Positions 1 to 64,000 of a DNA stretch of 64,000 nt are shown here, piece after piece; within the stretch, counting starts at the first letter, position 1; every line of letters starts with the position of its first letter. This DNA comes from Marvania coccoides (lineage: Eukaryota; Chlorophyta; Trebouxiophyceae; Chlorellales; Chlorellaceae). The position numbers were made by a program, and so were the translations under genes. The notes under the pieces were generated by a model. That model did not search any database and was not told the origin of the DNA. It was given only the letters and a program-made list of their open reading frames with translations. The DNA lies in assembly GCA_963854735.1 (NCBI GenBank), contig OY978105.1, positions 496,001 to 560,000 of the forward strand, given 5' to 3'.

Positions 1-80
1 GAGGCCAAAATGAATTCAGCGCCAGCAGGAACACAAACCAGAGGTGGGCAGACGAGGAAGAAAGAAAAAGACATGCTTCG

Positions 81-1247
81 TTAGGACGCCAAGCCGACCG
101 CTGTCAGTGCATGCCGGGGCATAGCCTTGACCTTATCACGGCAGCGGCGCCCTTTAGGAGCAGCGGCGGAAGCTGAAGAGGAAGAAGAAGAAGGGAGCAT
201 CGACGTCGCTGCTTGCGCTAGCCGAGCCCGTTCTAACCTTGCTCCCACCGCCTGCCCCGCGATGGCGCCCGCCACCGTCAGCAGGATGGCCCACCGCGGC
301 ATCAGCACCGCCTTACGTAACATCGCCACGAACGGAATAGTGGCGTGTACCGCCACAAACCACTGGGCGCTAAATTTCTCAGTGTGCTCGCGCCACGCTC
401 CGCACGGCACGTTGGCCGCGAGGGCGGTGCCCACGATGCCCAGGGAGCGGATGGGCAGCGTCTGGGGGCGCAGCTGACGCACGGGCTTCAAGCTGGCAAC
501 CGCCGCCCTCATTGCTACGATCGCCGGAGGGCATGACAGCTTTCCAGATGCTGCTGCCAGCGGGAGGAGGCCCCCTAGAGGCCCAAACGAACGGCGCAGC
601 GGGAACTGCGAGGAGGGGGCGTTGCTGGCCGCGCTGGTGGTTGCGGCGGAGGGTTGCGACGGCGGGTTTCCAGCGCCGCCCTTGGGCTGCTGCTGCTTCG
701 AGGGGCCGTTGCGCTGCTTGCGCTGCTTGGGACGGCGCTGCGGGTGGCGGAAGAAGTCGCCAAAATTAGGCTGCGAGAAGAGCGGAAAATGATTGTGAGT
801 TGTAGGGCATTGAAGTAATCGAATATTTTAGAGATGAGCAACGCGAGGGGCGGTGCTCACCAGGAACCCAAAGCCGGACATGCTGATGGAGGCCATGGGC
901 AGTCCCACGGGCGTGGTCAGCGCGGGGGAGGGGGTGTGCAGCGAGGAAACTGAGACGGAAGGTTGTACATTGCAGAATTTGGGAGTCGCTGCGGGAGCGG
1001 AGGAGACGGTCGCAGGCAGAGGGATTGGGCCATCCCTGCCGTGGAAGAGCCTGAACACGGCCTCTACGCTGGCCGAGGTATCCACCAAGATTGGCTGAGT
1101 GCGACGGTCGCGGGCAGCGGCAAACGGGTTGGTGGCCAGCCTGGCTGCATACTCATCCCCTTGAAATTCCTTAACGGCGTGCAGGAACGGGCACCGGGAG
1201 ACGGCGGCCTCCACCTCACCGGAATTTTGCACAGGGCAAGATGCCAT
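81..1247 (-). CDS. Hypothetical membrane protein, two exons, 358 aa
   Basis: Exons are 1247-861 and 770-81, joined at a GT-AG intron (860-771) in phase 0. I do not recognise the family. The N-terminal 130 residues are rich in Cys, Ser, Thr and Pro and hold a short Cys-Pro-Phe-Leu-His stretch. The middle is a basic Gln/Pro/Ser-rich linker. The C-terminal half has two or three hydrophobic segments, around a Val-Pro-Cys-Gly-Ala-Trp motif and around Ala-Ile-Leu-Leu-Thr-Val-Ala-Gly, followed by a basic Ser-rich tail. This organisation suggests a membrane protein, perhaps of an organelle, but location and function are not shown. It is head-to-head with GET1; 207 bases separate the two start codons. 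Confidence 0.6.
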
Positions 1248-1454
1248 ACTTTTGCGGGGAGGGTGAACCCCGAGCTGGTTGATTGAAAGCCCGGCTGCTA
1301 ACTAATTCGCAGTCTAAAAAACAAGCTAAACAAGTCTCCAAATGCATAGAGTATCCTTTAAAAATGTCGCCGCATCATTTCTGGGCTTTACAGATGTACC
1401 TCTCCAGGCGCCTCATAAAATGTAATTAAATCGCATATAAAGGTTCAGCACACG

Positions 1455-2086
1455 ATGTTCTTCAAATCTAGCACACCCCCGCCAGCAGCGGAGCAGTGGA
1501 ATGGAGCTGCTGTCGTCGCATTGATCGTGCTCGCTGCTGCCACGCTGCTGAACCTGCTGGAGCGATTAATCGTCGCATGGAAGGTACGAAGAACCCATGC
1601 AATGCCCATTTACTAGTTTGCAACCGCCCAACTAAACTTCAATTTTCAAAAATCTTGCTGTTTTGCCAGGTGCCCGCCACGAGCGACCTCCAGTCGGACC
1701 TGCAGCACGAGATCGCCACCCTGAAGCGCCAGGCCCAGGCCCTCAACCACCCCGAGACCTTCTCCCAGTGCGCCAAACTCGAGCGCAAGGCGTTGGCTTA
1801 CGAAAAGCAGCTTGCTCGCCTGCAGGGCGCCCAAGAGGGCGCCAAAAACACAAAAACACTCAAAATTCCCACCGCATTACGAGCGTTAGGCCTCCTAGGC
1901 TTGTTTGCGGTGTCTTTCCGCGTTCCGGTGGCGGTGGAGCTGCAGCCGGAGTGGGTGTGGCCGGCTGGGCGGTGGCTGGCCATGGGCACCGGCAAGCCGG
2001 CGGTGCTGGGGGTGGTGGGGATTATACCGTGGGGGCTCCTGTGCCACCGCGTTTCCCGCGCGATCCTGGGCCCTGCTCCTCGATAG
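1455..2086 (+). CDS. GET1: GET1/WRB-like tail-anchored protein insertion receptor
   Basis: Exons 1455-1583 and 1670-2086 (GT-AG, phase 0) give 181 aa, normal for the family. Get1/WRB is an ER membrane receptor that takes tail-anchored proteins from the Get3 ATPase. Visible here: a first membrane segment at about residues 18-38, a charged coiled coil at about 47-100 that includes the Ala-Lys-Leu-Glu-Arg-Lys signature typical of Get1, then two further membrane segments at about 110-134 and 150-170. Topology and coiled-coil position match the family. The start is the first ATG of the frame. In plants a plastid paralogue exists, and the sequence does not tell which membrane this copy serves. Confidence 0.8.
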
Positions 2087-2272
2087 GAGTACTGATGAAT
2101 GTGTTTGTTTTTTCCTTTTGCAAATACAAGAATTATAATTTCCCCCTTTCCAAATATAATAATTATAATTTCCCCCTTTGATGCATTTTCAATTGATGAA
2201 TAAACCATGGTTCAAAGAACACTAGTTGATAGACTGTTTTACAGCTCTTTCATGTTGAGGATCAACGTTTTG

Positions 2273-4482
2273 TCAGCGCTGATGTATTCTCTCTTGCCGC
2301 ATGGGCGTCCCCATCTCCATGCTCCCCAAAATTTGCTCCTCGTCAGGCACAGCCGCTTCGTCCCCCTCTGCGGCACTCTCTTCCTCCACTACTGGCGGCG
2401 CCCACCCCCCCACCTCCCGCATTTTCTTCACCGAAGGACCCTGCAGAACAGAAATGTCAACGCTGATGCCCCCCTCTCTCACCCGCTCCTCCGCCTCCTC
2501 TTCCTCAGCGCGCGCAGCTTCCTGCAGCAGCCTCTCCACCTCTTTATTTATCCTGGGCAGCCGCTTTGGCAGCCGCTTTGCGAAGCCTCGCTCCTTCAAC
2601 CGCTCTTCGGTGGTGGCGAGGTGCTGGCGGTAAGCCTCGCACAGCACGCGCAGAACGCCTGGGTGGTGGTTGGCCAGCCGTTGCAGCGGCCGGCTGTTGA
2701 ACTCCCAAAGCGTGCAGCTCGTCACAGCGTGCACTGCATTAAATTTTATAAAAAAATAAAGAGGGCGCTGAAGAAATTTCGATTTATTGAGTTAAACAGG
2801 CTGAAAAATGGCCTTGCCTGTGTGCATGTGCTCCCTGCAATCTTCAATCCAGGCCGAAAAGACGGCTTCCTGGCCCAGCATTGCTGGAGCATGCACAGAG
2901 CCCACAACGTGCATGCCACGGGACTGCCGCACCTCTCCCTCCTGCAAACCACCCGTGTTTTGGATTTTATGAGAACAAAAATTGCATATAGCACCAAAAC
3001 GTATAGTTCATTTTTTGTGGAGCGGAGAATTTTCTTTACCTGCAGCACCCAAAACCTGTCTGCGCACTCCCACTCATCATACAGGACGTGGCCGGCCATG
3101 AGCCGCATGGGCTGCGCCTGCTGCGCGAGGTACGCATGCACCTCTGGACTCAGCGTGCGCAGCATGTGACTGCCCTGTATCGCCTCCCCTGCCAGCTTCC
3201 CCACGATGCGCCCCCGCAGCGCGACGGGCAGCTCGGAGAAGTATTGGGCATCGTGGAGGCCGCCGCCGTGAGGCGCCCACAGCTCAGAGTAGTAGCGCCT
3301 CACGCTGTGCTGCAGCGCCGGTGGGATGTGGCGCTCCTGGAAAAAATACGTAAATAAAATATATAATAATTAAATCATATAATATTTAATAACTTATACG
3401 ATGTGATACTACGATTTGAGTGATCTTTTGTCTCGAAAAGGTTGTGTAAAATTTGACTGATAATATAAACAAACTCGCCTTCATCCACATCTCCACCTCT
3501 TCCAGTTTCTTCTGGAGCTGCGCCGCGCTGTGCGCCGAGGAGCTGATCATCCCCAACAGCGTGCCCACCACCGTGACGACGTATCCAAAGTAAAACAAGC
3601 TCACCAGCATGTAAAGCGCTGCCACCGCCATCTCCGCGATTGTTGCAGGGGTGATGTCGCCGAAGCCGACGGTGGTGATCACGGTGACAGCAAAGTACAC
3701 TGAGGCCACCCAGCGCGCTGGGTTGTGCGTGTTCAGCAGGTCCACAGGCAGCGCTGGACATTTTAACAATGAACAATGGACATTGAAAGTTTTTGGCAAT
3801 TGGTGCTTTGTGGGATTTTCAAAGCAGGGAAACACTCTGAAAAAGTATATATATTTATTTCACCTGAATGCACCACCCATGAGTTTTCTAGGCCCTCCAG
3901 CTCCGCCAAGAACCACCACATGCACCCCATCACATTGATGATCACTGCTAGCACGAAAATGATGTTCATCAGGTAGAAAGTGGCGGTGTTGACTCGGCGA
4001 AAAATTGCGCGCGAGCTGGGGGTGGACAGCAGCGCCACCCCCCACGCGCCACGCATCATGCGTGCCACGCGCAGCAGGCGCAGCAGACGGAAGAGGTACA
4101 GCGTCTTGTAGCCGGCGCCTGACATGCCGGAGACCGTTGAGGAAATCAGCTCGGGAATTATGGCGGCGACTGCGCATTTAAAATCAAATTTCGTGTGGAA
4201 TGGAAATCAATTGACGTTTCGAATCATATGGCGAGGGTGCAAAATTGAATTTCCAATATTTGAATTTGGTCTGAACAGTATCGAGAGAATCAAATTAGAA
4301 TTGTAAGAGATTTGGGAGGGGTGTTGAAATCGTCTTACTTGCGAGAGCATCTATCACGAAGCTTCCTTTCAGGTACCGCGCCGCAACGTCGACGCCACGC
4401 AACACCACCAGCCTGTGGACGTCGTACTTGACGATGAACCCAACGTGGAACTGAACAATCATGTCGGCCAGGAAGAAGCTGG
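2273..4482 (-). CDS. Voltage-gated, cyclic-nucleotide-domain K+ channel, 5' end unresolved
   Basis: Exons (descending): 4482-4339, 4169-3864, 3753-3479, 3336-3040, 2941-2818, 2733-2273, about 534 aa. In order they encode S2 and S3 (Ala-Asp-Met-Ile-Val-Gln; Phe-Val-Ile-Asp-Ala-Leu), an Arg-rich S4 (Leu-Phe-Arg-Leu-Leu-Arg-Leu-Leu-Arg), S5, a pore helix with the K+ filter Thr-Val-Gly-Phe-Gly-Asp, S6, a C-linker and a cyclic-nucleotide-binding fold ending in Cys-Thr-Leu-Trp. The acidic tail has no ankyrin repeats. This is the plant KAT/AKT or HCN/EAG architecture. Introns 3478-3337 and 2817-2734 have GC donors; only these keep the frame. No exon for S1 or the N terminus is visible: a plus-strand gene begins at 4623. 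The frame stays open to an ATG at 4624, but that stretch looks like intron. Confidence 0.85.
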
Positions 4483-4622
4483 CTGCAAATAAAAATAAAA
4501 GAATAACGGGGGAGGGTGGTATTAAGCTTCCCCTTGGCTTCTTCAGCCGCCACGCGCACGCTGGAAATGCGATCGAAATGTCTACAATTTCATTTCTAAA
4601 TTTAGTATTACTATTTGCAACC

Positions 4623-5810
4623 ATGGGTGAAGGTAAGCGCGCATGTTTGGGAGCAGCAAGTCCGCCGGATGCATTTACATTTTATTTTTTTTTGGTACCA
4701 AAGGGCCTTCGTTTTTCATTTTAGATAGATACATATGGAACTGCATCACACCACCGTTTAATGAAAAAATCACGTACACTCTGTGTTTTTGTTTCCAAAC
4801 CATAAAATTCTAGTTTATTTTTTCATGTGACCAGTGTACTCCAATTTGGTTTAAATTATATGTTTCCTCTCCTCGTTCTACCCCCCGCAGAAACCGCGAA
4901 CCCGCGGCCGCCCAAACCGCACGCTCAGAAGCGCAAGCGCACCCCCGTCGACGAGTCGACCTTGCCCCCTGAGGAGCTTGCCCGCCGCCGCCGCCAGCGC
5001 CAGCTCCGCGAGACCGCCCTCCGCATGCGCGCAGAGGGCAAGCACTACAATCCCCACAAGTTCCGCCGCCAAGGCGCCGCCCCAGGGGGCATCCCAGACG
5101 AGCACAAGCCTCGGCACCCCCCCGCTGTCATCATCGTCCCCATTTTTTGGAACACCCGGGAGGAGGAGAAGGCGCTGGTGCTGGGTGCGGCGGCGCAGGC
5201 GCAAGCGGCGCTGAGGGCGGTGGGAGTCAAATGCGACGTGGACACCACGCACAAGCTCACGCCGGGGCAGAAGTTTCGGCACTGGGAGGAGCGGGGAGTG
5301 ATGCTGAGGGTCGAAATCGGGCCTCAGGAGGCGGAGGCTGACGCCTGCGTGGTGGCGCAGTGCACAACGGTGGGGGAGGTGGCAGAGAAGCGGCGGGTGA
5401 AGCTGGGGGGGCCGCTGGTGCGCGCAATCGGCGCGGCGATGGGGGTTGAGCTGGACGAAGAGGAGGGGGCGGCGGCGGCGGCCGGGGCGGCAGCAGCGGC
5501 ACCGAAACGAGCGGCAGGAGTGGGCGACGCGGGCGGTGGGGAGCGGCAGCAGAGGGGTGGGGGTAGAATTAGGAGTGGAAGGAAGGTCGAGGTTGATATT
5601 GGGAAGGTGGCGGCGAATAGGATTGTGTTTGGCGGGGACGACTTGGATGGCGATTTTGAGGCGACGCTGCTGGGAAGTGAGGAGGGTGGAGAGGGAAAGA
5701 GGAAGAAAAATAAGGGCGACGTTGCGGAGGAGGAAGATGGGTGGGCGGCGGCAGCAGTAGAGGAGAAAAGCAGCGGGAAGAAGAAGAAGAGCAAAGTTGT
5801 TGTGTTTTAG
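4623..5810 (+). CDS. Stand-alone class II aaRS anticodon-binding-domain protein
   Basis: A 10-nt first exon (4623-4632, with a good CAACCATGGG start context) joins exon 4891-5810 across a GT-AG intron; the 310-codon protein opens Met-Gly-Glu-Glu-Thr. A basic Arg/Lys-rich N terminus is followed, at about residues 85-180, by a fold resembling the anticodon-binding domain of His, Gly, Pro and Thr tRNA synthetases (hydrophobic strand ending Val-Pro-Ile-Phe-Trp, a helix, then Arg-Val-Glu-Ile-Gly-Pro as in prolyl enzymes). There is no catalytic core. The C-terminal third is Ala/Gly/Lys-rich low complexity and ends in Lys-rich clusters that could act as nuclear localisation signals. An RNA-binding role is inferred, not shown. 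It is divergent from the K+ channel. Confidence 0.7.
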
Positions 5811-6139
5811 CTGCTCGAGAGGTTGATAATTGTATTTGGGGCGGTTTACAACGGCGTTCCTTTTATTTGAGTGTTTTAAACATTTAAACACAGTTAAACA
5901 CAAGCATTGGCAGAAAAAGGCGAATTTCAGTTCAAGTACAGCACCGACGATGGAAAAAGAAGAAGAAAAATTACAGCTCACAGAAGAGAGAGAGGAGGGC
6001 AGGGATGCAAAAAGATGGGAAAATAGCAGCATTACTTTTATATTTCTGAGTTTCTGAAGCGTGCGAAGAATATATTCTTATATATATATGGAATACGAAA
6101 GAAACACGCATCCTTTTTTCAGCAGCTGCAAAATTATTA
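5811..6139. other. Gene-free interval between convergent genes
   Basis: AT-rich 3' flanks of the two converging genes. It holds a repeated TTTAAACA-type stretch near 5874-5900 and a TATATATA run near 6080. I see no gene. Confidence 0.5.
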
Positions 6140-6796
6140 TTACGACTGTATGGGAAACACGATAGCCACGGAGTTTATTAACGTCTTCACCTCCATCAGC
6201 GTCATAAACACCACCCACTGCAGCCGGAACACCAGACTTGAGTCCAGCCGCTCGGTGGCGGCCCTGTGCAGCCTGGAGAAATGGGAATTCAGCCGCCCAC
6301 CCAGCTTTTCCACCGCTATCATGAATTTCATGTACTCCCGCCGCAGCTGCGCGGTGCAAAGCTTGTGCCACAGCTCCACCTTGATGCGCACCACCGTCCA
6401 GCCCAGGCACTCCAGCTCAGCGTCGTTGTAATCGATCTTTTGAGCGTGGCCCACACCCGTTCCTGCGTTTTCGATACCTAAAAAGGCGGAGGGAAATAAA
6501 TTTAGTGTACAGTGGGTGAGTTGTTGGTTGGGAGTTTGGTGAGAGGGAACTATTCATCTTTGTTTTGAGAATGACGGCTAGCAGCGTATGGTTGGAAGCA
6601 TTTTGAATACCAGCGTTTAGAACCCCTGCTGCGTGTAAATAATATCTGCGCACTGCATTATTATTGGGACAGGTGGGCAACCCCGCCGGAAGTAGTTCTG
6701 CAACACAGCCATAAAGTGCTTGCTATCAGGCAGCCTACCGTCTCAACAGTCTCCAGGGCAGCTTCCAGCTGTATGTCCTCCACTCCATGGGTGCCC
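6140..6796 (-). CDS. Hypothetical protein, 5' part uncertain, possible frameshift
   Basis: The last exon, 6477-6140, is clear: 111 residues after a CTTTTTAG acceptor, rich in amphipathic helices (Trp-Thr-Val-Val-Arg-Ile-Lys, later Arg-Arg-Glu-Tyr-Met-Lys-Phe). A likely upstream exon, 6796-6682, ends at a GT donor in matching phase and reads Leu-Pro-Asp-Ser-Lys-His-Phe ... Asn-Tyr-Phe-Arg-Arg-Gly. Its first part (Gly-Val-Glu-Asp-Ile-Gln-Leu-Glu) lies in another frame, with the switch near 6736-6741. Either a base is missing there, by mutation or sequencing error, or the structure is more complex. I do not recognise the family. It lies head-to-head with the gene at 7018. Confidence 0.4.
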
Positions 6797-7017
6797 CTAG
6801 TAATAATTTATTTTTAAGCGCCATGATTTTTTCCCTCCGAAACCTGCAATTCACAATTGCATTGCGGTTGAAAAAAATATTAAACGAATTACACAGACCC
6901 TTGGAAAGCCTTGTCTCGGATTTAGCTCTTCAATACTATTTTTGAAATCAATTCTCGATCGCTTGCCAATTCTTTTTGCCCGAAATCTCAACTGAACAGT
7001 CGCCAAAGCAGCATCAA

Positions 7018-8696
7018 ATGGGCATATCGCTCTCTTCGCAAGAGGCACCGCCCTCGGTGGTGCTGGTCCCCCCGCTGATCGACTCGAGGGAGCGGGGACG
7101 AAGCCGCTTTGCCAAGAGCTCCTACGACAGGCAAGGCTACCAACTCCCTTAAAATCCAACCATATATAGTCATCATCCCAATCACACATTTAATACCATC
7201 ATTTTCCGTATATTAATCGAGTATTTCTCAATGCAGAGCATTTGGCCAGCCGGTGCTCAGAATTCTCTTCAACGATTTTCTCCCACTAGACACCCGCGGC
7301 GCGTTGCGCTTCACGCCCCCCGAGGACCGCCGCATCAGCGTGGCAGCCAAGCTGCGCGTCCCGCAGCAGCTCCTCCGCCTTCCTTCGTTCTCCTCTCATG
7401 GTAGGGATTATTACCCTCCTGCTGCTGCAGCTCCAGCTTCCGCTGGCCCTGAAGGAAAGATGACGCTGCGGTACCAGCCCGACCCCGACGTGCCCTGGAC
7501 CTTCTGCGACGTAAAAGCGCGCGCTGGCGCCTCGGGCAGCTCCGCCACGGTGCGAGGCTGCTTCATCAGCCCTTCAACTAATCTCGGCGGCTTCGCAATC
7601 TTTCCGTTGGGCGTTTCAGCCTCCGGGGCGCCTTCTCAGCCGCAGCTCGGCGTGCGATACTCCCACCCGTCGTTCTCCGCGGGGGCAGCGGTGCAGGCCA
7701 CCCCTCCCACGCTCGCTTCAGCCTGGTTGGTGGGGCGCGCCGGCGGCTTCGTTTTTGGGGTGAAATCTGAGCCAGGGGCGGTGTTAGGAGGCGAAAAGCT
7801 GGGCGTGGGAGCAAGTTTGAGGCAGTTGGGGGACGCATGCATGCTGGAGCCGTCCTGGGGGGTGGCGTATCGGCCTGAGGGGCAGTCTGCGTACGGCAAA
7901 GGGGTGTTCACAGCGTCGGTGGAGCTGAGGCGGCGCAAGAAGCTGGCGGTGACGTTCCTGCACCACATGGCGGTGCAGCGTGTCGTGCACAACCCCCTGG
8001 AGAAGTCTGGTGAGAGGTGCTGTTGCGATTTGCCGTTGATTAATCATTTCCGAAACAGTTGGACAAAAAAAAAATGATTTGTTTTATTTTATTTTTTCCA
8101 CAGATGTAGTGGGGATCACGAACTACCTGGACCTGGCTTTTCAAATGGTCACCGACCTCAGCGGCCAGCAGGGCGACGGCAGCGCTGCTGCAGCAGCAGA
8201 CAGCATGCGCCTCGCCGCCGCCTGGCAAGCCAACAAAAACGTCATGGTGCGTTCATACTTTCTACCTTTTTCTTTCTTACTGAACCCCAAATTCACCTAA
8301 AATTCCGTTTTTTTTTTTCCGTCTCATCAACCCCCCTCACTATTGAACCCTGTTTAGGTAAAAGCGAGGTTGGGCCTCGACGGTGCCTCCATTGGCGCCA
8401 TTTTCAAGAGTTGGTGGCAGCCTGCCTTCACCCTGGGCGTCGCCGCCACCAAGCCCTTCACGGGGGGGGGCCCACGGCTGGGCGTCACTTTTTCCGTGGA
8501 ATCAGATCGCAATTTGCGGTATGAGCGGGTGTCTGAGGGCCAATTGATGTCTGGCGCGCGCGTGACGCAGCGCCACGTGGCGTCTAGCGAGGATGTGGCG
8601 TACAGCGAGGGACGGGGGTTGTTTGTGCCGCTGTCTGAGGTAGATAACCCGGAAGTGCTGGGACAGCGACCGGCGCAGGGCGACAATTTTTTGTGA
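7018..8696 (+). CDS. Predicted beta-barrel, outer-envelope-pore-like protein
   Basis: Exons 7018-7130, 7237-8009, 8104-8246 and 8358-8696 give 455 aa. The first intron has a GC donor (GACAG|GCAAGG); only this joins Tyr-Asp-Arg to Ala-Phe-Gly in frame. The protein is made of many short alternating hydrophobic/polar stretches with Gly and aromatic residues at strand ends (for example Val-Lys-Ala-Arg-Leu-Gly-Leu and Phe-Thr-Leu-Gly-Val-Ala), with no long hydrophobic helix. That is the look of a membrane beta-barrel such as the chloroplast OEP proteins. The family call rests on pattern, not on a firm motif; OEP37-like, OEP40-like and other organelle barrels are all open. Confidence 0.55.
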
Positions 8697-9122
8697 AGGA
8701 TGCATGAAGACTGAGCTTAATCATCCTCGGTGCTTATCGGGCATATGAAAAAAATGAAGAGATTTTTTGTTTTAAAATCAAGTGGCGTCGAGGAATCTTC
8801 ATATTCAAGAGCGAGTGTAGGAATCGCCCAGAGGAAGAAAGTTCTTGTAAATAAGCGACAGCAGCTGTTGAAAACTTTCTTATTTTTCTCCGCTTTGCCT
8901 ACTCAAGACTCTGTTCAATGGTGATCGGTTGCTGTTACACTGCCGCTGCAGCGGCATTCAAAAATGTTGGGGAAAAGAATGTAAAAAGTAGTGGTATACA
9001 CAACAGCATCGCAGCGCCTCGTACACATTAATCATACATATCACGACAAAAGCTGCCGCCGCCGTCAAAACTAATAATAATTCGCAATGATTCAAAAATT
9101 GGTTCGTTTTGGCTTTCGAATT
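8697..9122. other. Gene-free interval, convergent 3' ends
   Basis: About 425 bases with scattered T and A runs and two TGTAAA motifs (near 8846 and 8979) that could be polyadenylation signals of the upstream gene. I see no gene. Confidence 0.45.
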
Positions 9123-9868
9123 TTACTTGGCGGCAAAGGAGCTGCCGCAGCCACATGATGTCGAAGCGTTGGGGTTGTCATGAACCTGCAAAAGAGAATG
9201 GAAAAAATATTATCGGGTTAATTCCTAGGAGGAAATAAATCGAAAAAATCGCCAAAATGACCCAATTTATACGTATAGAAACTACGAAAAAGTCCTACAA
9301 GATGGAGTTAATATGAATTAGGGAGCCTCACCACAAAAGCAGAGCGCATGAGGTCGCTCTCAAAGTCGATGGTGGCGCCCTTCAGAAACTCCATCGACAC
9401 CTCATCGCACATCACGGTCACCCCCTCAGACTCAAACACAGCGTCCCTGGGCTTGGGACCCTCCTCCTCCAGCGCGAACTCGTACTGAAAGCCAGAGCAG
9501 CCCCCTCCCTCCACCGCCAGTCGGAGGAAGACCTGGGCCCCGCCTGCCTTGGCCTTGAGCTGCTTCAGCCGCTCCACCGCGCGGTCGGAGACGACCAGGC
9601 CGTTGGGCGCTGCTGGGGAGCCTGCCGCGGCGGAAGCGGCGCCGCGCGCTTGCTGCAGAGATGCCTGTGGTGGAACATGGGTGGACGACCCTACTACCAC
9701 AGCCGCGGATGCCGGGGCGCCAGAGCGTGGTGCAGCGCTAAATGATGAGTACGAAGGGCCGGTGGTGAACGTGTTGGACTTTATTGCAATAGCAGAGGTG
9801 GAAGCCTCGAAATTCGATGCTAATCGAGCCAGCCGTTGCGTGAGCTGGGCCGCACCCTTGCGCAGCAT
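9123..9868 (-). CDS. ISCA2: A-type iron-sulfur carrier, mitochondrial ISCA2/ErpA-like
   Basis: Exons 9868-9332 and 9185-9123 (GT-AG, phase 0) give 199 aa. A-type carriers pass Fe-S clusters to target enzymes, here probably in the mitochondrial matrix. The family's three cysteines are present: Gly-Gly-Gly-Cys-Ser-Gly-Phe in exon 1 and Cys-Gly-Cys-Gly-Ser in the 20-residue exon 2, so the short exon carries two of the three ligands. About 85 residues precede the domain; they are rich in Ala, Ser, Arg and Gln with few acids, as expected for a mitochondrial presequence, although plastid targeting is not excluded. The domain starts near Leu-Val-Val-Ser-Asp. Confidence 0.85.
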
Positions 9869-10479
9869 CTTTGGGCAACGACTATTGATATATTGGACAC
9901 AAAAATAATATTAAAATGACGGTCAGGGAGGAGGGCGACGAGCAAAAAGAACTCTCCTGACAGCGGGGGCAGCAGGCGCAGCAGCATATGCTTGTGTTTA
10001 TAAAAGAACTGTGGACCGACCGGCCAGGATGCAGGCGTAGCTGTGCGGTGGTCCAGGTGCAGCAGACGCATTTTACATGGGCAGAGTATTATGAAAGGCA
10101 TCCGACGCCTGCAGGCGGTCGTCCTTTCATCCTTCTTCAGTTCTGTTTCGAGCTCTCTCCAGGAGACAGAGCTTTAAATTGTGGCTGGAAAACGGCCGGC
10201 TTGCATGCTTGGCAATCTCATTATCTGGGGCGCGCGCGTGAGCTAGGACCGCCTTTTTTGCCGACTAAATATCGAAGGAAAATCACCGCAGTGGAACAGA
10301 GCTGCATGGGCCTCAACTAATGTTTCAGCTTGGCGTGATTGTTACATTCCATCAACCCCCATGTGAGACGAGTTTTAAGGGCTCAATTGTAGCATTCGTT
10401 TCGTTAAGAAAATGACAAGGTTGGTTTTTTCTTTCAGATTTTTTTATATTTAACCGAGCTTTCTTCACAATGCGCGCCC
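9869..10479. other. Gene-free interval
   Basis: About 610 bases upstream of the Fe-S carrier and downstream of the AlkB-like gene. It has mixed base composition and I can support no gene in it. Confidence 0.45.
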
Positions 10480-12278
10480 TCAAACCGCTCCAAAGCGCTT
10501 CATGCGCAGCCGCCGCAGCTCCATCCTCTCTGCGCTGCCATCCTCTCGTCTGCCCTCTCCCGCCGCCTCCTCCGCCTCCTCCTCTCCCTCTTCCTCCTCC
10601 TCTCCCTCTTCGTCCTCCCCAGTCAAATCAATAACGTCCTCCCCGTCTTTATTTTCCACCAAGGGCCGCTTCTTTCCACCCAGCTTGCGTCCGCTGCCGC
10701 TGCCTCTCAAGCCAGAAGGCCCCGCATCCTCCTCCTGTTGCGGCTGCTGCAGTACCTGCTGCGCGTGCTGCGCTTCCGCCAGAGACGCGGCAATGCCTGC
10801 CTGCAGGATGGCATCATCGTCCTCTTCTTCTTCTGCACCCCCGAAAGCGCCAAGAAAGTCCAGCAAGCCGCCGGCGCCGGCAGCAACCCCCTGAAAAATC
10901 TCTCCCGTTACCCCTTCCCCGCCCCCACCCCCTCCCAGATCTTGCATCAGCTGCGAAGCGAGGGCCGCAGCCTCTCCGCCACCCCCGCCGCCGCCCAGAA
11001 CTCCTCCAAAACCGCCAAGGCCTGTCCCGCCCGGCGGAAAGACCCCCTCCTGCAGCTGGCGCTTGCGAAAGCTCGCCTGCCGGCCCAAGAGCAGCTCCAA
11101 CGCGTAATGTTTCGCGTCCGGGGTCTTCTTGTCGGCCAGATACGCCGATCGCAGCACAGCGCTCAGAGCGCGGAAATCCACAGCAGGGCGCGGGGAGTTG
11201 GAGTAATCGGCTGCGACTTCGGGAGGAACGCTGGGGCTGCTCAAAAAGGTGGCTTGTCGCGCCAGCAGCCGTGCCCTGTCGAGGCCAAAGCGCTCCACGG
11301 CTTTTAGGTCATCCAGAGCCAGCTGCGCCTCGTTCTCCAGCTGTGCGGCGTTGAACTTCTTGCCTTCAATATTGCGCTCCACCCCAATCTCCTGCTGGGC
11401 CGTGGTACGGGCCTGTACTCGTGGGGAATGAGTCAGAAAAAGAAATAAAATTCTCTGCAGCAGCGTCACAATATTTCTATTTTGCAGATTTTTAGTCACC
11501 TGGATAGAGGAGACCGCAGCACGGTCGTTTGCAGCGCCAGCAGCGGCCAGGGCGCGCTCCAGAGCCACCATGTTGTGTGTTTTTGAGGCGCGGATGGTGA
11601 AAGACCGGCGAATGTTTGCTGGATTCCATTTCGGCAACGGTGCCTCGGCTGTACCCAGCGCCATGCCCACGGAGTAGATGGCGTGCTCCCAATCCACGCG
11701 AGAGGAGCCAGTCATGAGGTAGATGCTGCGACGAGGCAGCCCCACACTCACTACTTTCATTTCAGCATCCTTCAGTTTTTTATCGTGCGGCCGCATGCGC
11801 AGCTCGGCCGAGGCGCCCAAGTTGACGCCCATCACAAACTCCCCCCAGCGGTACCTATACAGCCAGACAAAGACCAAAATTAGAGTGAAAAAACAAGGCT
11901 GCTACCGGTATGAACATATTTTGCTGCTCCATTCTTATCACAGAAAAAAATCAAGAGTTTTGGTTACTTCGAGTCCAGATGCGATGGGAAGGTTGCGCCC
12001 TTTGTGTAGTTGAGCGCAAGGCAGTAGTTGGGATTGACAAGGCCAGGGAAAAGGCCACAGTCCCGAGCTGCATTCACCACCTGCCACACCTCCTCTGGCA
12101 GGTTTGCAGCGCCAGTAATGCAATCGCCCTGTCTTTTCTTTTGTGCATTTGTTAGAAGGCCGGGAGGCCAGAGTCTAGGTGCCAGGAAAAGACGCTCCTC
12201 TGCCTCCTCTGAGAACACATTGAGCGCGATGTGAAGGCCCTCCACGCCGCCAACGTCGCGGCGCAGCCCAAATGACAT
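10480..12278 (-). CDS. AlkB-like 2-oxoglutarate/Fe(II) dioxygenase with UIM-like and SIM-like tail
   Basis: Exons 12278-11968, 11854-11500 and 11412-10480 (all GT-AG) give 532 aa. AlkB-family enzymes oxidatively demethylate nucleic acids or proteins. The metal and co-substrate residues are visible: His-x-Asp in Ser-His-Leu-Asp-Ser near 100-102, the distal His in Asp-Trp-Glu-His near 161, and the Arg-x-x-x-Thr-x-Arg signature in Arg-Arg-Ser-Phe-Thr-Ile-Arg near 186-192. After the enzyme domain comes a helical region, a Gly-rich linker, a helix resembling a ubiquitin-interacting motif (acidic run, then Ile-Leu-Gln-Ala-Gly-Ile-Ala-Ala-Ser-Leu), and an acidic tract with Val-Ile-Asp-Leu-Thr, a SUMO-interaction-type motif. 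Substrate is unknown. The tail fusion is unusual. Confidence 0.8.
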
Positions 12279-12695
12279 GGTTAATGGCGGTTTAAGGATG
12301 AGAGCACATACAGCGAGTTTCGTTTTTTTTTCTTTTTTTTTTTCGAGGATTATCGTTTCTGAGAGCCCCACACCGCGTAGCTGTAGCCTGCTAATTATTG
12401 TTAACCTTTGAAATTATTCGCTTGGCAAACGAGGGATGACCTTTGAATGCCCTCATTTTTTTTCTTTTCAAGCGGCGACGAAAGCATCATGCAACGAAAA
12501 CTTCTTGTTTTCATTCCACCTGAGTTTCATGACGCATGACCCGAGAGCCTACACAGCTTCACGTTCAACTTGTAAAACTCCACTCGTCAAATAAATAGAA
12601 AAAGCACAAACGGCGGACTCGTATTTTTACTACTTATTTTTGGTTGATTCATAGTCCAATTGAACAAATCAGATAATCCGTAACATATTAATGAT
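12279..12695. other. Gene-free interval
   Basis: About 415 bases of AT-rich flank with T-runs near 12320-12350. It lies between the AlkB-like start and the 3' end of the LRR-like gene. I see no gene. Confidence 0.45.
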
Positions 12696-13415
12696 CTATA
12701 AACCAGCATCGCGCTTTTCACGTGTGCCCCAGCTCGCTGTGCCACCTCGTTGCCAAGCTGCAGCAGCCCCTGCACCTCGCCTGAAACACGTCGCCGCATC
12801 TTCCCCAAAGCCTCGCCCTCCCAGACTGAACGCCCGCAACGATGGGAATGCATCCATTAGCGCCAATAGCTCCCGGCGGTCCTGCCTGTTCCACGCGTCG
12901 CATGACACGAGCAAGTGCAGCTCGTTCAGCTTTGACCACTGCGGCGGTGTGTTCACGGAAAAAGAAAGGTCGAATGGCCCAGTGTAATTGAACGCCATAA
13001 CCTTCAGAAACTTCAAGTTGGGCCAGGCGCCAGTCCAGAGGAGACTCAGGCAGCGGCTGGGAATGCCGGCAATATCCAGCCGAGATAGCCTGGGCAGAGG
13101 AACTCCCACGAAGCGCTGCATGTCAATATGATCGTCATTAGTTCCCCGGAGGGATCCTAAACGCACCGACTCTAAGTTTGTGGTCCAGGGGGCAGCGCAG
13201 AAGGCAGGAATCTTGATGGCTGGGAGACGAACAGCTGTGGGAAGGTGGGCGTCGACCAGTGCCTGCAGTGGCTTGCTGGTGAGTCGCAGCGCCTGGATGG
13301 ATGCGTTATCGAGGAGGGCAGCGTGTCCGAAGTCGAAAATTAGGGCGAGAAGGGCTTCAAAAGTGGGTCCAGCAGCTCGAGGGCAGAGCGTTTGATCTTT
13401 TGAGAGAGCAGCCAT
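12696..13415 (-). CDS. LRR/F-box-like protein, 239 aa
   Basis: A single-exon reading frame from ATG 13415. Residues 15-50 resemble a degenerate F-box helix set (Leu-Leu-Ala-Leu-Ile-Phe-Asp-Phe, then Ala-Leu-Arg-Leu-Thr-Ser-Lys). The rest has irregular leucine-rich repeats (Leu-Glu-Ser-Val-Arg-Leu-Gly-Ser-Leu; Leu-Ser-Arg-Leu-Asp-Ile-Ala-Gly; Leu-Lys-Phe-Leu-Lys-Val). Such proteins usually act as substrate adaptors of SCF ubiquitin ligases, but this is inference. The C-terminal 25 residues are Ala/Gly/Arg-rich and may be non-family sequence. A 13-base G run sits immediately upstream of the start codon, so start choice and sequence accuracy there deserve care. Confidence 0.6.
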   Translation of the reverse strand: MAALSKDQTLCPRAAGPTFEALLALIFDFGHAALLDNASIQALRLTSKPLQALVDAHLPTAVRLPAIKIPAFCAAPWTTNLESVRLGSLRGTNDDHIDMQRFVGVPLPRLSRLDIAGIPSRCLSLLWTGAWPNLKFLKVMAFNYTGPFDLSFSVNTPPQWSKLNELHLLVSCDAWNRQDRRELLALMDAFPSLRAFSLGGRGFGEDAATCFRRGAGAAAAWQRGGTASWGTREKRDAGL

Positions 13416-13803
13416 GGGGGGGGGGGGGTCGAGCTTGAGGAGCGTGTAATGTAATTTTGTTTTAACTGTTTTACAAAACAACACGAGTTGGGGCAGAAAA
13501 CCCATTTTTCTACTCGCATGCATGGTCCAAGACCTTGGCTCAACAAACAAAACTCTCTCTAATTAATGCGAGAGCTAGTGCATTCCGTAACCTCGCCCAT
13601 CTCTGCCTATCTATTACATGCATCATTTCGCCTCAGCCAGTGCAGCTATCTCAAGGAAGAATCCGTCTCACGGACGCCCATTATTTTTGGAAAATAGCTT
13701 CCATCATACCAGTTCGTAACATTCATTTTACACTGTCTACGTTCAGTTACCACAAATTAACTTCTTTAATAAACAGCGCCCTCTTTTCTAATGCATACAT
13801 GCT
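13416..13803. other. Gene-free interval
   Basis: About 390 bases including the G run at 13416-13428. It serves as 5' flank of the LRR-like gene and 3' flank of the SecY gene. I see no further gene. Confidence 0.4.
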
Positions 13804-16011
13804 CTATTTCTCCCCCACCGGCTTGCTCCGCTGCATCACAGCCTCCTCAATCACAGCGTACTCAACCGCAATTTTCCTCTCCAGCAACGGGCCCCTGGTC
13901 AGAGCATCCACCTGGCGCGCCCCCCCCAGCACCGTACTGCATTATAAAAAGATAACACATTAGCTGCAAACTTTACTTTTTTTTGGAGAAAAAGGCTTTC
14001 AGGTTAAAAAAAATAAAAATAAAATATAAAATGGAAAAAAATAAAGTAAAAAGATAGAATATATATGCACGCGTAATTCCCGCGCGTACCTGACCAGCAG
14101 CAGGAGGTTGAGGCACCCCAACGGCGCGCCAATCATCTGCACACACGCCCAGTCCACTGCTCTTGCTGCCAACGACACCCCCGCCAGAAAAGCCGCGTTC
14201 AAAACCTTCATCTGTTGGCGCCGCCGCATCAGAAAGCGCTCGGTGTCCACCCCCGGGCTCAGCCCCCTGATGCACGTGTTGTTCACCGCCAGAAAATCAG
14301 CAGCCTGGCGTGGGGTGGTGTCCGCCACTGTGATGGCTTCTAAAAGAAAGACGAAGCCCGCCCATGCAAAAGGGTTCGCCAGCAAATAACCCAGCCCTAT
14401 GAAATCGAGGGGCCCTTGCATGAGGCCCATCCAGAAGTTGGCAAACAGCAAGGAGCGGGTGCCTGCGGGGGAGAGCCGCAGCGGGAGGAGCTGCTGGGTG
14501 GCCAGCGCTGTTTGGGCGTCGACGCCACTGAGCTTGCGCAGCACGGGGTGTGCCGCGCGCCGCCCGGCGCGGCGGGAGAAGAGGAAGGTGAGCGGGAGGC
14601 GCAGCTCAGTGCCGTGCACCCAGGCAACGATGGCCACCGTGACCCAGCACAGGCCGAAGGAGGCCAAGAGGCCCAAAACTGGCGGGGGATGGGCTAGGAG
14701 GAAGGTCCCAACGCTCACCATCTGTTGAGAGTACGCTGCGAGGAAGAAAAAAATATTGGAAGGGGAGGTTGATTTGTCTTTCAGTCAAAAATGGGCAGAA
14801 AAATGGTTCAAATCTAGGAATTTCATTATTCTCTCGGGAAATAAAGTTTTAAACTAGTTTTTCACTTTTGAATTCTTGCTCTTTGTGGGTTGGGTATTAA
14901 AAAAAAATGTGGTGGCGTACCGAGGGCAATGCCTGTTCCGATGATCACCCCAGCGCCATCCCCCAGCCCGAACGAGTCCACGTTCAGCATGGCCCATTTG
15001 CAGATCACCGCCCCCGCCATTAAGCTCAGACCGATGGCCGTCCGCTCCCATGCCGGCAGCCACGCGCCCTCCGCCGCCGTCATGAGCTTGCCGGACTCGA
15101 TGTACGCTTGCAACGCTGCGAAAAACACGAAGAGCACATTGATGTAACCGGTGATCACCTCTCGCCCGCGGCGGCCCTCATCGGCCAAGGTCTTCAGGTG
15201 GCGTCGGAGATCAGGGGAGACCTTATAACGAGGAAGAAATTGGGAGGGGGGGGGGGGGGGGGCGTCAAATTATGCAATAATTATTTCGACGAATGCAGTC
15301 GGGTTCGCCCCTTCACCAGGGTATTAAGTAAGAAATATATAAAACGACAAAAACGCATTCAACAAAATAATACAAATGGGATGTCCAGAGGGGGTTTACC
15401 TGGCCTACGACCATAAGGAAAAACTGCGCCGTCATGTAGGGCGCGATGCTGAGGAGGTAGACGTTGGCGGGCATCTCTGGGGAGCCTGTGAGCTGCGCAG
15501 TCATTGACAACGCCTGGTCGGCTTCCAGAGCAAAAGCCTTACGTAAGTCCACCCCTGGTACTGGAATGTGGTGCCCCACCCGCACCAGCCACAGCATGGC
15601 TATCGTCACGCCCAGTCGGCGCAGCAGCTCGGCGGAGGAAAGGGGAGGGAAGATGGCAGCGGCGGCGGCGTGCATGGAGCGCAGCAGGCGCGACACGCGG
15701 TCGTTTTTAGGGGTCTCGGAGCGGGGAGGATTGAGCCCGGGAGCGTCCAGAATGTTCCACTCCTCGTCGAGGATGCTCGCTGGGGAGGGAGAGGGGGGAG
15801 CGTCGCCATCGGCTGCGGCGGCGGTGGGAGGCAAAAATAGTGGGGCATGGCGGCGTGGAGGGGCCAGGGAGGGATGGTGAAAGGTTTGTCTCGATGTGCG
15901 ACGCACTGGGAGGGCAAGGTGGAGTCTGAGGGCGTCGCTAGCGAGGACTTTGCGTCTAGTTTCAGAAGATGATGCGTGAAGATGTGAGCCTGCGGCGATG
16001 GTCGCCGCCAT
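13804..16011 (-). CDS. SCY2: Plastid envelope preprotein translocase SecY (SCY2-like)
   Basis: Exons 16011-15400, 15221-14921, 14735-14090 and 13936-13804 (all GT-AG) give 563 aa. SecY forms the protein-conducting channel; SCY2 is the paralogue of the plastid inner envelope, distinct from thylakoid SCY1. Visible: a Ser/Pro/Arg-rich transit-like N terminus of about 120 residues; the first transmembrane helix and plug region (Arg-Val-Gly-His-His-Ile-Pro-Val-Pro-Gly-Val-Asp matches the SecY Tyr-Ile-Pro-Val-Pro-Gly motif); later helices including Gly-Leu-Gly-Asp-Gly-Ala-Gly-Val-Ile-Ile-Gly; and a tail ending Lys-Pro-Val-Gly-Glu-Lys. It diverges strongly from bacterial SecY, which favours SCY2 over SCY1. 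Intron 1 holds a 17-base G run. Confidence 0.75.
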
Positions 16012-16164
16012 CGCGGGCTCAATCACAGATCTTGAATGTTTTTAAAATTTATTAATAATGCGAAATAGGCCGGTTGCTTTGTGAAATCAGGAGAACATGG
16101 ACGAGCGAAGCACAAGCTGAAGTGACTTAGTTTTCGAGCTTTTGTATTATTTTATTTTTAGAAA

Positions 16165-16928
16165 ATGTTGAGAAGAGCCGTGCGTGATTGCCTGAGGGCC
16201 TCATGCGCCGCTCAAGTGGGCCTGCACTCTGGCGAGATCGCTTCCTTCCAATCTTTGCTACGCTGGCCTGGCTGGGCGGTGGAGACCCCGCAGACAACGC
16301 CAGCACAGCAACGGTCATTCCAAGCGCTCGCCCAGAACCGCAGCGCAGCAGCAGCACCTCCACAGCTTAGAGCTCGCCACGCCAGCGGTGAAACTGCAGC
16401 AGAAAAATACGACCTCCTGGCACCCGACACAGGCATTATACGCATCGATGGGCAAGTGATTTTGCACCCCTCTTCATGATTTTGCACCCCTCCAGTAAAC
16501 CATTGTTTGTTTGTTTAATTTTGAAAACTGTCCACCGTCTATCGTTTTGTCCTAACAAAACGCCTTGCTCTCATCCTGTTACCAGGTATGACGGCACGGG
16601 GTTCATCGTGGGCGACGTTCAGGTGGAGGGTCCCATCATTTGCTTCGGCGACCTGTGGCTGCAGTGGTCCCCCTCCTCTTTCAACGCCGTCACCATTGAA
16701 ACCCTGTCATTACTCGACCTGGTGAAGCCTATCCCAGACCTAGTGGTACTGGGGTGCGGGGCGCGCATTCGGCAGGTGCCTGTGGCGCTGATGGAGGGGC
16801 TCCGGGCGCGGGGAGTGGCGGTGGAAGCGCTGGATACCGCCAACGCTGTTTCCTATTTCAACATTCTGAATCAGGAGGGCAGAAAGGTGGTGGGGGCCTT
16901 GATACCTGCCGGGATTGACGATGAATGA
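16165..16928 (+). CDS. NDUFAF3-like (DUF498/Mth938) complex I assembly factor
   Basis: Exons 16165-16451 and 16586-16928 give 209 aa. The intron has a GC donor (GATGG|GCAAGT); a GT alternative five bases on breaks the frame. NDUFAF3 is a mitochondrial matrix factor needed for assembly of respiratory complex I. The domain begins Ile-Arg-Ile-Asp-Gly-Tyr-Asp-Gly-Thr-Gly-Phe, matching the family's glycine-rich opening, and contains Pro-Asp-Leu-Val-Val-Leu-Gly-Cys-Gly and the terminal helix-strand Asn-Ala-Val-Ser-Tyr-Phe-Asn. The first 75 residues are Arg/Ala/Gln-rich with hardly any acids, a good mitochondrial presequence. Confidence 0.8.
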
Positions 16929-18224
16929 ATGGGTGTTTTACTGGCTTCCGTCGTGTAATTTGTTGCAAGCTTAAATTTGTTTAAGTAATCGCAAGATGAA
17001 GGGTCGGCTCTAGGCGCAAAATCGGCGCTTGAGAGACCAAGTAGGGGAAATGTGAGGCTAAAGCGGGCCCTCTATGAGTAGGGTTCAATCTTCGGGGTGG
17101 CAGCTGCGGCGAAAAACCGTCTTCAAGCTGCTGCGGACTAGTAACATGCCCGCACACTCGGCGCCCGCCGATGCGCAACGAATTCTTACAACAGCCGCCC
17201 CTTGTTGCGCAAGGCTACTAATAAAAATAAGCTACTACTGCGTAGCTTGAATCAAGAAGCGTCTTTGCGAGGGCGTGCGAGGAAATACATTTGCTTCCAA
17301 TAGCAGCAAACAAATTTAACAATTTAACAAACAAATACAAATTTGAGGGTTTATCCTCTGCACAGAGACGGCAACAAAGGCCACACAGCAGAGTGGTGTA
17401 AGCTTGGTCCTAACAATTAAGCCAGGAGCTTACTGCCGCACTGGCTTGGCTCAAATTGGATCCCCAAACCCTCAGCGATGAAGTTTCCCTTGCCTGGCGC
17501 CACCGGCGGATACTCGAATAAAGGAATAGAAAGATAGTTTTTCGCTGCTGGTTTTCACACTCTGACACTGTAGAATACCGTGTTCCTTGTTGAAGTGGCA
17601 GCGTGAAGATCGAATGTGCGCTTACCCTGGTGAAACAGCATCTTTTTGGCCACACCCCTGTAAGAGGGTGGCGCTGCCGAGAGCGCCTCCTTCCCCACCC
17701 CTCAATCACATGGGCCTCACACAGCTCCGCTCCGCCTCCCCACCGCCGGGCCGACTGGTCAGCTGTACATGGGAAACTTCTCCGTTGTACTGCTAGTTGC
17801 GGATTTCGCCGGGATCAAGGAAGACCATTTTAGTGCCCTCCCTTAAATAACAACCCATCATTCTGCCTCTCCCGTTCATTCCAGCACTTGTTTCTTTCAT
17901 TTATCACAACCCACTGACTTCTCTTTACGTCCAACCCGCGGCCCTGGTCCCTCGCCTCTTCGCGTTCGCACATCAAATCGGTCGCATTTTTTCAAGTAAG
18001 GCCCTATACGTGTGTTTCTATACCTAAGACGCGTTCATTCCCATATTGTTTTCGTCATGTGCGAGTGCCGAACCACGTCCAGCGGGGCTGGTTCGTCACG
18101 CTCTCGTGCCAAATCGATCTCCCTGCCATTTTTTTCTCACTCAGACTACCAGGCTCCCCACCTGAAACCAACTCACCTTCATTTTCACATTTTTTCACAC
18201 AGGAGAGCGCCTCACACTCGCGCA
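16929..18224. other. Gene-free interval, about 1.3 kb
   Basis: The NDUFAF3-like 3' flank has a TGTAA motif near 16953 that may be its poly(A) signal. The middle (17000-17450) is unusually balanced in base composition, but I found no open coding structure, tRNA fold or known repeat in it. The last 300 bases are pyrimidine-rich, probably promoter and 5' UTR of the cyclin-box gene. Confidence 0.4.
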
Positions 18225-18893
18225 ATGGCCACCAAAATCCGTTCACTCACTACCAAGCAGGCCGCTGCCAGCGCCACCAAAGGGGACCTCTCCGGCCTTG
18301 CCTCCCCCGCCACAGCCACCCCCACCCAGGTGTGCGAGTACCGAAGCGCCAAGCGCTCACGCCTGGACCTCCAGGAGGTCGCCGTGCCGGTGACCTGCCA
18401 AGCCAAGAGCCGCCACGTTGAGTCATGGCTCATCGGCGTGGCCGCCCAGATCAAGATTTGGGTCGCAGACCTCGGCAGCCACCACCCCAACTGCTTGGAA
18501 ATTCCCACCGACGCCGTCCTTCGCCTCTCCATCGCCGTGCTGCGAGTCTTCCTGCACTCCACCGACCTGGCTGGCTGCGACATCCCCTCCACGCGCCCCG
18601 CTGCTGCCGCTGCGCTGTGGGCCAGCATTAAGTTTTTCGCGGCCCGCAAATCGCTGCCTTCAGCCTCTTTCATGAGCACCGTCGTCGGTAATGCTCGACC
18701 CATTTTTTTTTGAAGCGCTTGTTTTCCAACCTCATGCGGCATATGACTCACTCGGCCACCTCTTCATTTCTCTCCCCCTCTTTGATTCGCAGGCGTCGAC
18801 AAGGCTGAGCTGGTCGCCGCCGAAGTTTTTCTCCTCGAGCTCATCAACTGGGACGTCTGTGCTCTGGCTAGGAGCGCAGGTCTCGATATCTAG
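18225..18893 (+). CDS. Small cyclin-box protein, 187 aa
   Basis: Exons 18225-18687 and 18793-18893 (GT-AG, phase 1). A basic low-complexity N terminus of about 65 residues leads into one cyclin-N-like fold: Trp-Leu-Ile-Gly-Val-Ala near its start, Ala-Val-Leu-Arg-Leu-Ser-Ile-Ala-Val-Leu-Arg-Val-Phe-Leu as the helix-2 equivalent, Ala-Leu-Trp-Ala-Ser-Ile-Lys-Phe-Phe-Ala as helix 3, and Glu-Leu-Val-Ala-Ala-Glu-Val-Phe-Leu-Leu-Glu-Leu-Ile-Asn-Trp-Asp-Val as helix 5, the most typical part. There is no second cyclin fold. It may partner a cyclin-dependent kinase, but class and partner cannot be read from the sequence. Confidence 0.55.
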
Positions 18894-19819
18894 TGCCCAA
18901 TTTTTTCTTTCCACCCCACCCATTTGATAAACATTGCAAATTGCCCACCATCTCCGTCTTTCATATCTACAGAAGAGCGGCCACCGGGCTTCCATTTTAT
19001 CTACATTTCCCTCCCCCTCTTCCCCTCTTTTACCCACTCATTGTTTACCAATTGCAATATGCACTAAATTTCATAGAATGCCTTGAGCAAAACAAAATGA
19101 CGTAGAGCTGCAATGCATTCATAATAACAATAATGAACTCTTTTTTTTCGAATCGTTTCATTGACCCCAGAATCCTGGCACATTCTTTTCGTTGGGCGTG
19201 CCTCCTTTCAGCCACAGCGTGACGCTCGGCAACTCTGATGAATTTCCTTCGCTTTCATATTCTCTCTTTTTCATATTCTCTCTTTTTCATATCTTTTGTA
19301 CTCTTTCGTGTTCTTCACTTCATTCCGAGAAGATCCTTTCTCTCTTTTTGCCATCAAATCGCTTAATAGCTTTCTCACATTTCCCTCTTTCACAAATTTC
19401 TTGACGGTGAATTTCGTTTGTAAATTTTTTCTTGCCAAGTTTTCCCTCCTTTGATGCTGCAGAGTGAACAGAACCACCCCTCGGCATGCATATACACGTA
19501 GCATTTGCAGATTATTTTGCGAGAAGAGTGGTGTTGGCTTTTGTTTCTCTTGGTATTATTACGTGAGGCCCCCTCGCCTTTTTTCCCTTCTGTGCTTTCT
19601 TTTTCGTTTGATCATGTCTCCAATCATGGAGAATTCTTCGGCTTTGCCGTTGTTTTCAACGTTCTCGATTTCTACGTGGGCCTGTTAAAATCCCTAACGC
19701 CTCGCCTTTTCAACGCAATCTCCTCCAAACCTATGTTACAGGTTACAGGGTTTTTTTATATGTTTTTAAACCAATCTTCTACTCAACTTTGATACTGACT
19801 TGACTTGCCAAAAGCCTTA
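18894..19819. other. Gene-free pyrimidine-rich interval
   Basis: About 930 bases, strongly T/C-rich on the plus strand, with direct repeats of CATATTCTCTCTTTTT near 19255-19290. Translations are low-complexity Phe/Ser/Leu. I see no gene. Confidence 0.45.
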
Positions 19820-20016
19820 ACTGTGGGCGGCGGAGCGGTCACCGGCGTAGTGGCAGTATCCGTACGTCCACCGTACCGGGGGTCGATCCCAGCGGATGGA
19901 AGGGGGTACCCGCCTTACTGTGGCGGGAAGTGGCACGTCGCCTTGCAGGTCTCTATAAGAGCACCTTCTGTAGGAGACGTAACAACCAGATGTAAACCCA
20001 TTAAACCCATTAAACG
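19820..20016 (+). repeat. Dispersed SINE-like repeat, copy 1
   Basis: Related to 41441-41609 and 55950-56132. It shares the TATCCGTACG core, a GTCGATCCC block that resembles a tRNA-type pol III B box, GGAAGGGGGTAC, a CCGCC/GGCGG hairpin with a TTACTGT loop, and an ACGTnACAACCA block before a short tandem tail (here AAACCCATT repeats). This is the most diverged copy and abuts the LINE remnant. Autonomous coding capacity is absent. Confidence 0.65.
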
Positions 20017-21130
20017 ATCTCCCAAAACGTATATGGTGATCCCAACATTGGGATACGGAGTAGAGACCTGGGGGCCAGCCCAGGTGGCAGCTGCGGTGGG
20101 CGGTGACGGCAACGACAAGTGCGAGATTTTCTACCGAGCCTTCTTGCGGCGTGTGTTGGGAGTACGCAAAGGCACGGCCAACGTGGTCACACTGGGGGAA
20201 TTTGGTCGCTTTCCCTTGGCGTGCGCTTGGGCGAAACGTATCTATAGGTACTGGGAGCGACTCCACACCTTGCCTGACACCAGGGTGACGCTCAAGGCAG
20301 CATTTCGGGACAACCTTGCGCTGGCGCTGCAAAATTCATCTTCGCAGCGCTGTTGGGCGGCGCAAGTGCTGTGCCTGATCGACGCTTTAGGTCTGGAAAG
20401 CGGTGTGGCGGAAAGCGGCGTGGTGCCCGCGGGGAGCGACGACCTGGACGACCCCAGGCTGGCAGAGGCGGCCATGCGCCAACGCTACATGGATTTTTAC
20501 CGTCAGCAATCGGGGACGAAAACTGACTTTTACAAGGCAACAATTCGAGGCGGTGATAGCACAATGAGTTCTTACATTTTGCAGCCGTACCTTTCTTCTG
20601 TCTTTTCGGTTCCGCGGCGGGTCTCTTTGGCAAGATTCCGCTGCAGCTCGCATCATCTTGGGGTGGAGACAGGGCGCTACATTGGGCGGCCGCATACGCA
20701 GCGGACATGCCGCTTGTGTGCTTCTGGTTCTTTCGCGCATGCCACAGCTTTTAGGGTTTAGGGTTTCAGCACATGGTTTTTCATTGCACATGCCCTTCTT
20801 TGGTAGCAATGCGTGCATCCTACCCATCTTTATTCCCTGACGCGCCATCTTCTTCTTCGTCTTCCCCTTCTTCTCCTTCGAATCTTTTTCAGTTTTGCAG
20901 CAAGCTCCGAAGCAGGTTGCGTCTTTCATTAAAGCCAGCCATGGCGCTGGCGAGTACGAGAAGCTGCGTGGTTGGATATAAGCTTTTGTTTTCTTTTCCT
21001 TTGTTATTCTTTTCTCTGTTTCTTTTAAGCGGTTGGTTTTTCTTTGGTCTTTCTATATTCTCATTTTCATTCACCAATATATCATTATTATTTCTGCTTG
21101 CACTTCGGTGCCAGTCTGCTATGTTGCCTT
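20017..21130 (+). mobile_element. LINE-type (non-LTR) retrotransposon ORF2 C-terminal remnant
   Basis: One frame reads from about 20030 to 20761 and encodes the region after a reverse transcriptase: Gly-Tyr-Gly-Val-Glu-Thr-Trp-Gly, then Phe-Leu-Arg-Arg-Val-Leu-Gly-Val-Arg-Lys, then Leu-Gly-Glu-Phe-Gly-Arg-Phe-Pro-Leu, and a Cys-Arg-Leu-Cys pair. The frame then runs into TTTAGGGTTTAGGG at 20755-20769 and stops. The rest of the terminal zinc-binding motif continues just after in another frame from about 20767 (His-Met-Val-Phe-His-Cys-Thr-Cys-Pro-Ser-Leu ... Tyr-Pro-Ser-Leu-Phe), with a Cys-Val-Val-Gly-Tyr end near 20990. The reverse transcriptase and endonuclease parts are absent, so the element is a dead 5'-truncated copy. 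Confidence 0.75.
20755..20769 (+). repeat. Interstitial telomere-like repeat inside the LINE remnant
   Basis: Two TTTAGGG units plus a partial third, the plant and algal telomere sequence. They sit at the exact point where the LINE coding frame is broken. Confidence 0.7.
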
Positions 21131-21160
21131 AGTTGCTTCTTTTTGCGGACTTTAAACCTG

Positions 21161-22408
21161 TTATGTATGTATGTATGTATGTACTGCGGGAGCGGGGACC
21201 TCTGTGGCAGATGTGTGAGGGACAGGAGCATAGGTCGCCAGGGGAGGGCGTGGCAGCCCCGCCGGGGCGTGGCAGCTCTGATTGGTGGCGGCAGTAGCGG
21301 CAACCACCGACGGCGCTGTTGTTGTTGCTGGAGCCATCATGTAACCGCTGGGCAGCGGCGGCAGCGGCGGCAGCGGCGGCATGGACGTCCCTCCTGTATC
21401 CATGACAGCAGCAGCGTTGCTGCTGACGCCAAACCCCAGCCGCGTTTGCTTTTGAGGACTGCCCCCGCCCCCGCCTCCCATTGCCGCCGCTTTCTTCTCG
21501 CGTTGACTCTCAACATCCGCCGTCATTCTCCTCCTCCGCTTCGCCGGCGAACCCCCCTTCCGCGGCTGCCCTGCTGTGCCCTCTGCTGCACCCCCCACCG
21601 CCCGCTTCTTTCTCTTTCTCTTTCTCTTTCTCTTCGGGGGATGGGCGGCCAGAAACCATTCCGCTGCCTGCTGGGCCCCCACCGCAAACTCTGCCGGGTA
21701 GCGCTGCCGCACCGCGTCCACCACTGTCTGCCACGGCGTCTGCAGGAAGGGCAGCTGCAGCCATGTGCACATCCGCTCTTTCAGACTTTCCACCAGATGG
21801 CGACGGAGGGCTGCCACGATGAGGGCCTTTAGTTCCGAAGCCTCGGAGAGAATGGTGGGCACCTTGTCGAAGCCCTCCAGGCTGAAGTTGTGGCGCAGGA
21901 CGGTGAAGCAGAAGGAGTGGAAGGTGCCGACGGCTGCAAAATAAAATAAAAATAAAAAAAATGGCACCCTAACTCAAACCGTAAGAGGAAAAAAACGACT
22001 GCGACAACAAAGAAAAGCAACAGTCAACTCGCCAATGCGGTCTGCGCCCGGGAGACCCAGCTTCTTCAGCCGGTCGCGTGCCTCCTTGGCAGCTTTCACG
22101 GTGAATGAGATGAAGAGCAGCTTCTCTTCAGCTTCCCTGCGCTGCACGGCTGCAGCGGCGTTGGCCACCATGGCGCGCTGCGCGGCTGGTGAGGGCTGCG
22201 GGGCCGGGACGAGAGAGAGGCGGTGGGAGGCATACTCGGCGGTAATGGGTTTTGAGGGGCCAGCGTTGGCCGTTGAGGGCCTAGCACCTCCGCTCGATGG
22301 CCCAGCGCCGGGGTTTGATGCGTTTTTGGCAGAGGCACGAGAAGGATTTGTTGCATCGCGGGATGATTGGTGGGTGTTCGCTCCGGCGCCTGCCACGGGT
22401 TGGGTCAT
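21161..22408 (-). CDS. Truncated UvrD/SRS2-like helicase fragment protein, 382 aa
   Basis: Exons 22408-22033 and 21933-21161, joined by a GC-AG intron (TTG|GCGAGT) that restores Arg-Ile-Ala-Val-Gly-Thr-Phe-His-Ser-Phe-Cys. UvrD-family helicases unwind DNA in repair. Only motif Ia (Phe-Ile-Ser-Phe-Thr-Val-Lys-Ala-Ala-Lys-Glu-Ala-Arg) and the following Thr-Phe-His-Ser-Phe-Cys motif with about 70 residues of domain 1B are present. The Walker A loop that should lie about 20 residues before motif Ia is missing, as are motifs II-VI. The C terminus is a Lys/Arg-rich stretch plus disordered Pro/Ala/Thr-rich sequence ending in a translated ACAT repeat. No helicase activity is expected; it may be a pseudogene or a repurposed DNA-binding protein. 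Confidence 0.65.
21163..21182. repeat. GTAT/ACAT tandem repeat
   Basis: About five tetranucleotide units that supply the last codons and stop region of the UvrD-like gene, at its border with the LINE remnant. Confidence 0.8.
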
Positions 22409-22660
22409 GAATCGGAAGATATTGCCGTATCCCGGAGGCGGCTTGGGCCTTTTCGGAGGGATTTTTGGTCAAACGTCCTAAACCATTTTTTCTTTTTCTT
22501 TTTGAAAAAAAATGACAAGGAGTGGGCTGTGCACCTCTTCAAAAATCGATTAAATGAGTTTCATTCGAATAAAATTAAATTGAACAAAAAAAGACCGACA
22601 TATAAAAAACAATTTTGATCCTGTCCTGGATGGAGGTGCAGTCAAGCAGAGGCGCTCAAT

Positions 22661-24183
22661 TCACTCGTCCTCTTCCTCCATAAACAGCGCCACGTGCTCC
22701 ACCCCGCGGCCCTCTCCAGCCCTCGCCTTCTCCTCCACAGCCTCCTTGGCCGTTGCCACCCTCTTCCGCTTCTCCGCCCGGCCCGCCGCCTTGGGCAATG
22801 GCGTTGGCACAGCAGCAGGCTCCTCCTCCTCATCTTCATCTTCTTTCTTTTCTAATGTAGCCGCATGCAGCTGCAGCCGCACCACCAGCTCTGCCTTTTT
22901 CCCGTTCACCGCCAGCCCGGCTGCTGCCGCCCGCACCTTCAACACAGCAACCGTCAGCTTAGACAGCTGCCCACCCGCCGAGCTGAGGTCATCAGGAGCG
23001 CAGTGGCTCAAGAAGGGCACCGCTTGCACCGCCGCGCCCATGGCTTTCCTCCTCCCGGCAGCCACTGCGGCAGACGCCGTTGCCACCAACGGCTGGCAGG
23101 TTTCACAGCAGTACACTTTGCGGGTGGCCATATCCCAGGTCTTAATCGCGCCGTGGCACCGCCCGCACGTGTCTTGGTTGTAGCAGTACCTAAAAATAAC
23201 ACGTCAAAAGAAATGGAGGAGTAAGGGTCTCTTCAATGGGGCGCTTCTCTTTTCTGACGCAAATCAAGTAAAATATATGCACCTCGAGAGGTAAACAAAT
23301 ATACTCATAGTTTAAAGAAAGTACCTGCGCGTCCAGGGCTCTCCCAGGACCTTGGCCTCCTCCTCGTCAACAGTAAGAATGCTACCACACTCAAACCCGC
23401 GCCGGAGCAGCTCCACGCTGTGCCTCCACACCTCATCAAACGCGGCGCGGGACAGGCTGCGCCCCAGCTGCTCCGGGTGCACCCCTGACTTGAACAGGAT
23501 CTCTGCACGGTAGATGTTGCCCACTCCTGCTATCACAGACTGGTCCATCAGTAAAAGGCCGATGGGCTTGGCGGACGCAGAGATTTTGGCCCAGACCGCC
23601 TCAGGGTTGGCGTCCTCGCGGAGCGGGTCCTCCCCCAGTGCCGCAGCCTTGGCGAGGTAGAAATCTGAGGGACGGAAGGAGAGATAAAATAAAGATTATA
23701 GGTAATAAAACGTTCCTCCATTACACTCCTCCCCCTTGAGGCCTCTCCATCGAGCTTAAGTTTTCTTTATAAGGCGCACTGGGCACAAAAAAAACTAAAG
23801 AAACTAAACTACTCACTGTAGTCTCCATGCTGCACTGTCATGGCGCTCAAATGCGCCACCCCCACCTCGGGGTTGAGCAGCTGCAGCCTGGTAGTGGATT
23901 TCGGCGCAGGGAGCTTGCCGTCTTCGCCCACAGCGCGCAGACTGAAGGCCCCGCTCATGCCAAAATGAAAATGAAGGATCTGAACGGGGCTGCCGCCGTC
24001 TTCACCGCCAAAAAAGTAAAACAGGTTCTTGCCGTGCACCTCGATGCGCGCCAGCACCTTGTCGTTGATTGCCGCAGCGCCGTCAGCGAAGCGGCCGTTG
24101 GGCGACGAGGCAATGAAGGCTTTTTTAAGGAGCCTTTGACGGTGGAAGTGCGCCACACGGTGGCATTGATGGCCTTCGACCAT
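22661..24183 (-). CDS. Fpg/Nei-type DNA glycosylase with zinc finger and SAP domain
   Basis: Exons 24183-23817, 23664-23325 and 23189-22661 (GT-AG) give 411 aa. The family excises oxidised bases with its N-terminal residue as nucleophile. Here the mature N terminus would be Val-Glu-Gly-His, with Val in place of the usual Pro, as in NEIL3. Glu3, the Asn of Gly-Val-Gly-Asn-Ile-Tyr-Arg-Ala-Glu, and a C-terminal zinc finger (Cys244, Cys247, Cys264, Cys267) are present. Residues about 311-342 form a SAP-type DNA-binding helix pair (Leu-Ser-Lys-Leu-Thr-Val-Ala-Val-Leu). A Lys/Glu-rich acidic tail follows. An in-frame ATG at 24339 would add a 52-residue Arg/Ser-rich, presequence-like extension, so two products for two compartments are possible. 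Confidence 0.85.
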
Positions 24184-24521
24184 TGTCGTAGGGGTCTTGG
24201 AGAACGTGCGATTGGCTGCAGGGGCGGTTTTGAAAGGGGGTTCGCTTCGGAAAATGCGATGCAAAGATTGCAAAGATTGATCTGACGAGCGGGGGTGGAT
24301 TCGCGAAATTCGCACGTACAGCGACACTCCAATGTGCATGCCAAGATGGCGATGTTTCTTATTTGGCGAATGGATGTGCGATAAGGGGAGAAATGTTATG
24401 AGGACGAGGAGTGGCAGCCCTCAGGCAGCCCGCCACTTTTTCGAAAATTTCGCCAAAATCAATGTGCAGGGCGGCTCCAGTGGCTTTGAATAGGTTTGTG
24501 GTGAAGATCAACGGGTGAAGG
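24184..24521. promoter_or_regulatory. Divergent promoter region between Nei and LARP6 genes
   Basis: About 340 bases between two opposed start codons, probably a shared promoter. I see no clear TATA or other element. The in-frame ATG at 24339 for the Nei gene lies inside it. Confidence 0.4.
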
Positions 24522-26216
24522 ATGGGCGACGACGGGTCTCTGGGTGCTAGTGGGCCCGATGATGGCACGCAATCATCTCAAGGAGCGCAAGCTCACGATG
24601 CCGCTGCCACGCCCACGGCATCAATCAGCGTAGTTATGCTGACATCCAGCGCTGGCGAGGCGGGCCAGGTGGCTGTAGCGCAGGAGGAGCCAGCTGCAGC
24701 GGCCAACTCCGGCGACAGCGGGAACAGCCCCGGCCAGAAGAAGAACGGCGCTGCTGCCAAAGGGAGCAGCAGCAACGCCCCGGTGGAGGTGCCTGAGGAG
24801 CTGCGGGCTGCGATCGTGCGCCAGGTTGAGTTTTATTTTGGCGATGCCAACCTGCCCACCGACGACTTCCTCATGAAGTTGGTGAAGAAGAACGCAGAGG
24901 GATGGGGTGAGTTTTCTTTCCTTAACTATTTATTTACTGCCTAGTGTCAATAATAAAACAGCGCCGTTTATCAGTTTCAATCAAACATATCAAGCTCAAC
25001 TAAGAATTTCTTACTTTTCTACGAATCCACATTGCAGTCCCCATCCGCGCCATTGCCGACTTCCACAAAATGAAGAAGCTCTCGCGCTCCTTTCCCGCCA
25101 TCGTCGCCGCTCTGCGCACCTCCACAGAGCTGGAGATTTCTCCAAACTGCAAACTTCTCCGCCGAATTGCCCCGCTGCCTGAGCTCGATCTGGACGACAC
25201 CCGCGCCCGCACGGTCATTGCCTGGAACCTCCCGGACAAGCCCAAGATCGAGCAGGTCATCGAGACCTTCAGCGCTGCTGGGGCGGTGTCCATGGCCAGA
25301 ATAAGGACGCAGGCAGGTTTTATTTATTTATTTATCGCTGGGGTTTTGTGCCTTTTTTATTCTAGTCTAGTATTCATGGAGTGATTATTGTATTAAAATA
25401 TCTGCAGCAGTCTCCGCATTCCGTTGGACCGTGGAGAAACTAGGGCAGTAATAATAAAATATACTCTCGTCTCGGTAATCCATGATTTTTCTTTCGTTTA
25501 TTTTGTTATAATTGCAGGACCACCCGGAGCCGCTGCTGACCAAGGGACTGAAAACTGCAGTGAAGCGGTGCGGGCGGCCGAGCTACGCGCTGGTTGAGTA
25601 CGCCACGGTGGAGGAAGCGGACCGAGCGGTGAAACTACTCAACGATGAAAGCAACTGGAGGAGCGGGCTGAAGGTGCTGCCGCTGCTGCAACGGCCGCCG
25701 CCGCAACCTTTCGCTGGTGGAGACGGTTCTGCTGCTGGAGGGGGTGCAAGAGGAGGAGCGGCAGCGGCAGCAGCAAAGGAGAAGAAGCAGGGGCGGGTGA
25801 GTGGCAGGGCAGCTGCTGCGGGGACAGCAGAAAACAGCGGAGTAAGGGGGGACGGCGTGGCTTCCCCACCCCCGGCGGAGCGGCCTGTGCCGTCGTGGGC
25901 TCAGCAGAAGCGGAAGAGCAAAGGAGAGTACGCTGCATGGGCCAGCGCTGCCGCTGCCGGTGCTGCTGGAAAGGGAGGAGAGAAGGGCGGTGCTGGGGGA
26001 GAGAGCGGCGGCGGGGAGGGAGGAGCGGGAGATGGCAAGGGAGCAGGAGAGCAGGCGAATATCAATGCGGCAGGTGGCGGCGGCGATATTCCTGGGAAGC
26101 CTCGCATGCCGGATGGGACGCGGGGGTTCGGCATGGGACGGGGGAAGCCGCCCGTCTTGTCCCCGGGAAACAAACCGCAGCAGAGCCCTGGGGCTGGCGC
26201 TGCTCTTGACACTTGA
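24522..26216 (+). CDS. LARP6: La-related protein, LARP6-type
   Basis: Exons 24522-24906, 25038-25312 and 25518-26216 give 452 aa. The second intron has a GC donor (CGCAG|GCAGGT); the nearby GT shifts the frame out of the RRM. LARP6 proteins bind mRNA through a La motif and RRM and control its translation or localisation. Order here: Ala/Gly/Ser-rich N terminus; La motif from about residue 90 (Val-Glu-Phe-Tyr-Phe-Gly-Asp-Ala-Asn-Leu-Pro, then Leu-Ser-Arg-Ser-Phe-Pro-Ala-Ile); an RRM (Thr-Val-Ile-Ala-Trp-Asn-Leu-Pro, then Tyr-Ala-Leu-Val-Glu-Tyr); a long Gly/Ala linker; and a SUZ-C type motif (Pro-Arg-Met-Pro-Asp-Gly-Thr-Arg-Gly-Phe) near the C terminus, as in LARP6. Confidence 0.85.
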
Positions 26217-26564
26217 AGGCGGAAGAATTGAACAATTTTATTAAACGGCTTAAACAACAATAAAAATAAATAATGAGATGAATTGAGCGAAGCTGATTCT
26301 ATGTATAGCAACGCTAAGTAATGAATGCATGAAAGACTTCCCTAATTTGTGTTCTACTTTCCTTTTTATCCAGCTCGATTTTTCAAATAATAAAATTTGC
26401 ATGACCATTTTTTTTTTAATTCTCTCTTAATTGGATTTATTTCCTTTTCTCGCTTTTTTTTCCTTCTTCAGTTTAATGTGATGTCACATTTTTTTTTAAC
26501 ACAAAGTTTTTTCCATCAGTTTGTCAAACCGTCGTCATTCATACAAGAAAAAAACTCCATTTGC
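26217..26564. other. Gene-free convergent interval
   Basis: AT-rich 3' flanks of LARP6 and the RS-rich protein gene, with T-runs near 26406 and 26491. I see no gene. Confidence 0.45.
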
Positions 26565-27690
26565 TCATCGCCGCCTGCTCTCCTCGCCGTGTGACCGCCG
26601 CGGTGGGCTGCGACTGCGGCTTCTGCTGCCATGCCGCCGCCTAAGAGCGCCCCCTCCCTCCCTCCCCCGTCGATACCTCTCGCCTTCATTCATTTCGTCC
26701 TTTCTTCCTCCATAGTCCCTCCGCCGCGCAGAAGACCTCTCCACGCTGCGCTCCCTGCCCCTCCGCCGCTCCCCCTCCTCTTGCTCCCCGCTGCTGCGGC
26801 TCCTGCTGCGAGATCGACCCCGGTGCTTCTCCTGCCGCCGCTGCGCTTTCTTCTCCTGCTTCAACTCCTTTTTCGCGCGTTTCGCCGCTTTATTCTCCTC
26901 CTTGCGCTCTTTACGCTTGCGCCGCTCCTCCTCTTCTGCATCCCCCCTCCTGCCGCCTCTAAAACCGTCACCGCCGCCGCTGCTGTCTCTCAATGGATGC
27001 TGGGGGTACTCGGAATCCTGCTGCCGCTGCTGCTGCATTTGTGGGGGCCCAGGGCGGCTCCCGCCCGTCGCGAATCCCACGCCGTCCAGGCGCTCCTGCT
27101 CAGCGCCCAGCTGGATCGCGCCGGTGAGGCGTGATGCGTTGAATCCGAGGCCCTTCACTTTGTCTGCGTCCCCCACAGCGTCCTCCTCGCTCTCTTCTCC
27201 TGCACAATAGAAGACCAATGCGATTCAGCACAGCATTCGCTTTTTAGAGGCTTACTATGGCAGGTTGAAAACTGTTTTGAGGGCTGGTTTAGGAGCGGAA
27301 GAAAGGCCCAGAAACAATGGGTTAATGCGAAAGAAAATGGGACCCACCTGCGCCGAGTAGCTTCTGCATGTCTTCTTTGTCGAGCCTGGGCTGCTGGGTG
27401 GGCGCCCTGGGGGCTTTAGGCCTGATACCCAGCGCCTCCGCCATCAAATCCTGCTCCCGCTGCTTCACCATGGCCAGCTCGTGCTCCCGTCGAGCGGCCG
27501 CGCCCTCCTCCTTGCTGTCGCGGGTGTACCAGTATACATCCTTGCCCTTTTGCCAGCGCCCTGTGAGCGCCTTGACGCTGTGCCCCAAGTAGTACTCTCG
27601 ATCTTTGTCTGATTTCACGGAGTCCCAGGTGAATTGGTCCTTGCCGCCGCGGGTGCCCCCTCGGGGAGGACCGTTGAAAATGCCAGCCAT
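26565..27690 (-). CDS. MMTAG2-like (C1orf35-like) RS-rich protein
   Basis: Exons 27690-27348 and 27199-26565 (GT-AG, phase 1) give 325 aa. The first 70 residues match the conserved N terminus of the MMTAG2 family: Arg-Gly-Gly-Lys-Asp-Gln-Phe-Thr-Trp, Val-Lys-Ser-Asp-Lys, Tyr-Tyr-Leu-Gly-His-Ser, and Gly-Arg-Trp-Gln-Lys-Gly. A second conserved patch follows the intron (Gly-Leu-Gly-Phe). The C-terminal half is Glu/Lys/Arg-rich, then Arg-Ser repeats, as in proteins of nuclear speckles. Human MMTAG2 has no firm function; a link to RNA processing is inferred from the RS tail only. Confidence 0.8.
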
Positions 27691-28721
27691 GCGTGTGAGA
27701 ACAAAGCTATTTAAGTATGGAAAGTCGAATATAAATTTAGATTTTGCGTTCTCTTGAACGGTTTTGTCGGTATCGCCACGGTTGTGGGCTTTTTATATTA
27801 TTTTATATATATTTACAAGCAGTCGGCAAGGCTTGCTTTTGCAAAAACTGCAAAACCCGCCAAATATATTTTTCGCTTTTAAAACAGCCAGCTGTCGGCT
27901 GGCGATGAGCTATGAGCGTTTTTTCATATTTTCGCTCCTGTCCAGGGCTACCGTCGCCCTCCAAGGCCACCACAGGGTCCTGCTACGGTGCAAATGATTA
28001 AGCGAAGAACATTTATCTCCCATTCATATGCCCAGTAAATTGACCGAACAGAAAACTGCAGTCAAAGCAATTGCTTGAAGCTCACGCACCTGCTGTACAG
28101 CGCACACGCTCGTCCAGGGCCACGGGCACCTCGACTGCCTCATCTCCTCCCTCCAGCACCTTCACATATATGCGGTTGGTCGTCGCGCCGGGGCTGCTAG
28201 GCAGCAGCATATTCTTTCTCCTGAAGCGGGTCTTCGGTTTGTTTATTATTGTAAATGTTACATTCAATACTCAGCACGTAGACAGACAGACAAGTAGAGT
28301 AGATACGAATATAGAGGAAAAAGGAAAATTCACCCTCACACTTCGGGATGGCCAAAAAACAAAAAACAAGCGATTGTACACAGTTCATATCTTCTGAGAT
28401 TATAGGGAGTAAGGAGCGGAGGACACAAAGAGAAACAGGAAAAATCTCAGTACAGGTGCCTCACGCATCCCTCCCATGCAGGAAAATAAAAATCAGAAGG
28501 GAGGAAAAAACCAGGGAAAGAAGAAAAACGAAAACCTTTTTTTTTTCAGCATAATATAGAAGGGGGGAAACCATTCATAGAAAAATGAAAACACGGAAGG
28601 AAAACTAAGATATAAGAAACATTCGTTGGTATCAAAACTGCTTTAAAAAAATTTAGAATGATTGGCGCATCGCAAAATTTGAAAGGAAAACATGGGACAT
28701 CAGTTGGGCAGAAATTCTATA
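27691..28721. other. Mostly gene-free interval, about 1 kb
   Basis: AT-rich sequence between the MMTAG2-like start and the LRR gene end. Apart from the possible small minus-strand exon at 28092-28210, given separately, I see no supported coding structure. Confidence 0.4.
28092..28210 (-). CDS. Possible small exon of an unresolved gene
   Basis: A GC-rich island in AT-rich sequence. On the minus strand it starts with ATG and reads about 40 codons (Arg-Ile-Tyr-Val-Lys-Val-Leu-Glu-Gly-Gly, then Val-Pro-Val-Ala-Leu-Asp-Glu-Arg-Val) up to a donor GCAG|GTGCGT. A short in-phase 3' exon near 27980-27950 after a GTAGCAG acceptor would end the protein quickly. It may instead be an internal exon of a longer gene or a remnant. 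No family recognised. Confidence 0.25.
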
Positions 28722-30895
28722 TCACATGACCTCATCCCATGCCAGCAAGCCCTCTTGGCGACTCCCTCCATAAGGCAAGAAGGGCCAGGTGTACCAGCGC
28801 CCAAGCAGCACCCCCCGCGCGTGCAGGCAGTCCACCGCTTTCACCGCCTCCTCGCGCAGCTCAGGCGCCTCCAGGCCCGCCAGGCGGGCCCAGCGCCCGC
28901 ACAGCGAGGTGGCCGGCAGCAGCATCCCCTCGGTGTACACTTCCTTCAGGCGGGGCAGCGCTGGAAGCAGCTTCACGAGGCCTTTGCCGATGACGGATTG
29001 GACTTCGGGGCGGACGTAGGCCTCGGGGCGCTCGCCCTTGCCCAGACGCAGGCGCTCGAGGGAGGTGAGGCGGGCCAGATGGTCCCAGTCGGCGGCGGCA
29101 TCGAAAATCTCGATGTCCAGCTGGCGGAGGCGGGGGAACGCCAGGAGCTGTAGAGAACGCAAAAAAATGGGGGGGGGGGGGGGGGGGGGGCGGTTATCAA
29201 ATACGTGCTTCTTATGAGAAAATATTGCATTAGGAGTAACATCTTTTACTGCGATTCATGCGGCGGCGGCGGCTCAAAAATTTGCAAAAAAGAGAGGACA
29301 AACCGGGCCCCAGATTGCAGATTACGTGGAGCAATCAGGAGAACCAAGCAACGCGCTGGTTCTCTTTCTCACCTGCTCAGCCAGATTGGCCCGTCGGGCG
29401 CCCCAAGCTGACGGGTCGGGCCCCGCCACCCCCAGGCTCTGCAGCTGCTGCAGCCGCATCACCGCGGGGGGCAGCCCCCACCCGCCCAGCGCGTTGTTCA
29501 GGTTGAGGTGCGTCAGCGCGGTGAGCGGCTCCAGGCAGGAGAACGAGGAGTGGAAGGCATTGACGTTGAAACCAGCCTTGCGGGCTGCGGGCTCAGTGGT
29601 GGTGAGGTTCCAGTGCAGCTCCAAGGAGCGCAGAGTAGAGGGGAGGGCCTTGGGCAGCGCGTCCGTTTGGAAGTAGCCCAGGCTGTGGGGAGAAAGAGAG
29701 AGGAAGGCGGTTTTGGTTGGTTAATACTATTGCAGAGGGAGGGCTTGCAATGAATGAAAAAAATAAAGACGCGCTGGGTATTATTTGTAAGGAGAGTGTT
29801 CAATAAATCAGACACTTCATGCAGCCTTGTCCCTCCGAAAATAATAAATAACGGTAATTAAAATTAAAAGATCTCACCTCAGGTGGGTGAGGTGCGAGGT
29901 GCCCTCGCCGCTCTCCAGCAGCGACAGATCGGGGGCGATAGGGGGCGCGTCAGACGCCCAGTCGATGGCCAGGCTCTGCAGTGCCGCGACGCCCACAATC
30001 GCTGCCGGCAGCTCCGCCGCCCCCATGCCGCCAATTTCCAGCCTCAGCAGCCCTGCGGGGAGGGCGCCCGAGGCCAGGGTCACCCCTGAGCCGTCGCGCG
30101 AGTGCAGTGCCAGCGCGGTGAGGGCCTGCAGGCGCGCGGCGGTGGCGGGGAGGTGCAGCGAGGGCACGCTGAGCGACAGCTGCTTTAGAGAGGCGGGAGC
30201 GGCCTCCAGGAGGTTGCGCATGAAGGGGGCGTCGGCGGTGGGGCAGGAGTCCACGCCCACATCGACGGAGATGTGCAGGGAGACCAGGCCAGAGAGGGCA
30301 GAGATGGCGGGCGGCAGGGCGGCAAAAGAAGCCTCCAGCCACCCCGACCACAGGGAGAAGCGGTCGGGAGCGACGATGGCGGCGCGCAGGCGGCGCACGC
30401 TGCGGCGGGCGCCCGCCCAGGCGAGGGTGCGCTCAAAGGAGGAGGCGGAGGAAGGCTTTTCGGGGGAGGAGGGCCGGGCGGCACACCCGACTGCGCTGAG
30501 GGTGGGCCACAGCTCGTGGTGGGAGTACACGTAGTCACGGAGGCCTGTGGAGGCGCAGGCGACCTTCAGCCTAGGGGCAGAGCGAGGAAGAGGGTTGAGG
30601 ACGAGAGATCAAAAGAGATATTGGGCCTCCACCCAGGCTTAGAGCATTCTCAAATGGAAGGGTGGGGTGTGAACAGTACAATTGGAGCGCGATCGGTGAC
30701 ATCGAAACAATAAAAGTGGTGGATCGAAACTACTATCACTGGATGAGAGACCCACCTGTCGCTCAGGGGCAGCTCCTCCAGGATTTGGGAGAGGCAGGGC
30801 CCAAGATCAAGCAAGCACGGGCTATCGTGGATACGTCCAAACTCCTTAACTGGAGCCTTCTTGCAGAAGAACGCATCCACGCCGAGCACACTCAT
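28722..30895 (-). CDS. F-box-like leucine-rich-repeat protein, 522 aa
   Basis: Exons 30895-30756, 30570-29878, 29682-29373 and 29147-28722 (all GT-AG). The start gives an F-box-like segment (Ile-Leu-Glu-Glu-Leu-Pro-Leu-Ser-Asp-Arg-Leu-Lys-Val-Ala-Cys) split by intron 1, followed by Tyr-Val-Tyr-Ser-His-His-Glu-Leu-Trp. The rest is about ten irregular LRR units (Leu-Thr-Ala-Leu-Ala-Leu-His-Ser; Leu-Arg-Ser-Leu-Glu-Leu-His-Trp; Leu-Glu-Arg-Leu-Arg-Leu). This fits an SCF ligase substrate adaptor, with function inferred from architecture. Intron 3 contains a 22-base G run next to the acceptor side. It resembles the gene at 12696 in style, though not closely in sequence. Confidence 0.65.
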
Positions 30896-31091
30896 CGAAT
30901 TGACGAATTGTTGGGTTACGAAACGAGGGGAGGAGCGGGAGGAGGATCGAGATCGAATTGGAATGCGAATGGGCAAGGGTTTGGCGAGTACGACACCTCT
31001 TTTGCCCCGCTAGATTTGACGACATCAGGCGTCCAAAAGTTGCGAAGGCACTTTTGCAGTGTCCAAATTTCAGTTTTCCCGGTAATTACAC

Positions 31092-33065
31092 TTAAATTTC
31101 TTCGGGGATTTCAGCAACAGCATCATCGCCAACCTTTTCAAGCTCTTTAATCGACTTTCCTCCCACCCCTCTCCTATCGCCGAGCTCCAATCCCGCTGCC
31201 TCCGCCACCGCCGCACTGCCATGCCGCTGCAGCGCGTGCCGCAGATCGTGCCGCCCTGCCGCCCTCAGCTCCTCATGCGTCGGCATCTCCAACCCCCTCC
31301 CCCTCTCCCCTCCTCCATTCCCTTTATTATTGAAACTGTCATGAACTCTGCCGCTGCAGCTGTTGCTGCGCTTTGCCTCAGCCACAGCAAACGCGGCGAC
31401 CTCCCGGGCGGCCCATTCCAGGTCCTGCCAGGCCCCGCGTTTGAGACGCTGGGTTTTCCACCGCAGGCGGCGCGCCAATTCCACGTAACCGCCGTGCTTG
31501 ACCACCGCCTGGTGAAGGTCTGAGCGTCCCAGGTCGAGGAGCTCATTGGCGGTGGGCATGCGCTGCCGTGGGAGGCCGTGCTCGGAGGCGAACTCGCGGA
31601 GCTCGGCTGCCAGGGTGCGGATCTTGCGCAGGTGCTGCGAGCCAAAACGAAGTACAAGTTGAGTGAAAAGGACAGGAGGGGATGATTATCAGAGGTTCAT
31701 GGAGCAAATCCTTAGGAAAGGTTGTATAATAGAATCAGACAGCGTAATAAAATGAAAAAAAATCTACGCTTTATCACGCTAAAAAAATGCGTCCATCTCA
31801 ATCAAACTCACCCTGGTAGGAGGCCACGCGGGCCACCTGTCCAGCTCCTCCGCCACCTGCACGTACCCCCCTGCCGCCACTATCGCAGCGTGCAGGTCAT
31901 ACCGCCCTGCCGCCAACAGCGCCGACCGCGACGGCATCGCGCGGTCGTCCTCACTCTCCGTCAGAATCACGCTGCCCTCGTCGTCCAACGGCACCACCTG
32001 GGGCTCCACAGGTGCCTCCCACCTCACCCGCCTTGTCACCGGATTATACCAGTACGTTTCGCCTTGTACTGCCGTCCCTGTCGGCGCGCTTTCTTCCTCG
32101 CTCTCGGAGCTGGATGAGTCCGACCCCGCGTCCCTCTCCGAGCTGTCAAATCGCGCCCAGTTGGCCGCCACAAACAGCGACAGCTCCCGGTCCAGCGCTT
32201 CTTCATCCTGCCAGTACCCCGGGGGGCGGCGCGCGGACCGCAAGCCCAGCTCTTGCGCCACCTCCACGAACCCTCCCGCCGCCACAATCAGGCGCACAAG
32301 GTCCTTCCGCCCCGCTGCCTCCAGCTCCCGGCGCTTCGGCATGGTAGGCACGCCAGAGGGGGACAGCGATGCCAGAGGCGCCACCTCCGTGCGCAGGTGC
32401 TGCAGCAGCGCTTGGCGGCGGCCCAGGTCCAGCAGGCCTTCCGGGGGGTCGACTGTAATTTTTCTGTTAGCGGTGTCGATGTGAGGAACGATGCTGCGCA
32501 CCAGAGGGATCAAGTGCTGCACCTCTAGGTGGGGGACGTCAGTGGGTGGGGTGGTGCTGCTGCTGCCGCGGCGAGGGGGCAGCACGAGCTCGGCTGCCAC
32601 GACTTTCAGCAAACCGTGGGGCGCTCTCGTGTAGGAAGAGGTCAACACCTATAAACGTAATTTCCATCGTTATTGAAGCGATATTGGGACATTTAATTGC
32701 CTTCAATAATAACATTTTACGTGAAATTTTGGGTTAAAACAACGCATATATATTCATTAAAAACTTGCCTCTTTCACCACGCCCAACACAGTTTCTCCTC
32801 CTTTCTCGCTACTTTGCTTCTCATTGGCCATCATCACGACGGTGTAGCCTTTCAAGTCTTTGGCGGTGGGTTGCGGCGAGGCCGGCGCTGCGGGGGCAGG
32901 CTGCTGCTCTTTTGGAGAGGGCGGCGGGCGAATAGGATTCCGCCATGGCACGGAGCTGGAGCGCGCCCGGTGCGTTCTTGTGCGTGGATGAGGGGCATAT
33001 GAGACGCTGAGGAGTCTAAATAGGGTGATGGGTGGTAGCGAGGGCCGGCTAATTGTGAGGTTCAT
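31092..33065 (-). CDS. RIMM: Plastid-type RimM ribosome maturation factor with plant repeats
   Basis: Exons 33065-32769, 32648-31812 and 31634-31092 give 558 aa. Intron 1 has a GC donor (GAG|GCAAGT). RimM helps process the 3' domain of small-subunit rRNA. Visible: an Arg/Pro/Ser-rich transit-like start; a RimM beta-barrel ending in Leu-Ile-Pro-Leu-Val-Arg-Ser-Ile-Val-Pro and Ile-Thr-Val-Asp-Pro-Pro-Glu-Gly-Leu-Leu, the family's clearest signature; then four copies of an about 35-residue helical unit (Met-Pro-x-x-x-Glu-Leu-x-x-Ala-Gly-Arg-x-Asp-Leu-x-x-x-Ile-Val-x-x-Gly-Gly), two of which flank a half-WW-like segment (Tyr-Trp-Tyr-Asn-Pro-Val-Thr). Plant plastid RimM proteins carry similar repeats. 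The repeats may bind RNA, which is inference. Confidence 0.8.
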
Positions 33066-33371
33066 GAGATTTTTTAAATTGTGAATTCAAAGGTGTGCAA
33101 AGTGCGGCATTGCGGTGTGCCAGACCTGCTACATTATTGAACGTGTGTTTTATAAATTAATTAATTAAAACTATCTCGCACGGAGCCGGTTGAAGTTCTG
33201 GGCTGCCCAACACCAGAGATATATTTAAACGTGTGCTCTGCTCCAGGAAACGATATAATTTCTAGTACATTGTACACAGCGGCAAGCGTTGCCCGTCAAT
33301 TCGCGGCGTGGCTTGAAATCCGCCAAAATTTTCGGAGGTTTTCTCAGAATAAATTTACTTGGAGGAAAAAA
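33066..33371. promoter_or_regulatory. Divergent promoter region between RimM and GNAT genes
   Basis: About 305 bases between two opposed plastid-protein genes; probably carries both promoters. AT-rich at 33135-33175. No defined element recognised. Confidence 0.4.
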
Positions 33372-34468
33372 ATGGAGTGTCGCTCAATGCTCCAAGCCAG
33401 CAGCATGCAGCTCAGGATCCAGCCATTTATGGCCACGCAGCGGCAGCCTCGTGGCGGCAGTGCAGTGCACGCCAGGCTAGGGCTTCCCAACATCCCAACT
33501 TGCTCCCTCAGCTGCTTCCCTCCATCCCTCCGCACCGACCTCGCCAAGCAGCATACCCCCACGTACGTCAAACCAAAGCTCAGCTATCGCGGCTTTGCCA
33601 CAGGTACCTAAAACCACCCTTTTTCACCAATGTTCCCTTTTGATTTTCGCGCCCACCAGCTCACTCTCCTCCTTTCTCTTCCACAGCTGCCCTTCTGGGC
33701 GAGGGCATTTCCACCGCCAAGCCTGAGCTCATGGCAGACACCAACTCCCCCTCCTCCCTCCCCCCGCCCGCGATTTCAAAGTCCGACGCCGCTTTCACCT
33801 CCGACGGGGTTGAATTCGTGTGGGGAACCGAGGGACTGGACTGCGGGGAGCTGAACGACCTGTTCTCGCGGGTTGGTTTCCCTCGCCGCGACCCCATCCG
33901 GCTGGCTGCTGCGCTTTCAAACACGTATTCTACAATCTGGATCCGGGCCGCTCGAAAGAGCAGAATGGCAAAGGAAGGGCAGCTGCTGGGGTTTGCGCGG
34001 GCCACAAGTGACGGCGCGTTGAGCGCCACGATCTGGGATGTGGCGGTTCACCCTGCGTGGCAGCGAATCGGGCTGGGGAGGGGGCTGGTGGAACGATTGA
34101 CAGCGGACCTTGTGAAGCAAGGAAAGTTTCATTAATTGTACCACTTTTTCGCATCTGTTTGGCTTGTTTCAGTGCTAGCGTAATGAATTTGTTTTCAAGC
34201 TGTTATTTTTCTGTATTTACGTCAAAATATTAGTAGAAATTGGGGGTTGAAACATGCTTTGATTATCCTTGCCGTTTTCTTCGTTTACTTTGCAGGCATT
34301 GCTACTATTACGTTATACGCCGAGCCAGGGGTGGTGGGGCTGTATGAGAAGCTGGGGTTCGTTAAGGATCCGCAGGGGGTGAAGGGCCTTGCCTTTCAAA
34401 CCACCTCAAAGAAAGCAAGGGAGTTGATGAAGGGGCCGCCAACTCCCCGACCACCGGTGAAGGCTTAA
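33372..34468 (+). CDS. Plastid-type GNAT acetyltransferase, NSI/GNAT-like
   Basis: Exons 33372-33603, 33687-34121 and 34296-34468 give 279 aa. GNAT enzymes move acetyl from acetyl-CoA to an amine of a protein or small molecule; plant plastid members do both Lys and N-terminal acetylation. The acetyl-CoA loop is in Gln-Arg-Ile-Gly-Leu-Gly-Arg-Gly-Leu-Val, preceded by Trp-Asp-Val-Ala-Val-His-Pro, and exon 3 holds Tyr-Ala-Glu-Pro-Gly-Val-Val-Gly-Leu-Tyr-Glu-Lys-Leu-Gly-Phe, typical of the plastid clade. The first 110 residues look like a transit peptide plus spacer. Intron 2 appears to be GA-AG (CAAG|GAAAGT to TGCAG|GC). A GT donor four bases on would need another acceptor and insert about 20 hydrophobic residues into the fold. 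Confidence 0.8.
34122..34295 (+). other. Probable GA-AG intron
   Basis: The donor reads AG|GAAAGT where the consensus is AG|GTAAGT; the acceptor is TTTGCAG. Only this junction joins Lys-Gln-Gly to Ile-Ala-Thr-Ile-Thr-Leu-Tyr in the frame expected of GNAT proteins without an insertion. Confidence 0.55.
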
Positions 34469-35046
34469 ATTAATTAAATAACGAGTAAAAACAGCAGAGT
34501 ATACTGCTTGTTGGCATTTTCATATGATATGAATAGAAGTGCCGTTATAGAGCGAAGATTGTTTTTATTTTAGATCTCTATCGATACAATTGTTGCGACC
34601 GGCGATCTTTCAGGTTGTCGTTAGTTAGTTGGATACCAAAAATGGCATTTATTTACTTGCTGTGTGTAATTTTCGATTAGGAGCTGTGTTTTCTGATAAG
34701 TAGGAGAATTACTAAGAAAGCATGTTTTTGTATTTTTTTTTTTCATTGCGTCGGTCGATTTTCAGTGGGCCTTGCTTTTTATATTATTTAAGCAGGCGAC
34801 TTTCGGGACGTGTGTGTTACTACTCTTCTTTTTGGATGGTTAACAGCTTGTTGAACGCAGCATGGAGGACATGTTTTCCCCTTGAGAGTACTACTGAACT
34901 TGATTTTTCCGCTGAAGTATATTCTACTGCTTTTAAATACTCTCTCTCTCTTTGCGTGTGTAATGGATATCAAGGAAAAATGAATGTAAACAATTAGAAC
35001 TTAAAGTAGTTGTGTAGTGTATCACTTGCTTCATTCTTATGGTTAT
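34469..35046. other. Gene-free convergent interval
   Basis: AT-rich 3' flanks of the GNAT and RING genes. There is a TGTAA motif near 34665 and another near 34961. I see no gene. Confidence 0.45.
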
Positions 35047-36264
35047 TTATAAGTTGTCAGGGGGCTGGCGGCGGGAAGGCGCAGAGGAGTAAAACAGCCC
35101 AGGCACGACCTTTCGGGGCACCTCCTGTTCTCTTGCGCGCGTCGTTCGTGCCACAGAGGGCTGCCTCCTGGGCTGCAGCGCCCTGTCTCCCCTCTGTGCA
35201 GCCCTGCTGCTGCTGCCTCCTCTCGCTCCCTCTTCATCCTCCTCTTCGTCTCCAGTCAGATCTGTCACATCTGAGCTGCCGTCGGAGCTGTCGGAAGGCG
35301 GCGTTTCTCCACCAATCAGCTCCTGCCTCTGCCGTTGTGGCCACTGCCGCTGCCGCATAGGGCGCTGCTGCTGCTGCTGCTGCTGCTGCCGCCGCCCAGG
35401 GACCGAATTTTCTGGGCTTTGTGAGAGCGCCAGGTTCCCAAAAGCGGTAGTAATGGACTCGGCAGCTGCCAAATCCGTCCGCTGCGCCTGACGCCGCTGC
35501 GCTGTCTGTGCGGGCCTTGTGGGCTCTCGCGGGGGGTCTCGCGCTGTAGCTGGACGGGGAGGGGCAAAGGGCTGCGCAACGCGGCTGCTGGCTGGGTAGG
35601 CGGCAGGCCGCGCCTCCCGTTCTTCTGCTACGATTGCAGACCTCAAGGCTTCGGATAACGTGTGAGCACGGCTGACCAGTCTACTTGGGGAGACTGCTTC
35701 CTCATCTCGCGCTATTGTTCCAGAACTCAAGGCTTCGGCCATCATGTGAGCACGGCTGATCAGCCTCCTTGGGTAGTCTGCGTCCTCTTCTTCTCCTACG
35801 ATTCCAGATCCCAAGGCTGCGATCATCGTGCGATGTACACGGCTGAGCAGCCTCGTTGGGTGGTCCAGGGGGCCGCGCATAGGGGCAGAGACAGGCGGCG
35901 AGTCAGGAGCTGCGTTACAGTGGGCTGGATACAGCCGCTGGACGATGTCCCACAGCGTGGTATTGATTGCAGTCGTCTCTGCAACGTAGTGGAAGAAATA
36001 TCATCAGAAACGCCTGGTCGTGGTGGAAGTTAATCACTTGATTCATCGAAGATTTGCCAAACGCTCACCGGAACGGCGAACTTCTTGACGGCAAGCGGGA
36101 CATCTGTTGGTTGGGTAGGCTGCGAACGTCTTCCTGAGGCATCCCCGGCAGAAGTTGTGACCGCAGCTCGTTGTAGTTGGGCGAATGAAGATGTCAAAGC
36201 AGATTGGGCACGTTAATTGCTCCTCAAGCTGCGTCTGCAGCTCTGGGGAAGCAGCCATTTGCAT
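35047..36264 (-). CDS. RING-finger protein, probable E3 ubiquitin ligase, with internal repeats
   Basis: Exons 36264-36069 and 35978-35047 (GT-AG, phase 1) give 375 aa. A C3HC4 RING lies near the N terminus (Cys-Pro-Ile-Cys, Cys-Gly-His-Asn-Phe-Cys, Cys-Pro-Ala-Cys), followed by Ile-Asn-Thr-Thr-Leu-Trp, a common post-RING motif. Residues about 97-190 hold three copies of an about 32-residue unit (x-Arg-Leu-x-Ser-Arg-x-His-x-x-x-x-Ala-Leu-x-Ser). Then come Arg/Pro/Gln-rich disorder with an eight-Gln run, a Val-Thr-Asp-Leu-Thr-Gly-Asp acidic patch that resembles a SUMO-interaction motif, and a basic tail. RING plus SIM-like motif suggests, without proving, a SUMO-directed ligase. The first true ATG is at 36264; upstream codons in frame are non-ATG. 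Confidence 0.75.
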
Positions 36265-36554
36265 ACTGATTTTTTCCTGAACGAGCGAAGCAGCGTGACA
36301 GCCAAACAAAGTTCAGCTATTGGGATAGCAGGCTCAGCAGGCTGCACAGCAGTTTTGTTTTAATGACAGCCCGCCAGGACATCGCCTAGGTATACTAGGC
36401 ATGCCGGAAGGGCATGCATTCTTGAGCCAAAATTTGTGCAGCTACGGCAAGTTGCTCACGCTCGTCTATCTTTCCCCGCGAACTCTGCAGACGCAACAGG
36501 TAATACATACATTACATGAAATACAAAGTCCACACAAAAAGGCAAATAAGGCCC

Positions 36555-36681
36555 CGTAGCAGACTGGCACTACTAGTAGTGAAAGCCGTGGGCGTAGGAA
36601 TAAAAATAAATATAAAAATAAGCGTTTAGGCCTACGCAAATGCGCTTCCGGAACGGAAGAAAAGTATCAAGGTATATGCGG
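36555..36681 (+). repeat. Hairpin-forming dispersed repeat, copy A
   Basis: Matches 42671-42799 in reverse orientation: CGTAGCAGACTGGCA, GTGAAAGCCGTG, GCGTAGGAATAA, then an AT-rich variable centre, CCTACGCAAATGCGCTTC, ACGGAAGAAAA and GGTATATG. The GCGTAGG and CCTACGC blocks are inverted repeats flanking the AT-rich loop, so transcripts or single strands could fold. It has no coding capacity and looks like a MITE-type non-autonomous element. Confidence 0.65.
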
Positions 36682-36855
36682 TATAGTATTAGAACCCTTA
36701 CAAATGCGGTGAGGTACTTAAAATGCTTGATATGCATGCCGTTAATTCAAATGTGCAAGGATAGAACCTATGATTTCAAAGAAATCAAATAATTGCATTT
36801 CACACTCAAGCAGTATTCAATTACGCTCAATTGACGCCCAGCCCAGCTCAAATAA

Positions 36856-36879
36856 GGGGGGGGGGGGGGGGGGGGGGGG
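36856..36879 (+). repeat. 24-base G homopolymer
   Basis: Uninterrupted G run in intergenic sequence just downstream of the ankyrin gene's stop. Confidence 0.85.
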
Positions 36880-36946
36880 ACCAAAAACCGAGACCTTCCC
36901 AGGCCAGTCAAAGTAGGAAAGTAGTATTAATGATTATTGGCATTTT

Positions 36947-38237
36947 TTATTTGCCCGGAAACGCCCACGCCACCCCCCGGCGATCCGCCCCCGCATCCAC
37001 TAGCACCGCTGCCGCGTCGACGTGACCCTCGGACGCAGCGTAGAAGAGGGGGCTCTTGTTCCAGCTGTCGCGGGAATCTTTCTGTGCGCCTGCATTAATT
37101 AAAGCAGCGATGACTGCAGCGTGGCCGTTAAGGGCCGCCCACGACAGGGCGGTGCGGTTGTACGCGTCTTTAGCATCCACGTAGCACCCGCCAGCCAGCA
37201 GCGCAACCACAGTCGCCCTGTGGCCTCGTTCGGCTGCCCTGTGAAGAGCGGTCTTGCCCTCAAAATCACGCGCTTCCTCGTCGGCTGGAGGCTCCGCGGC
37301 GAGCAACACTCTGCAGGCAGCCGTGTTGCCGAGCTCCGCGGCTTTGATCAGCGCGGTTTTGCCTTTGGCGTCCTTGGCTTCCATGTCGAGTTTTTTTGAT
37401 AGCAGCCAGACCACCTCAGATTTGCCACTCATCGCAGCGCAGTGCAACGTGGTGCGGCCCCCATGGCTCGTCACGCCTGCGTCAGCCCCAGCGTCGAGCA
37501 GCGCCTTCACGACCTCAGTGTGGCCGTTTAAAGCGCCAATGAGTATGGCAGTCAGCCCCTGCTGGTCTGTCGCTTCGAGGTATGCGTTGGCATCAATCAG
37601 GGCGGTTACTACCGCGGAGTGGCCCCCAGAAGCCGCGGAGGCCAGCGGCGTCAGGCCGTGCAGGCTTTGCGCCTCTCGCCCCGCCCCAGCAAACAGCAGA
37701 CTCGCAACTGCCGCTTTGCAGCCGTTGGCGGCGGCGACGATCAGCGCGGTGCGCCCCAGGTCGTCGGCAGCTTCCATGTCCGCGCCTGCGCCCAGCAGCA
37801 CGTCCAGCGCAGCATCGTGGCCGTTGCCTGCAGCTCCCAGGAGCGGCGTTCTACCCTGAACGTCTCGGGCTTCCAGGTTCGCCCCTGCGCTGCAAAGGAG
37901 ACGCACCATCCCCGTCTGACCCTCCTTTGCGGCGACCCCCAGCGGCGTTTGGCCCTCGGCGTCTCTCACTTCTATGCTCTTTCCGACGGCAAGCATCAAT
38001 CGGGCTAAACGCTGGTTCCCGGTGGCAGAGGCGCGATGAAGCAGCGTTATGGACCGCTTGTGAGCGTTGTGCACTTGGAGCACGGCCTGCAAACATCATT
38101 TTTTAATATCAAGGTTGGGGGTTATTATAAGGTGCGGGCGCGATTAAGCTTCCAAAGTTCTCAGAGGAAGGAAAAACACGCACCATGCCCAAGAACGCTG
38201 CAATTCCACCAACTCCAATGATCTTGATCGCCGGCAT
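36947..38237 (-). CDS. Ankyrin-repeat protein, 397 aa
   Basis: Exons 38237-38184 and 38086-36947 (GT-AG, phase 0). The 18-residue first exon is hydrophobic (Ile-Gly-Val-Gly-Gly-Ile-Ala-Ala-Phe-Leu) and could be a signal anchor or targeting segment. The remainder is a near-continuous array of about eleven ankyrin repeats with the usual Gly-x-Thr-Pro/Ala-Leu, Ala-Ala-x-x-Gly-His and Leu-Leu-x-Ala-Gly-Ala motifs. No enzymatic domain is fused. Such arrays are protein-binding scaffolds; the partner is unknown. Confidence 0.8.
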
Positions 38238-38714
38238 CGCCTTGCTGAGGTGTTGTTAGCTTTGTGAATTGATTTATGAATTATTTTTTAATTATTTCCC
38301 CCCGAACCTAGGAGCCGGGAATTCGAGCAGCATGTTCTAGAGAATACGTTAGAGGAAAATTAAAGATTTGCTTGAGCATATTTTGCACTTCTCGTTCTTT
38401 GCCAAGATTGTGAATTCCCGAGGTTAGGACAAGAAGAAAGTGCCATGCACAAAAGCATTTGCCACCGCACTGCTTGGCCGCAAGACCTGCAGGCATACAA
38501 TTGTAGCCCGGATACGTAACTAAGATGGATGCTGTAGCAGAAAAAAGTTGAAGGCACCCGCCACGCCGTCTGTGTCATTTCTTCTTGGAGACTGTGAATT
38601 GAAAACTCGCAGACCGGTAATTTTTTCATAACTACTAGTTTATATTAAATTTAAAAACTAAACAAACCATTACTCCTCGCCAAATAATCACAAGAAAGAT
38701 TTTTTCTAAGCGGT
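38238..38714. other. Gene-free interval
   Basis: About 475 bases between the ankyrin start and the DUF707 stop. No gene or repeat recognised. Confidence 0.45.
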
Positions 38715-41034
38715 TTAAACGTTCACATGCCCAGCAGTCTTTCTAGCCACCCCTGGTGGAGATACGGAGGCCTTTGCCAGACCACAGCAGCTCCCTCCCG
38801 AGCCCCTCCACCGGCGCCCTCGTTTGGCCCACCCCAGCTGCCCCACAGCTGCCACGCCCACCACCAGCCCCGCTAAAGAAAGTAAGCCCCAGCGAGGCTC
38901 GGGGGCAGCCGAAGACGACTCTTCCTGGAGCACCAAAATGGCGGTGTTGCTGTCACCTGCATCGCCGTTTTGAACGCCTTTTTTATTTCTTTTTTCTTCT
39001 GCGGTGGTGAGTGAGCTCTCGGGCCGGCCGCCGCCGGTCGTTGCCGCCATCGCCTTGAGCACTTCTGCAGCAACAAAAACAAAGAAACAAATGAGATTTG
39101 TATCAGAAATATAAAATATGTCCTCAAAGTGCTGCTTTTCATGAAATCCAGCTGGCAGGAAGGACTAAACGAAAAGATGGTCAGAACAAGCGCAATTTTC
39201 CATCCATCCATCCATCCATCCATCCATCCATCCATCCATCCATCCATCCATCCATCCATCCATCCATCCATCCATCCATTACATATAAAGAGAAGAAAGA
39301 AAAGGGTAGGTCTTACTGACCTTCGTTCGGAACACCGCCGATGACGCGCACGGTCATAAACTCCTCCCCCAACGCATCAGTGGTCGACTGCGAGTAGTTA
39401 TACGCTGAAAACACGATGAGCTCTTCCTGCTTGGCTGTGTAGGGTGAAAGCCCAGGGGCGTACACGCTGTGCAGCTTGGTGCCGCTGCCAAGTCCGCCAG
39501 CTGAGGGCACGTGGGTCATGCAGACCGCGTCCACCACAGCGATTCTGTCTCGGGGGTAGTGCAGCAGCGCTGGCCAGATGGAATCCAATCCCCATCCCAC
39601 GTAAGTCCAATACCTGATGAATTGACAAGGCAATACAAAGCAAGGTTAATCGAGAAAGACGGACACCTCCGGCTGGAGATGGTTTCGGTTGGGTGCCCCC
39701 CCCCCCGCCCCCCCCCCCAACCCCCCCGGGAGATATTATTCGATGCACACCTTGAGAAGGTCCTTCTGACGACTTTGTCGAAGAAGTCCATGCGGAAGGT
39801 GGGCGCCATAACTTCGACAAAGGTGCTGTACCGCAAGATGTATTGCGGGCGCTGATGCAGCTCCGGGCGCCAGGTGGCGGACCCAGGAGCCTCGCACACC
39901 GCGGGCTGGGCCAGCAGCAGGTCGTAGGCGCGCATGAGAGAGAAGACAGTGTTGATGGCGCAGGTGTCCTGAAAAATTAATAATATTGATAGGACGTGAA
40001 ATGACGTCATAAAATATGCACCTGGGTGTAAATAAAATAAGATAGTAATTTTTGGAGGCAAAATGTAGAGGAAATGCAGCGAAAATTGCAGTAAAAGCAT
40101 TCGATTCTTGCCATTTCCAAGTCATCGTCTGGCAGCATCACAAAGTCGTAGCGCTCAGACAGGCCGTCCCACTGCGGCGAGGACGCGAGATCAAAGTAGC
40201 TGCACCAGGGAGAAGGAAAAAACAGTGGTCAAAGGTGCCATCCAAAGAAAAAATGCGTGACATGCAGAATATTTCTTTTCGGAAACTCACAGCCGCCACT
40301 TGGGGCCCTTGATTGGGATGACGGCGATGCACTGCACGCAGGAAAATTTTCCAGTGTCTCCGTGGTAGAGGGCCACGATGTCAAAGGTGGACTCTTCAGG
40401 ACGACTCAGCCACCTGCAGCCAGCGGGAAAATAAATTAAACTAGATTTTCCTGGTTTTTCTTTGCAAAGCTGACAATCCGGAAATGTTTTAATTTTAATT
40501 TTAATTTTAATTTTAGCGCACTTGTCTGGCTGCCAGGAGTCGCCAGCAGGGACGATGAGGAGGTTTCTGCGTGGCTGTCCAGCAGCAGCAGCTGGTCTGC
40601 CGCAAACGAGCACAGGCGGCTGTCGAGGTTGAACTGATGCTCGGGAGCTGCCACTTGGGACCCAATAGCCGTCTGTAGACGCGTTGTCGGTGGCTGGAGG
40701 CTGGGAAACGTCGCTGTTCCTCGCGCCTGTTTTATAATAATCGCGGAGCCAAGCAACAGAATCCTCGAAGGGAGGGTACAGAAGACCGGATGGGTCTGAA
40801 ACGAGGCTTCGGCCTTGGCCAGTTTGGAGAGCGAGCACTTGTTGCTGAAGACCCAGTTTTTCGGCAACGGCACCTGAATTTCGGTCGAATGCAACCTTGT
40901 CAGCCTTGAGGGCGTATATTTAACTTAATGAGATATTAAGTGGCTGTCACAGGGCCGCGCTCACCTCTGCACGCCGCGAAAGCGAGCAGCACCACGTACA
41001 AAGTAATCATCGGGAAAAAATTCGAGGGATGCAT
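38715..41034 (-). CDS. DUF707-family protein, seven exons, 497 aa
   Basis: Exons 41034-40965, 40873-40522, 40413-40291, 40199-40112, 39968-39751, 39613-39321 and 39064-38715. Intron 4 has a GC donor (ATG|GCAAGA). The first exon is a hydrophobic signal anchor. The body matches plant DUF707: [29 protein letters not shown] (an Asp-rich motif like those of nucleotide-sugar glycosyltransferases), Leu-Leu-Ala-Gln-Pro-Ala, Tyr-Val-Gly-Trp-Gly-Leu-Asp, and His-Val-Pro-Ser-Ala-Gly-Gly. A second membrane segment ([10 protein letters not shown]) lies near the C terminus. A Golgi or secretory-pathway glycosyltransferase role is plausible but unproven. Intron 6 holds a 20-copy CATC array. Confidence 0.8.
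39200..39279 (+). repeat. CATC tetranucleotide minisatellite, 20 copies
   Basis: Perfect (CATC)n array of about 80 bases inside intron 6 of the DUF707 gene. Confidence 0.95.
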
Positions 41035-41440
41035 GAGGCCTTGTCTTTTATCTTGGCGTGAAATACGAACGCCGAAGTTTCCGAATTAAAATGTTAATGT
41101 ATGAACGCGTGGCTACACACAGGCAAGCTTTTGTTGCTCCTCCTTTCCAATTGGATATCCAATTGGATATATTGCTCTGTTTTCTGTGAGGCGCTCTCTT
41201 CGGCTATTGTCAGTATAGTAGAAATCATGCAGTGCTTCTGTGAGCAGCACCTCGCTGAGCAAGGCAGATTTCGCTGGACTATGATTTACCGGCGACGGCG
41301 ACGTAGCGAGGAATAAAACTCGATCTGAATAGCCCGAAACTAAAGCGATGCCAACTTCAAATTAAATAACCAGCGTGATAGAAGCCAAAAGCCGCGTTCT
41401 TGGTTTACAGCATTTCTTTAAAAGTTTGGAGGTACAACTG

Positions 41441-41609
41441 CGGCGTATGCTGTATCCGTACGCCCCCAGTACCTGAGGTTGATCCCACGGGTGGAAGGGG
41501 GTACCCCGCCTTACTGTGGCGGGGTGAGTGGCACGTCGGCTTGCACCAACCTTGGTAGTAGACGTTACAACCATATGAAAAACCTCCAAACCTCCAAACC
41601 TCCAAACCT
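41441..41609 (+). repeat. Dispersed SINE-like repeat, copy 2
   Basis: Almost identical to 55971-56132 over about 140 bases (TGTATCCGTACGCCCCCAG, AGGTTGATCCCACGG, GGAAGGGGGTAC, the CCGCC/GGCGG hairpin, GTGGCACGTCGGCTTGCACC, ACGTTACAACCATATG). It ends in about four ACCTCCAA units. AGTTTGGAGGT just upstream (41423-41433) is the reverse complement of the tail unit. Confidence 0.75.
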
Positions 41610-42670
41610 GCGAGCGTGGTTGTCCGGATTGGGTTTCGTGGTTTTGTCGTTTTAAAGTGCGTCTTTCTTTTTGGGTCGGTGTTGAAATCCGCGTTTTCGT
41701 GGCGATTGGTCTGCTTTTTTATGCGTATTTGGTCCTAGCTACTATTATTTAATTCATATTAGGCGTTGTGCCCTCGGTCTTTGTCTCTTGTTTTCCTGTT
41801 TCGAAGTGACATTTTTCCGCTCCAAAAATTCACACATGCCGTCATATGCAAAGTTATGCAACCATGAAGTATTAGTAGTCGGTTTGCCCTAGGCCACCAG
41901 CGTATGCCGCTGGCTTACTCACTCGCTGGCGGGAGGGCGAGGTGGGTCGGGGCACCACGCTTCCAGTACGGCTCTTACGGTGCCAATGACACAGGTGTCG
42001 GGGAATAGTTGACGGCTTCGTAAAATTGCCACCGTCAGGGGGCTGCAAGGATCGAAAGAATGCATTCCTTCACCTTGATTCTTCGATAATTTTAAATCGG
42101 CGGCTGCTGGCGTTCACTTGGTTCAGAGGCAGGTCATGTGATTTAATAGCTTGCATGCGATTTTTATCTCTGCTTTTCAGGTTGCTGGAGAATCGTTTCT
42201 TGCCGCGCTGCAGTGCGTTCTTGCTGCGCCGCTATTGCATAACAGTTCTACAGCATTCATTCGCATTTCATTTGTAGGTCAAATTCAAGATTGAAAATTA
42301 AGACATCGCAAATTACGACGATAACAAAAGAAGTTAAAAACTGTCGAAAAGATCCAACTATTGCCATTGGCCATAACCGCTTGAGAATCTGCCAGTCATC
42401 ATGTGAGCCACAGATGACGCATATCTCCTGAATATTGGGTCATACTCTTCCATTTGTTACCGCCTCTCCATTCCCATTCATGATTTTTTTGCGCTCTTCA
42501 TGATTTGTTTGCGCTCCTATGCTCTCTGAAGCGATGATGTGCTCTTATGTGGGTTAGGGAAGGGAGACGCGAAGCGGCAGCGACTAAATCTTGAAGATAT
42601 GCACACGAAGAACATCTACCAAGCCTGAGCTTGGTTGGCTTCGGCCAGGCATCATCAGGCGGCCCAGCCT

Positions 42671-42799
42671 TCATATACCCTGATAATTTTCTTCCGTTGA
42701 CAGAAGCGCATTTGCGTAGGCCTCAACATTATTATTGTTATTATTAATAATATTATTATTCCTACGCGCACGGCTTTCACTAGCTTGCCAGTCTGCTAC
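42671..42799 (-). repeat. Hairpin-forming dispersed repeat, copy B
   Basis: Reverse-orientation partner of 36555-36681. Flanking blocks agree well while the AT-rich centre differs (ATT/ATA-type microsatellite here, AAATA-type there). Confidence 0.65.
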
Positions 42800-42926
42800 G
42801 AGTTTGAGAACCATGTACAATCATAACAGCGAGTAGTGAGAGGCTCGCATTGCTGGCATCCTCTCCCTGAGCACTATAATCTCAAGCATAATGATCCTCG
42901 GGGTGTACCGACCACGTAAAAAAAAA

Positions 42927-43908
42927 TCACGACAGAAAGCGCATTATGTCATCTCGGTTCAACGGCCGCGTAGGAAGAAACATCAGCCGCCCGTTGTAAT
43001 GAAATTTCCATTTTATTTTGTCGGAAAGCGCCTTGATCTGCCCTACAACTTCCGGCGGCGTCACCGTGGAAACCGCCGTCTCTGCAATTTCGTCCAGCTT
43101 CTGCATGATCGCTCGCAAATCGTTGGCGTACGCGGCAATCACTGAAGAGCGCATGTGTCCACACCCCCGCACCGCACCCTGTAGCAGCATTAACGTGTCT
43201 GAGGTCGACAGCGCCTCCCAGTCCTCTCTGGGCCACAAGCAGGCGATGCGATAAACGCCTTCAGGAATTGAATCCAGGATCTTGGTGAGCGCATCAGCGG
43301 CGCACTGCATGCGCACGTCCTCCATGCCTGCCCCCCCAGCCAGCGACAGCCAGCGGAGGGGGCAGTCGACAGTGAGCGGGTTGAGCACAACGTAGCTTTC
43401 GCAGGACTGCAGGCATTTTTTTTTGAGGGTAACAAACGATTGAAACTTTACTTTATAATTAATAAAACACTGTATATATATATATTCTACCATATACAAG
43501 AGTTCACAATTGCCTTCATTATCAACTGACCTGAATAACTGAAGGAGCGTCAAGACGGTGGGCAATGCGAATGACATTATCCAGCCTACCGTCGCCTTTC
43601 AAGACATCCAGCGCCTTTTTTACGTCTCCAGAGCCGTGGAGGATGGCGAGAAACAGGCGGACGTCCTCAACTGCATGCCCCGAAAAGGCAAAGCTGGCGC
43701 CTGCGCTCCAAGTCTCCTTAGGGGTGCTCTCGAACATGGCAGACAGCACTCTGGACTGCAGTGAGAGGCATACCGACAGGCAAGGCATGCGGTGCGACTC
43801 TACGGTGACGGTGACGTCCTTTTCAAGGAAACCAGCGTGGCCGGCAACCTGCAGATGCCTGGTGTCCTCTTCGATGCCGCCGTCGCTAGAATTTGGTCTC
43901 AAGCTCAT
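42927..43908 (-). CDS. BTB/POZ-domain protein, 285 aa
   Basis: Exons 43908-43531 and 43406-42927 (GT-AG, phase 0). The BTB fold occupies about residues 25-120: Asp-Val-Thr-Val-Thr-Val-Glu-Ser-His (the usual Asp-Val-x-Val opening), Leu-Ser-Leu-Gln-Ser-Arg-Val-Leu-Ser-Ala-Met-Phe, Phe-Ser-Gly-His-Ala-Val-Glu-Asp-Val-Arg-Leu-Phe-Leu, and the terminal helices with Ile-Ala-His-Arg-Leu-Asp. The C-terminal half is helical and resembles a BACK-like extension, with no MATH or kelch domain. BTB proteins often bridge substrates to Cullin3 ligases; that role is inferred. Confidence 0.75.
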
Positions 43909-44529
43909 GCTTTCAAAATTATCAGGTATGCGCGGATATGGCTTCAATCTTTGCAGTGGTTTGTGCGTTCAAAGTAACTTGCTCGATGTTGTTGAGATGC
44001 GAAGTTGCAACGCGAGGGTGAGAAAGAGAACCTCGATTGTGTCACTCGTTTAATGTAAATCAAAATGAATAAACTGGCGGCGGCTAATAATGAAGGGGGG
44101 GGATCGCTCGTATGCCGGAGGGGCCCGAACTCTGTCGGACAGACTGTCCGCGGACGCTAAGTATCGAGAGAGGAAAAACGTATTATTCGAATTGTAGTGC
44201 CGAATTCAAATGATGTAACTATTTTACTATTTTAAACGGCACCCAGACCATCAGAATAGCGCATTTGCGCGTCTAACCACCCTTCAACTGCAATTGTGTA
44301 ACAGCAGCTGAGACACTTGTTTTTTCTTCTGGCTCTGACGATATCACCACGTCAGTAAGCCTACTAAGCAACCCTTGGAAACCCAGCCTCAATAATAAGT
44401 TACCCCAAAATGGAAACTACCGGCTGCTGGCGCTCGCTCACAATCGCACTGGTACTCATGCTCCCACTAATAAAATTATCTACTCGTCAATAGTGCAATT
44501 TACAGAGCTGATGAATGAATGCTTCACAT
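43909..44529. other. Gene-free interval
   Basis: About 620 bases upstream of the BTB gene and downstream of the helicase. No gene or repeat recognised. Confidence 0.45.
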
Positions 44530-46871
44530 TTATTTCTCTACGCATGTGCCGCTTTGCCCTTTCTCTGCCTGCTGGGCCAGCTGCTGCCGCTCCACTTTTT
44601 TCCGCTCCTTTCTCAACTTCTTCTTGGCCTTCTTCGCAATCGCCTCGCTCACCAAGTTATTCCGCTTCGGCGCCACAGGCAGCTGCCCCCCCTTGTTCTT
44701 CGCCGCCGCCGCGCTGCCGCCCTTGGCGGCAGCAAGGGGCTCTGTCAGCCCTGCCGCTGCCTCATAGTCACTTTCACTGATTTTCCCCTTCTTGAGCTTC
44801 CTCAGCATCGCGTACTCGTCGTTCAGCTCTACCAGCTCCTGTCGCGCCTCCAACTGCCGCCGTTTCGCCGCTGTCAACCGCCCCGCTGCGGTATCCCGCT
44901 CCCGCTGCTGCTGCTCCCTGGCACTGGCGCCCTTTTCCCGCGCTGCCCTCTTCGCAGCCGCGCCTTCCTCCTCCTCCTCAGCCGTCTTGGCGGCACGCGT
45001 CTTCAGCAGCGCCTGCCGTTGCTTTTCTCGCGCTTTGTCTTTGAACTTGATGGCGTCAAAATCGACGGAAGATTCGGTCCACCCCTCTAACTCCCCTGCG
45101 TTCGCCGCGCGCGCCGCCTTTTTAATCTCCTGCATCTTGGGCAGCCTCAGCAGCGAAAATGCCGCCGCCAGGTGGCCCATCGCCAGATCCTCCACCCGGA
45201 AAATAAATTTGCAGTGGTGCTCCTTGTAGGCTCGAATGTAGCTCACAAACGCCCGGGTGCCCGCCTCCATCACCTCCCGGTCGCTCTCTGCCTCGCGCCG
45301 CAGCAGCGCCGTTACCTCCTCCCCCTCCTCCAGCACCTTTTCTTTCTTTTTCGTAGTTGCCGTCATTGTCGTCAATGCCAGCAGCGGCGCCTCCACCAGC
45401 GGCACTTTCCGCAGCTTCAGGAACTCCACGTACGACAGCTCCGTGGGCGTGAGGTACACCAGCGCGGAGCCGGAGCGCCCCATGCGCGCGGTGCGCCCGC
45501 AGCGATGCACAAAAGCGGAAGGGTCTTGGGGGGGGTCTGCCTGAACTACCCAGTGCACGTCAGGAATGTCCAGCCCCCTAGCCGCCACGTCAGTGGCCAA
45601 CAACACCCCGCTCTCCGCGCCCGCAAACCCGGCGAGCGTCGCCTCCCGCGCCGCCTGCTTCATGCGCCCGTGCAGCGCCCGCAGCGCCACCCCCCTTCCA
45701 ACCACCTTCGGCAGCACCAGCGCATAGTAGTCCACGCAGGCGCACGTAAGGAAGTACACGATCACTTTCTCCTGCGCGTGCGCCGCCAAAAATGCTGCCA
45801 GCTGCTCGATTTTCTGACCGGGGTCGACAACAGTGTACAGCACGCTGAGCGTGCTGGGCGTGATCTGCACAGCACGCGCAGCAACCCCCTCCTCCCCCGC
45901 CTTGCGCTTCTTCCCCCCCTTGCGGCCGTCTGCGGGGTCTTCTAGGAGGGTCACCGCCACCGCCACCCTAAGAGGATTTCTCAACCCAGCTCGCGCCAGC
46001 GCCTCCACCGCCTCGGTTTGGGTGGCGCTGAACAGCCCCGTGCGGCGCTGGCGCGGCAGCCGCGCCATGAGGGAGTCGACCTGGGCCTTGAAGCCCATGT
46101 CTAGCAGCCTATCGGCTTCATCTAAAACGAGAACTTCGACTGTTTTAAGGTCCAGGAAGGGGCAGCGCTGCAGCACGTCGTCCAGGCGGCCGGGGGTGCC
46201 TACCAGGAGGTGCGCGCCGCGCTCCCGCAGCGCGGCCACGTCGGCAGCAGGGTCGCTGTGATACGAGAAGAGGAAGGAGATATTTTTATCAGCGTCTAAT
46301 TAGTCTTATAGGTTGGACTAAAGGTGGTTAGGGGCCTTCTATTCGTGAGGACGATGTGTGCTGTCATTGAAAAACAATAAATGGAATATGCAGAGAGGGA
46401 AAGCGAAGTGCAGAGTCGTATAAATTGAGATTTTCGAAGCAACTCACGTTCCGCCCACCAGGAGAGCCGAAGTGAGCCAAGGCAGCGAGTCTGCAAAGGG
46501 CTGGGCGACGTCGTAGATCTGCTTAGAGAGCTCCCGAGTGGGGGAGATTACCACCGCGCCAACCTGAAACACAGTCAGAACAATTAGACTTCAAAAAAAA
46601 GGGCGGCAGCGGCTGAATATTTCAGTTAAAAATGTACCTGGTGGCGTTTCAGGGGGCGGTCCAGCTTGCGCAGCTTCTCAATGATGGGGATGACGAAGGC
46701 CAGGGTCTTGCCAGATCCCGTGCAGGCGTCCACTGCCACATCTTTGTTGCCTGAGAACACAGGGATGGTGGCTTCCTGCACCGGGGTGGCTCGCTCGAAG
46801 CCCAAGGATGCCAACACATCTTTTGTGGGCTGAGAAAGCTCGGTAAAGTCGCTGAACAGCTTCCCAGCCAT
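44530..46871 (-). CDS. DDX55: DEAD-box RNA helicase, DDX55/Spb4-like
   Basis: Exons 46871-46638, 46563-46448 and 46255-44530 (all GT-AG) give 691 aa. Spb4/DDX55 acts in 60S ribosome assembly in the nucleolus. Motifs in order: aromatic and Q motif (Phe-Glu-Arg-Ala-Thr-Pro-Val-Gln), Walker A (Ala-Cys-Thr-Gly-Ser-Gly-Lys-Thr), Pro-Thr-Arg-Glu-Leu, Thr-Pro-Gly-Arg, Asp-Glu-Ala-Asp, Ser-Ala-Thr, and [11 protein letters not shown]. The Spb4-specific C-terminal extension ([11 protein letters not shown]) follows, then a Lys/Glu-rich coiled-coil tail. All catalytic motifs are intact. Confidence 0.9.
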
Positions 46872-47193
46872 ATTTTTACTCTATTTTTCAATTAAATCAC
46901 GAAATTATATATGCATGCGGACCGTTGCTGGCTCAATTTCATAACCCAGATTAAATATATTTATTAATGTTGGAAAATAATCAAATATAATGCCAGAAAT
47001 TTGCTGAAGCGAGGTGGTTTTTCTTTTTAAATTTGTTAGTCCATCCGAAGGCGACCTTTTGCGCCTATCGCTTTGCTTTTATTTCATTGTAATGCACACC
47101 AGCCATCGTTAACGCGCTTATTTCTGGCGAGGCTCCGTTCTTCCCTACTACCAACCATATTTTCATTTAGTCATTCACTGAATAAACACCGCG
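46872..47193. promoter_or_regulatory. Divergent promoter region between DDX55 and PTH2-like genes
   Basis: About 320 AT-rich bases between opposed start codons. TATATTTATT near 46955 could be a core element, but I would not insist on it. Confidence 0.35.
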
Positions 47194-48210
47194 ATGGCCG
47201 CGTCCCAGCACTCCACACGAGAGCTGATCATCGTCGCTGCCGCCTCTGTCGCCTTGGGAGCGGCAGTGGGCGTCGCTGTCTCGCAGAGGGCAGCTAAAGA
47301 CCGGCTACGCCGTGCCAAGGCCAAACTCTCAGAGATTGCAGCCTCCGTGGGCCTGGGCTCTGTGCTGACGAGCCTCAAGCCTGTAGAACCGGCCAACGGT
47401 GAGCCTCACCGCACCTCGAAACCCGTCCACGCCCCTCTCCGTCTTCCAATTTTCTACTGTTCCCACGTCGCTGGCCATTTTTCTTCACGAAGTGCCTCTC
47501 TTTCCTCTTTCCCCAAGCGTTTTTCACTTCCCTCTATCTCACACTATTACACACTATTAACCCCCTCGTCGAGCTATGCTCTCCCTTTCCTCCTTTCAGT
47601 TGATATATTTTTTTCTCACGCACCAGCATAATTCCATTGTTTTCATTGCCTCACAGGCGAGCTGCACGCCCATGCTCTGGACTTCAACGACGATATCGAC
47701 CAGGCGGAGCTCTCCAAGTGGCGCGTGGCTTTTGTGATTCGCTCAGACGAGCTGCAGGCAGGTGACCTCGTAATCAGGGCGTCAAAAACGCTGCTGGGGC
47801 TGTTTAAGAAGCTGTACAAGCGCCGGGACCCGGCGCTAAAGATGTGGGAAGGAGGGGGCTCGCGCATGGAGGTGCGGGTGGCGTCCAGCGAAGGCGTTCT
47901 AGTGGCTGTGCAGCAGGTAAAGCTAGAAATTTAAAATATATTTTGGCGTTCCCTCTAAAACCTCGTCCTGACTGTCCCCCCTCCATCAGTTCACCCTCCT
48001 TTTCTTTCCTTCTTTATCCACCTCTCTGAACAATCACATTATGTATCCCGGCGTTTGAATTTTACTCTGCAGGCGGCGAGGGCGGCGAATTTGCCGACCC
48101 ACACATTTGCTGGCGTGCAGGGGCAGGGAAAACAACGCAGCTTGATGATGGTGGGGCCCGCAGAAAAAGAAAGGCTGTGGGAGATCGTTGGGCGGTTGGA
48201 AGAGGCGTAG
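47194..48210 (+). CDS. PTH2-like peptidyl-tRNA-hydrolase-fold protein, membrane-anchored
   Basis: Exons 47194-47398, 47657-47916 and 48073-48210 (all GT-AG) give 200 aa. PTH2 enzymes release peptides from tRNA. The fold is visible from about residue 80: Val-Ala-Phe-Val-Ile-Arg-Ser-Asp, Leu-Gly-Leu-Phe-Lys-Lys-Leu-Tyr, Asp-Pro-Ala-Leu-Lys-Met-Trp, and Leu-Pro-Thr-His-Thr-Phe. The active-site Gly-Lys-x-Ala-Ala-Gln-x-x-His-Ala block is replaced by Ala-Gly-Asp-Leu-Val-Ile-Arg-Ala-Ser-Lys, and the Asp-Ala-Gly-Arg-Thr-Gln block by Phe-Ala-Gly-Val-Gln-Gly-Gln. An N-terminal hydrophobic segment (residues 11-30) anchors it, as in human PTRH2. It is probably not a hydrolase. Confidence 0.75.
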
Positions 48211-48770
48211 AAATTATTACCCGTGAACATGGCGAATCGTAAACTTGCGGCATATACGTGCCTGTGAGGTTGAAAAAAAAACCAAGCATAGAATTGAATC
48301 GAGAGCAGGAAATGTTTTTCAATCGCAGCTTTTCATATAATTTCACTTATTATTGCTTTTTCGTTGCGCTAGTATATTTCTATTTTTTTTCTTTTCTTCT
48401 TCCACCGCTTTCTTCTCGAGTTTTAAAACGCGCCATTCGCCGTCCCAACATTTTATGCCATCCCCAAGCGTCTGGGGGTAAATGTATTTAATGCCACCGT
48501 CTCGCAGAAACAAGAACAGCTGCGCTGCAGGCAATCAGACAATTTCAAGAATATCAGGGGGGTCCATGCTAGCTCCCCCACCCACCACTCATCTCCCTTC
48601 CACATTGTTCCCTTCCCCCCCACCTCATTCGTACCAGAGCGACTGCGTCTCAGAATATTATTCCGCTCCTGGTCCCATTCTTCTGTCTAAAGATACTTCC
48701 AAATAGTCAAATTTTTTTTACCCACTCTTTCTGTCGCATACACAAAATAAAAAAAAAGTTAAGACGCTCG
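48211..48770. other. Gene-free convergent interval
   Basis: About 560 bases of T/C-rich 3' flanks. I see no gene. Confidence 0.45.
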
Positions 48771-49553
48771 TCAAAGCTCAAACACCTCATATTCCGGTGC
48801 CCCAAACAACTGATCGGCATCTACTGCTGACAGCACCTTGTTGTCCGCCTTGCCGCTGCGCAGCGCCCGCACCACCAGCTCCGCCACGTCGCTGCGCGAG
48901 ATCGCGCCGCACACCGCGCTGCTCTCGGTCAGCACCCCCCGCCCAGTGGGGGCCTCGTTTTTAAGGCCGCCGGGGCGAATGATGACCCACGCCATTCCTG
49001 AAGCCTCCCCCAGCTCCCGCAGCCGCGCCTCCGCCTTCTCCTTCTCCACCAGCACCGGCTTGAGCGCCTCGTACACGTTGGGCGGGGTGGCGGCCTTGGA
49101 ATCGCCGGCACCGATGGACGTAATGAGAATGAATTTTTTGACGCCGTGGCGGGCTGCGGCCTCGATGAGGGTGATGTTGCCGAGGGAGTCTGCGGTGGGG
49201 TCGGCGGTGGTGCCGCCCACGGAGGTCACAACGGCGTCCACACCGTCGATCTGGGTGAAAGCCTTCTCTATGTCAGCGGGGTTGGTGGCATCGCCGTTTA
49301 CCACGATGGCCATCATTCCCTCGATCTCCTTGCGCCGCACGTCCGTGCGCTGCAGCTGCCAAACCCAGGAGCCCATGTCCTTGAGCTTCCGGGTCACGTC
49401 CAGGGCAACGCCACCGCCGCCGGCGACGAGGATCGAAGCGTTGTCGGGGTCGAAGTTGCCCGCGCGGGGCTGCATACGGGCGGTGCGACGGGCGGAGATT
49501 GCGCTGCCGCGCAGGGCGGGCAGGGAGGTGGGCCGGGTGGCCACGAAAGGCAT
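48771..49553 (-). CDS. Plastid-targeted atypical SDR/NmrA-like NAD(P)-binding protein
   Basis: A single exon of 260 aa. The first 30 residues are Arg/Ser/Ala/Thr-rich, like a transit peptide. A Rossmann fold follows: Ser-Ile-Leu-Val-Ala-Gly-Gly-Gly-Gly-Val-Ala as the nucleotide-binding loop, Val-Asn-Gly-Asp-Ala-Thr-Asn, Ala-Val-Val-Thr-Ser-Val-Gly-Gly-Thr, Phe-Ile-Leu-Ile-Thr-Ser-Ile-Gly-Ala-Gly-Asp, and Val-Ile-Ile-Arg-Pro-Gly-Gly-Leu, all typical of atypical SDR class a5 proteins of cyanobacteria and chloroplasts. The classical Tyr-x-x-x-Lys is not evident, so it may act as an NAD(P)-sensing assembly or regulatory factor. It is one of the few intronless genes here. Confidence 0.85.
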   Translation of the reverse strand: MPFVATRPTSLPALRGSAISARRTARMQPRAGNFDPDNASILVAGGGGVALDVTRKLKDMGSWVWQLQRTDVRRKEIEGMMAIVVNGDATNPADIEKAFTQIDGVDAVVTSVGGTTADPTADSLGNITLIEAAARHGVKKFILITSIGAGDSKAATPPNVYEALKPVLVEKEKAEARLRELGEASGMAWVIIRPGGLKNEAPTGRGVLTESSAVCGAISRSDVAELVVRALRSGKADNKVLSAVDADQLFGAPEYEVFEL

Positions 49554-50069
49554 CTGAGCAGGTGGGATTGGGGATCGAGAGGGGAGTGGAGGGGTGAGTG
49601 ATGGGGTGTGTGAGGGGTGTCGATGGGATTGATGTGGAAAATGTGAGCTGAAAGGGGTGGAATGGAGACGGGAGAGGCAGGGTGCAGCCGCCCTCGTCGA
49701 ATTGAATTGTCAGAAAATTTGGGAAATTACCTTGCAGTGGGCGATGACTGTCATTGTGACGATCTTTGGATGCAACTTAACAATGTGATCAATTCATCAG
49801 AGCCAAAACAAAAAAGATAACAAAATTTTATCTTATTCGGCGAGGAAAGAGCCACGCTGGCACAGGCCTAGCGGGTTCTCTATGCAGTGTGAGGCTCTAA
49901 TTAAGCAATTTAATGGGCAAAGAGTTCAGAGTGTCCCTAAACCAGCGCGCAAATGCCTGCCAAGGCACTCTAATAATTTTATTTTCATTTGATCTCGTTT
50001 AAATATTTTTTTGAGCTCGTTGCTGGCCCCTACCCTAGGCCAAGGCCATTTAATTTTTCGCCTTTCAAA
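49554..50069. promoter_or_regulatory. Divergent interval, about 515 bases
   Basis: Lies between the opposed SDR and coiled-coil membrane protein genes. G-rich next to the SDR start (49560-49690), AT-rich afterwards. Probably holds both promoters. No element recognised. Confidence 0.35.
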
Positions 50070-50892
50070 ATGGCCAGCTCCTTGGGCTCTGGCGACCTCA
50101 CTGTCAACCACTCATCTCTCCTCAGCTCCACCTTTGGCGCTCTGCTGCACACCGCTGCCTTCCCCTGGCACCTCAGCCTGCAGTGGTGCGCTTGGTTGGC
50201 ATCCCTGGGGCTCAACACGCTGCGCTCCCTGGGCGCTCCTCCCCCGCCAGGCTACATCGAGGCCTCAAAGCTGCGAGAATTGACGGCTATAAACCACCAC
50301 ATGCACACCCGAGAAGACGTCTACCGCCGCGCCATCCGGGAGCTGCAGGAGGAGCTCGACTCCAAAGACTCCGACCGCAAGAAAGCGCTGCGAAAATTGC
50401 GGTCCACGCGTGACGAAATTGCGGGGCTGAACACCCGCCTGGCGCAGCTGCAGGAAGCCTACTGCCGCTCTGAAAACGGCGGGGATCGGGCACAGTTCGC
50501 GGAAGGGGGCGAATTTCGATCGCAGACGGGGAGGGACAGCGCTGCGGCGGTGGTGCATGCTACGGCGGCAGCGGTGCTGGCGGCTGTGTGGTGGTTTTGC
50601 AAGTTGGAGCACGCGAGCTTGCACTGGAAGCTCGTATTTACACTATTTTTTCCGGTGAGTGCGGCGTGATTTCGGTATAATTTTTGTTTGGAGTCGTCTG
50701 AAACAAGCCTCTTTTTGTGACAACGGTAATTTTTTGTGGTTTCTTTTGCAGCTTGTATGGCTGTACGTGTCCTGGATAGCCAGCCCCAGGCGAGGGCAGA
50801 TGCCGCTGACGATGCTCATCCCCTGCTGGTTCCTCATCGGCTTCACAATCGCGCTGTCAGTGGGGGAGAGCTACCAGCCTACATCGCCTTGA
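50070..50892 (+). CDS. Coiled-coil protein with C-terminal membrane helices, 241 aa
   Basis: Exons 50070-50654 and 50752-50892 (GT-AG, phase 0). Residues about 25-55 form an aromatic-rich hydrophobic stretch. Residues 72-135 are a strongly charged coiled coil (Ala-Ile-Arg-Glu-Leu-Gln-Glu-Glu-Leu). The C terminus has three hydrophobic segments (near 165-185, 190-208 and 215-235). I do not recognise the family. The layout is reminiscent of tail-region membrane tethers, but it lacks the N-terminal basic helix expected of a GET2 subunit. Confidence 0.65.
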
Positions 50893-51519
50893 CAAACCAA
50901 CCAAAACAATAATAATAATGACAACTGGCGATGGTTGGAGACGGTGGCAACGAATGAATATCAGAGAGCAGTAAATAAAACGAAATAGTCGACTACTGAC
51001 TGAGTTAATGAATTCTTATTTTCCGTTTCTTATATTTTCCGCGGCGTGCATGGAAGCCCTGCAATGGGCTGCCGCGCATTCTTGTATCCACAGTAGCTTT
51101 GTATTTCTGTCTTCTTTATGCTTTTACAGTGTTTCCCTTCTTTTTTTACATGGTTTTGAGCTTGGCAAGGCTTGCAGGCGATATAGCGCATCATCATTCA
51201 TTTTTTATTGAATTTGAGAAATATATACATTTACGCGCAAGTCCAAGAAATGCATTGCTGAAAGTACAGTATTGTGCCAAAGTTCTAGAAAGGTTGAATC
51301 AGAGGAGAGATTATGAGCCGGAAGGGAGCGGCGGCGAAAATCCCTGGCTCCCTTAAAAAGAAAGAAAAAGTAGCAAGGGAAACAAACAGCAGTATATTCG
51401 GAAAGTATTGCTATGCGTCGAAAGAGTTAAGTCGTGTCAGGTGCTGCAAACGAGTTTAGCATGCTAGGAAAAATAAGAAATGGAATTAAAAAATAAAAAA
51501 ATCTAGTCGCCGCCGTCGG
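50893..51519. other. Gene-free convergent interval
   Basis: About 630 AT-rich bases of 3' flanks. I see no gene. Confidence 0.45.
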
Positions 51520-54500
51520 TCACCGTCGTGTCTGCTCAGAGTGGGTAGCGCTGATATTGTTGACACGGTTCATCGTCAGAGGCGCGTTTTGGGCGAGAGG
51601 AGTAGCATCACCCGCGGGCGGTGCCGCCGCCTGAGCCGCCCTCAGCGCAGGAACAGAGAAATCAGAGGAGCGTGGCAGCGATGGGCCCATCAAGGAGTTA
51701 AAAGACCCGAAAACTATTCCGTCCATCGCGTTTCCGTCGCCCCCACCAGCAGCACCGCCAACGCCAGCAGTCGGCTGCATTTGCTCTGCAGAAGCGAATC
51801 TTCCTGAGAGCGCTGCAGCAGAAGTGGCGCTGAGTGTGAGGGCGGGAGCTGCGGAGAACGGCTGGCTGATGGGAATGTTTAAAGGGAGATGGGACAGCTG
51901 CTGGTGCTGCTGGATTTCCTTTTGTTGTGTCTGCCCCCGCTGAGGGGTCTCTGCTTGGACTGTGCCATGATGAAATGCCAGAGGCAGCGGCGCAGCGCTC
52001 GTGAAGGCATCCGTAGATGCAGGTGGGGGAGGAGCAAGAGCTGCAGGAGCCACTGTAGCAGTCCCTTGAGGCAGGAGAATTTGAATTGCGGGCAGAGGCG
52101 CGGTCACATTCGCAGGCACAGCATTATGCATCGTGATGGGCATCACAGCAGGCTGCTGCATGGTGCAAACAGCTGCCACAGTCGGTTGTGGGTTAACTGT
52201 CAGCAGCGTGAGATGTTCATGCTGCGCATGCTGCGCTGCCATTGGTTGCATGCCCAGCAGAGGGTAGCCGGTGTGCACAGACGCGGAGACTACTGGTGCC
52301 CCAGGCACCGCCCCGACATTCAAGGTTTGCGGCTGCATCGGCGACCGTGGCGGCAGCAGCGCCGCTGCGCCCGCTGCCAGCTCCTGCAGAGCCTCCAGGT
52401 CGGGCCTCAGCTGCGACTGAATGCGCTGAAAAATGGATTCCTCACCCCCGCTGGCTGCTGCAGCTGCAAAAGTCCCCTCTGCCGCAGCGGGCGCACCGTT
52501 TTGAATGCCGCCGCCGCCCCTGGAGGCTGGAAAATGCATGGGAACCGCGGCAGGTATGTTCCCCACCAAATTGGACGCATTTCTGTCGCAGTTGGCGGTC
52601 TGAATGATGATGCCCGCGCCTTCTAGAGTTGCAACAGCGGCCATGGCCGCAGCCGCAGCTTCGGTGGCTCTTGGCAGCTCCTGCGCGCGCCGCGGCGGCG
52701 GTTGAGCCATGTTGGGTTGTGCCTGCAGGGGCACTACGCCTTGCAGCACCGCCATCGTGTTTACCGCGGCCTGGGCTGCCGAGAAAGAAATTTGTCGGGA
52801 GGCAAAATTTTGAGCAGGCAGCGGATGCTGAGGTGGACGGGGGGCCACCGGCGGGCGGCTCACGCTCCAAGGAACAGATACAGCACCCGCGTGAGGAGCA
52901 AGCGGAAGGCTAGGCGGCTGCAGCTGAGGCTGTGCATTAGGTCCGCTGTTGCCGTTCAGATCGAAATATACGGCGCTCTGCTGCTGGAAGAGGGGCGGGG
53001 GAGGCTGCTGCGCGGCATGTGGGGCGACCGTGCGCATCTGGGGTCCTACATGAAAAAAGACTGGCTGCGGTTTCGGCTGCGACGGGGGCGGCAGCGGCGG
53101 CGGCGGCGGCGAGAGCTGCCTTAATGCATAGCCCGACTCATCCAGCAATTCTCGCAGCTCCGCAGCGACGCTGTCGTGTGTGTCCATGGGCACCGCCTCC
53201 AGCCGTTCTTCCTGCGCTCCCGTCGCGCCGCCAGCAGCCTCCCCCAGCAGCACCTGCTGATTCTTGATGGGGCGCAGCGTGGGAAAATCACGCACAGCAG
53301 GCGCATCAGGTGCGCGCTCTTCCATGTGCGCGTCTTCCGCAGCGAGCACCGCAGCTGTGGCGGCGGCGGAGGCCACAGCAGCGCGGCGGGTGACTCTGGC
53401 TCCTGCAATGCCGGTCGGTGGAGATTTGAGGTCTGAGGATTGGCGTCGGGAGGCCGAGCGGGGGTTTCTGCTCCTCCACTCAGCGTACACCGCCTTGCCG
53501 GCTTCGCTTAGGTTGATGTAGGGCTGCTGCTGCTCCTTGGGGAGAGCATTCCACTTCTGCAGGAGGAATTACCAAGACGAAGTTATTAGAATTAATTACA
53601 AAGGAGATAATATGGCATATGGGGGTTCGATTGAGCTTTACCTGGGCAGCGAGCTTACTGATCTTGCTAGCAGCCAGCTTGGGCTCGTCGAGCCGCTGCG
53701 GGATGGAGAAAAAGAAAGAACGAGTGGGAAGAAATGAAATGACGGCAATACATTCATGGAATTTCTCGCCTTGCGCTCCTCCTTGAAGTCCTCCAGGTAG
53801 TAGAGAAAAGGCCTGCAGGAAAGTTGGCGGCAGCACGATTCTTATTATAGGCCAATACATGCAAATCAATACACATTGGTGTTTTGCGTCATTTCATTAG
53901 TGCAGCAATACATTCGAGGGTCGTATTGGGGTATTGCTGTCAACCGAATTGACGAGAGAGCGCCTCTCTTGCAATTAATCTGGACACCGCAAATATACAA
54001 CAAAATGCTCAGCAAACGAGCCGCTCACCCTCTTCCTTTGGGCGGCGGCGCGTCAGACTCTGCCTCAGCGCCCGAGCCGTCCTCTCCCTTCGCTCTTTCC
54101 CGCGATTCCTGCATGCGCGCGCTCTCCGCTGCGTGCCGCTCCTGCGGAACACAATTAATAACGCACGTGCATCATATCAATACACGTGTCTAATTAAAAA
54201 TAAACGTTCATCGAATAAATAGAGCAAATTTATTAGGTAGAATGTTAACTACCTGCGCCTCTCTGCTCATGTGCTGGTAGCGTTCCCGCTGCTCCTCAGC
54301 CAGCTGCACCCACGCGCGCCGCCCAGCCTCTTCTGCCTCCTCCAGGCTGGATCCCACTGCTTTCTCTTGGTCGGGCAGCACCGCCGCAGCCTTGCCCATG
54401 CGATACTCGTCCAAGAAGAACCAGAAGGCAGCTGTAGAAAAAGTTAAATAAAATTCAATTAAATGGGGGCAAGTACGTAATTAAAATATAACAATTGACA

Positions 54501-55036
54501 AAACAATTTGCGCTGTAAATTTTTATTTCGGTAAGGAGTCAATGCTTGCAAAAAATTAAAGCGTAATACAAAAAGAAGAGCTCACTTTTTGGCCCGGCAG
54601 TTGATGCAATCCGAGGCTTCCCCCTCCTTTGCCGCTTCGTCTCCGGCGACTGCGGCTTTGCCTCTACCTCCGTCTCGCCCCCTGAGCTGCTGGAGGCGTC
54701 ACTGATGGTATCATCATCTCCACTTACGCTGCTGCCACTCTCAAAATCGCCGTCGCTGAAGTCCTCAGAAACAGCGGTCTCCATGTCGTGCCGCGCGGAA
54801 GGCCTGGGTTGCAGCGCCTCTCGGCTGTTGGCGCCCTGAATGGCGGCTAAAGCGGCAGAGCTACTGCCGTTTTGAGGCTCTGGAGACGCTGATAAAGCAA
54901 GGCTGCTGGTTGGCCCGGAAGCGGCGTTCCGCGCATGCGGCGGGCTCAGCGCGGGAGGAGAGGGGTCTTGTGAGAGGTGGGGGGCCTGGTGGTGTGCGTG
55001 GCCGCTGCCCAGACTGGATTGACGGCTGTTTGGCAT
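51520..55036 (-). CDS. Double HMG-box protein with long disordered tail, 958 aa
   Basis: Exons 55036-54586, 54431-54253, 54141-54029, 53812-53770, 53695-53642 and 53556-51520. Intron 4 has a GC donor (AAG|GCGAGA). HMG boxes bend DNA. Box 1 lies at about residues 151-210 (Phe-Trp-Phe-Phe-Leu-Asp-Glu-Tyr, then Trp-Val-Gln-Leu, Tyr-Gln-His-Met-Ser). Box 2 is spread over exons 4-6, two of them only 43 and 54 nt (Pro-Phe-Leu-Tyr-Tyr-Leu-Glu-Asp-Phe, then Lys-Trp-Asn-Ala-Leu-Pro, Tyr-Ala-Glu-Trp). The N terminus is acidic with Ser runs and a basic cluster. The last 640 residues are Pro/Gln/Ala-rich and disordered, like activation or scaffold regions. A chromatin or transcription role is inferred. 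Confidence 0.75.
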
Positions 55037-56650
55037 GGTGATCTTGCTGCTCTAAATATCGTCGCAGGGAGGGGTTTGGGGACAGCGGGCGATGCAGTAT
55101 GACAAATAACGTTGCGATATTGATATAATGTGTGCAAAAACAATCGGAAATGGCGGTTTATGGAGTTTTGTCAGTCATTAAATAGGTTAGGATTTGTTGG
55201 GTGGCTCGCTCTCCCCGTGAGTGTAAGAGCAGGAAAACCGCTTATAAAAATTAATGGAGTGGTTATGTTATGTATATTATTGCAGCATCAAGAGCTCGCT
55301 GAAAGTTGCCAAAAATGGTCACTAAAATATCATTTTCCAACAGCTCCTTCATTGCGCCTCTAGTTTATAAATGAATTGTTCATTTGAATGTAAATACACC
55401 TTTACATGGGCCTCCAATGAGCCTGAAGGAGTGCAGGCCTGGCATGCTGCATTTTTCTCTGGGAAGAAGTGAGGGTTTTTTTAATTCATTTTATTCAAGC
55501 GCAGAGTCTAGGATATTAGCCGAGGGACGATTCCATGTAACTGAATCTGTCGACAGCTTTTACATTTTGAATGTATGCAGCACCGCCGGTGGCCACCTTC
55601 GCCGACTACCGCCTGCTTTTCTTTTGGTTGTTTACTGCACTGCGACGTCGGATGCTTCACTTCCCCGTGGTATCGTAGTCTCTATCGGACGGGTACAAAT
55701 GGCGGGTGCCACATTTCCAGTGAGCACACCGGGTAGTACACCATAAACCCTTAAGCCAGGGGTTGAGTGACCGCTGTAGATGGGAGGGGTGCTGGGCGGG
55801 CCAGCATTGCCCAAGCGCGAACCCCAAACCGGACGGGCCGTTTGCCGTCCGGAGAGTCCTGCTTTCCCCAATTTTTTTTTTCCTCTTTCTTTTATTCATG
55901 TCGGTCGCGCCGGTGGGGGACTCAGAAAGACAGGGGCCAGAGTCTTACATTGTGGGCGACGGTGCGGTATCGGCGTAATGCTGTATCCGTACGCCCCCAG
56001 TACCTGAGGTTGATCCCACGGATGGAAGGGGGTACTCCGCCTTACTGTGGCGGGGTGAGTGGCACGTCGGCTTGCACCAACCTTGGTAGTAGACGTTACA
56101 ACCATATGTAAAACCTCCAAACCTCCAAACCTCTAGTTACCTTTCTCCCCCAAGGTCTCAGCACAAAGATATCGTCGCAGTGGACTTTAAATTAACGGTG
56201 GGGATACATAACGATTCGTATGCTGGCTGCGGTAGCCTGGCAAATAATAACCAACCTGGGGGCGCCCTCAGGCCTGTTGGAGCGGACTGTATTGGTTGCT
56301 CTCTTTCATTTATGGGCTTTATTCCATGGAAATTCCGAAAGAGAAAAAAAAAGTGAGCATATGCCCAACATCAGTGTCGCATCCGCTGCAATGCTAAAAA
56401 ATGCCCATCATGGGCGCCAGCTCATCCTCCTGGGTCCAGCTCTGCCAAAAGGGGGATTCTTGAGGTACAGGTTTGCAGCATTATTCGAAGTGCAGAACTC
56501 AAATTAAATTTATTCTTGAAATCAAATTTAACGTGTGCTCTTCATAAACTCGGCCCCCTCCGCGGCAGAAAAAAAATATATCAATCGAGGTCATACAAGC
56601 AAAATCTCACACGTTCTCGCACCTCGGAACACCAATTATCGCGTGTCGGA
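55037..56650. other. Gene-free interval with SINE-like copy, about 1.6 kb
   Basis: Apart from the repeat at 55950-56132 I find no gene. The frame from 55384 to 55746 is open but without family features, and lies in ordinary AT-balanced DNA. The last 300 bases are the 5' flank of the kinase gene. Confidence 0.4.
55950..56132 (+). repeat. Dispersed SINE-like repeat, copy 3
   Basis: Nearly identical to copy 2 and extending about 20 bases further 5' in common with copy 1 (TGTGGGCG, then GGTGCGGTATCGGCGTAATG). It has the tRNA-like B box (GGTTGATCCC), the GC hairpin and an ACCTCCAA tandem tail of about three units. Confidence 0.75.
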
Positions 56651-58561
56651 ATGAAGTCCTTCATTAACCGCCCCGAGGATGTGGTCCCGGAGGCTATTGA
56701 GGGCCTGGTCGCTTCCGTGCCTCACCTCAATCGATTAGATGGCTTTCCCTCATGCAAAGTGGTGTACAACCTAAACCACGATGGCGACAAAACCGTCGCG
56801 GTTATCTCCGGCGGCGGCTCAGGGCACGAGCCCTTCGCGGGAGGGTACGTCGGCGACGGCCTCTTGGCTGCGGCAATAGCTGGAGACGTCTTCGCCGCAC
56901 CGCCAGAGGACGCGGTGCTGGCCGCCATCCGCCAGGTCACCGGCAAAGCGGGCTGCCTGCTGGTGTTCAACAACTACACCGGCGACCGCCTCACGTTTGG
57001 AGCGGCGGCAGAGCGAGCAAAAGCCGAAGGTCTCACTGTTGACATAGTGGTGATAGCTGACGACTGCGCCCTGCCAGACAAGCCCGTGGTGGGCCGGCGC
57101 GGCATAGGGGGCTGCGTGCTTGTCCTGAAAGTGGCGGGCGCTGCAGCGGCGGCGGGGAAGAGCCTGGAAGAGACTCGGGCGCTGGCTGAGAAAGCTGTGG
57201 CGTCCGTGGGCACAATGGCGTGCGCGCTGACCACGGCCAACCTCCCTGGCCACAAAAACGAGCATTCCAGCAGGCTGGGTGAGTAGTACCCTCTCTTTTT
57301 TAAAATTGATTTCACTCCCGTGTGTTAGTTTCGAACAACGTTTCGAACAACTTTCAGCCTTCTCAACTTGCTTCTTCAACTCGTACTCTTTCTTACATTC
57401 ATCTATATTTTTTAAATTTGTTCTTCAGGCGAAAATGAGATGGAAATGGGGATGGGACTGCACGGCGAGCCTGGCGCAAGCCGCGAGGCGCTGCGTCCCA
57501 TTGACGGCATCGTAGCGGACTTGGTGGACCGCGTGGGGGGGCGGACGACCTCCTCCTCCCCCTCCAGCCCCATCACGCCCTTCCTGCGGGTCGATCCAGG
57601 CGAGCGCGTGGCCCTCCTTGTGAACAACCTCGGTGGGTCGACGGTGCTCGAAATATCAGTGGCAACGCGCGCTGCTGTGCGTGCTGTGACTCAGGGGCTC
57701 GGCGCGGCGCTAGAGCGGGTGTTTGTGGGGCCGCTGGTGACCTCATTGGACATGAAAGGGCTGAGCGTGTCGCTCATGAAGCTGGGGGGCGCTGGAGAGG
57801 AGGAGCTGACGGCGGCGTTGGATGCGCCGACCTCCGCGCCCGCCTGGACGCGCCACGGGGGCGTGTACGTTGCTGATAAAGTCCCCGCCCCCATCCCAAG
57901 CGGCCCCGCCACTGGAACTGCCCAGAGTTTTGCAGCAGTGGAGGGCGGGGAGCCAAAGCTTGATGCAGCTGCGGCGGCGAAAGCTGGGCAATGCATTGAG
58001 GCGGCGTGCCGTGCACTGGAGGCCGCGCAAGCGGAGTTGGACGCGTTGGATGCGAAGGTAGGCGACGGGGACTGCGGTTCCACGCTGGCGAGGGGTGCTG
58101 CCGCTGTGCGTGCTGCGCTGCCTTCTTTTCCGCTGGAAAGTCCGGCCGCCGTGGCCTTCGTCATCGCCAACAATGTGGGCACAAACATTGGGGGCTCCTC
58201 CGGCGCCATTTTCAAGATTTTCTTCACCGCCGCCGCCTCGGAGCTCCGGGGGCAGAAGCAGCTTTCGTACGGCGGCGCGCTGGCGGCGGGGGCGGCGGCG
58301 GTCAGCAAGTACGGCGGCGCCTCTGCAGGGGATCGCACCATGCTGGATGCGCTGTTCCCTGCGGCCGAGGCGCTGCAGGCTGGCAGCGACGCTGCGGCTG
58401 CGGCGGCAGCGGCGGCAGCGGGCGCTGAGGCCACCAAAGAGATGGTTGCTCACGCGGGGAGGTCTGTGTACGTGCCTGAGGCTGCTGTGAAGGGGGTGGC
58501 TGACCCTGGGGCTGTGGCGGTTGCCCGGTGGTTGGGGGCTGTGGCGGAGGTTCTCAAGTGA
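56651..58561 (+). CDS. DAK1: Dihydroxyacetone kinase (DhaK-DhaL fusion)
   Basis: Exons 56651-57278 and 57429-58561 (GT-AG, phase 1) give 586 aa, normal for ATP-dependent eukaryotic enzymes. It phosphorylates dihydroxyacetone in glycerol use and detoxification. The DhaK half has Gly-Gly-Gly-Ser-Gly-His-Glu-Pro with the catalytic His near 59 and Gly-Leu-His-Gly-Glu-Pro-Gly with the substrate-binding His near 221. The DhaL half has the Mg-ATP Asp cluster in Lys-Val-Gly-Asp-Gly-Asp-Cys-Gly-Ser-Thr and Gly-Gly-Ser-Ser-Gly-Ala-Ile-Phe. An Ala-rich run lies near 558-575. No targeting peptide is evident, so it is probably cytosolic. Confidence 0.9.
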
Positions 58562-59067
58562 GATTGGCTAGTTGTTCGTGCTGCTGTGCATAACATTAGA
58601 AATCGACGGTGTTGTACTTGGCATTTAGCTGGCCAATAAGAAATGTAAAGTGAAAAATCTGAAATAGCGGCGGCGGACGGGAAACTGCTGCATGTTCAAG
58701 ACAAGAACACCGCGCTGCCCCCCCGAAAATGATAGTATAGTATTTCGCCTGGTGGTCTGGTGCCATGCAAATCCATTGGGTATCTCTGCAATCGTATATA
58801 TTTGTTTGGCGTACGTCAAAATTCCTGCTGCCATTTTTTTGTTTTGGTCGGCTGAATCAGCCTCCCCACCCCCGAGGGCGGGTGTCAGGAAAACGGGTAA
58901 TGGCAGCCTGCACGATGCAAAACCTGTAATTATATCCCATTGTTTGTTTCTGGCAGCGACGGACCGACCCCAAACTCGTTCAGTAGCATGCACTTTGAAC
59001 AAACCAATCTTTAATAAATCTGCCAGTTTGACGCCGAAAATTCGTGTCCTTGCTGACTTCTGGGGCC
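58562..59067. other. Gene-free interval
   Basis: About 505 bases between the kinase stop and the hydrolase start. I see no gene. Confidence 0.45.
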
Positions 59068-60342
59068 ATGAATCGCAGTAGTAGCATGTTACAAGGGGGT
59101 TTCGCCGCTGTAAGCGCCCTCCCCCGCCAGCTGAACTCCCTTTGCCCCATGAAGATCGACGCATTGCGCCAAAGAGCTGCATTGCCGCAGGTGCGCCTTC
59201 ACCTTCGCTGTCTACTCTCTACATCCACCATTTACACCTCAACCAGCCCTGCAAACACTCCTCTAACCCTCTCCACCCTCCATTACTCTCAGGCTCAGCT
59301 GCGCACCGCCACCGCCCCGGTGCTCAACATCTCCCAGCTCGATCGCGCCGCCGCCGCGCCCTCCCGCACCTCCCCGGTGCCCGCGCGGACCCCCGCTTAC
59401 CTTCCGCAGGAGCCAAAGCCCCTGCTAGCCCACGAGATCGTCAAAGGAGCGCTGGTCCGCTACTCCACCAACGCCTCTGTAGAATCGCGGCCTCCCCCCA
59501 CTGCAGTGCTCGTGCACGGCATCCTCGGGTCCCGCCGCAACATGCAGTCTTTTGCACGCCGCTTAGTGGAGGGTTTTCCCTCGTGGCAGGTCGTTTTAGT
59601 GGACCTGCGGTGCCATGGCGATTCCGCCCCCCTCACTCCCGCCCTCCCTGAGCCGCACTCCGTGGACGCAGCGGCCGGGGACGTGCTGCGCCTGCTGTCC
59701 GCCCTCAAGCTCTTCCCGGAGATCCTCATAGGCCACTCGTTCGGCGGGAAGGTCGTTATGAGCATGGCACATCAGTTCGGGAAGTCAGTGCGGCGCCTCC
59801 CGCGCCCCGTGCGGGTGTGGGCGCTGGACTCACTCCCGGGGCAGGTCCGCTCAGGTGAAATGGGGGCTGCAGACCGCCCCGCAGACCTCATTACCACCCT
59901 TCAGCGCATCCCGCTGCCAATCACTTCTCGAGCCGATTTAACCACCCGGCTGGAGGCTGCAGGCTTCTCCGCGCCGGTGGCGGGCTGGGCGGCCACCAAC
60001 CTGACGCCCGTGAGCCCCGCCCACCGGGAGCTGGGCTTCACGTGGTCGTTTGACTTGGACGGCATCGCTCAGATGTATCGCTCTTACGAGGACACGGACC
60101 TGTGGCCGCTGCTGGCGGCGCCAGCGGAGGGGGTGCAGCTAGCGTTTGTGAAGGCGGAGCGGTCGACGTTCCGGTGGGGGGGCTGCGACGAGGAGAGGAT
60201 TCGGGCGCTTGGCCATCCCGTCCACGAGCTGCATAACAGCGGCCACTGGGTGCATACCGACAACCCTGACGGGCTGTTTGACATCCTGGCGCCCAGCTTT
60301 GGCGGAAACGTGGATCTGCACCTGCAGAGGTTGCGCCAGTAG
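59068..60342 (+). CDS. Organelle-targeted alpha/beta hydrolase
   Basis: Proposed exons 59068-59190 and 59293-60342 give 390 aa. The 102-base interval 59191-59292 has GT and AG ends and a pyrimidine-rich interior like other introns here, but it is open and divisible by three, so retaining it would give 424 aa. The hydrolase fold shows Val-Leu-Val-His-Gly-Ile-Leu-Gly-Ser (oxyanion loop), Leu-Val-Asp-Leu-Arg-Cys-His-Gly, the nucleophile elbow Gly-His-Ser-Phe-Gly-Gly, and the catalytic His in Gly-His-Trp-Val-His. It resembles bacterial YbfF-type esterases and their plant plastid relatives. The N terminus is Arg/Ser/Leu-rich with few acids. Substrate unknown. Confidence 0.85.
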   Translation: MNRSSSMLQGGFAAVSALPRQLNSLCPMKIDALRQRAALPQVRLHLRCLLSTSTIYTSTSPANTPLTLSTLHYSQAQLRTATAPVLNISQLDRAAAAPSRTSPVPARTPAYLPQEPKPLLAHEIVKGALVRYSTNASVESRPPPTAVLVHGILGSRRNMQSFARRLVEGFPSWQVVLVDLRCHGDSAPLTPALPEPHSVDAAAGDVLRLLSALKLFPEILIGHSFGGKVVMSMAHQFGKSVRRLPRPVRVWALDSLPGQVRSGEMGAADRPADLITTLQRIPLPITSRADLTTRLEAAGFSAPVAGWAATNLTPVSPAHRELGFTWSFDLDGIAQMYRSYEDTDLWPLLAAPAEGVQLAFVKAERSTFRWGGCDEERIRALGHPVHELHNSGHWVHTDNPDGLFDILAPSFGGNVDLHLQRLRQ

Positions 60343-61176
60343 GCGTGAAAGCCACAAATTGCATTTCTTGGAAACAACGAATGAGTGCCCTCCTGCTGAT
60401 TTTTGTCCTTTTGCATTCGAATTTTTATCCTTAAAGGGGGTGATGAGAGACCCTGCTGTCGTGGCGCCCCCAAACAGTACTGCTTTCTTTTTTCTTTGTT
60501 TTCTCTTCGAGTATTATGAATGATTCGAGCGTGTTTCATTAATTTTACCGAGTTCGATTGTTGAGAGCATGTTTGATTGCTGCAATTCTTTTCTGATTGA
60601 CGAGCGAGCGAACACCACACCATTCTTTTGTACTGTATTCTTATCATTTTTTCCTCTTGCTCCTTGCAGCTTCATGCTTTGCACTGCACATTGTTTTTTT
60701 ACTGGCCGCCCCTAATTCTTTCTTCTCCTCACTGTATATGGAACGTATTTACAACACTGGTCCGAATCGTCTAACTGTAAAAATAATGAATCATTAAGGA
60801 CGCGAGTGAATATCAATAGAAAGAGCTGAAGGCGGGCTGCTCCAGGAAACCAAGGTGGTTGATGAAAAATTTGATTAAAGTGGGGAAGAAACGCAATACA
60901 CAGAGATTTTTGAATTTCGCATTACTAGAAAGTAGAAGGAGCTGCGGTCTGGGCAGCGTGAAGAGAACGTTTTTTTTGAAAAATAAATAAAGAGTTTGCA
61001 TCGGAGAGGAGGGATATGGGAGGGAGGAAGATCTCGGATAAGGACCACCCAACCGATGGGGAAAAAAACAGAAACAAGCACACACAGGCGCATACTAATT
61101 TTTAATTTAAACATTCACCACAATCCCCTTCATTTTCAATAATTTAGCGCCTAGGCCAGCTGACTAGGCGTCTGCC
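60343..61176. other. Gene-free convergent interval
   Basis: About 830 bases of T-rich and A-rich 3' flanks. I see no gene. Confidence 0.45.
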
Positions 61177-63607
61177 TTACGGCTTGTCGCCGCCACAGCC
61201 GCAGCCGGACCTAGTGGGCAGGCTGCCGGCGTACGGCATCATGGGTACCTGCCCACGGTCAACGACGCGGGGGCCAGTGAGGACGTCCTCTGCCTTAGGC
61301 CTGATGTCAACGTCGAAGATGCCCAGGGGCACTGCGATGGTGCAGCAGGCGCTGCAGAGGGGGGGGGGGGGGGGGGTGGTGGCAAGGCAGGATTAGAAAA
61401 TGCTGGGTTGAAGAGGAGGGAGAAGAAAAAATAACAGACTCTTACTTTGGCACGTCGACGATACCGGAAACGCGGCCCTCGCTGCAAGGAAAGAAATTTT
61501 ATTATAGGGAAATTCGGTGAGAAATGAAAGGGAAAGAAAATTATAAAACTCCAGCTGTCACATATTGCCCTTTTCTTGTACCAACAGACTATCATTTGCT
61601 CCGCTGCCACCCCATGCCCTGATGCCCAGCGCAAAACCTATAGTTATCAACACTCACCAGGGGCAGCAGGACAGCAGCATGTAGACCTGCTCCTTGGTCA
61701 GCCCCGTGTGGGAGGAGATGTAGTTGATGGCGTTCAGGGAGGCGCGCTTGTAGGCGATGGACGCATCCAAAAAGTGCTGCTTGCCGTCCTCGTCGATGCT
61801 AAGCCCCTCGAACACCAGCCACTCGGAGTACCAGCGGGAGCCGTCCAGCGGGGAGATCTCGAAGATGGGGTTGACGTTGAGGGGGGAGGGGCCCACCGGG
61901 GTCAAGTGCTTCATGCCGCCTCGCATAATCTCGGCCTTCATGGTGATGAAGCCCGCCATTTCGATGGCGCCGCAGAAGGAAATCTCGCCATCGCCCTGAG
62001 AAAAGTGCAGGTCGCCCACGGAGAGGTTTGCGCCCTCGACAAACACCGGGAAGTACACCTTGGAGCCGCGGCTGCAATAATAAATAAGAGAAGAACACAC
62101 TTGCCAATATCAGTTATTGAATTGGGATGGATGGAATGAGTGGAAGGCGTGAATGAATTTGCGTATAACTGGTTTTTAGTTATATATCGATAGTTGAAAG
62201 CTCAGATAGTAGTAGCACTAGGGGGAAACGAGATTTAAACAAAACAAAAAATACTTTTTCCATATACTTGCGTTAAGTTTTTGACGTCGCAGTTTCCGCC
62301 GTTCTCTCGGCCAGGGATGGTGCGTGCAGCCTCCGCCGCGTACGTCGCGAACTTGGGGTCGTCCTTGGACATGCCCCCCAGCAGGCAGTTGGTGGGATTG
62401 GGCAGGCAGGCCAGCGGGCGAGCGTGGAGGTGCTTCATCAGCGGGTGACCCTCCTCCTGCAGCGCAGACTCGCGCGTATTCCACATGTCCAGCAACTCCT
62501 GGGAGGGCGCGGTGCCGATGAGCCCAGGGTGGATCAGTCCTGCATGAAAGCAGATAATGAAGGGTCACTGCTCGGCTTAAATTTTTACGTATACACAAAT
62601 TTCACCGTTCTCTAGCTATCGGGGAATCTAGCGGGGCAGTTCCAAGGCTGCTGCAGTTAAGTGAGTATAGCAGTACTGGCGCTCTCACCTGGGAAGCGGA
62701 CGCCGGGGATGTGGCGGGAGGTGGCCCAGATGCCCTCGAAGTCCCAAATGGCCTTGCAGGCGTTCGGGAAGTGGTCGGTCAGGAAGCCACCGCCGTTCTC
62801 TCGGTCAAATATACCCGTAAATCCCCAGTTTTGGCCTGAAAAAAAATGCAGGAATGGGTGTCAGAGCGAGGTGGCTGCGAACAGGCAGCAACAGGGTCGC
62901 CAAAATGAACCAAAAACACGTAATTTGAGGCGAAATTTACAGCAGAAATGCACACGCCGCATGCATTAGTACAGGTGCACCATTATGCAAAATACGCGGC
63001 TTAGGCTGTCAATGATTTCGCCTCAAGCGAGATGTTATTTGAATTAGAAGGAGAGTTTACTCTCCCCACAACCCAACCTACCCGGAACGGTTCCAATGTC
63101 GAGGATGTCAACCACCAGCAGGTCTCCGGGATGGGCAGGCACGCCGTCCTTGTCGCTAAAAAAAAAAGGTCCGGAGAGGAAATGAGGCGCCGACAGGTCA
63201 ACATTCAACATGTCCTCCGCCGAGTCGTTGTTAACAATCTGTGGTGTAGAGGATGAAGGAAACGGAGAGTGATTTGTTTTGCTCATCTAATAGCTTATAT
63301 ACAACTTTAATTGTTCGCAATTCTCAATGAAAATATGTATAGCTTGCCTGGCCACCCGTCCACTCCATGCAGTGGACTTTGAACTGCTCCCCAGTCTCAA
63401 GTTTGGCTGCCGGGGGAATCTCTGCGTCCAATCAACATATTTTGGGCCAGGGTAAGAATGTTTTCCCCACAGCTGTTTGGGCTATGATGAAATCCTAAAA
63501 AATGAATTAAATAGTCTACCTGGGTGCCAACGGTTGTGGCAGGGGACCTTCTGCTCCCAAGGAGCCTTGTCGAAGTCCACTTCGAAGGCGAGAATTGGGT
63601 CCGTCAT
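61177..63607 (-). CDS. Formamidase (FmdA/AmdA family), eight exons
   Basis: Exons 63607-63520, 63421-63348, 63238-63082, 62835-62689, 62539-62272, 62071-61658, 61481-61446 and 61351-61177 give 452 aa. Introns 2 and 5 have GC donors (CAG|GCAAGC and AAC|GCAAGT); only these give Trp-Thr-Gly-Gly-Gln-Ile-Val-Asn-Asn-Asp-Ser and Lys-Asn-Leu-Thr-Arg-Gly-Ser. Formamidase hydrolyses formamide to formate and ammonia. Family signatures include His-Pro-Gly-Asp-Leu-Leu-Val-Val-Asp, Phe-Ser-Gln-Gly-Asp-Gly-Glu-Ile, Leu-Leu-Ser-Cys-Cys-Pro-Cys-Glu-Gly-Arg and Asn-Ala-Cys-Cys-Thr-Ile. No targeting peptide is apparent. Exon 7 is only 36 nt. Intron 7 has an 18-base G run. Confidence 0.9.
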
Positions 63608-64000
63608 CGTCCTGCAACGGGGCGGAATTATGGCGCACTGGTAGGCACATCAACTCAATGATTGGAGCAAATTAACGATTGGTCCGCGCCAACTAGATTA
63701 TAACCGATAAACTGAGACCGTGGAAACGTAGCACTGAAGGCCAGACTGGGTAATTTGCACCTCGCAATTTCGCCGATCAACAAAAATTAGGGTTCGCCGA
63801 ACAACGCGACAAGGAGGCGTCCAATCATGAAAACATCTTCTACATGGCAAGCCCATATTTAATTGAAAGAAAAATGGACAGTTGGCTCCCTAGAGAAGCA
63901 AAAACAAATGCCCTTGTCGAATAATATGATGATTTCATAAATTCTCACCTGATGCACTGATCGAGCGCTCTATGAAATATATTATGCCAGGATGATTACT
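63608..64000. other. Upstream flank of the formamidase gene, window end
   Basis: About 390 AT-rich bases, probably promoter. No coding structure visible before the window ends. Confidence 0.4.

What the first reader, a model, noticed from the sequence alone, without database searches (positions are those of the whole stretch)
2734..63347. Very high share of GC-AG introns
Eleven of about 60 phased introns need a GC donor: 3337-3478, 2734-2817, 7131-7236, 16452-16585, 21934-22032, 25313-25517, 32649-32768, 39969-40111, 53696-53769, 63239-63347 and 62072-62271. Each GC is followed by a purine-rich consensus (mostly GCAAG or GCGAG), and at most sites no GT option keeps both frame and conserved protein motifs. 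About 18% compares with roughly 1% in most plants and animals, which suggests a spliceosome or U1 recognition system tolerant of C at position +2. Gene finders that allow only GT-AG would misannotate many genes.
Basis: partly seen in the sequence, partly recalled or inferred. Interest (0 to 1): 0.8.

Follow-up and report, generated by a model that had tools for sequence, protein, structure and literature searches.

The report
Green alga with many GC-AG introns
About one intron in six in this small green-alga genome starts with GC instead of the usual GT, and these GC starts sit where the rest of the start signal is strongest, as if the cell avoids start signals that pair too well with the splicing machinery.

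Summary
All 11 segments start GC and end AG on the coding strand. A gene-finder HMM blind to intron position +2, run on 243 kb from 13 contigs, gave GT 140, GC 31, GA 2, GG 1 among 174 confident introns (17.8% GC); outside the window 21 of 122. Of 10 reader introns tested against protein relatives, the GC donor beat the frame-keeping GT alternatives in 9 (in two of these not with every relative); HMG was inconclusive, LARP untested.

GC-AG shares of 22-40% are published for two other algae, also with canonical U1: a new member of a known kind.

Possibly new: C replaces T mainly in strong donors (AG|GYAAG: C 15, T 5; AG|GYGAG: C 2, T 19). Donors with 8 or more U1 pairs number 4 of 171 against 22.8 in shuffles, and CAG|GTRAGT shows no genome-wide excess. 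I read this as a ceiling on donor strength; drift under GC pressure remains a serious rival. No RNA data.

The parts
2734..2817 (-). GC-AG intron, cyclic-nucleotide-gated-channel-like gene (cag|GCAAGG)
   Evidence: posterior 0.999; GC beats 27 GT alternatives narrowly, 31 vs 28
3337..3478 (-). GC-AG intron, same channel gene (aag|GCGAGT)
   Evidence: alignment to 5v4s has no gap at the junction; 93 vs 82, 48 alternatives
7131..7236 (+). GC-AG intron, gene of an unnamed green-algal and plant protein family (OEP37-like, recalled) (cag|GCAAGG)
   Evidence: RSRFAKSSYDRAFGQ identical in Nannochloris relative P0001; GC better with 6 of 6 relatives, 367 vs 199 for P0001
16452..16585 (+). GC-AG intron, DUF498 gene (NDUFAF3-like, recalled) (tgg|GCAAGT)
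   Evidence: HMM prefers GT at 16456, but the GC product, given from 3 residues before the junction, matches Pfam DUF498 from its first residue and GC scores 42 vs 26, 3 alternatives
21934..22032 (-). GC-AG intron, UvrD/PcrA-like helicase gene (ttg|GCGAGT)
   Evidence: gapless alignment to PcrA; 109 vs 96
25313..25517 (+). GC-AG intron, La-related protein gene (cag|GCAGGT)
   Evidence: HMM posterior 0.952; junction lies next to a gap of the LARP7 alignment; alternatives test not run
32649..32768 (-). GC-AG intron, gene with a RimM-type barrel domain (gag|GCAAGT)
   Evidence: Pfam PRC_RimM spans junction; GC better with 6 of 9 relatives, closest P0083 220 vs 197; P0096 and P0117 favour a GT alternative, P0116 ties
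34122..34295 (+).
   Evidence: gapless alignment to chloroplast serotonin N-acetyltransferase 7dai across the junction; 171 vs 140 against 38 GT alternatives
39969..40111 (-). GC-AG intron, DUF707 gene (atg|GCAAGA)
   Evidence: Pfam DUF707; GC better with 8 of 9 relatives, 430 vs 391 for P0048; P0072 185 vs 187
53696..53769 (-). GC-AG intron, HMG-box gene (aag|GCGAGA)
   Evidence: HMM posterior 0.999; HMG_box match spans junction; homology test inconclusive, 27 vs 31
62072..62271 (-). GC-AG intron, formamidase gene (aac|GCAAGT)
   Evidence: gapless to formamidase 2wkn at the junction; 293 vs 271
63239..63347 (-). GC-AG intron, formamidase gene (cag|GCAAGC)
   Evidence: gapless to 2wkn at the junction; 162 vs 133

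Best explanation
About 18% of introns are true U2-type GC-AG introns, removed by a spliceosome whose U1 and U6 pairing sequences are ordinary (shown at sequence level; splicing itself inferred). C at +2 costs one pair with U1 and is accepted only where the other donor positions are strong, above all +5G, -1G, +4A and +3A (shown). In addition, donors seem held in a band of 5 to 7 Watson-Crick pairs with U1: very strong donors are under-represented, and in the strong context AG|G_AAG the genome uses C rather than T at +2 (shown statistically on 171 HMM-called donors). The inferred mechanism is selection against donors that pair too well, probably because U1 must be displaced and the site handed to U6, so that +2C is one of several accepted breaks alongside +3G, a non-AG exon end, or a non-G at +5.
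For: GC share 31 of 174, 21 of 122 outside the window; only C improves the HMM fit; protein relatives. U1 ACUUACCUG and U6 ACAGAG canonical. GC donors: +5G 31 of 31, -1G 94%, +4A 90%, +3A 84%; C share by matches at 7 other positions (A or C counted at -3): 3-4 matches 0 of 26, 5: 10 of 86, 6: 18 of 54, 7: 3 of 5; Mann-Whitney p 2e-6. Pair-number variance 0.68 against 1.54 in column shuffles, 0 of 20,000 as low; >=8 pairs 4 against 22.8; 164 of 171 donors have 5-7 pairs. +2/+3 coupling p 7e-7; +3A in AG|GT with +4+5=AG 5 of 24, otherwise 23 of 32, p 3e-4. AG|GYAAG C:T 15:5, AG|GYGAG 2:19. With T put at +2, GC donors would pair with U1 more stably than GT donors do (mean -9.2 against -7.5 kcal/mol, p 2e-5). 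Genome counts (observed / Markov expectation, orders 1-3): CAGGCAAGTWWW 79 / 29, 22, 18; CAGGTAAGTWWW 14 / 8, 10, 4; CAGGCRAGT 561 / 470, 399, 279; CAGGTRAGT 156 / 190, 247, 162, where independence of GT positions, scaled from the 140 GT introns, predicts about 553 donors.
Against: No RNA evidence. As they stand, GC donors pair more weakly with U1 than GT donors (mean -4.8 against -7.5), so they lie below, not at, the supposed ceiling in energy. CAGGTAAGTWWW is slightly above its Markov expectation, so perfect donors are rare, not absent; the CAGGCRAGT excess over the order-1 model is modest (561 against 470). Some couplings are positive (-3/-2, -2/+3, -1/+3, +4/+5), so the limit does not act evenly on every pair. 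One-mismatch neighbours of CAGGTAAGTWWW together with exact matches are not above the reversed control (573 against 691). The reversed control is itself poor: it exceeds a class that should contain donors (HGTRAGTWWW 1384 against 2879; Markov 753, 934, 681). The Markov models were trained on the 64-kb window only. Exon/intron see-saw coupling is general in eukaryotes (PMC10599564 passages, PMC11732430 sections), and I could not run the same test on another eukaryote to show that the ceiling is unusual. The lower-tail deficit may be HMM detection bias. Against the C/(C+T) of coding third positions (0.717), 15 of 20 C is unremarkable.
Confidence: 0.6

Rival explanations
1. Neutral drift: a T to C change at +2 is nearly harmless where the rest of the donor is strong; under a GC-rich mutation or gene-conversion pressure, strong GT donors turn into GC donors, leaving GT only in weaker contexts. 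No ceiling and no change in machinery is needed.
For: C share rises steadily with the strength of the rest of the donor. Coding third positions have C/(C+T) 0.717, GC 0.735, and 15 of 20 C in AG|GYAAG does not differ from that. The published survey links high GC-AG share to genome GC, though it calls the correlation weak outside three species; neutral fixation in a strong context was proposed for mammals (PMC2490688, first of two parts read).
Against: +2 is intronic, and intron bodies have C/(C+T) 0.411; 15 of 20 differs from that, p 0.003. Genome-wide 79:14 differs from 0.411 and from 0.717 (p 0.004), but these are raw counts whose chance background is itself C-rich (18-29 against 4-10), so that test overstates. 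Strong GT donors also avoid A at +3 (5 of 24 against 0.60 expected from intron composition, p 1e-4), which drift to C at +2 does not predict. The sampled DNA is only about 55% GC.
Confidence: 0.3
2. Altered recognition: a U1 snRNP protein, a U1 or U6 base modification, or a core spliceosome protein has changed so that C at +2 is read almost as well as T.
For: GC share far above most eukaryotes; Iwata and Gotoh suggested base modification or U1 proteins for two other algae. U1-C here has A11, I19, Y28 where human has T11, S19, R28; T11 and S19 touch the RNA backbone, R28 lies near it, and a human R28G K29S double mutant fails to enhance E complex (PMC4383343 passages).
Against: U1 pairing region and U6 ACAGA box are canonical. 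GC donors still come with strong compensation. Single alanine changes at these U1-C positions had no growth effect in yeast, and U1-C makes no base contacts (same passages); Y28 is recalled to be usual in plants. Modifications, PRP8 and LUC7 were not examined.
Confidence: 0.07
3. Artefact: wrong junctions, or sequencing errors at GT donors.
For: HMM calls alone can misplace donors; unfiltered calls include 26 GA and 18 GG of 299.
Against: GC product fits relatives best in 9 of 10 tested; CAGGCAAGTWWW is above expectation on both strands (45 and 34) while GA and GG forms are not; CAGGTRAGT occurs about at its background expectation, so the motif is not converted everywhere.
Confidence: 0.02
4. 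A mobile intron (introner) family carrying GC donors has spread.
For: Recalled: Aureococcus and Micromonas pusilla, the published high-GC-AG species, have introner elements.
Against: All-against-all blastn of the 174 introns gives 55 pairs at E <= 0.01, of which 1 is GC-GC (chance share 3.1%), over 22 nt; the longest match of any pair is 59 nt. GC and GT introns have similar lengths (medians 109 and 118.5, p 0.14).
Confidence: 0.01

Closest known systems
GC-AG introns of Aureococcus anophagefferens (39.6%) and Micromonas pusilla (22.2%), Iwata and Gotoh 2011, PMC3033335 (passages and the whole Discussion read)
   Same: Very high GC-AG share with canonical U1 5' end; called an enigma by the authors
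   Different: Those genomes have 66-70% GC; the sample here is about 55%, introns about 41%. I saw nothing on donor couplings in those species, so a shared ceiling is possible
GC-AG introns of Chlorella sp. (7.7%, same paper, passage)
   Same: A green alga probably related to this one (relatedness inferred from protein hits)
   Different: Share here is about twice as high
Ordinary U2-type GC-AG introns of animals and plants (about 1%), PMC6310983 (passages), PMC2490688 (part 1 of 2)
   Same: GC donor compensated by strong consensus at other positions
   Different: Here 17-18% instead of about 1%, and GC outnumbers GT in AG|GYAAG (15 to 5)
Two 5' splice-site classes / see-saw linkage, PMC11732430 (two sections read), PMC10599564 (passages)
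   Same: GT donors split into AG|GTnnn and nn|GTRAG, anti-associated (both strong: 24 seen, 38.6 expected, p 2e-7)
   Different: Here the both-strong class is filled largely by GC donors (17 of 41), which the parts I read do not describe

Membership tests
U2-type GC-AG introns | Intron begins GC and ends AG | tested here: met
   11 of 11
U2-type GC-AG introns | Other donor positions closer to the U1-complementary consensus than in GT introns | tested here: met
   mean 5.77 against 5.09 of 7 matches, p 2e-6; +5G 31 of 31
U2-type GC-AG introns | Donor not of U12 type (ATATCC, as quoted in PMC3033335) | tested here: met
   +3 to +6 profile of the 31 GC donors is AAG[TC]; U12 branch sites and U11/U12 RNAs not searched
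U2-type GC-AG introns | Excised from mRNA at these sites | not testable with these tools
   no RNA data; protein relatives support 9 of 10 tested
High-GC-AG algal genomes (Iwata and Gotoh) | GC-AG share far above 1-2% | tested here: met
   31 of 174; 21 of 122 outside window
High-GC-AG algal genomes (Iwata and Gotoh) | Canonical U1 5' end | tested here: met
   ACUUACCUG; the two bases before it read CA instead of AU; the U1 match is 58.8 bits, below Rfam's 69.5 cut-off
High-GC-AG algal genomes (Iwata and Gotoh) | Genome GC of about 66-70% (their correlate, not a definition) | tested here: not met
   window 54.7%; sampled stretches 52-58%
Introner-derived introns | Introns share sequence with each other | tested here: not met
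   1 GC-GC pair of 55 matching pairs among 174 introns, 22 nt long; whole genome not tested

The most novel reading that the evidence does not exclude
This alga's spliceosome imposes an upper limit on donor strength: donors matching U1 perfectly are excluded and +2C is a selected way to weaken an otherwise perfect donor, so GC is the preferred form in the strongest context rather than a tolerated error.
Probability: 0.4. Interest if true: 0.75.

Novelty: new member of a known kind. Interest (0 to 1): 0.5.

Why it matters
Why some algae have many GC-AG introns was called an enigma by those who reported it. The +2/+3 coupling and the scarcity of perfect GT donors turn it into a testable question: is the machinery tolerant, or are perfect donors harmful? 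It also matters for annotation, since GT-only gene finders would be expected to misplace about one junction in six here.

Tried and rejected
Tried: 7-mer counts AGGTRAG and AGGCRAG in the window do not exceed dinucleotide shuffles (11 against 10.5; 27 against 26.7), so short motifs alone carry no signal; counts over the loci were not used. Reversed-pattern controls were found unreliable and backed by Markov expectations. A first alternatives test favoured downstream acceptors because it took a fixed length after the acceptor (RimM-like then came out 0 of 9 for GC); it was redone with a fixed end. A first strength test on the window alone was weaker (p 0.035 for 15 GC against 37 GT donors). 18S identification did not complete. 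The DEAD-family search gave places but no DNA. Paper searches on Nannochloris, LUC7 and CAGGUAAGU gave nothing that I used. That CAG|GTRAGT is common among human donors is recalled only. Introners and GT misreading were rejected as told under rivals. No structure prediction was run.
Full report
What was claimed.

The sequence. All 11 segments start GC and end AG on the coding strand. The window is C9:496001-560000 of a 22.46-Mb assembly in 15 contigs. Protein relatives point to a trebouxiophyte green alga: the best named hits are Nannochloris sp. 'desiccata' (55%, 47%), with Parachlorella, Chlorella and Picochlorum further down. This placement is inference; 18S was not searched because the service was busy.

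Unbiased count. I wrote a two-strand gene-finder HMM with codon, intron, donor and acceptor models. In the window with +2 learned it gave GT 49, GC 18, GA 5, GG 1, including short terminal introns I do not trust. Allowing C besides T at +2 raised the best-path log probability by 54, while allowing A or G instead lowered it by 13.5 and 7.1; the GT-only model, with other bases at 0.001, still kept 12 GC donors. With +2 made uninformative and 243,099 bp from 13 contigs, the unfiltered best path was GT 204, GC 51, GA 26, GG 18. Of 287 donors with posterior >=0.5: GT 202, GC 48, GA 21, GG 16. After filtering to posterior >=0.95, >=30 nt coding on both sides and <=400 nt, 174 remained: GT 140, GC 31, GA 2, GG 1. 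Outside the window: GT 100, GC 21, GG 1 of 122. The three GA or GG calls give the scale of false calls, though at least one GA is supported by homology. Of the 174, 173 end AG.

Homology. Formamidase 2wkn aligns without gaps at both of its GC junctions, channel 5v4s at 3337-3478, PcrA at 21934-22032, and the Nannochloris relative is identical around the 7131 junction. Against frame-keeping, stop-free GT..AG alternatives with ends within 120 nt, the GC donor scores best for 9 of 10 reader introns tested, though not with every relative (RimM-like 6 of 9, DUF707 8 of 9) and narrowly for the 84-nt channel intron (31 against 28); the HMG case goes the other way by 4 points; the LARP intron was not tested. 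For 16452 the HMM preferred a GT 4 bases on, but homology favours GC. One further intron, 34122-34295, needs a GA donor to match the chloroplast serotonin N-acetyltransferase 7dai.

Machinery. One U1 match (58.8 bits, below Rfam's cut-off, E 4e-13) carries ACUUACCUG. Two identical U6 copies carry ACAGAG. The U1-C zinc finger matches human U1-C over residues 1-50, with A11, I19 and Y28 where human has T, S and R. So the proposed U1 change is not seen in RNA; base modifications, PRP8 and LUC7 were not examined.

Compensation. GC donors have +5G in 31 of 31, -1G 94%, +4A 90%, +3A 84%. The C share rises from 0 of 26 donors with 3-4 other matches to 10 of 86, 18 of 54 and 3 of 5. This is the known compensation of GC donors. 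As they stand, GC donors pair with U1 less stably than GT donors (mean -4.8 against -7.5 kcal/mol); with T at +2 they would be more stable (-9.2).

Ceiling. GT donors show the known see-saw between AG exon ends and RAG at +3 to +5 (24 seen, 38.6 expected, p 2e-7); pooled with GC donors it is weaker but remains (41 seen, 54.7 expected, p 5e-6). Where both sides are strong, GC fills part of the gap: AG|GYAAG C 15, T 5; AG|GYGAG C 2, T 19. The number of Watson-Crick pairs with U1 is less variable than in any of 20,000 column shuffles; 8 or more pairs occur in 4 of 171 donors, 22.8 expected; not every pair of positions is negatively coupled. Genome-wide, CAGGCAAGTWWW occurs 79 times (Markov 18-29), CAGGTAAGTWWW 14 (4-10), the GA and GG forms 13 (21-27) and 14 (19-22); CAGGCRAGT 561 (279-470), CAGGTRAGT 156 (162-247), one of these lying in the U1 gene itself; independence would predict about 553 CAG|GTRAGT donors. 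HGTRAGTWWW, a GT class without -1G, is above its Markov expectation (1384 against 681-934), so GT donors are detectable this way, although its reversed control is higher (2879).

Origin. Introner spread is not supported: of 55 pairs of similar introns among the 174, one is GC-GC, over 22 nt.

Reading. The simplest shown result is ordinary GC-AG introns at an extraordinary rate with ordinary snRNAs. Beyond that, I favour a limit on donor strength: a donor pairing too well with U1 may be slow to be handed to U6. Drift under GC pressure is the main rival; it explains the compensation, but not why AT-rich introns prefer C there (unless the pressure is that of coding third positions), nor the avoidance of +3A in strong GT donors (5 of 24).

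Known work. Iwata and Gotoh reported 39.6% in Aureococcus, 22.2% in Micromonas pusilla, 7.7% in Chlorella and 2.7% in Micromonas RCC299, with canonical U1 in the three species they examined, and called it an enigma. My searches listed no paper whose title or abstract start describes the +2/+3 coupling or missing perfect donors in such genomes; I opened only seven papers, and most subscription papers are not in that library.

Noticed in passing
34122-34295 (+): A GA-AG intron in an N-acetyltransferase gene, well supported by homology; the GA form of the strong donor is not enriched genome-wide (13 against 21-27 expected).
   Followed up: partly
50613-50751 (+): A further candidate GC-AG intron (cac|GCGAGC) with posterior 0.995 in the window run, absent from the filtered set and without a Pfam match.
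   Followed up: no
21161-22408 (-): UvrD-like gene model matches only profile positions 33-117 of 271 and then has a long low-complexity tail; the model or gene may be incomplete.
   Followed up: no
19799-20761 (+): Open frame that looks like the end of a retroelement protein (impression from reading, no search made).
   Followed up: no
about 39200-39320 (-): Tandem repeat translating as WMDGWMDG inside or next to the DUF707 gene model.
   Followed up: no
P0002, P0003, P0004, P0006: Four relatives of the 7131 gene lack the first exon or read odd residues just where our GC intron lies, which suggests an intron at the same place missed by their gene callers.
   Followed up: no
L023, L024 (C2:1511042 and C2:1518569): Two identical U6 copies 7.5 kb apart on one strand; only one U1 match in the genome search.
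   Followed up: no
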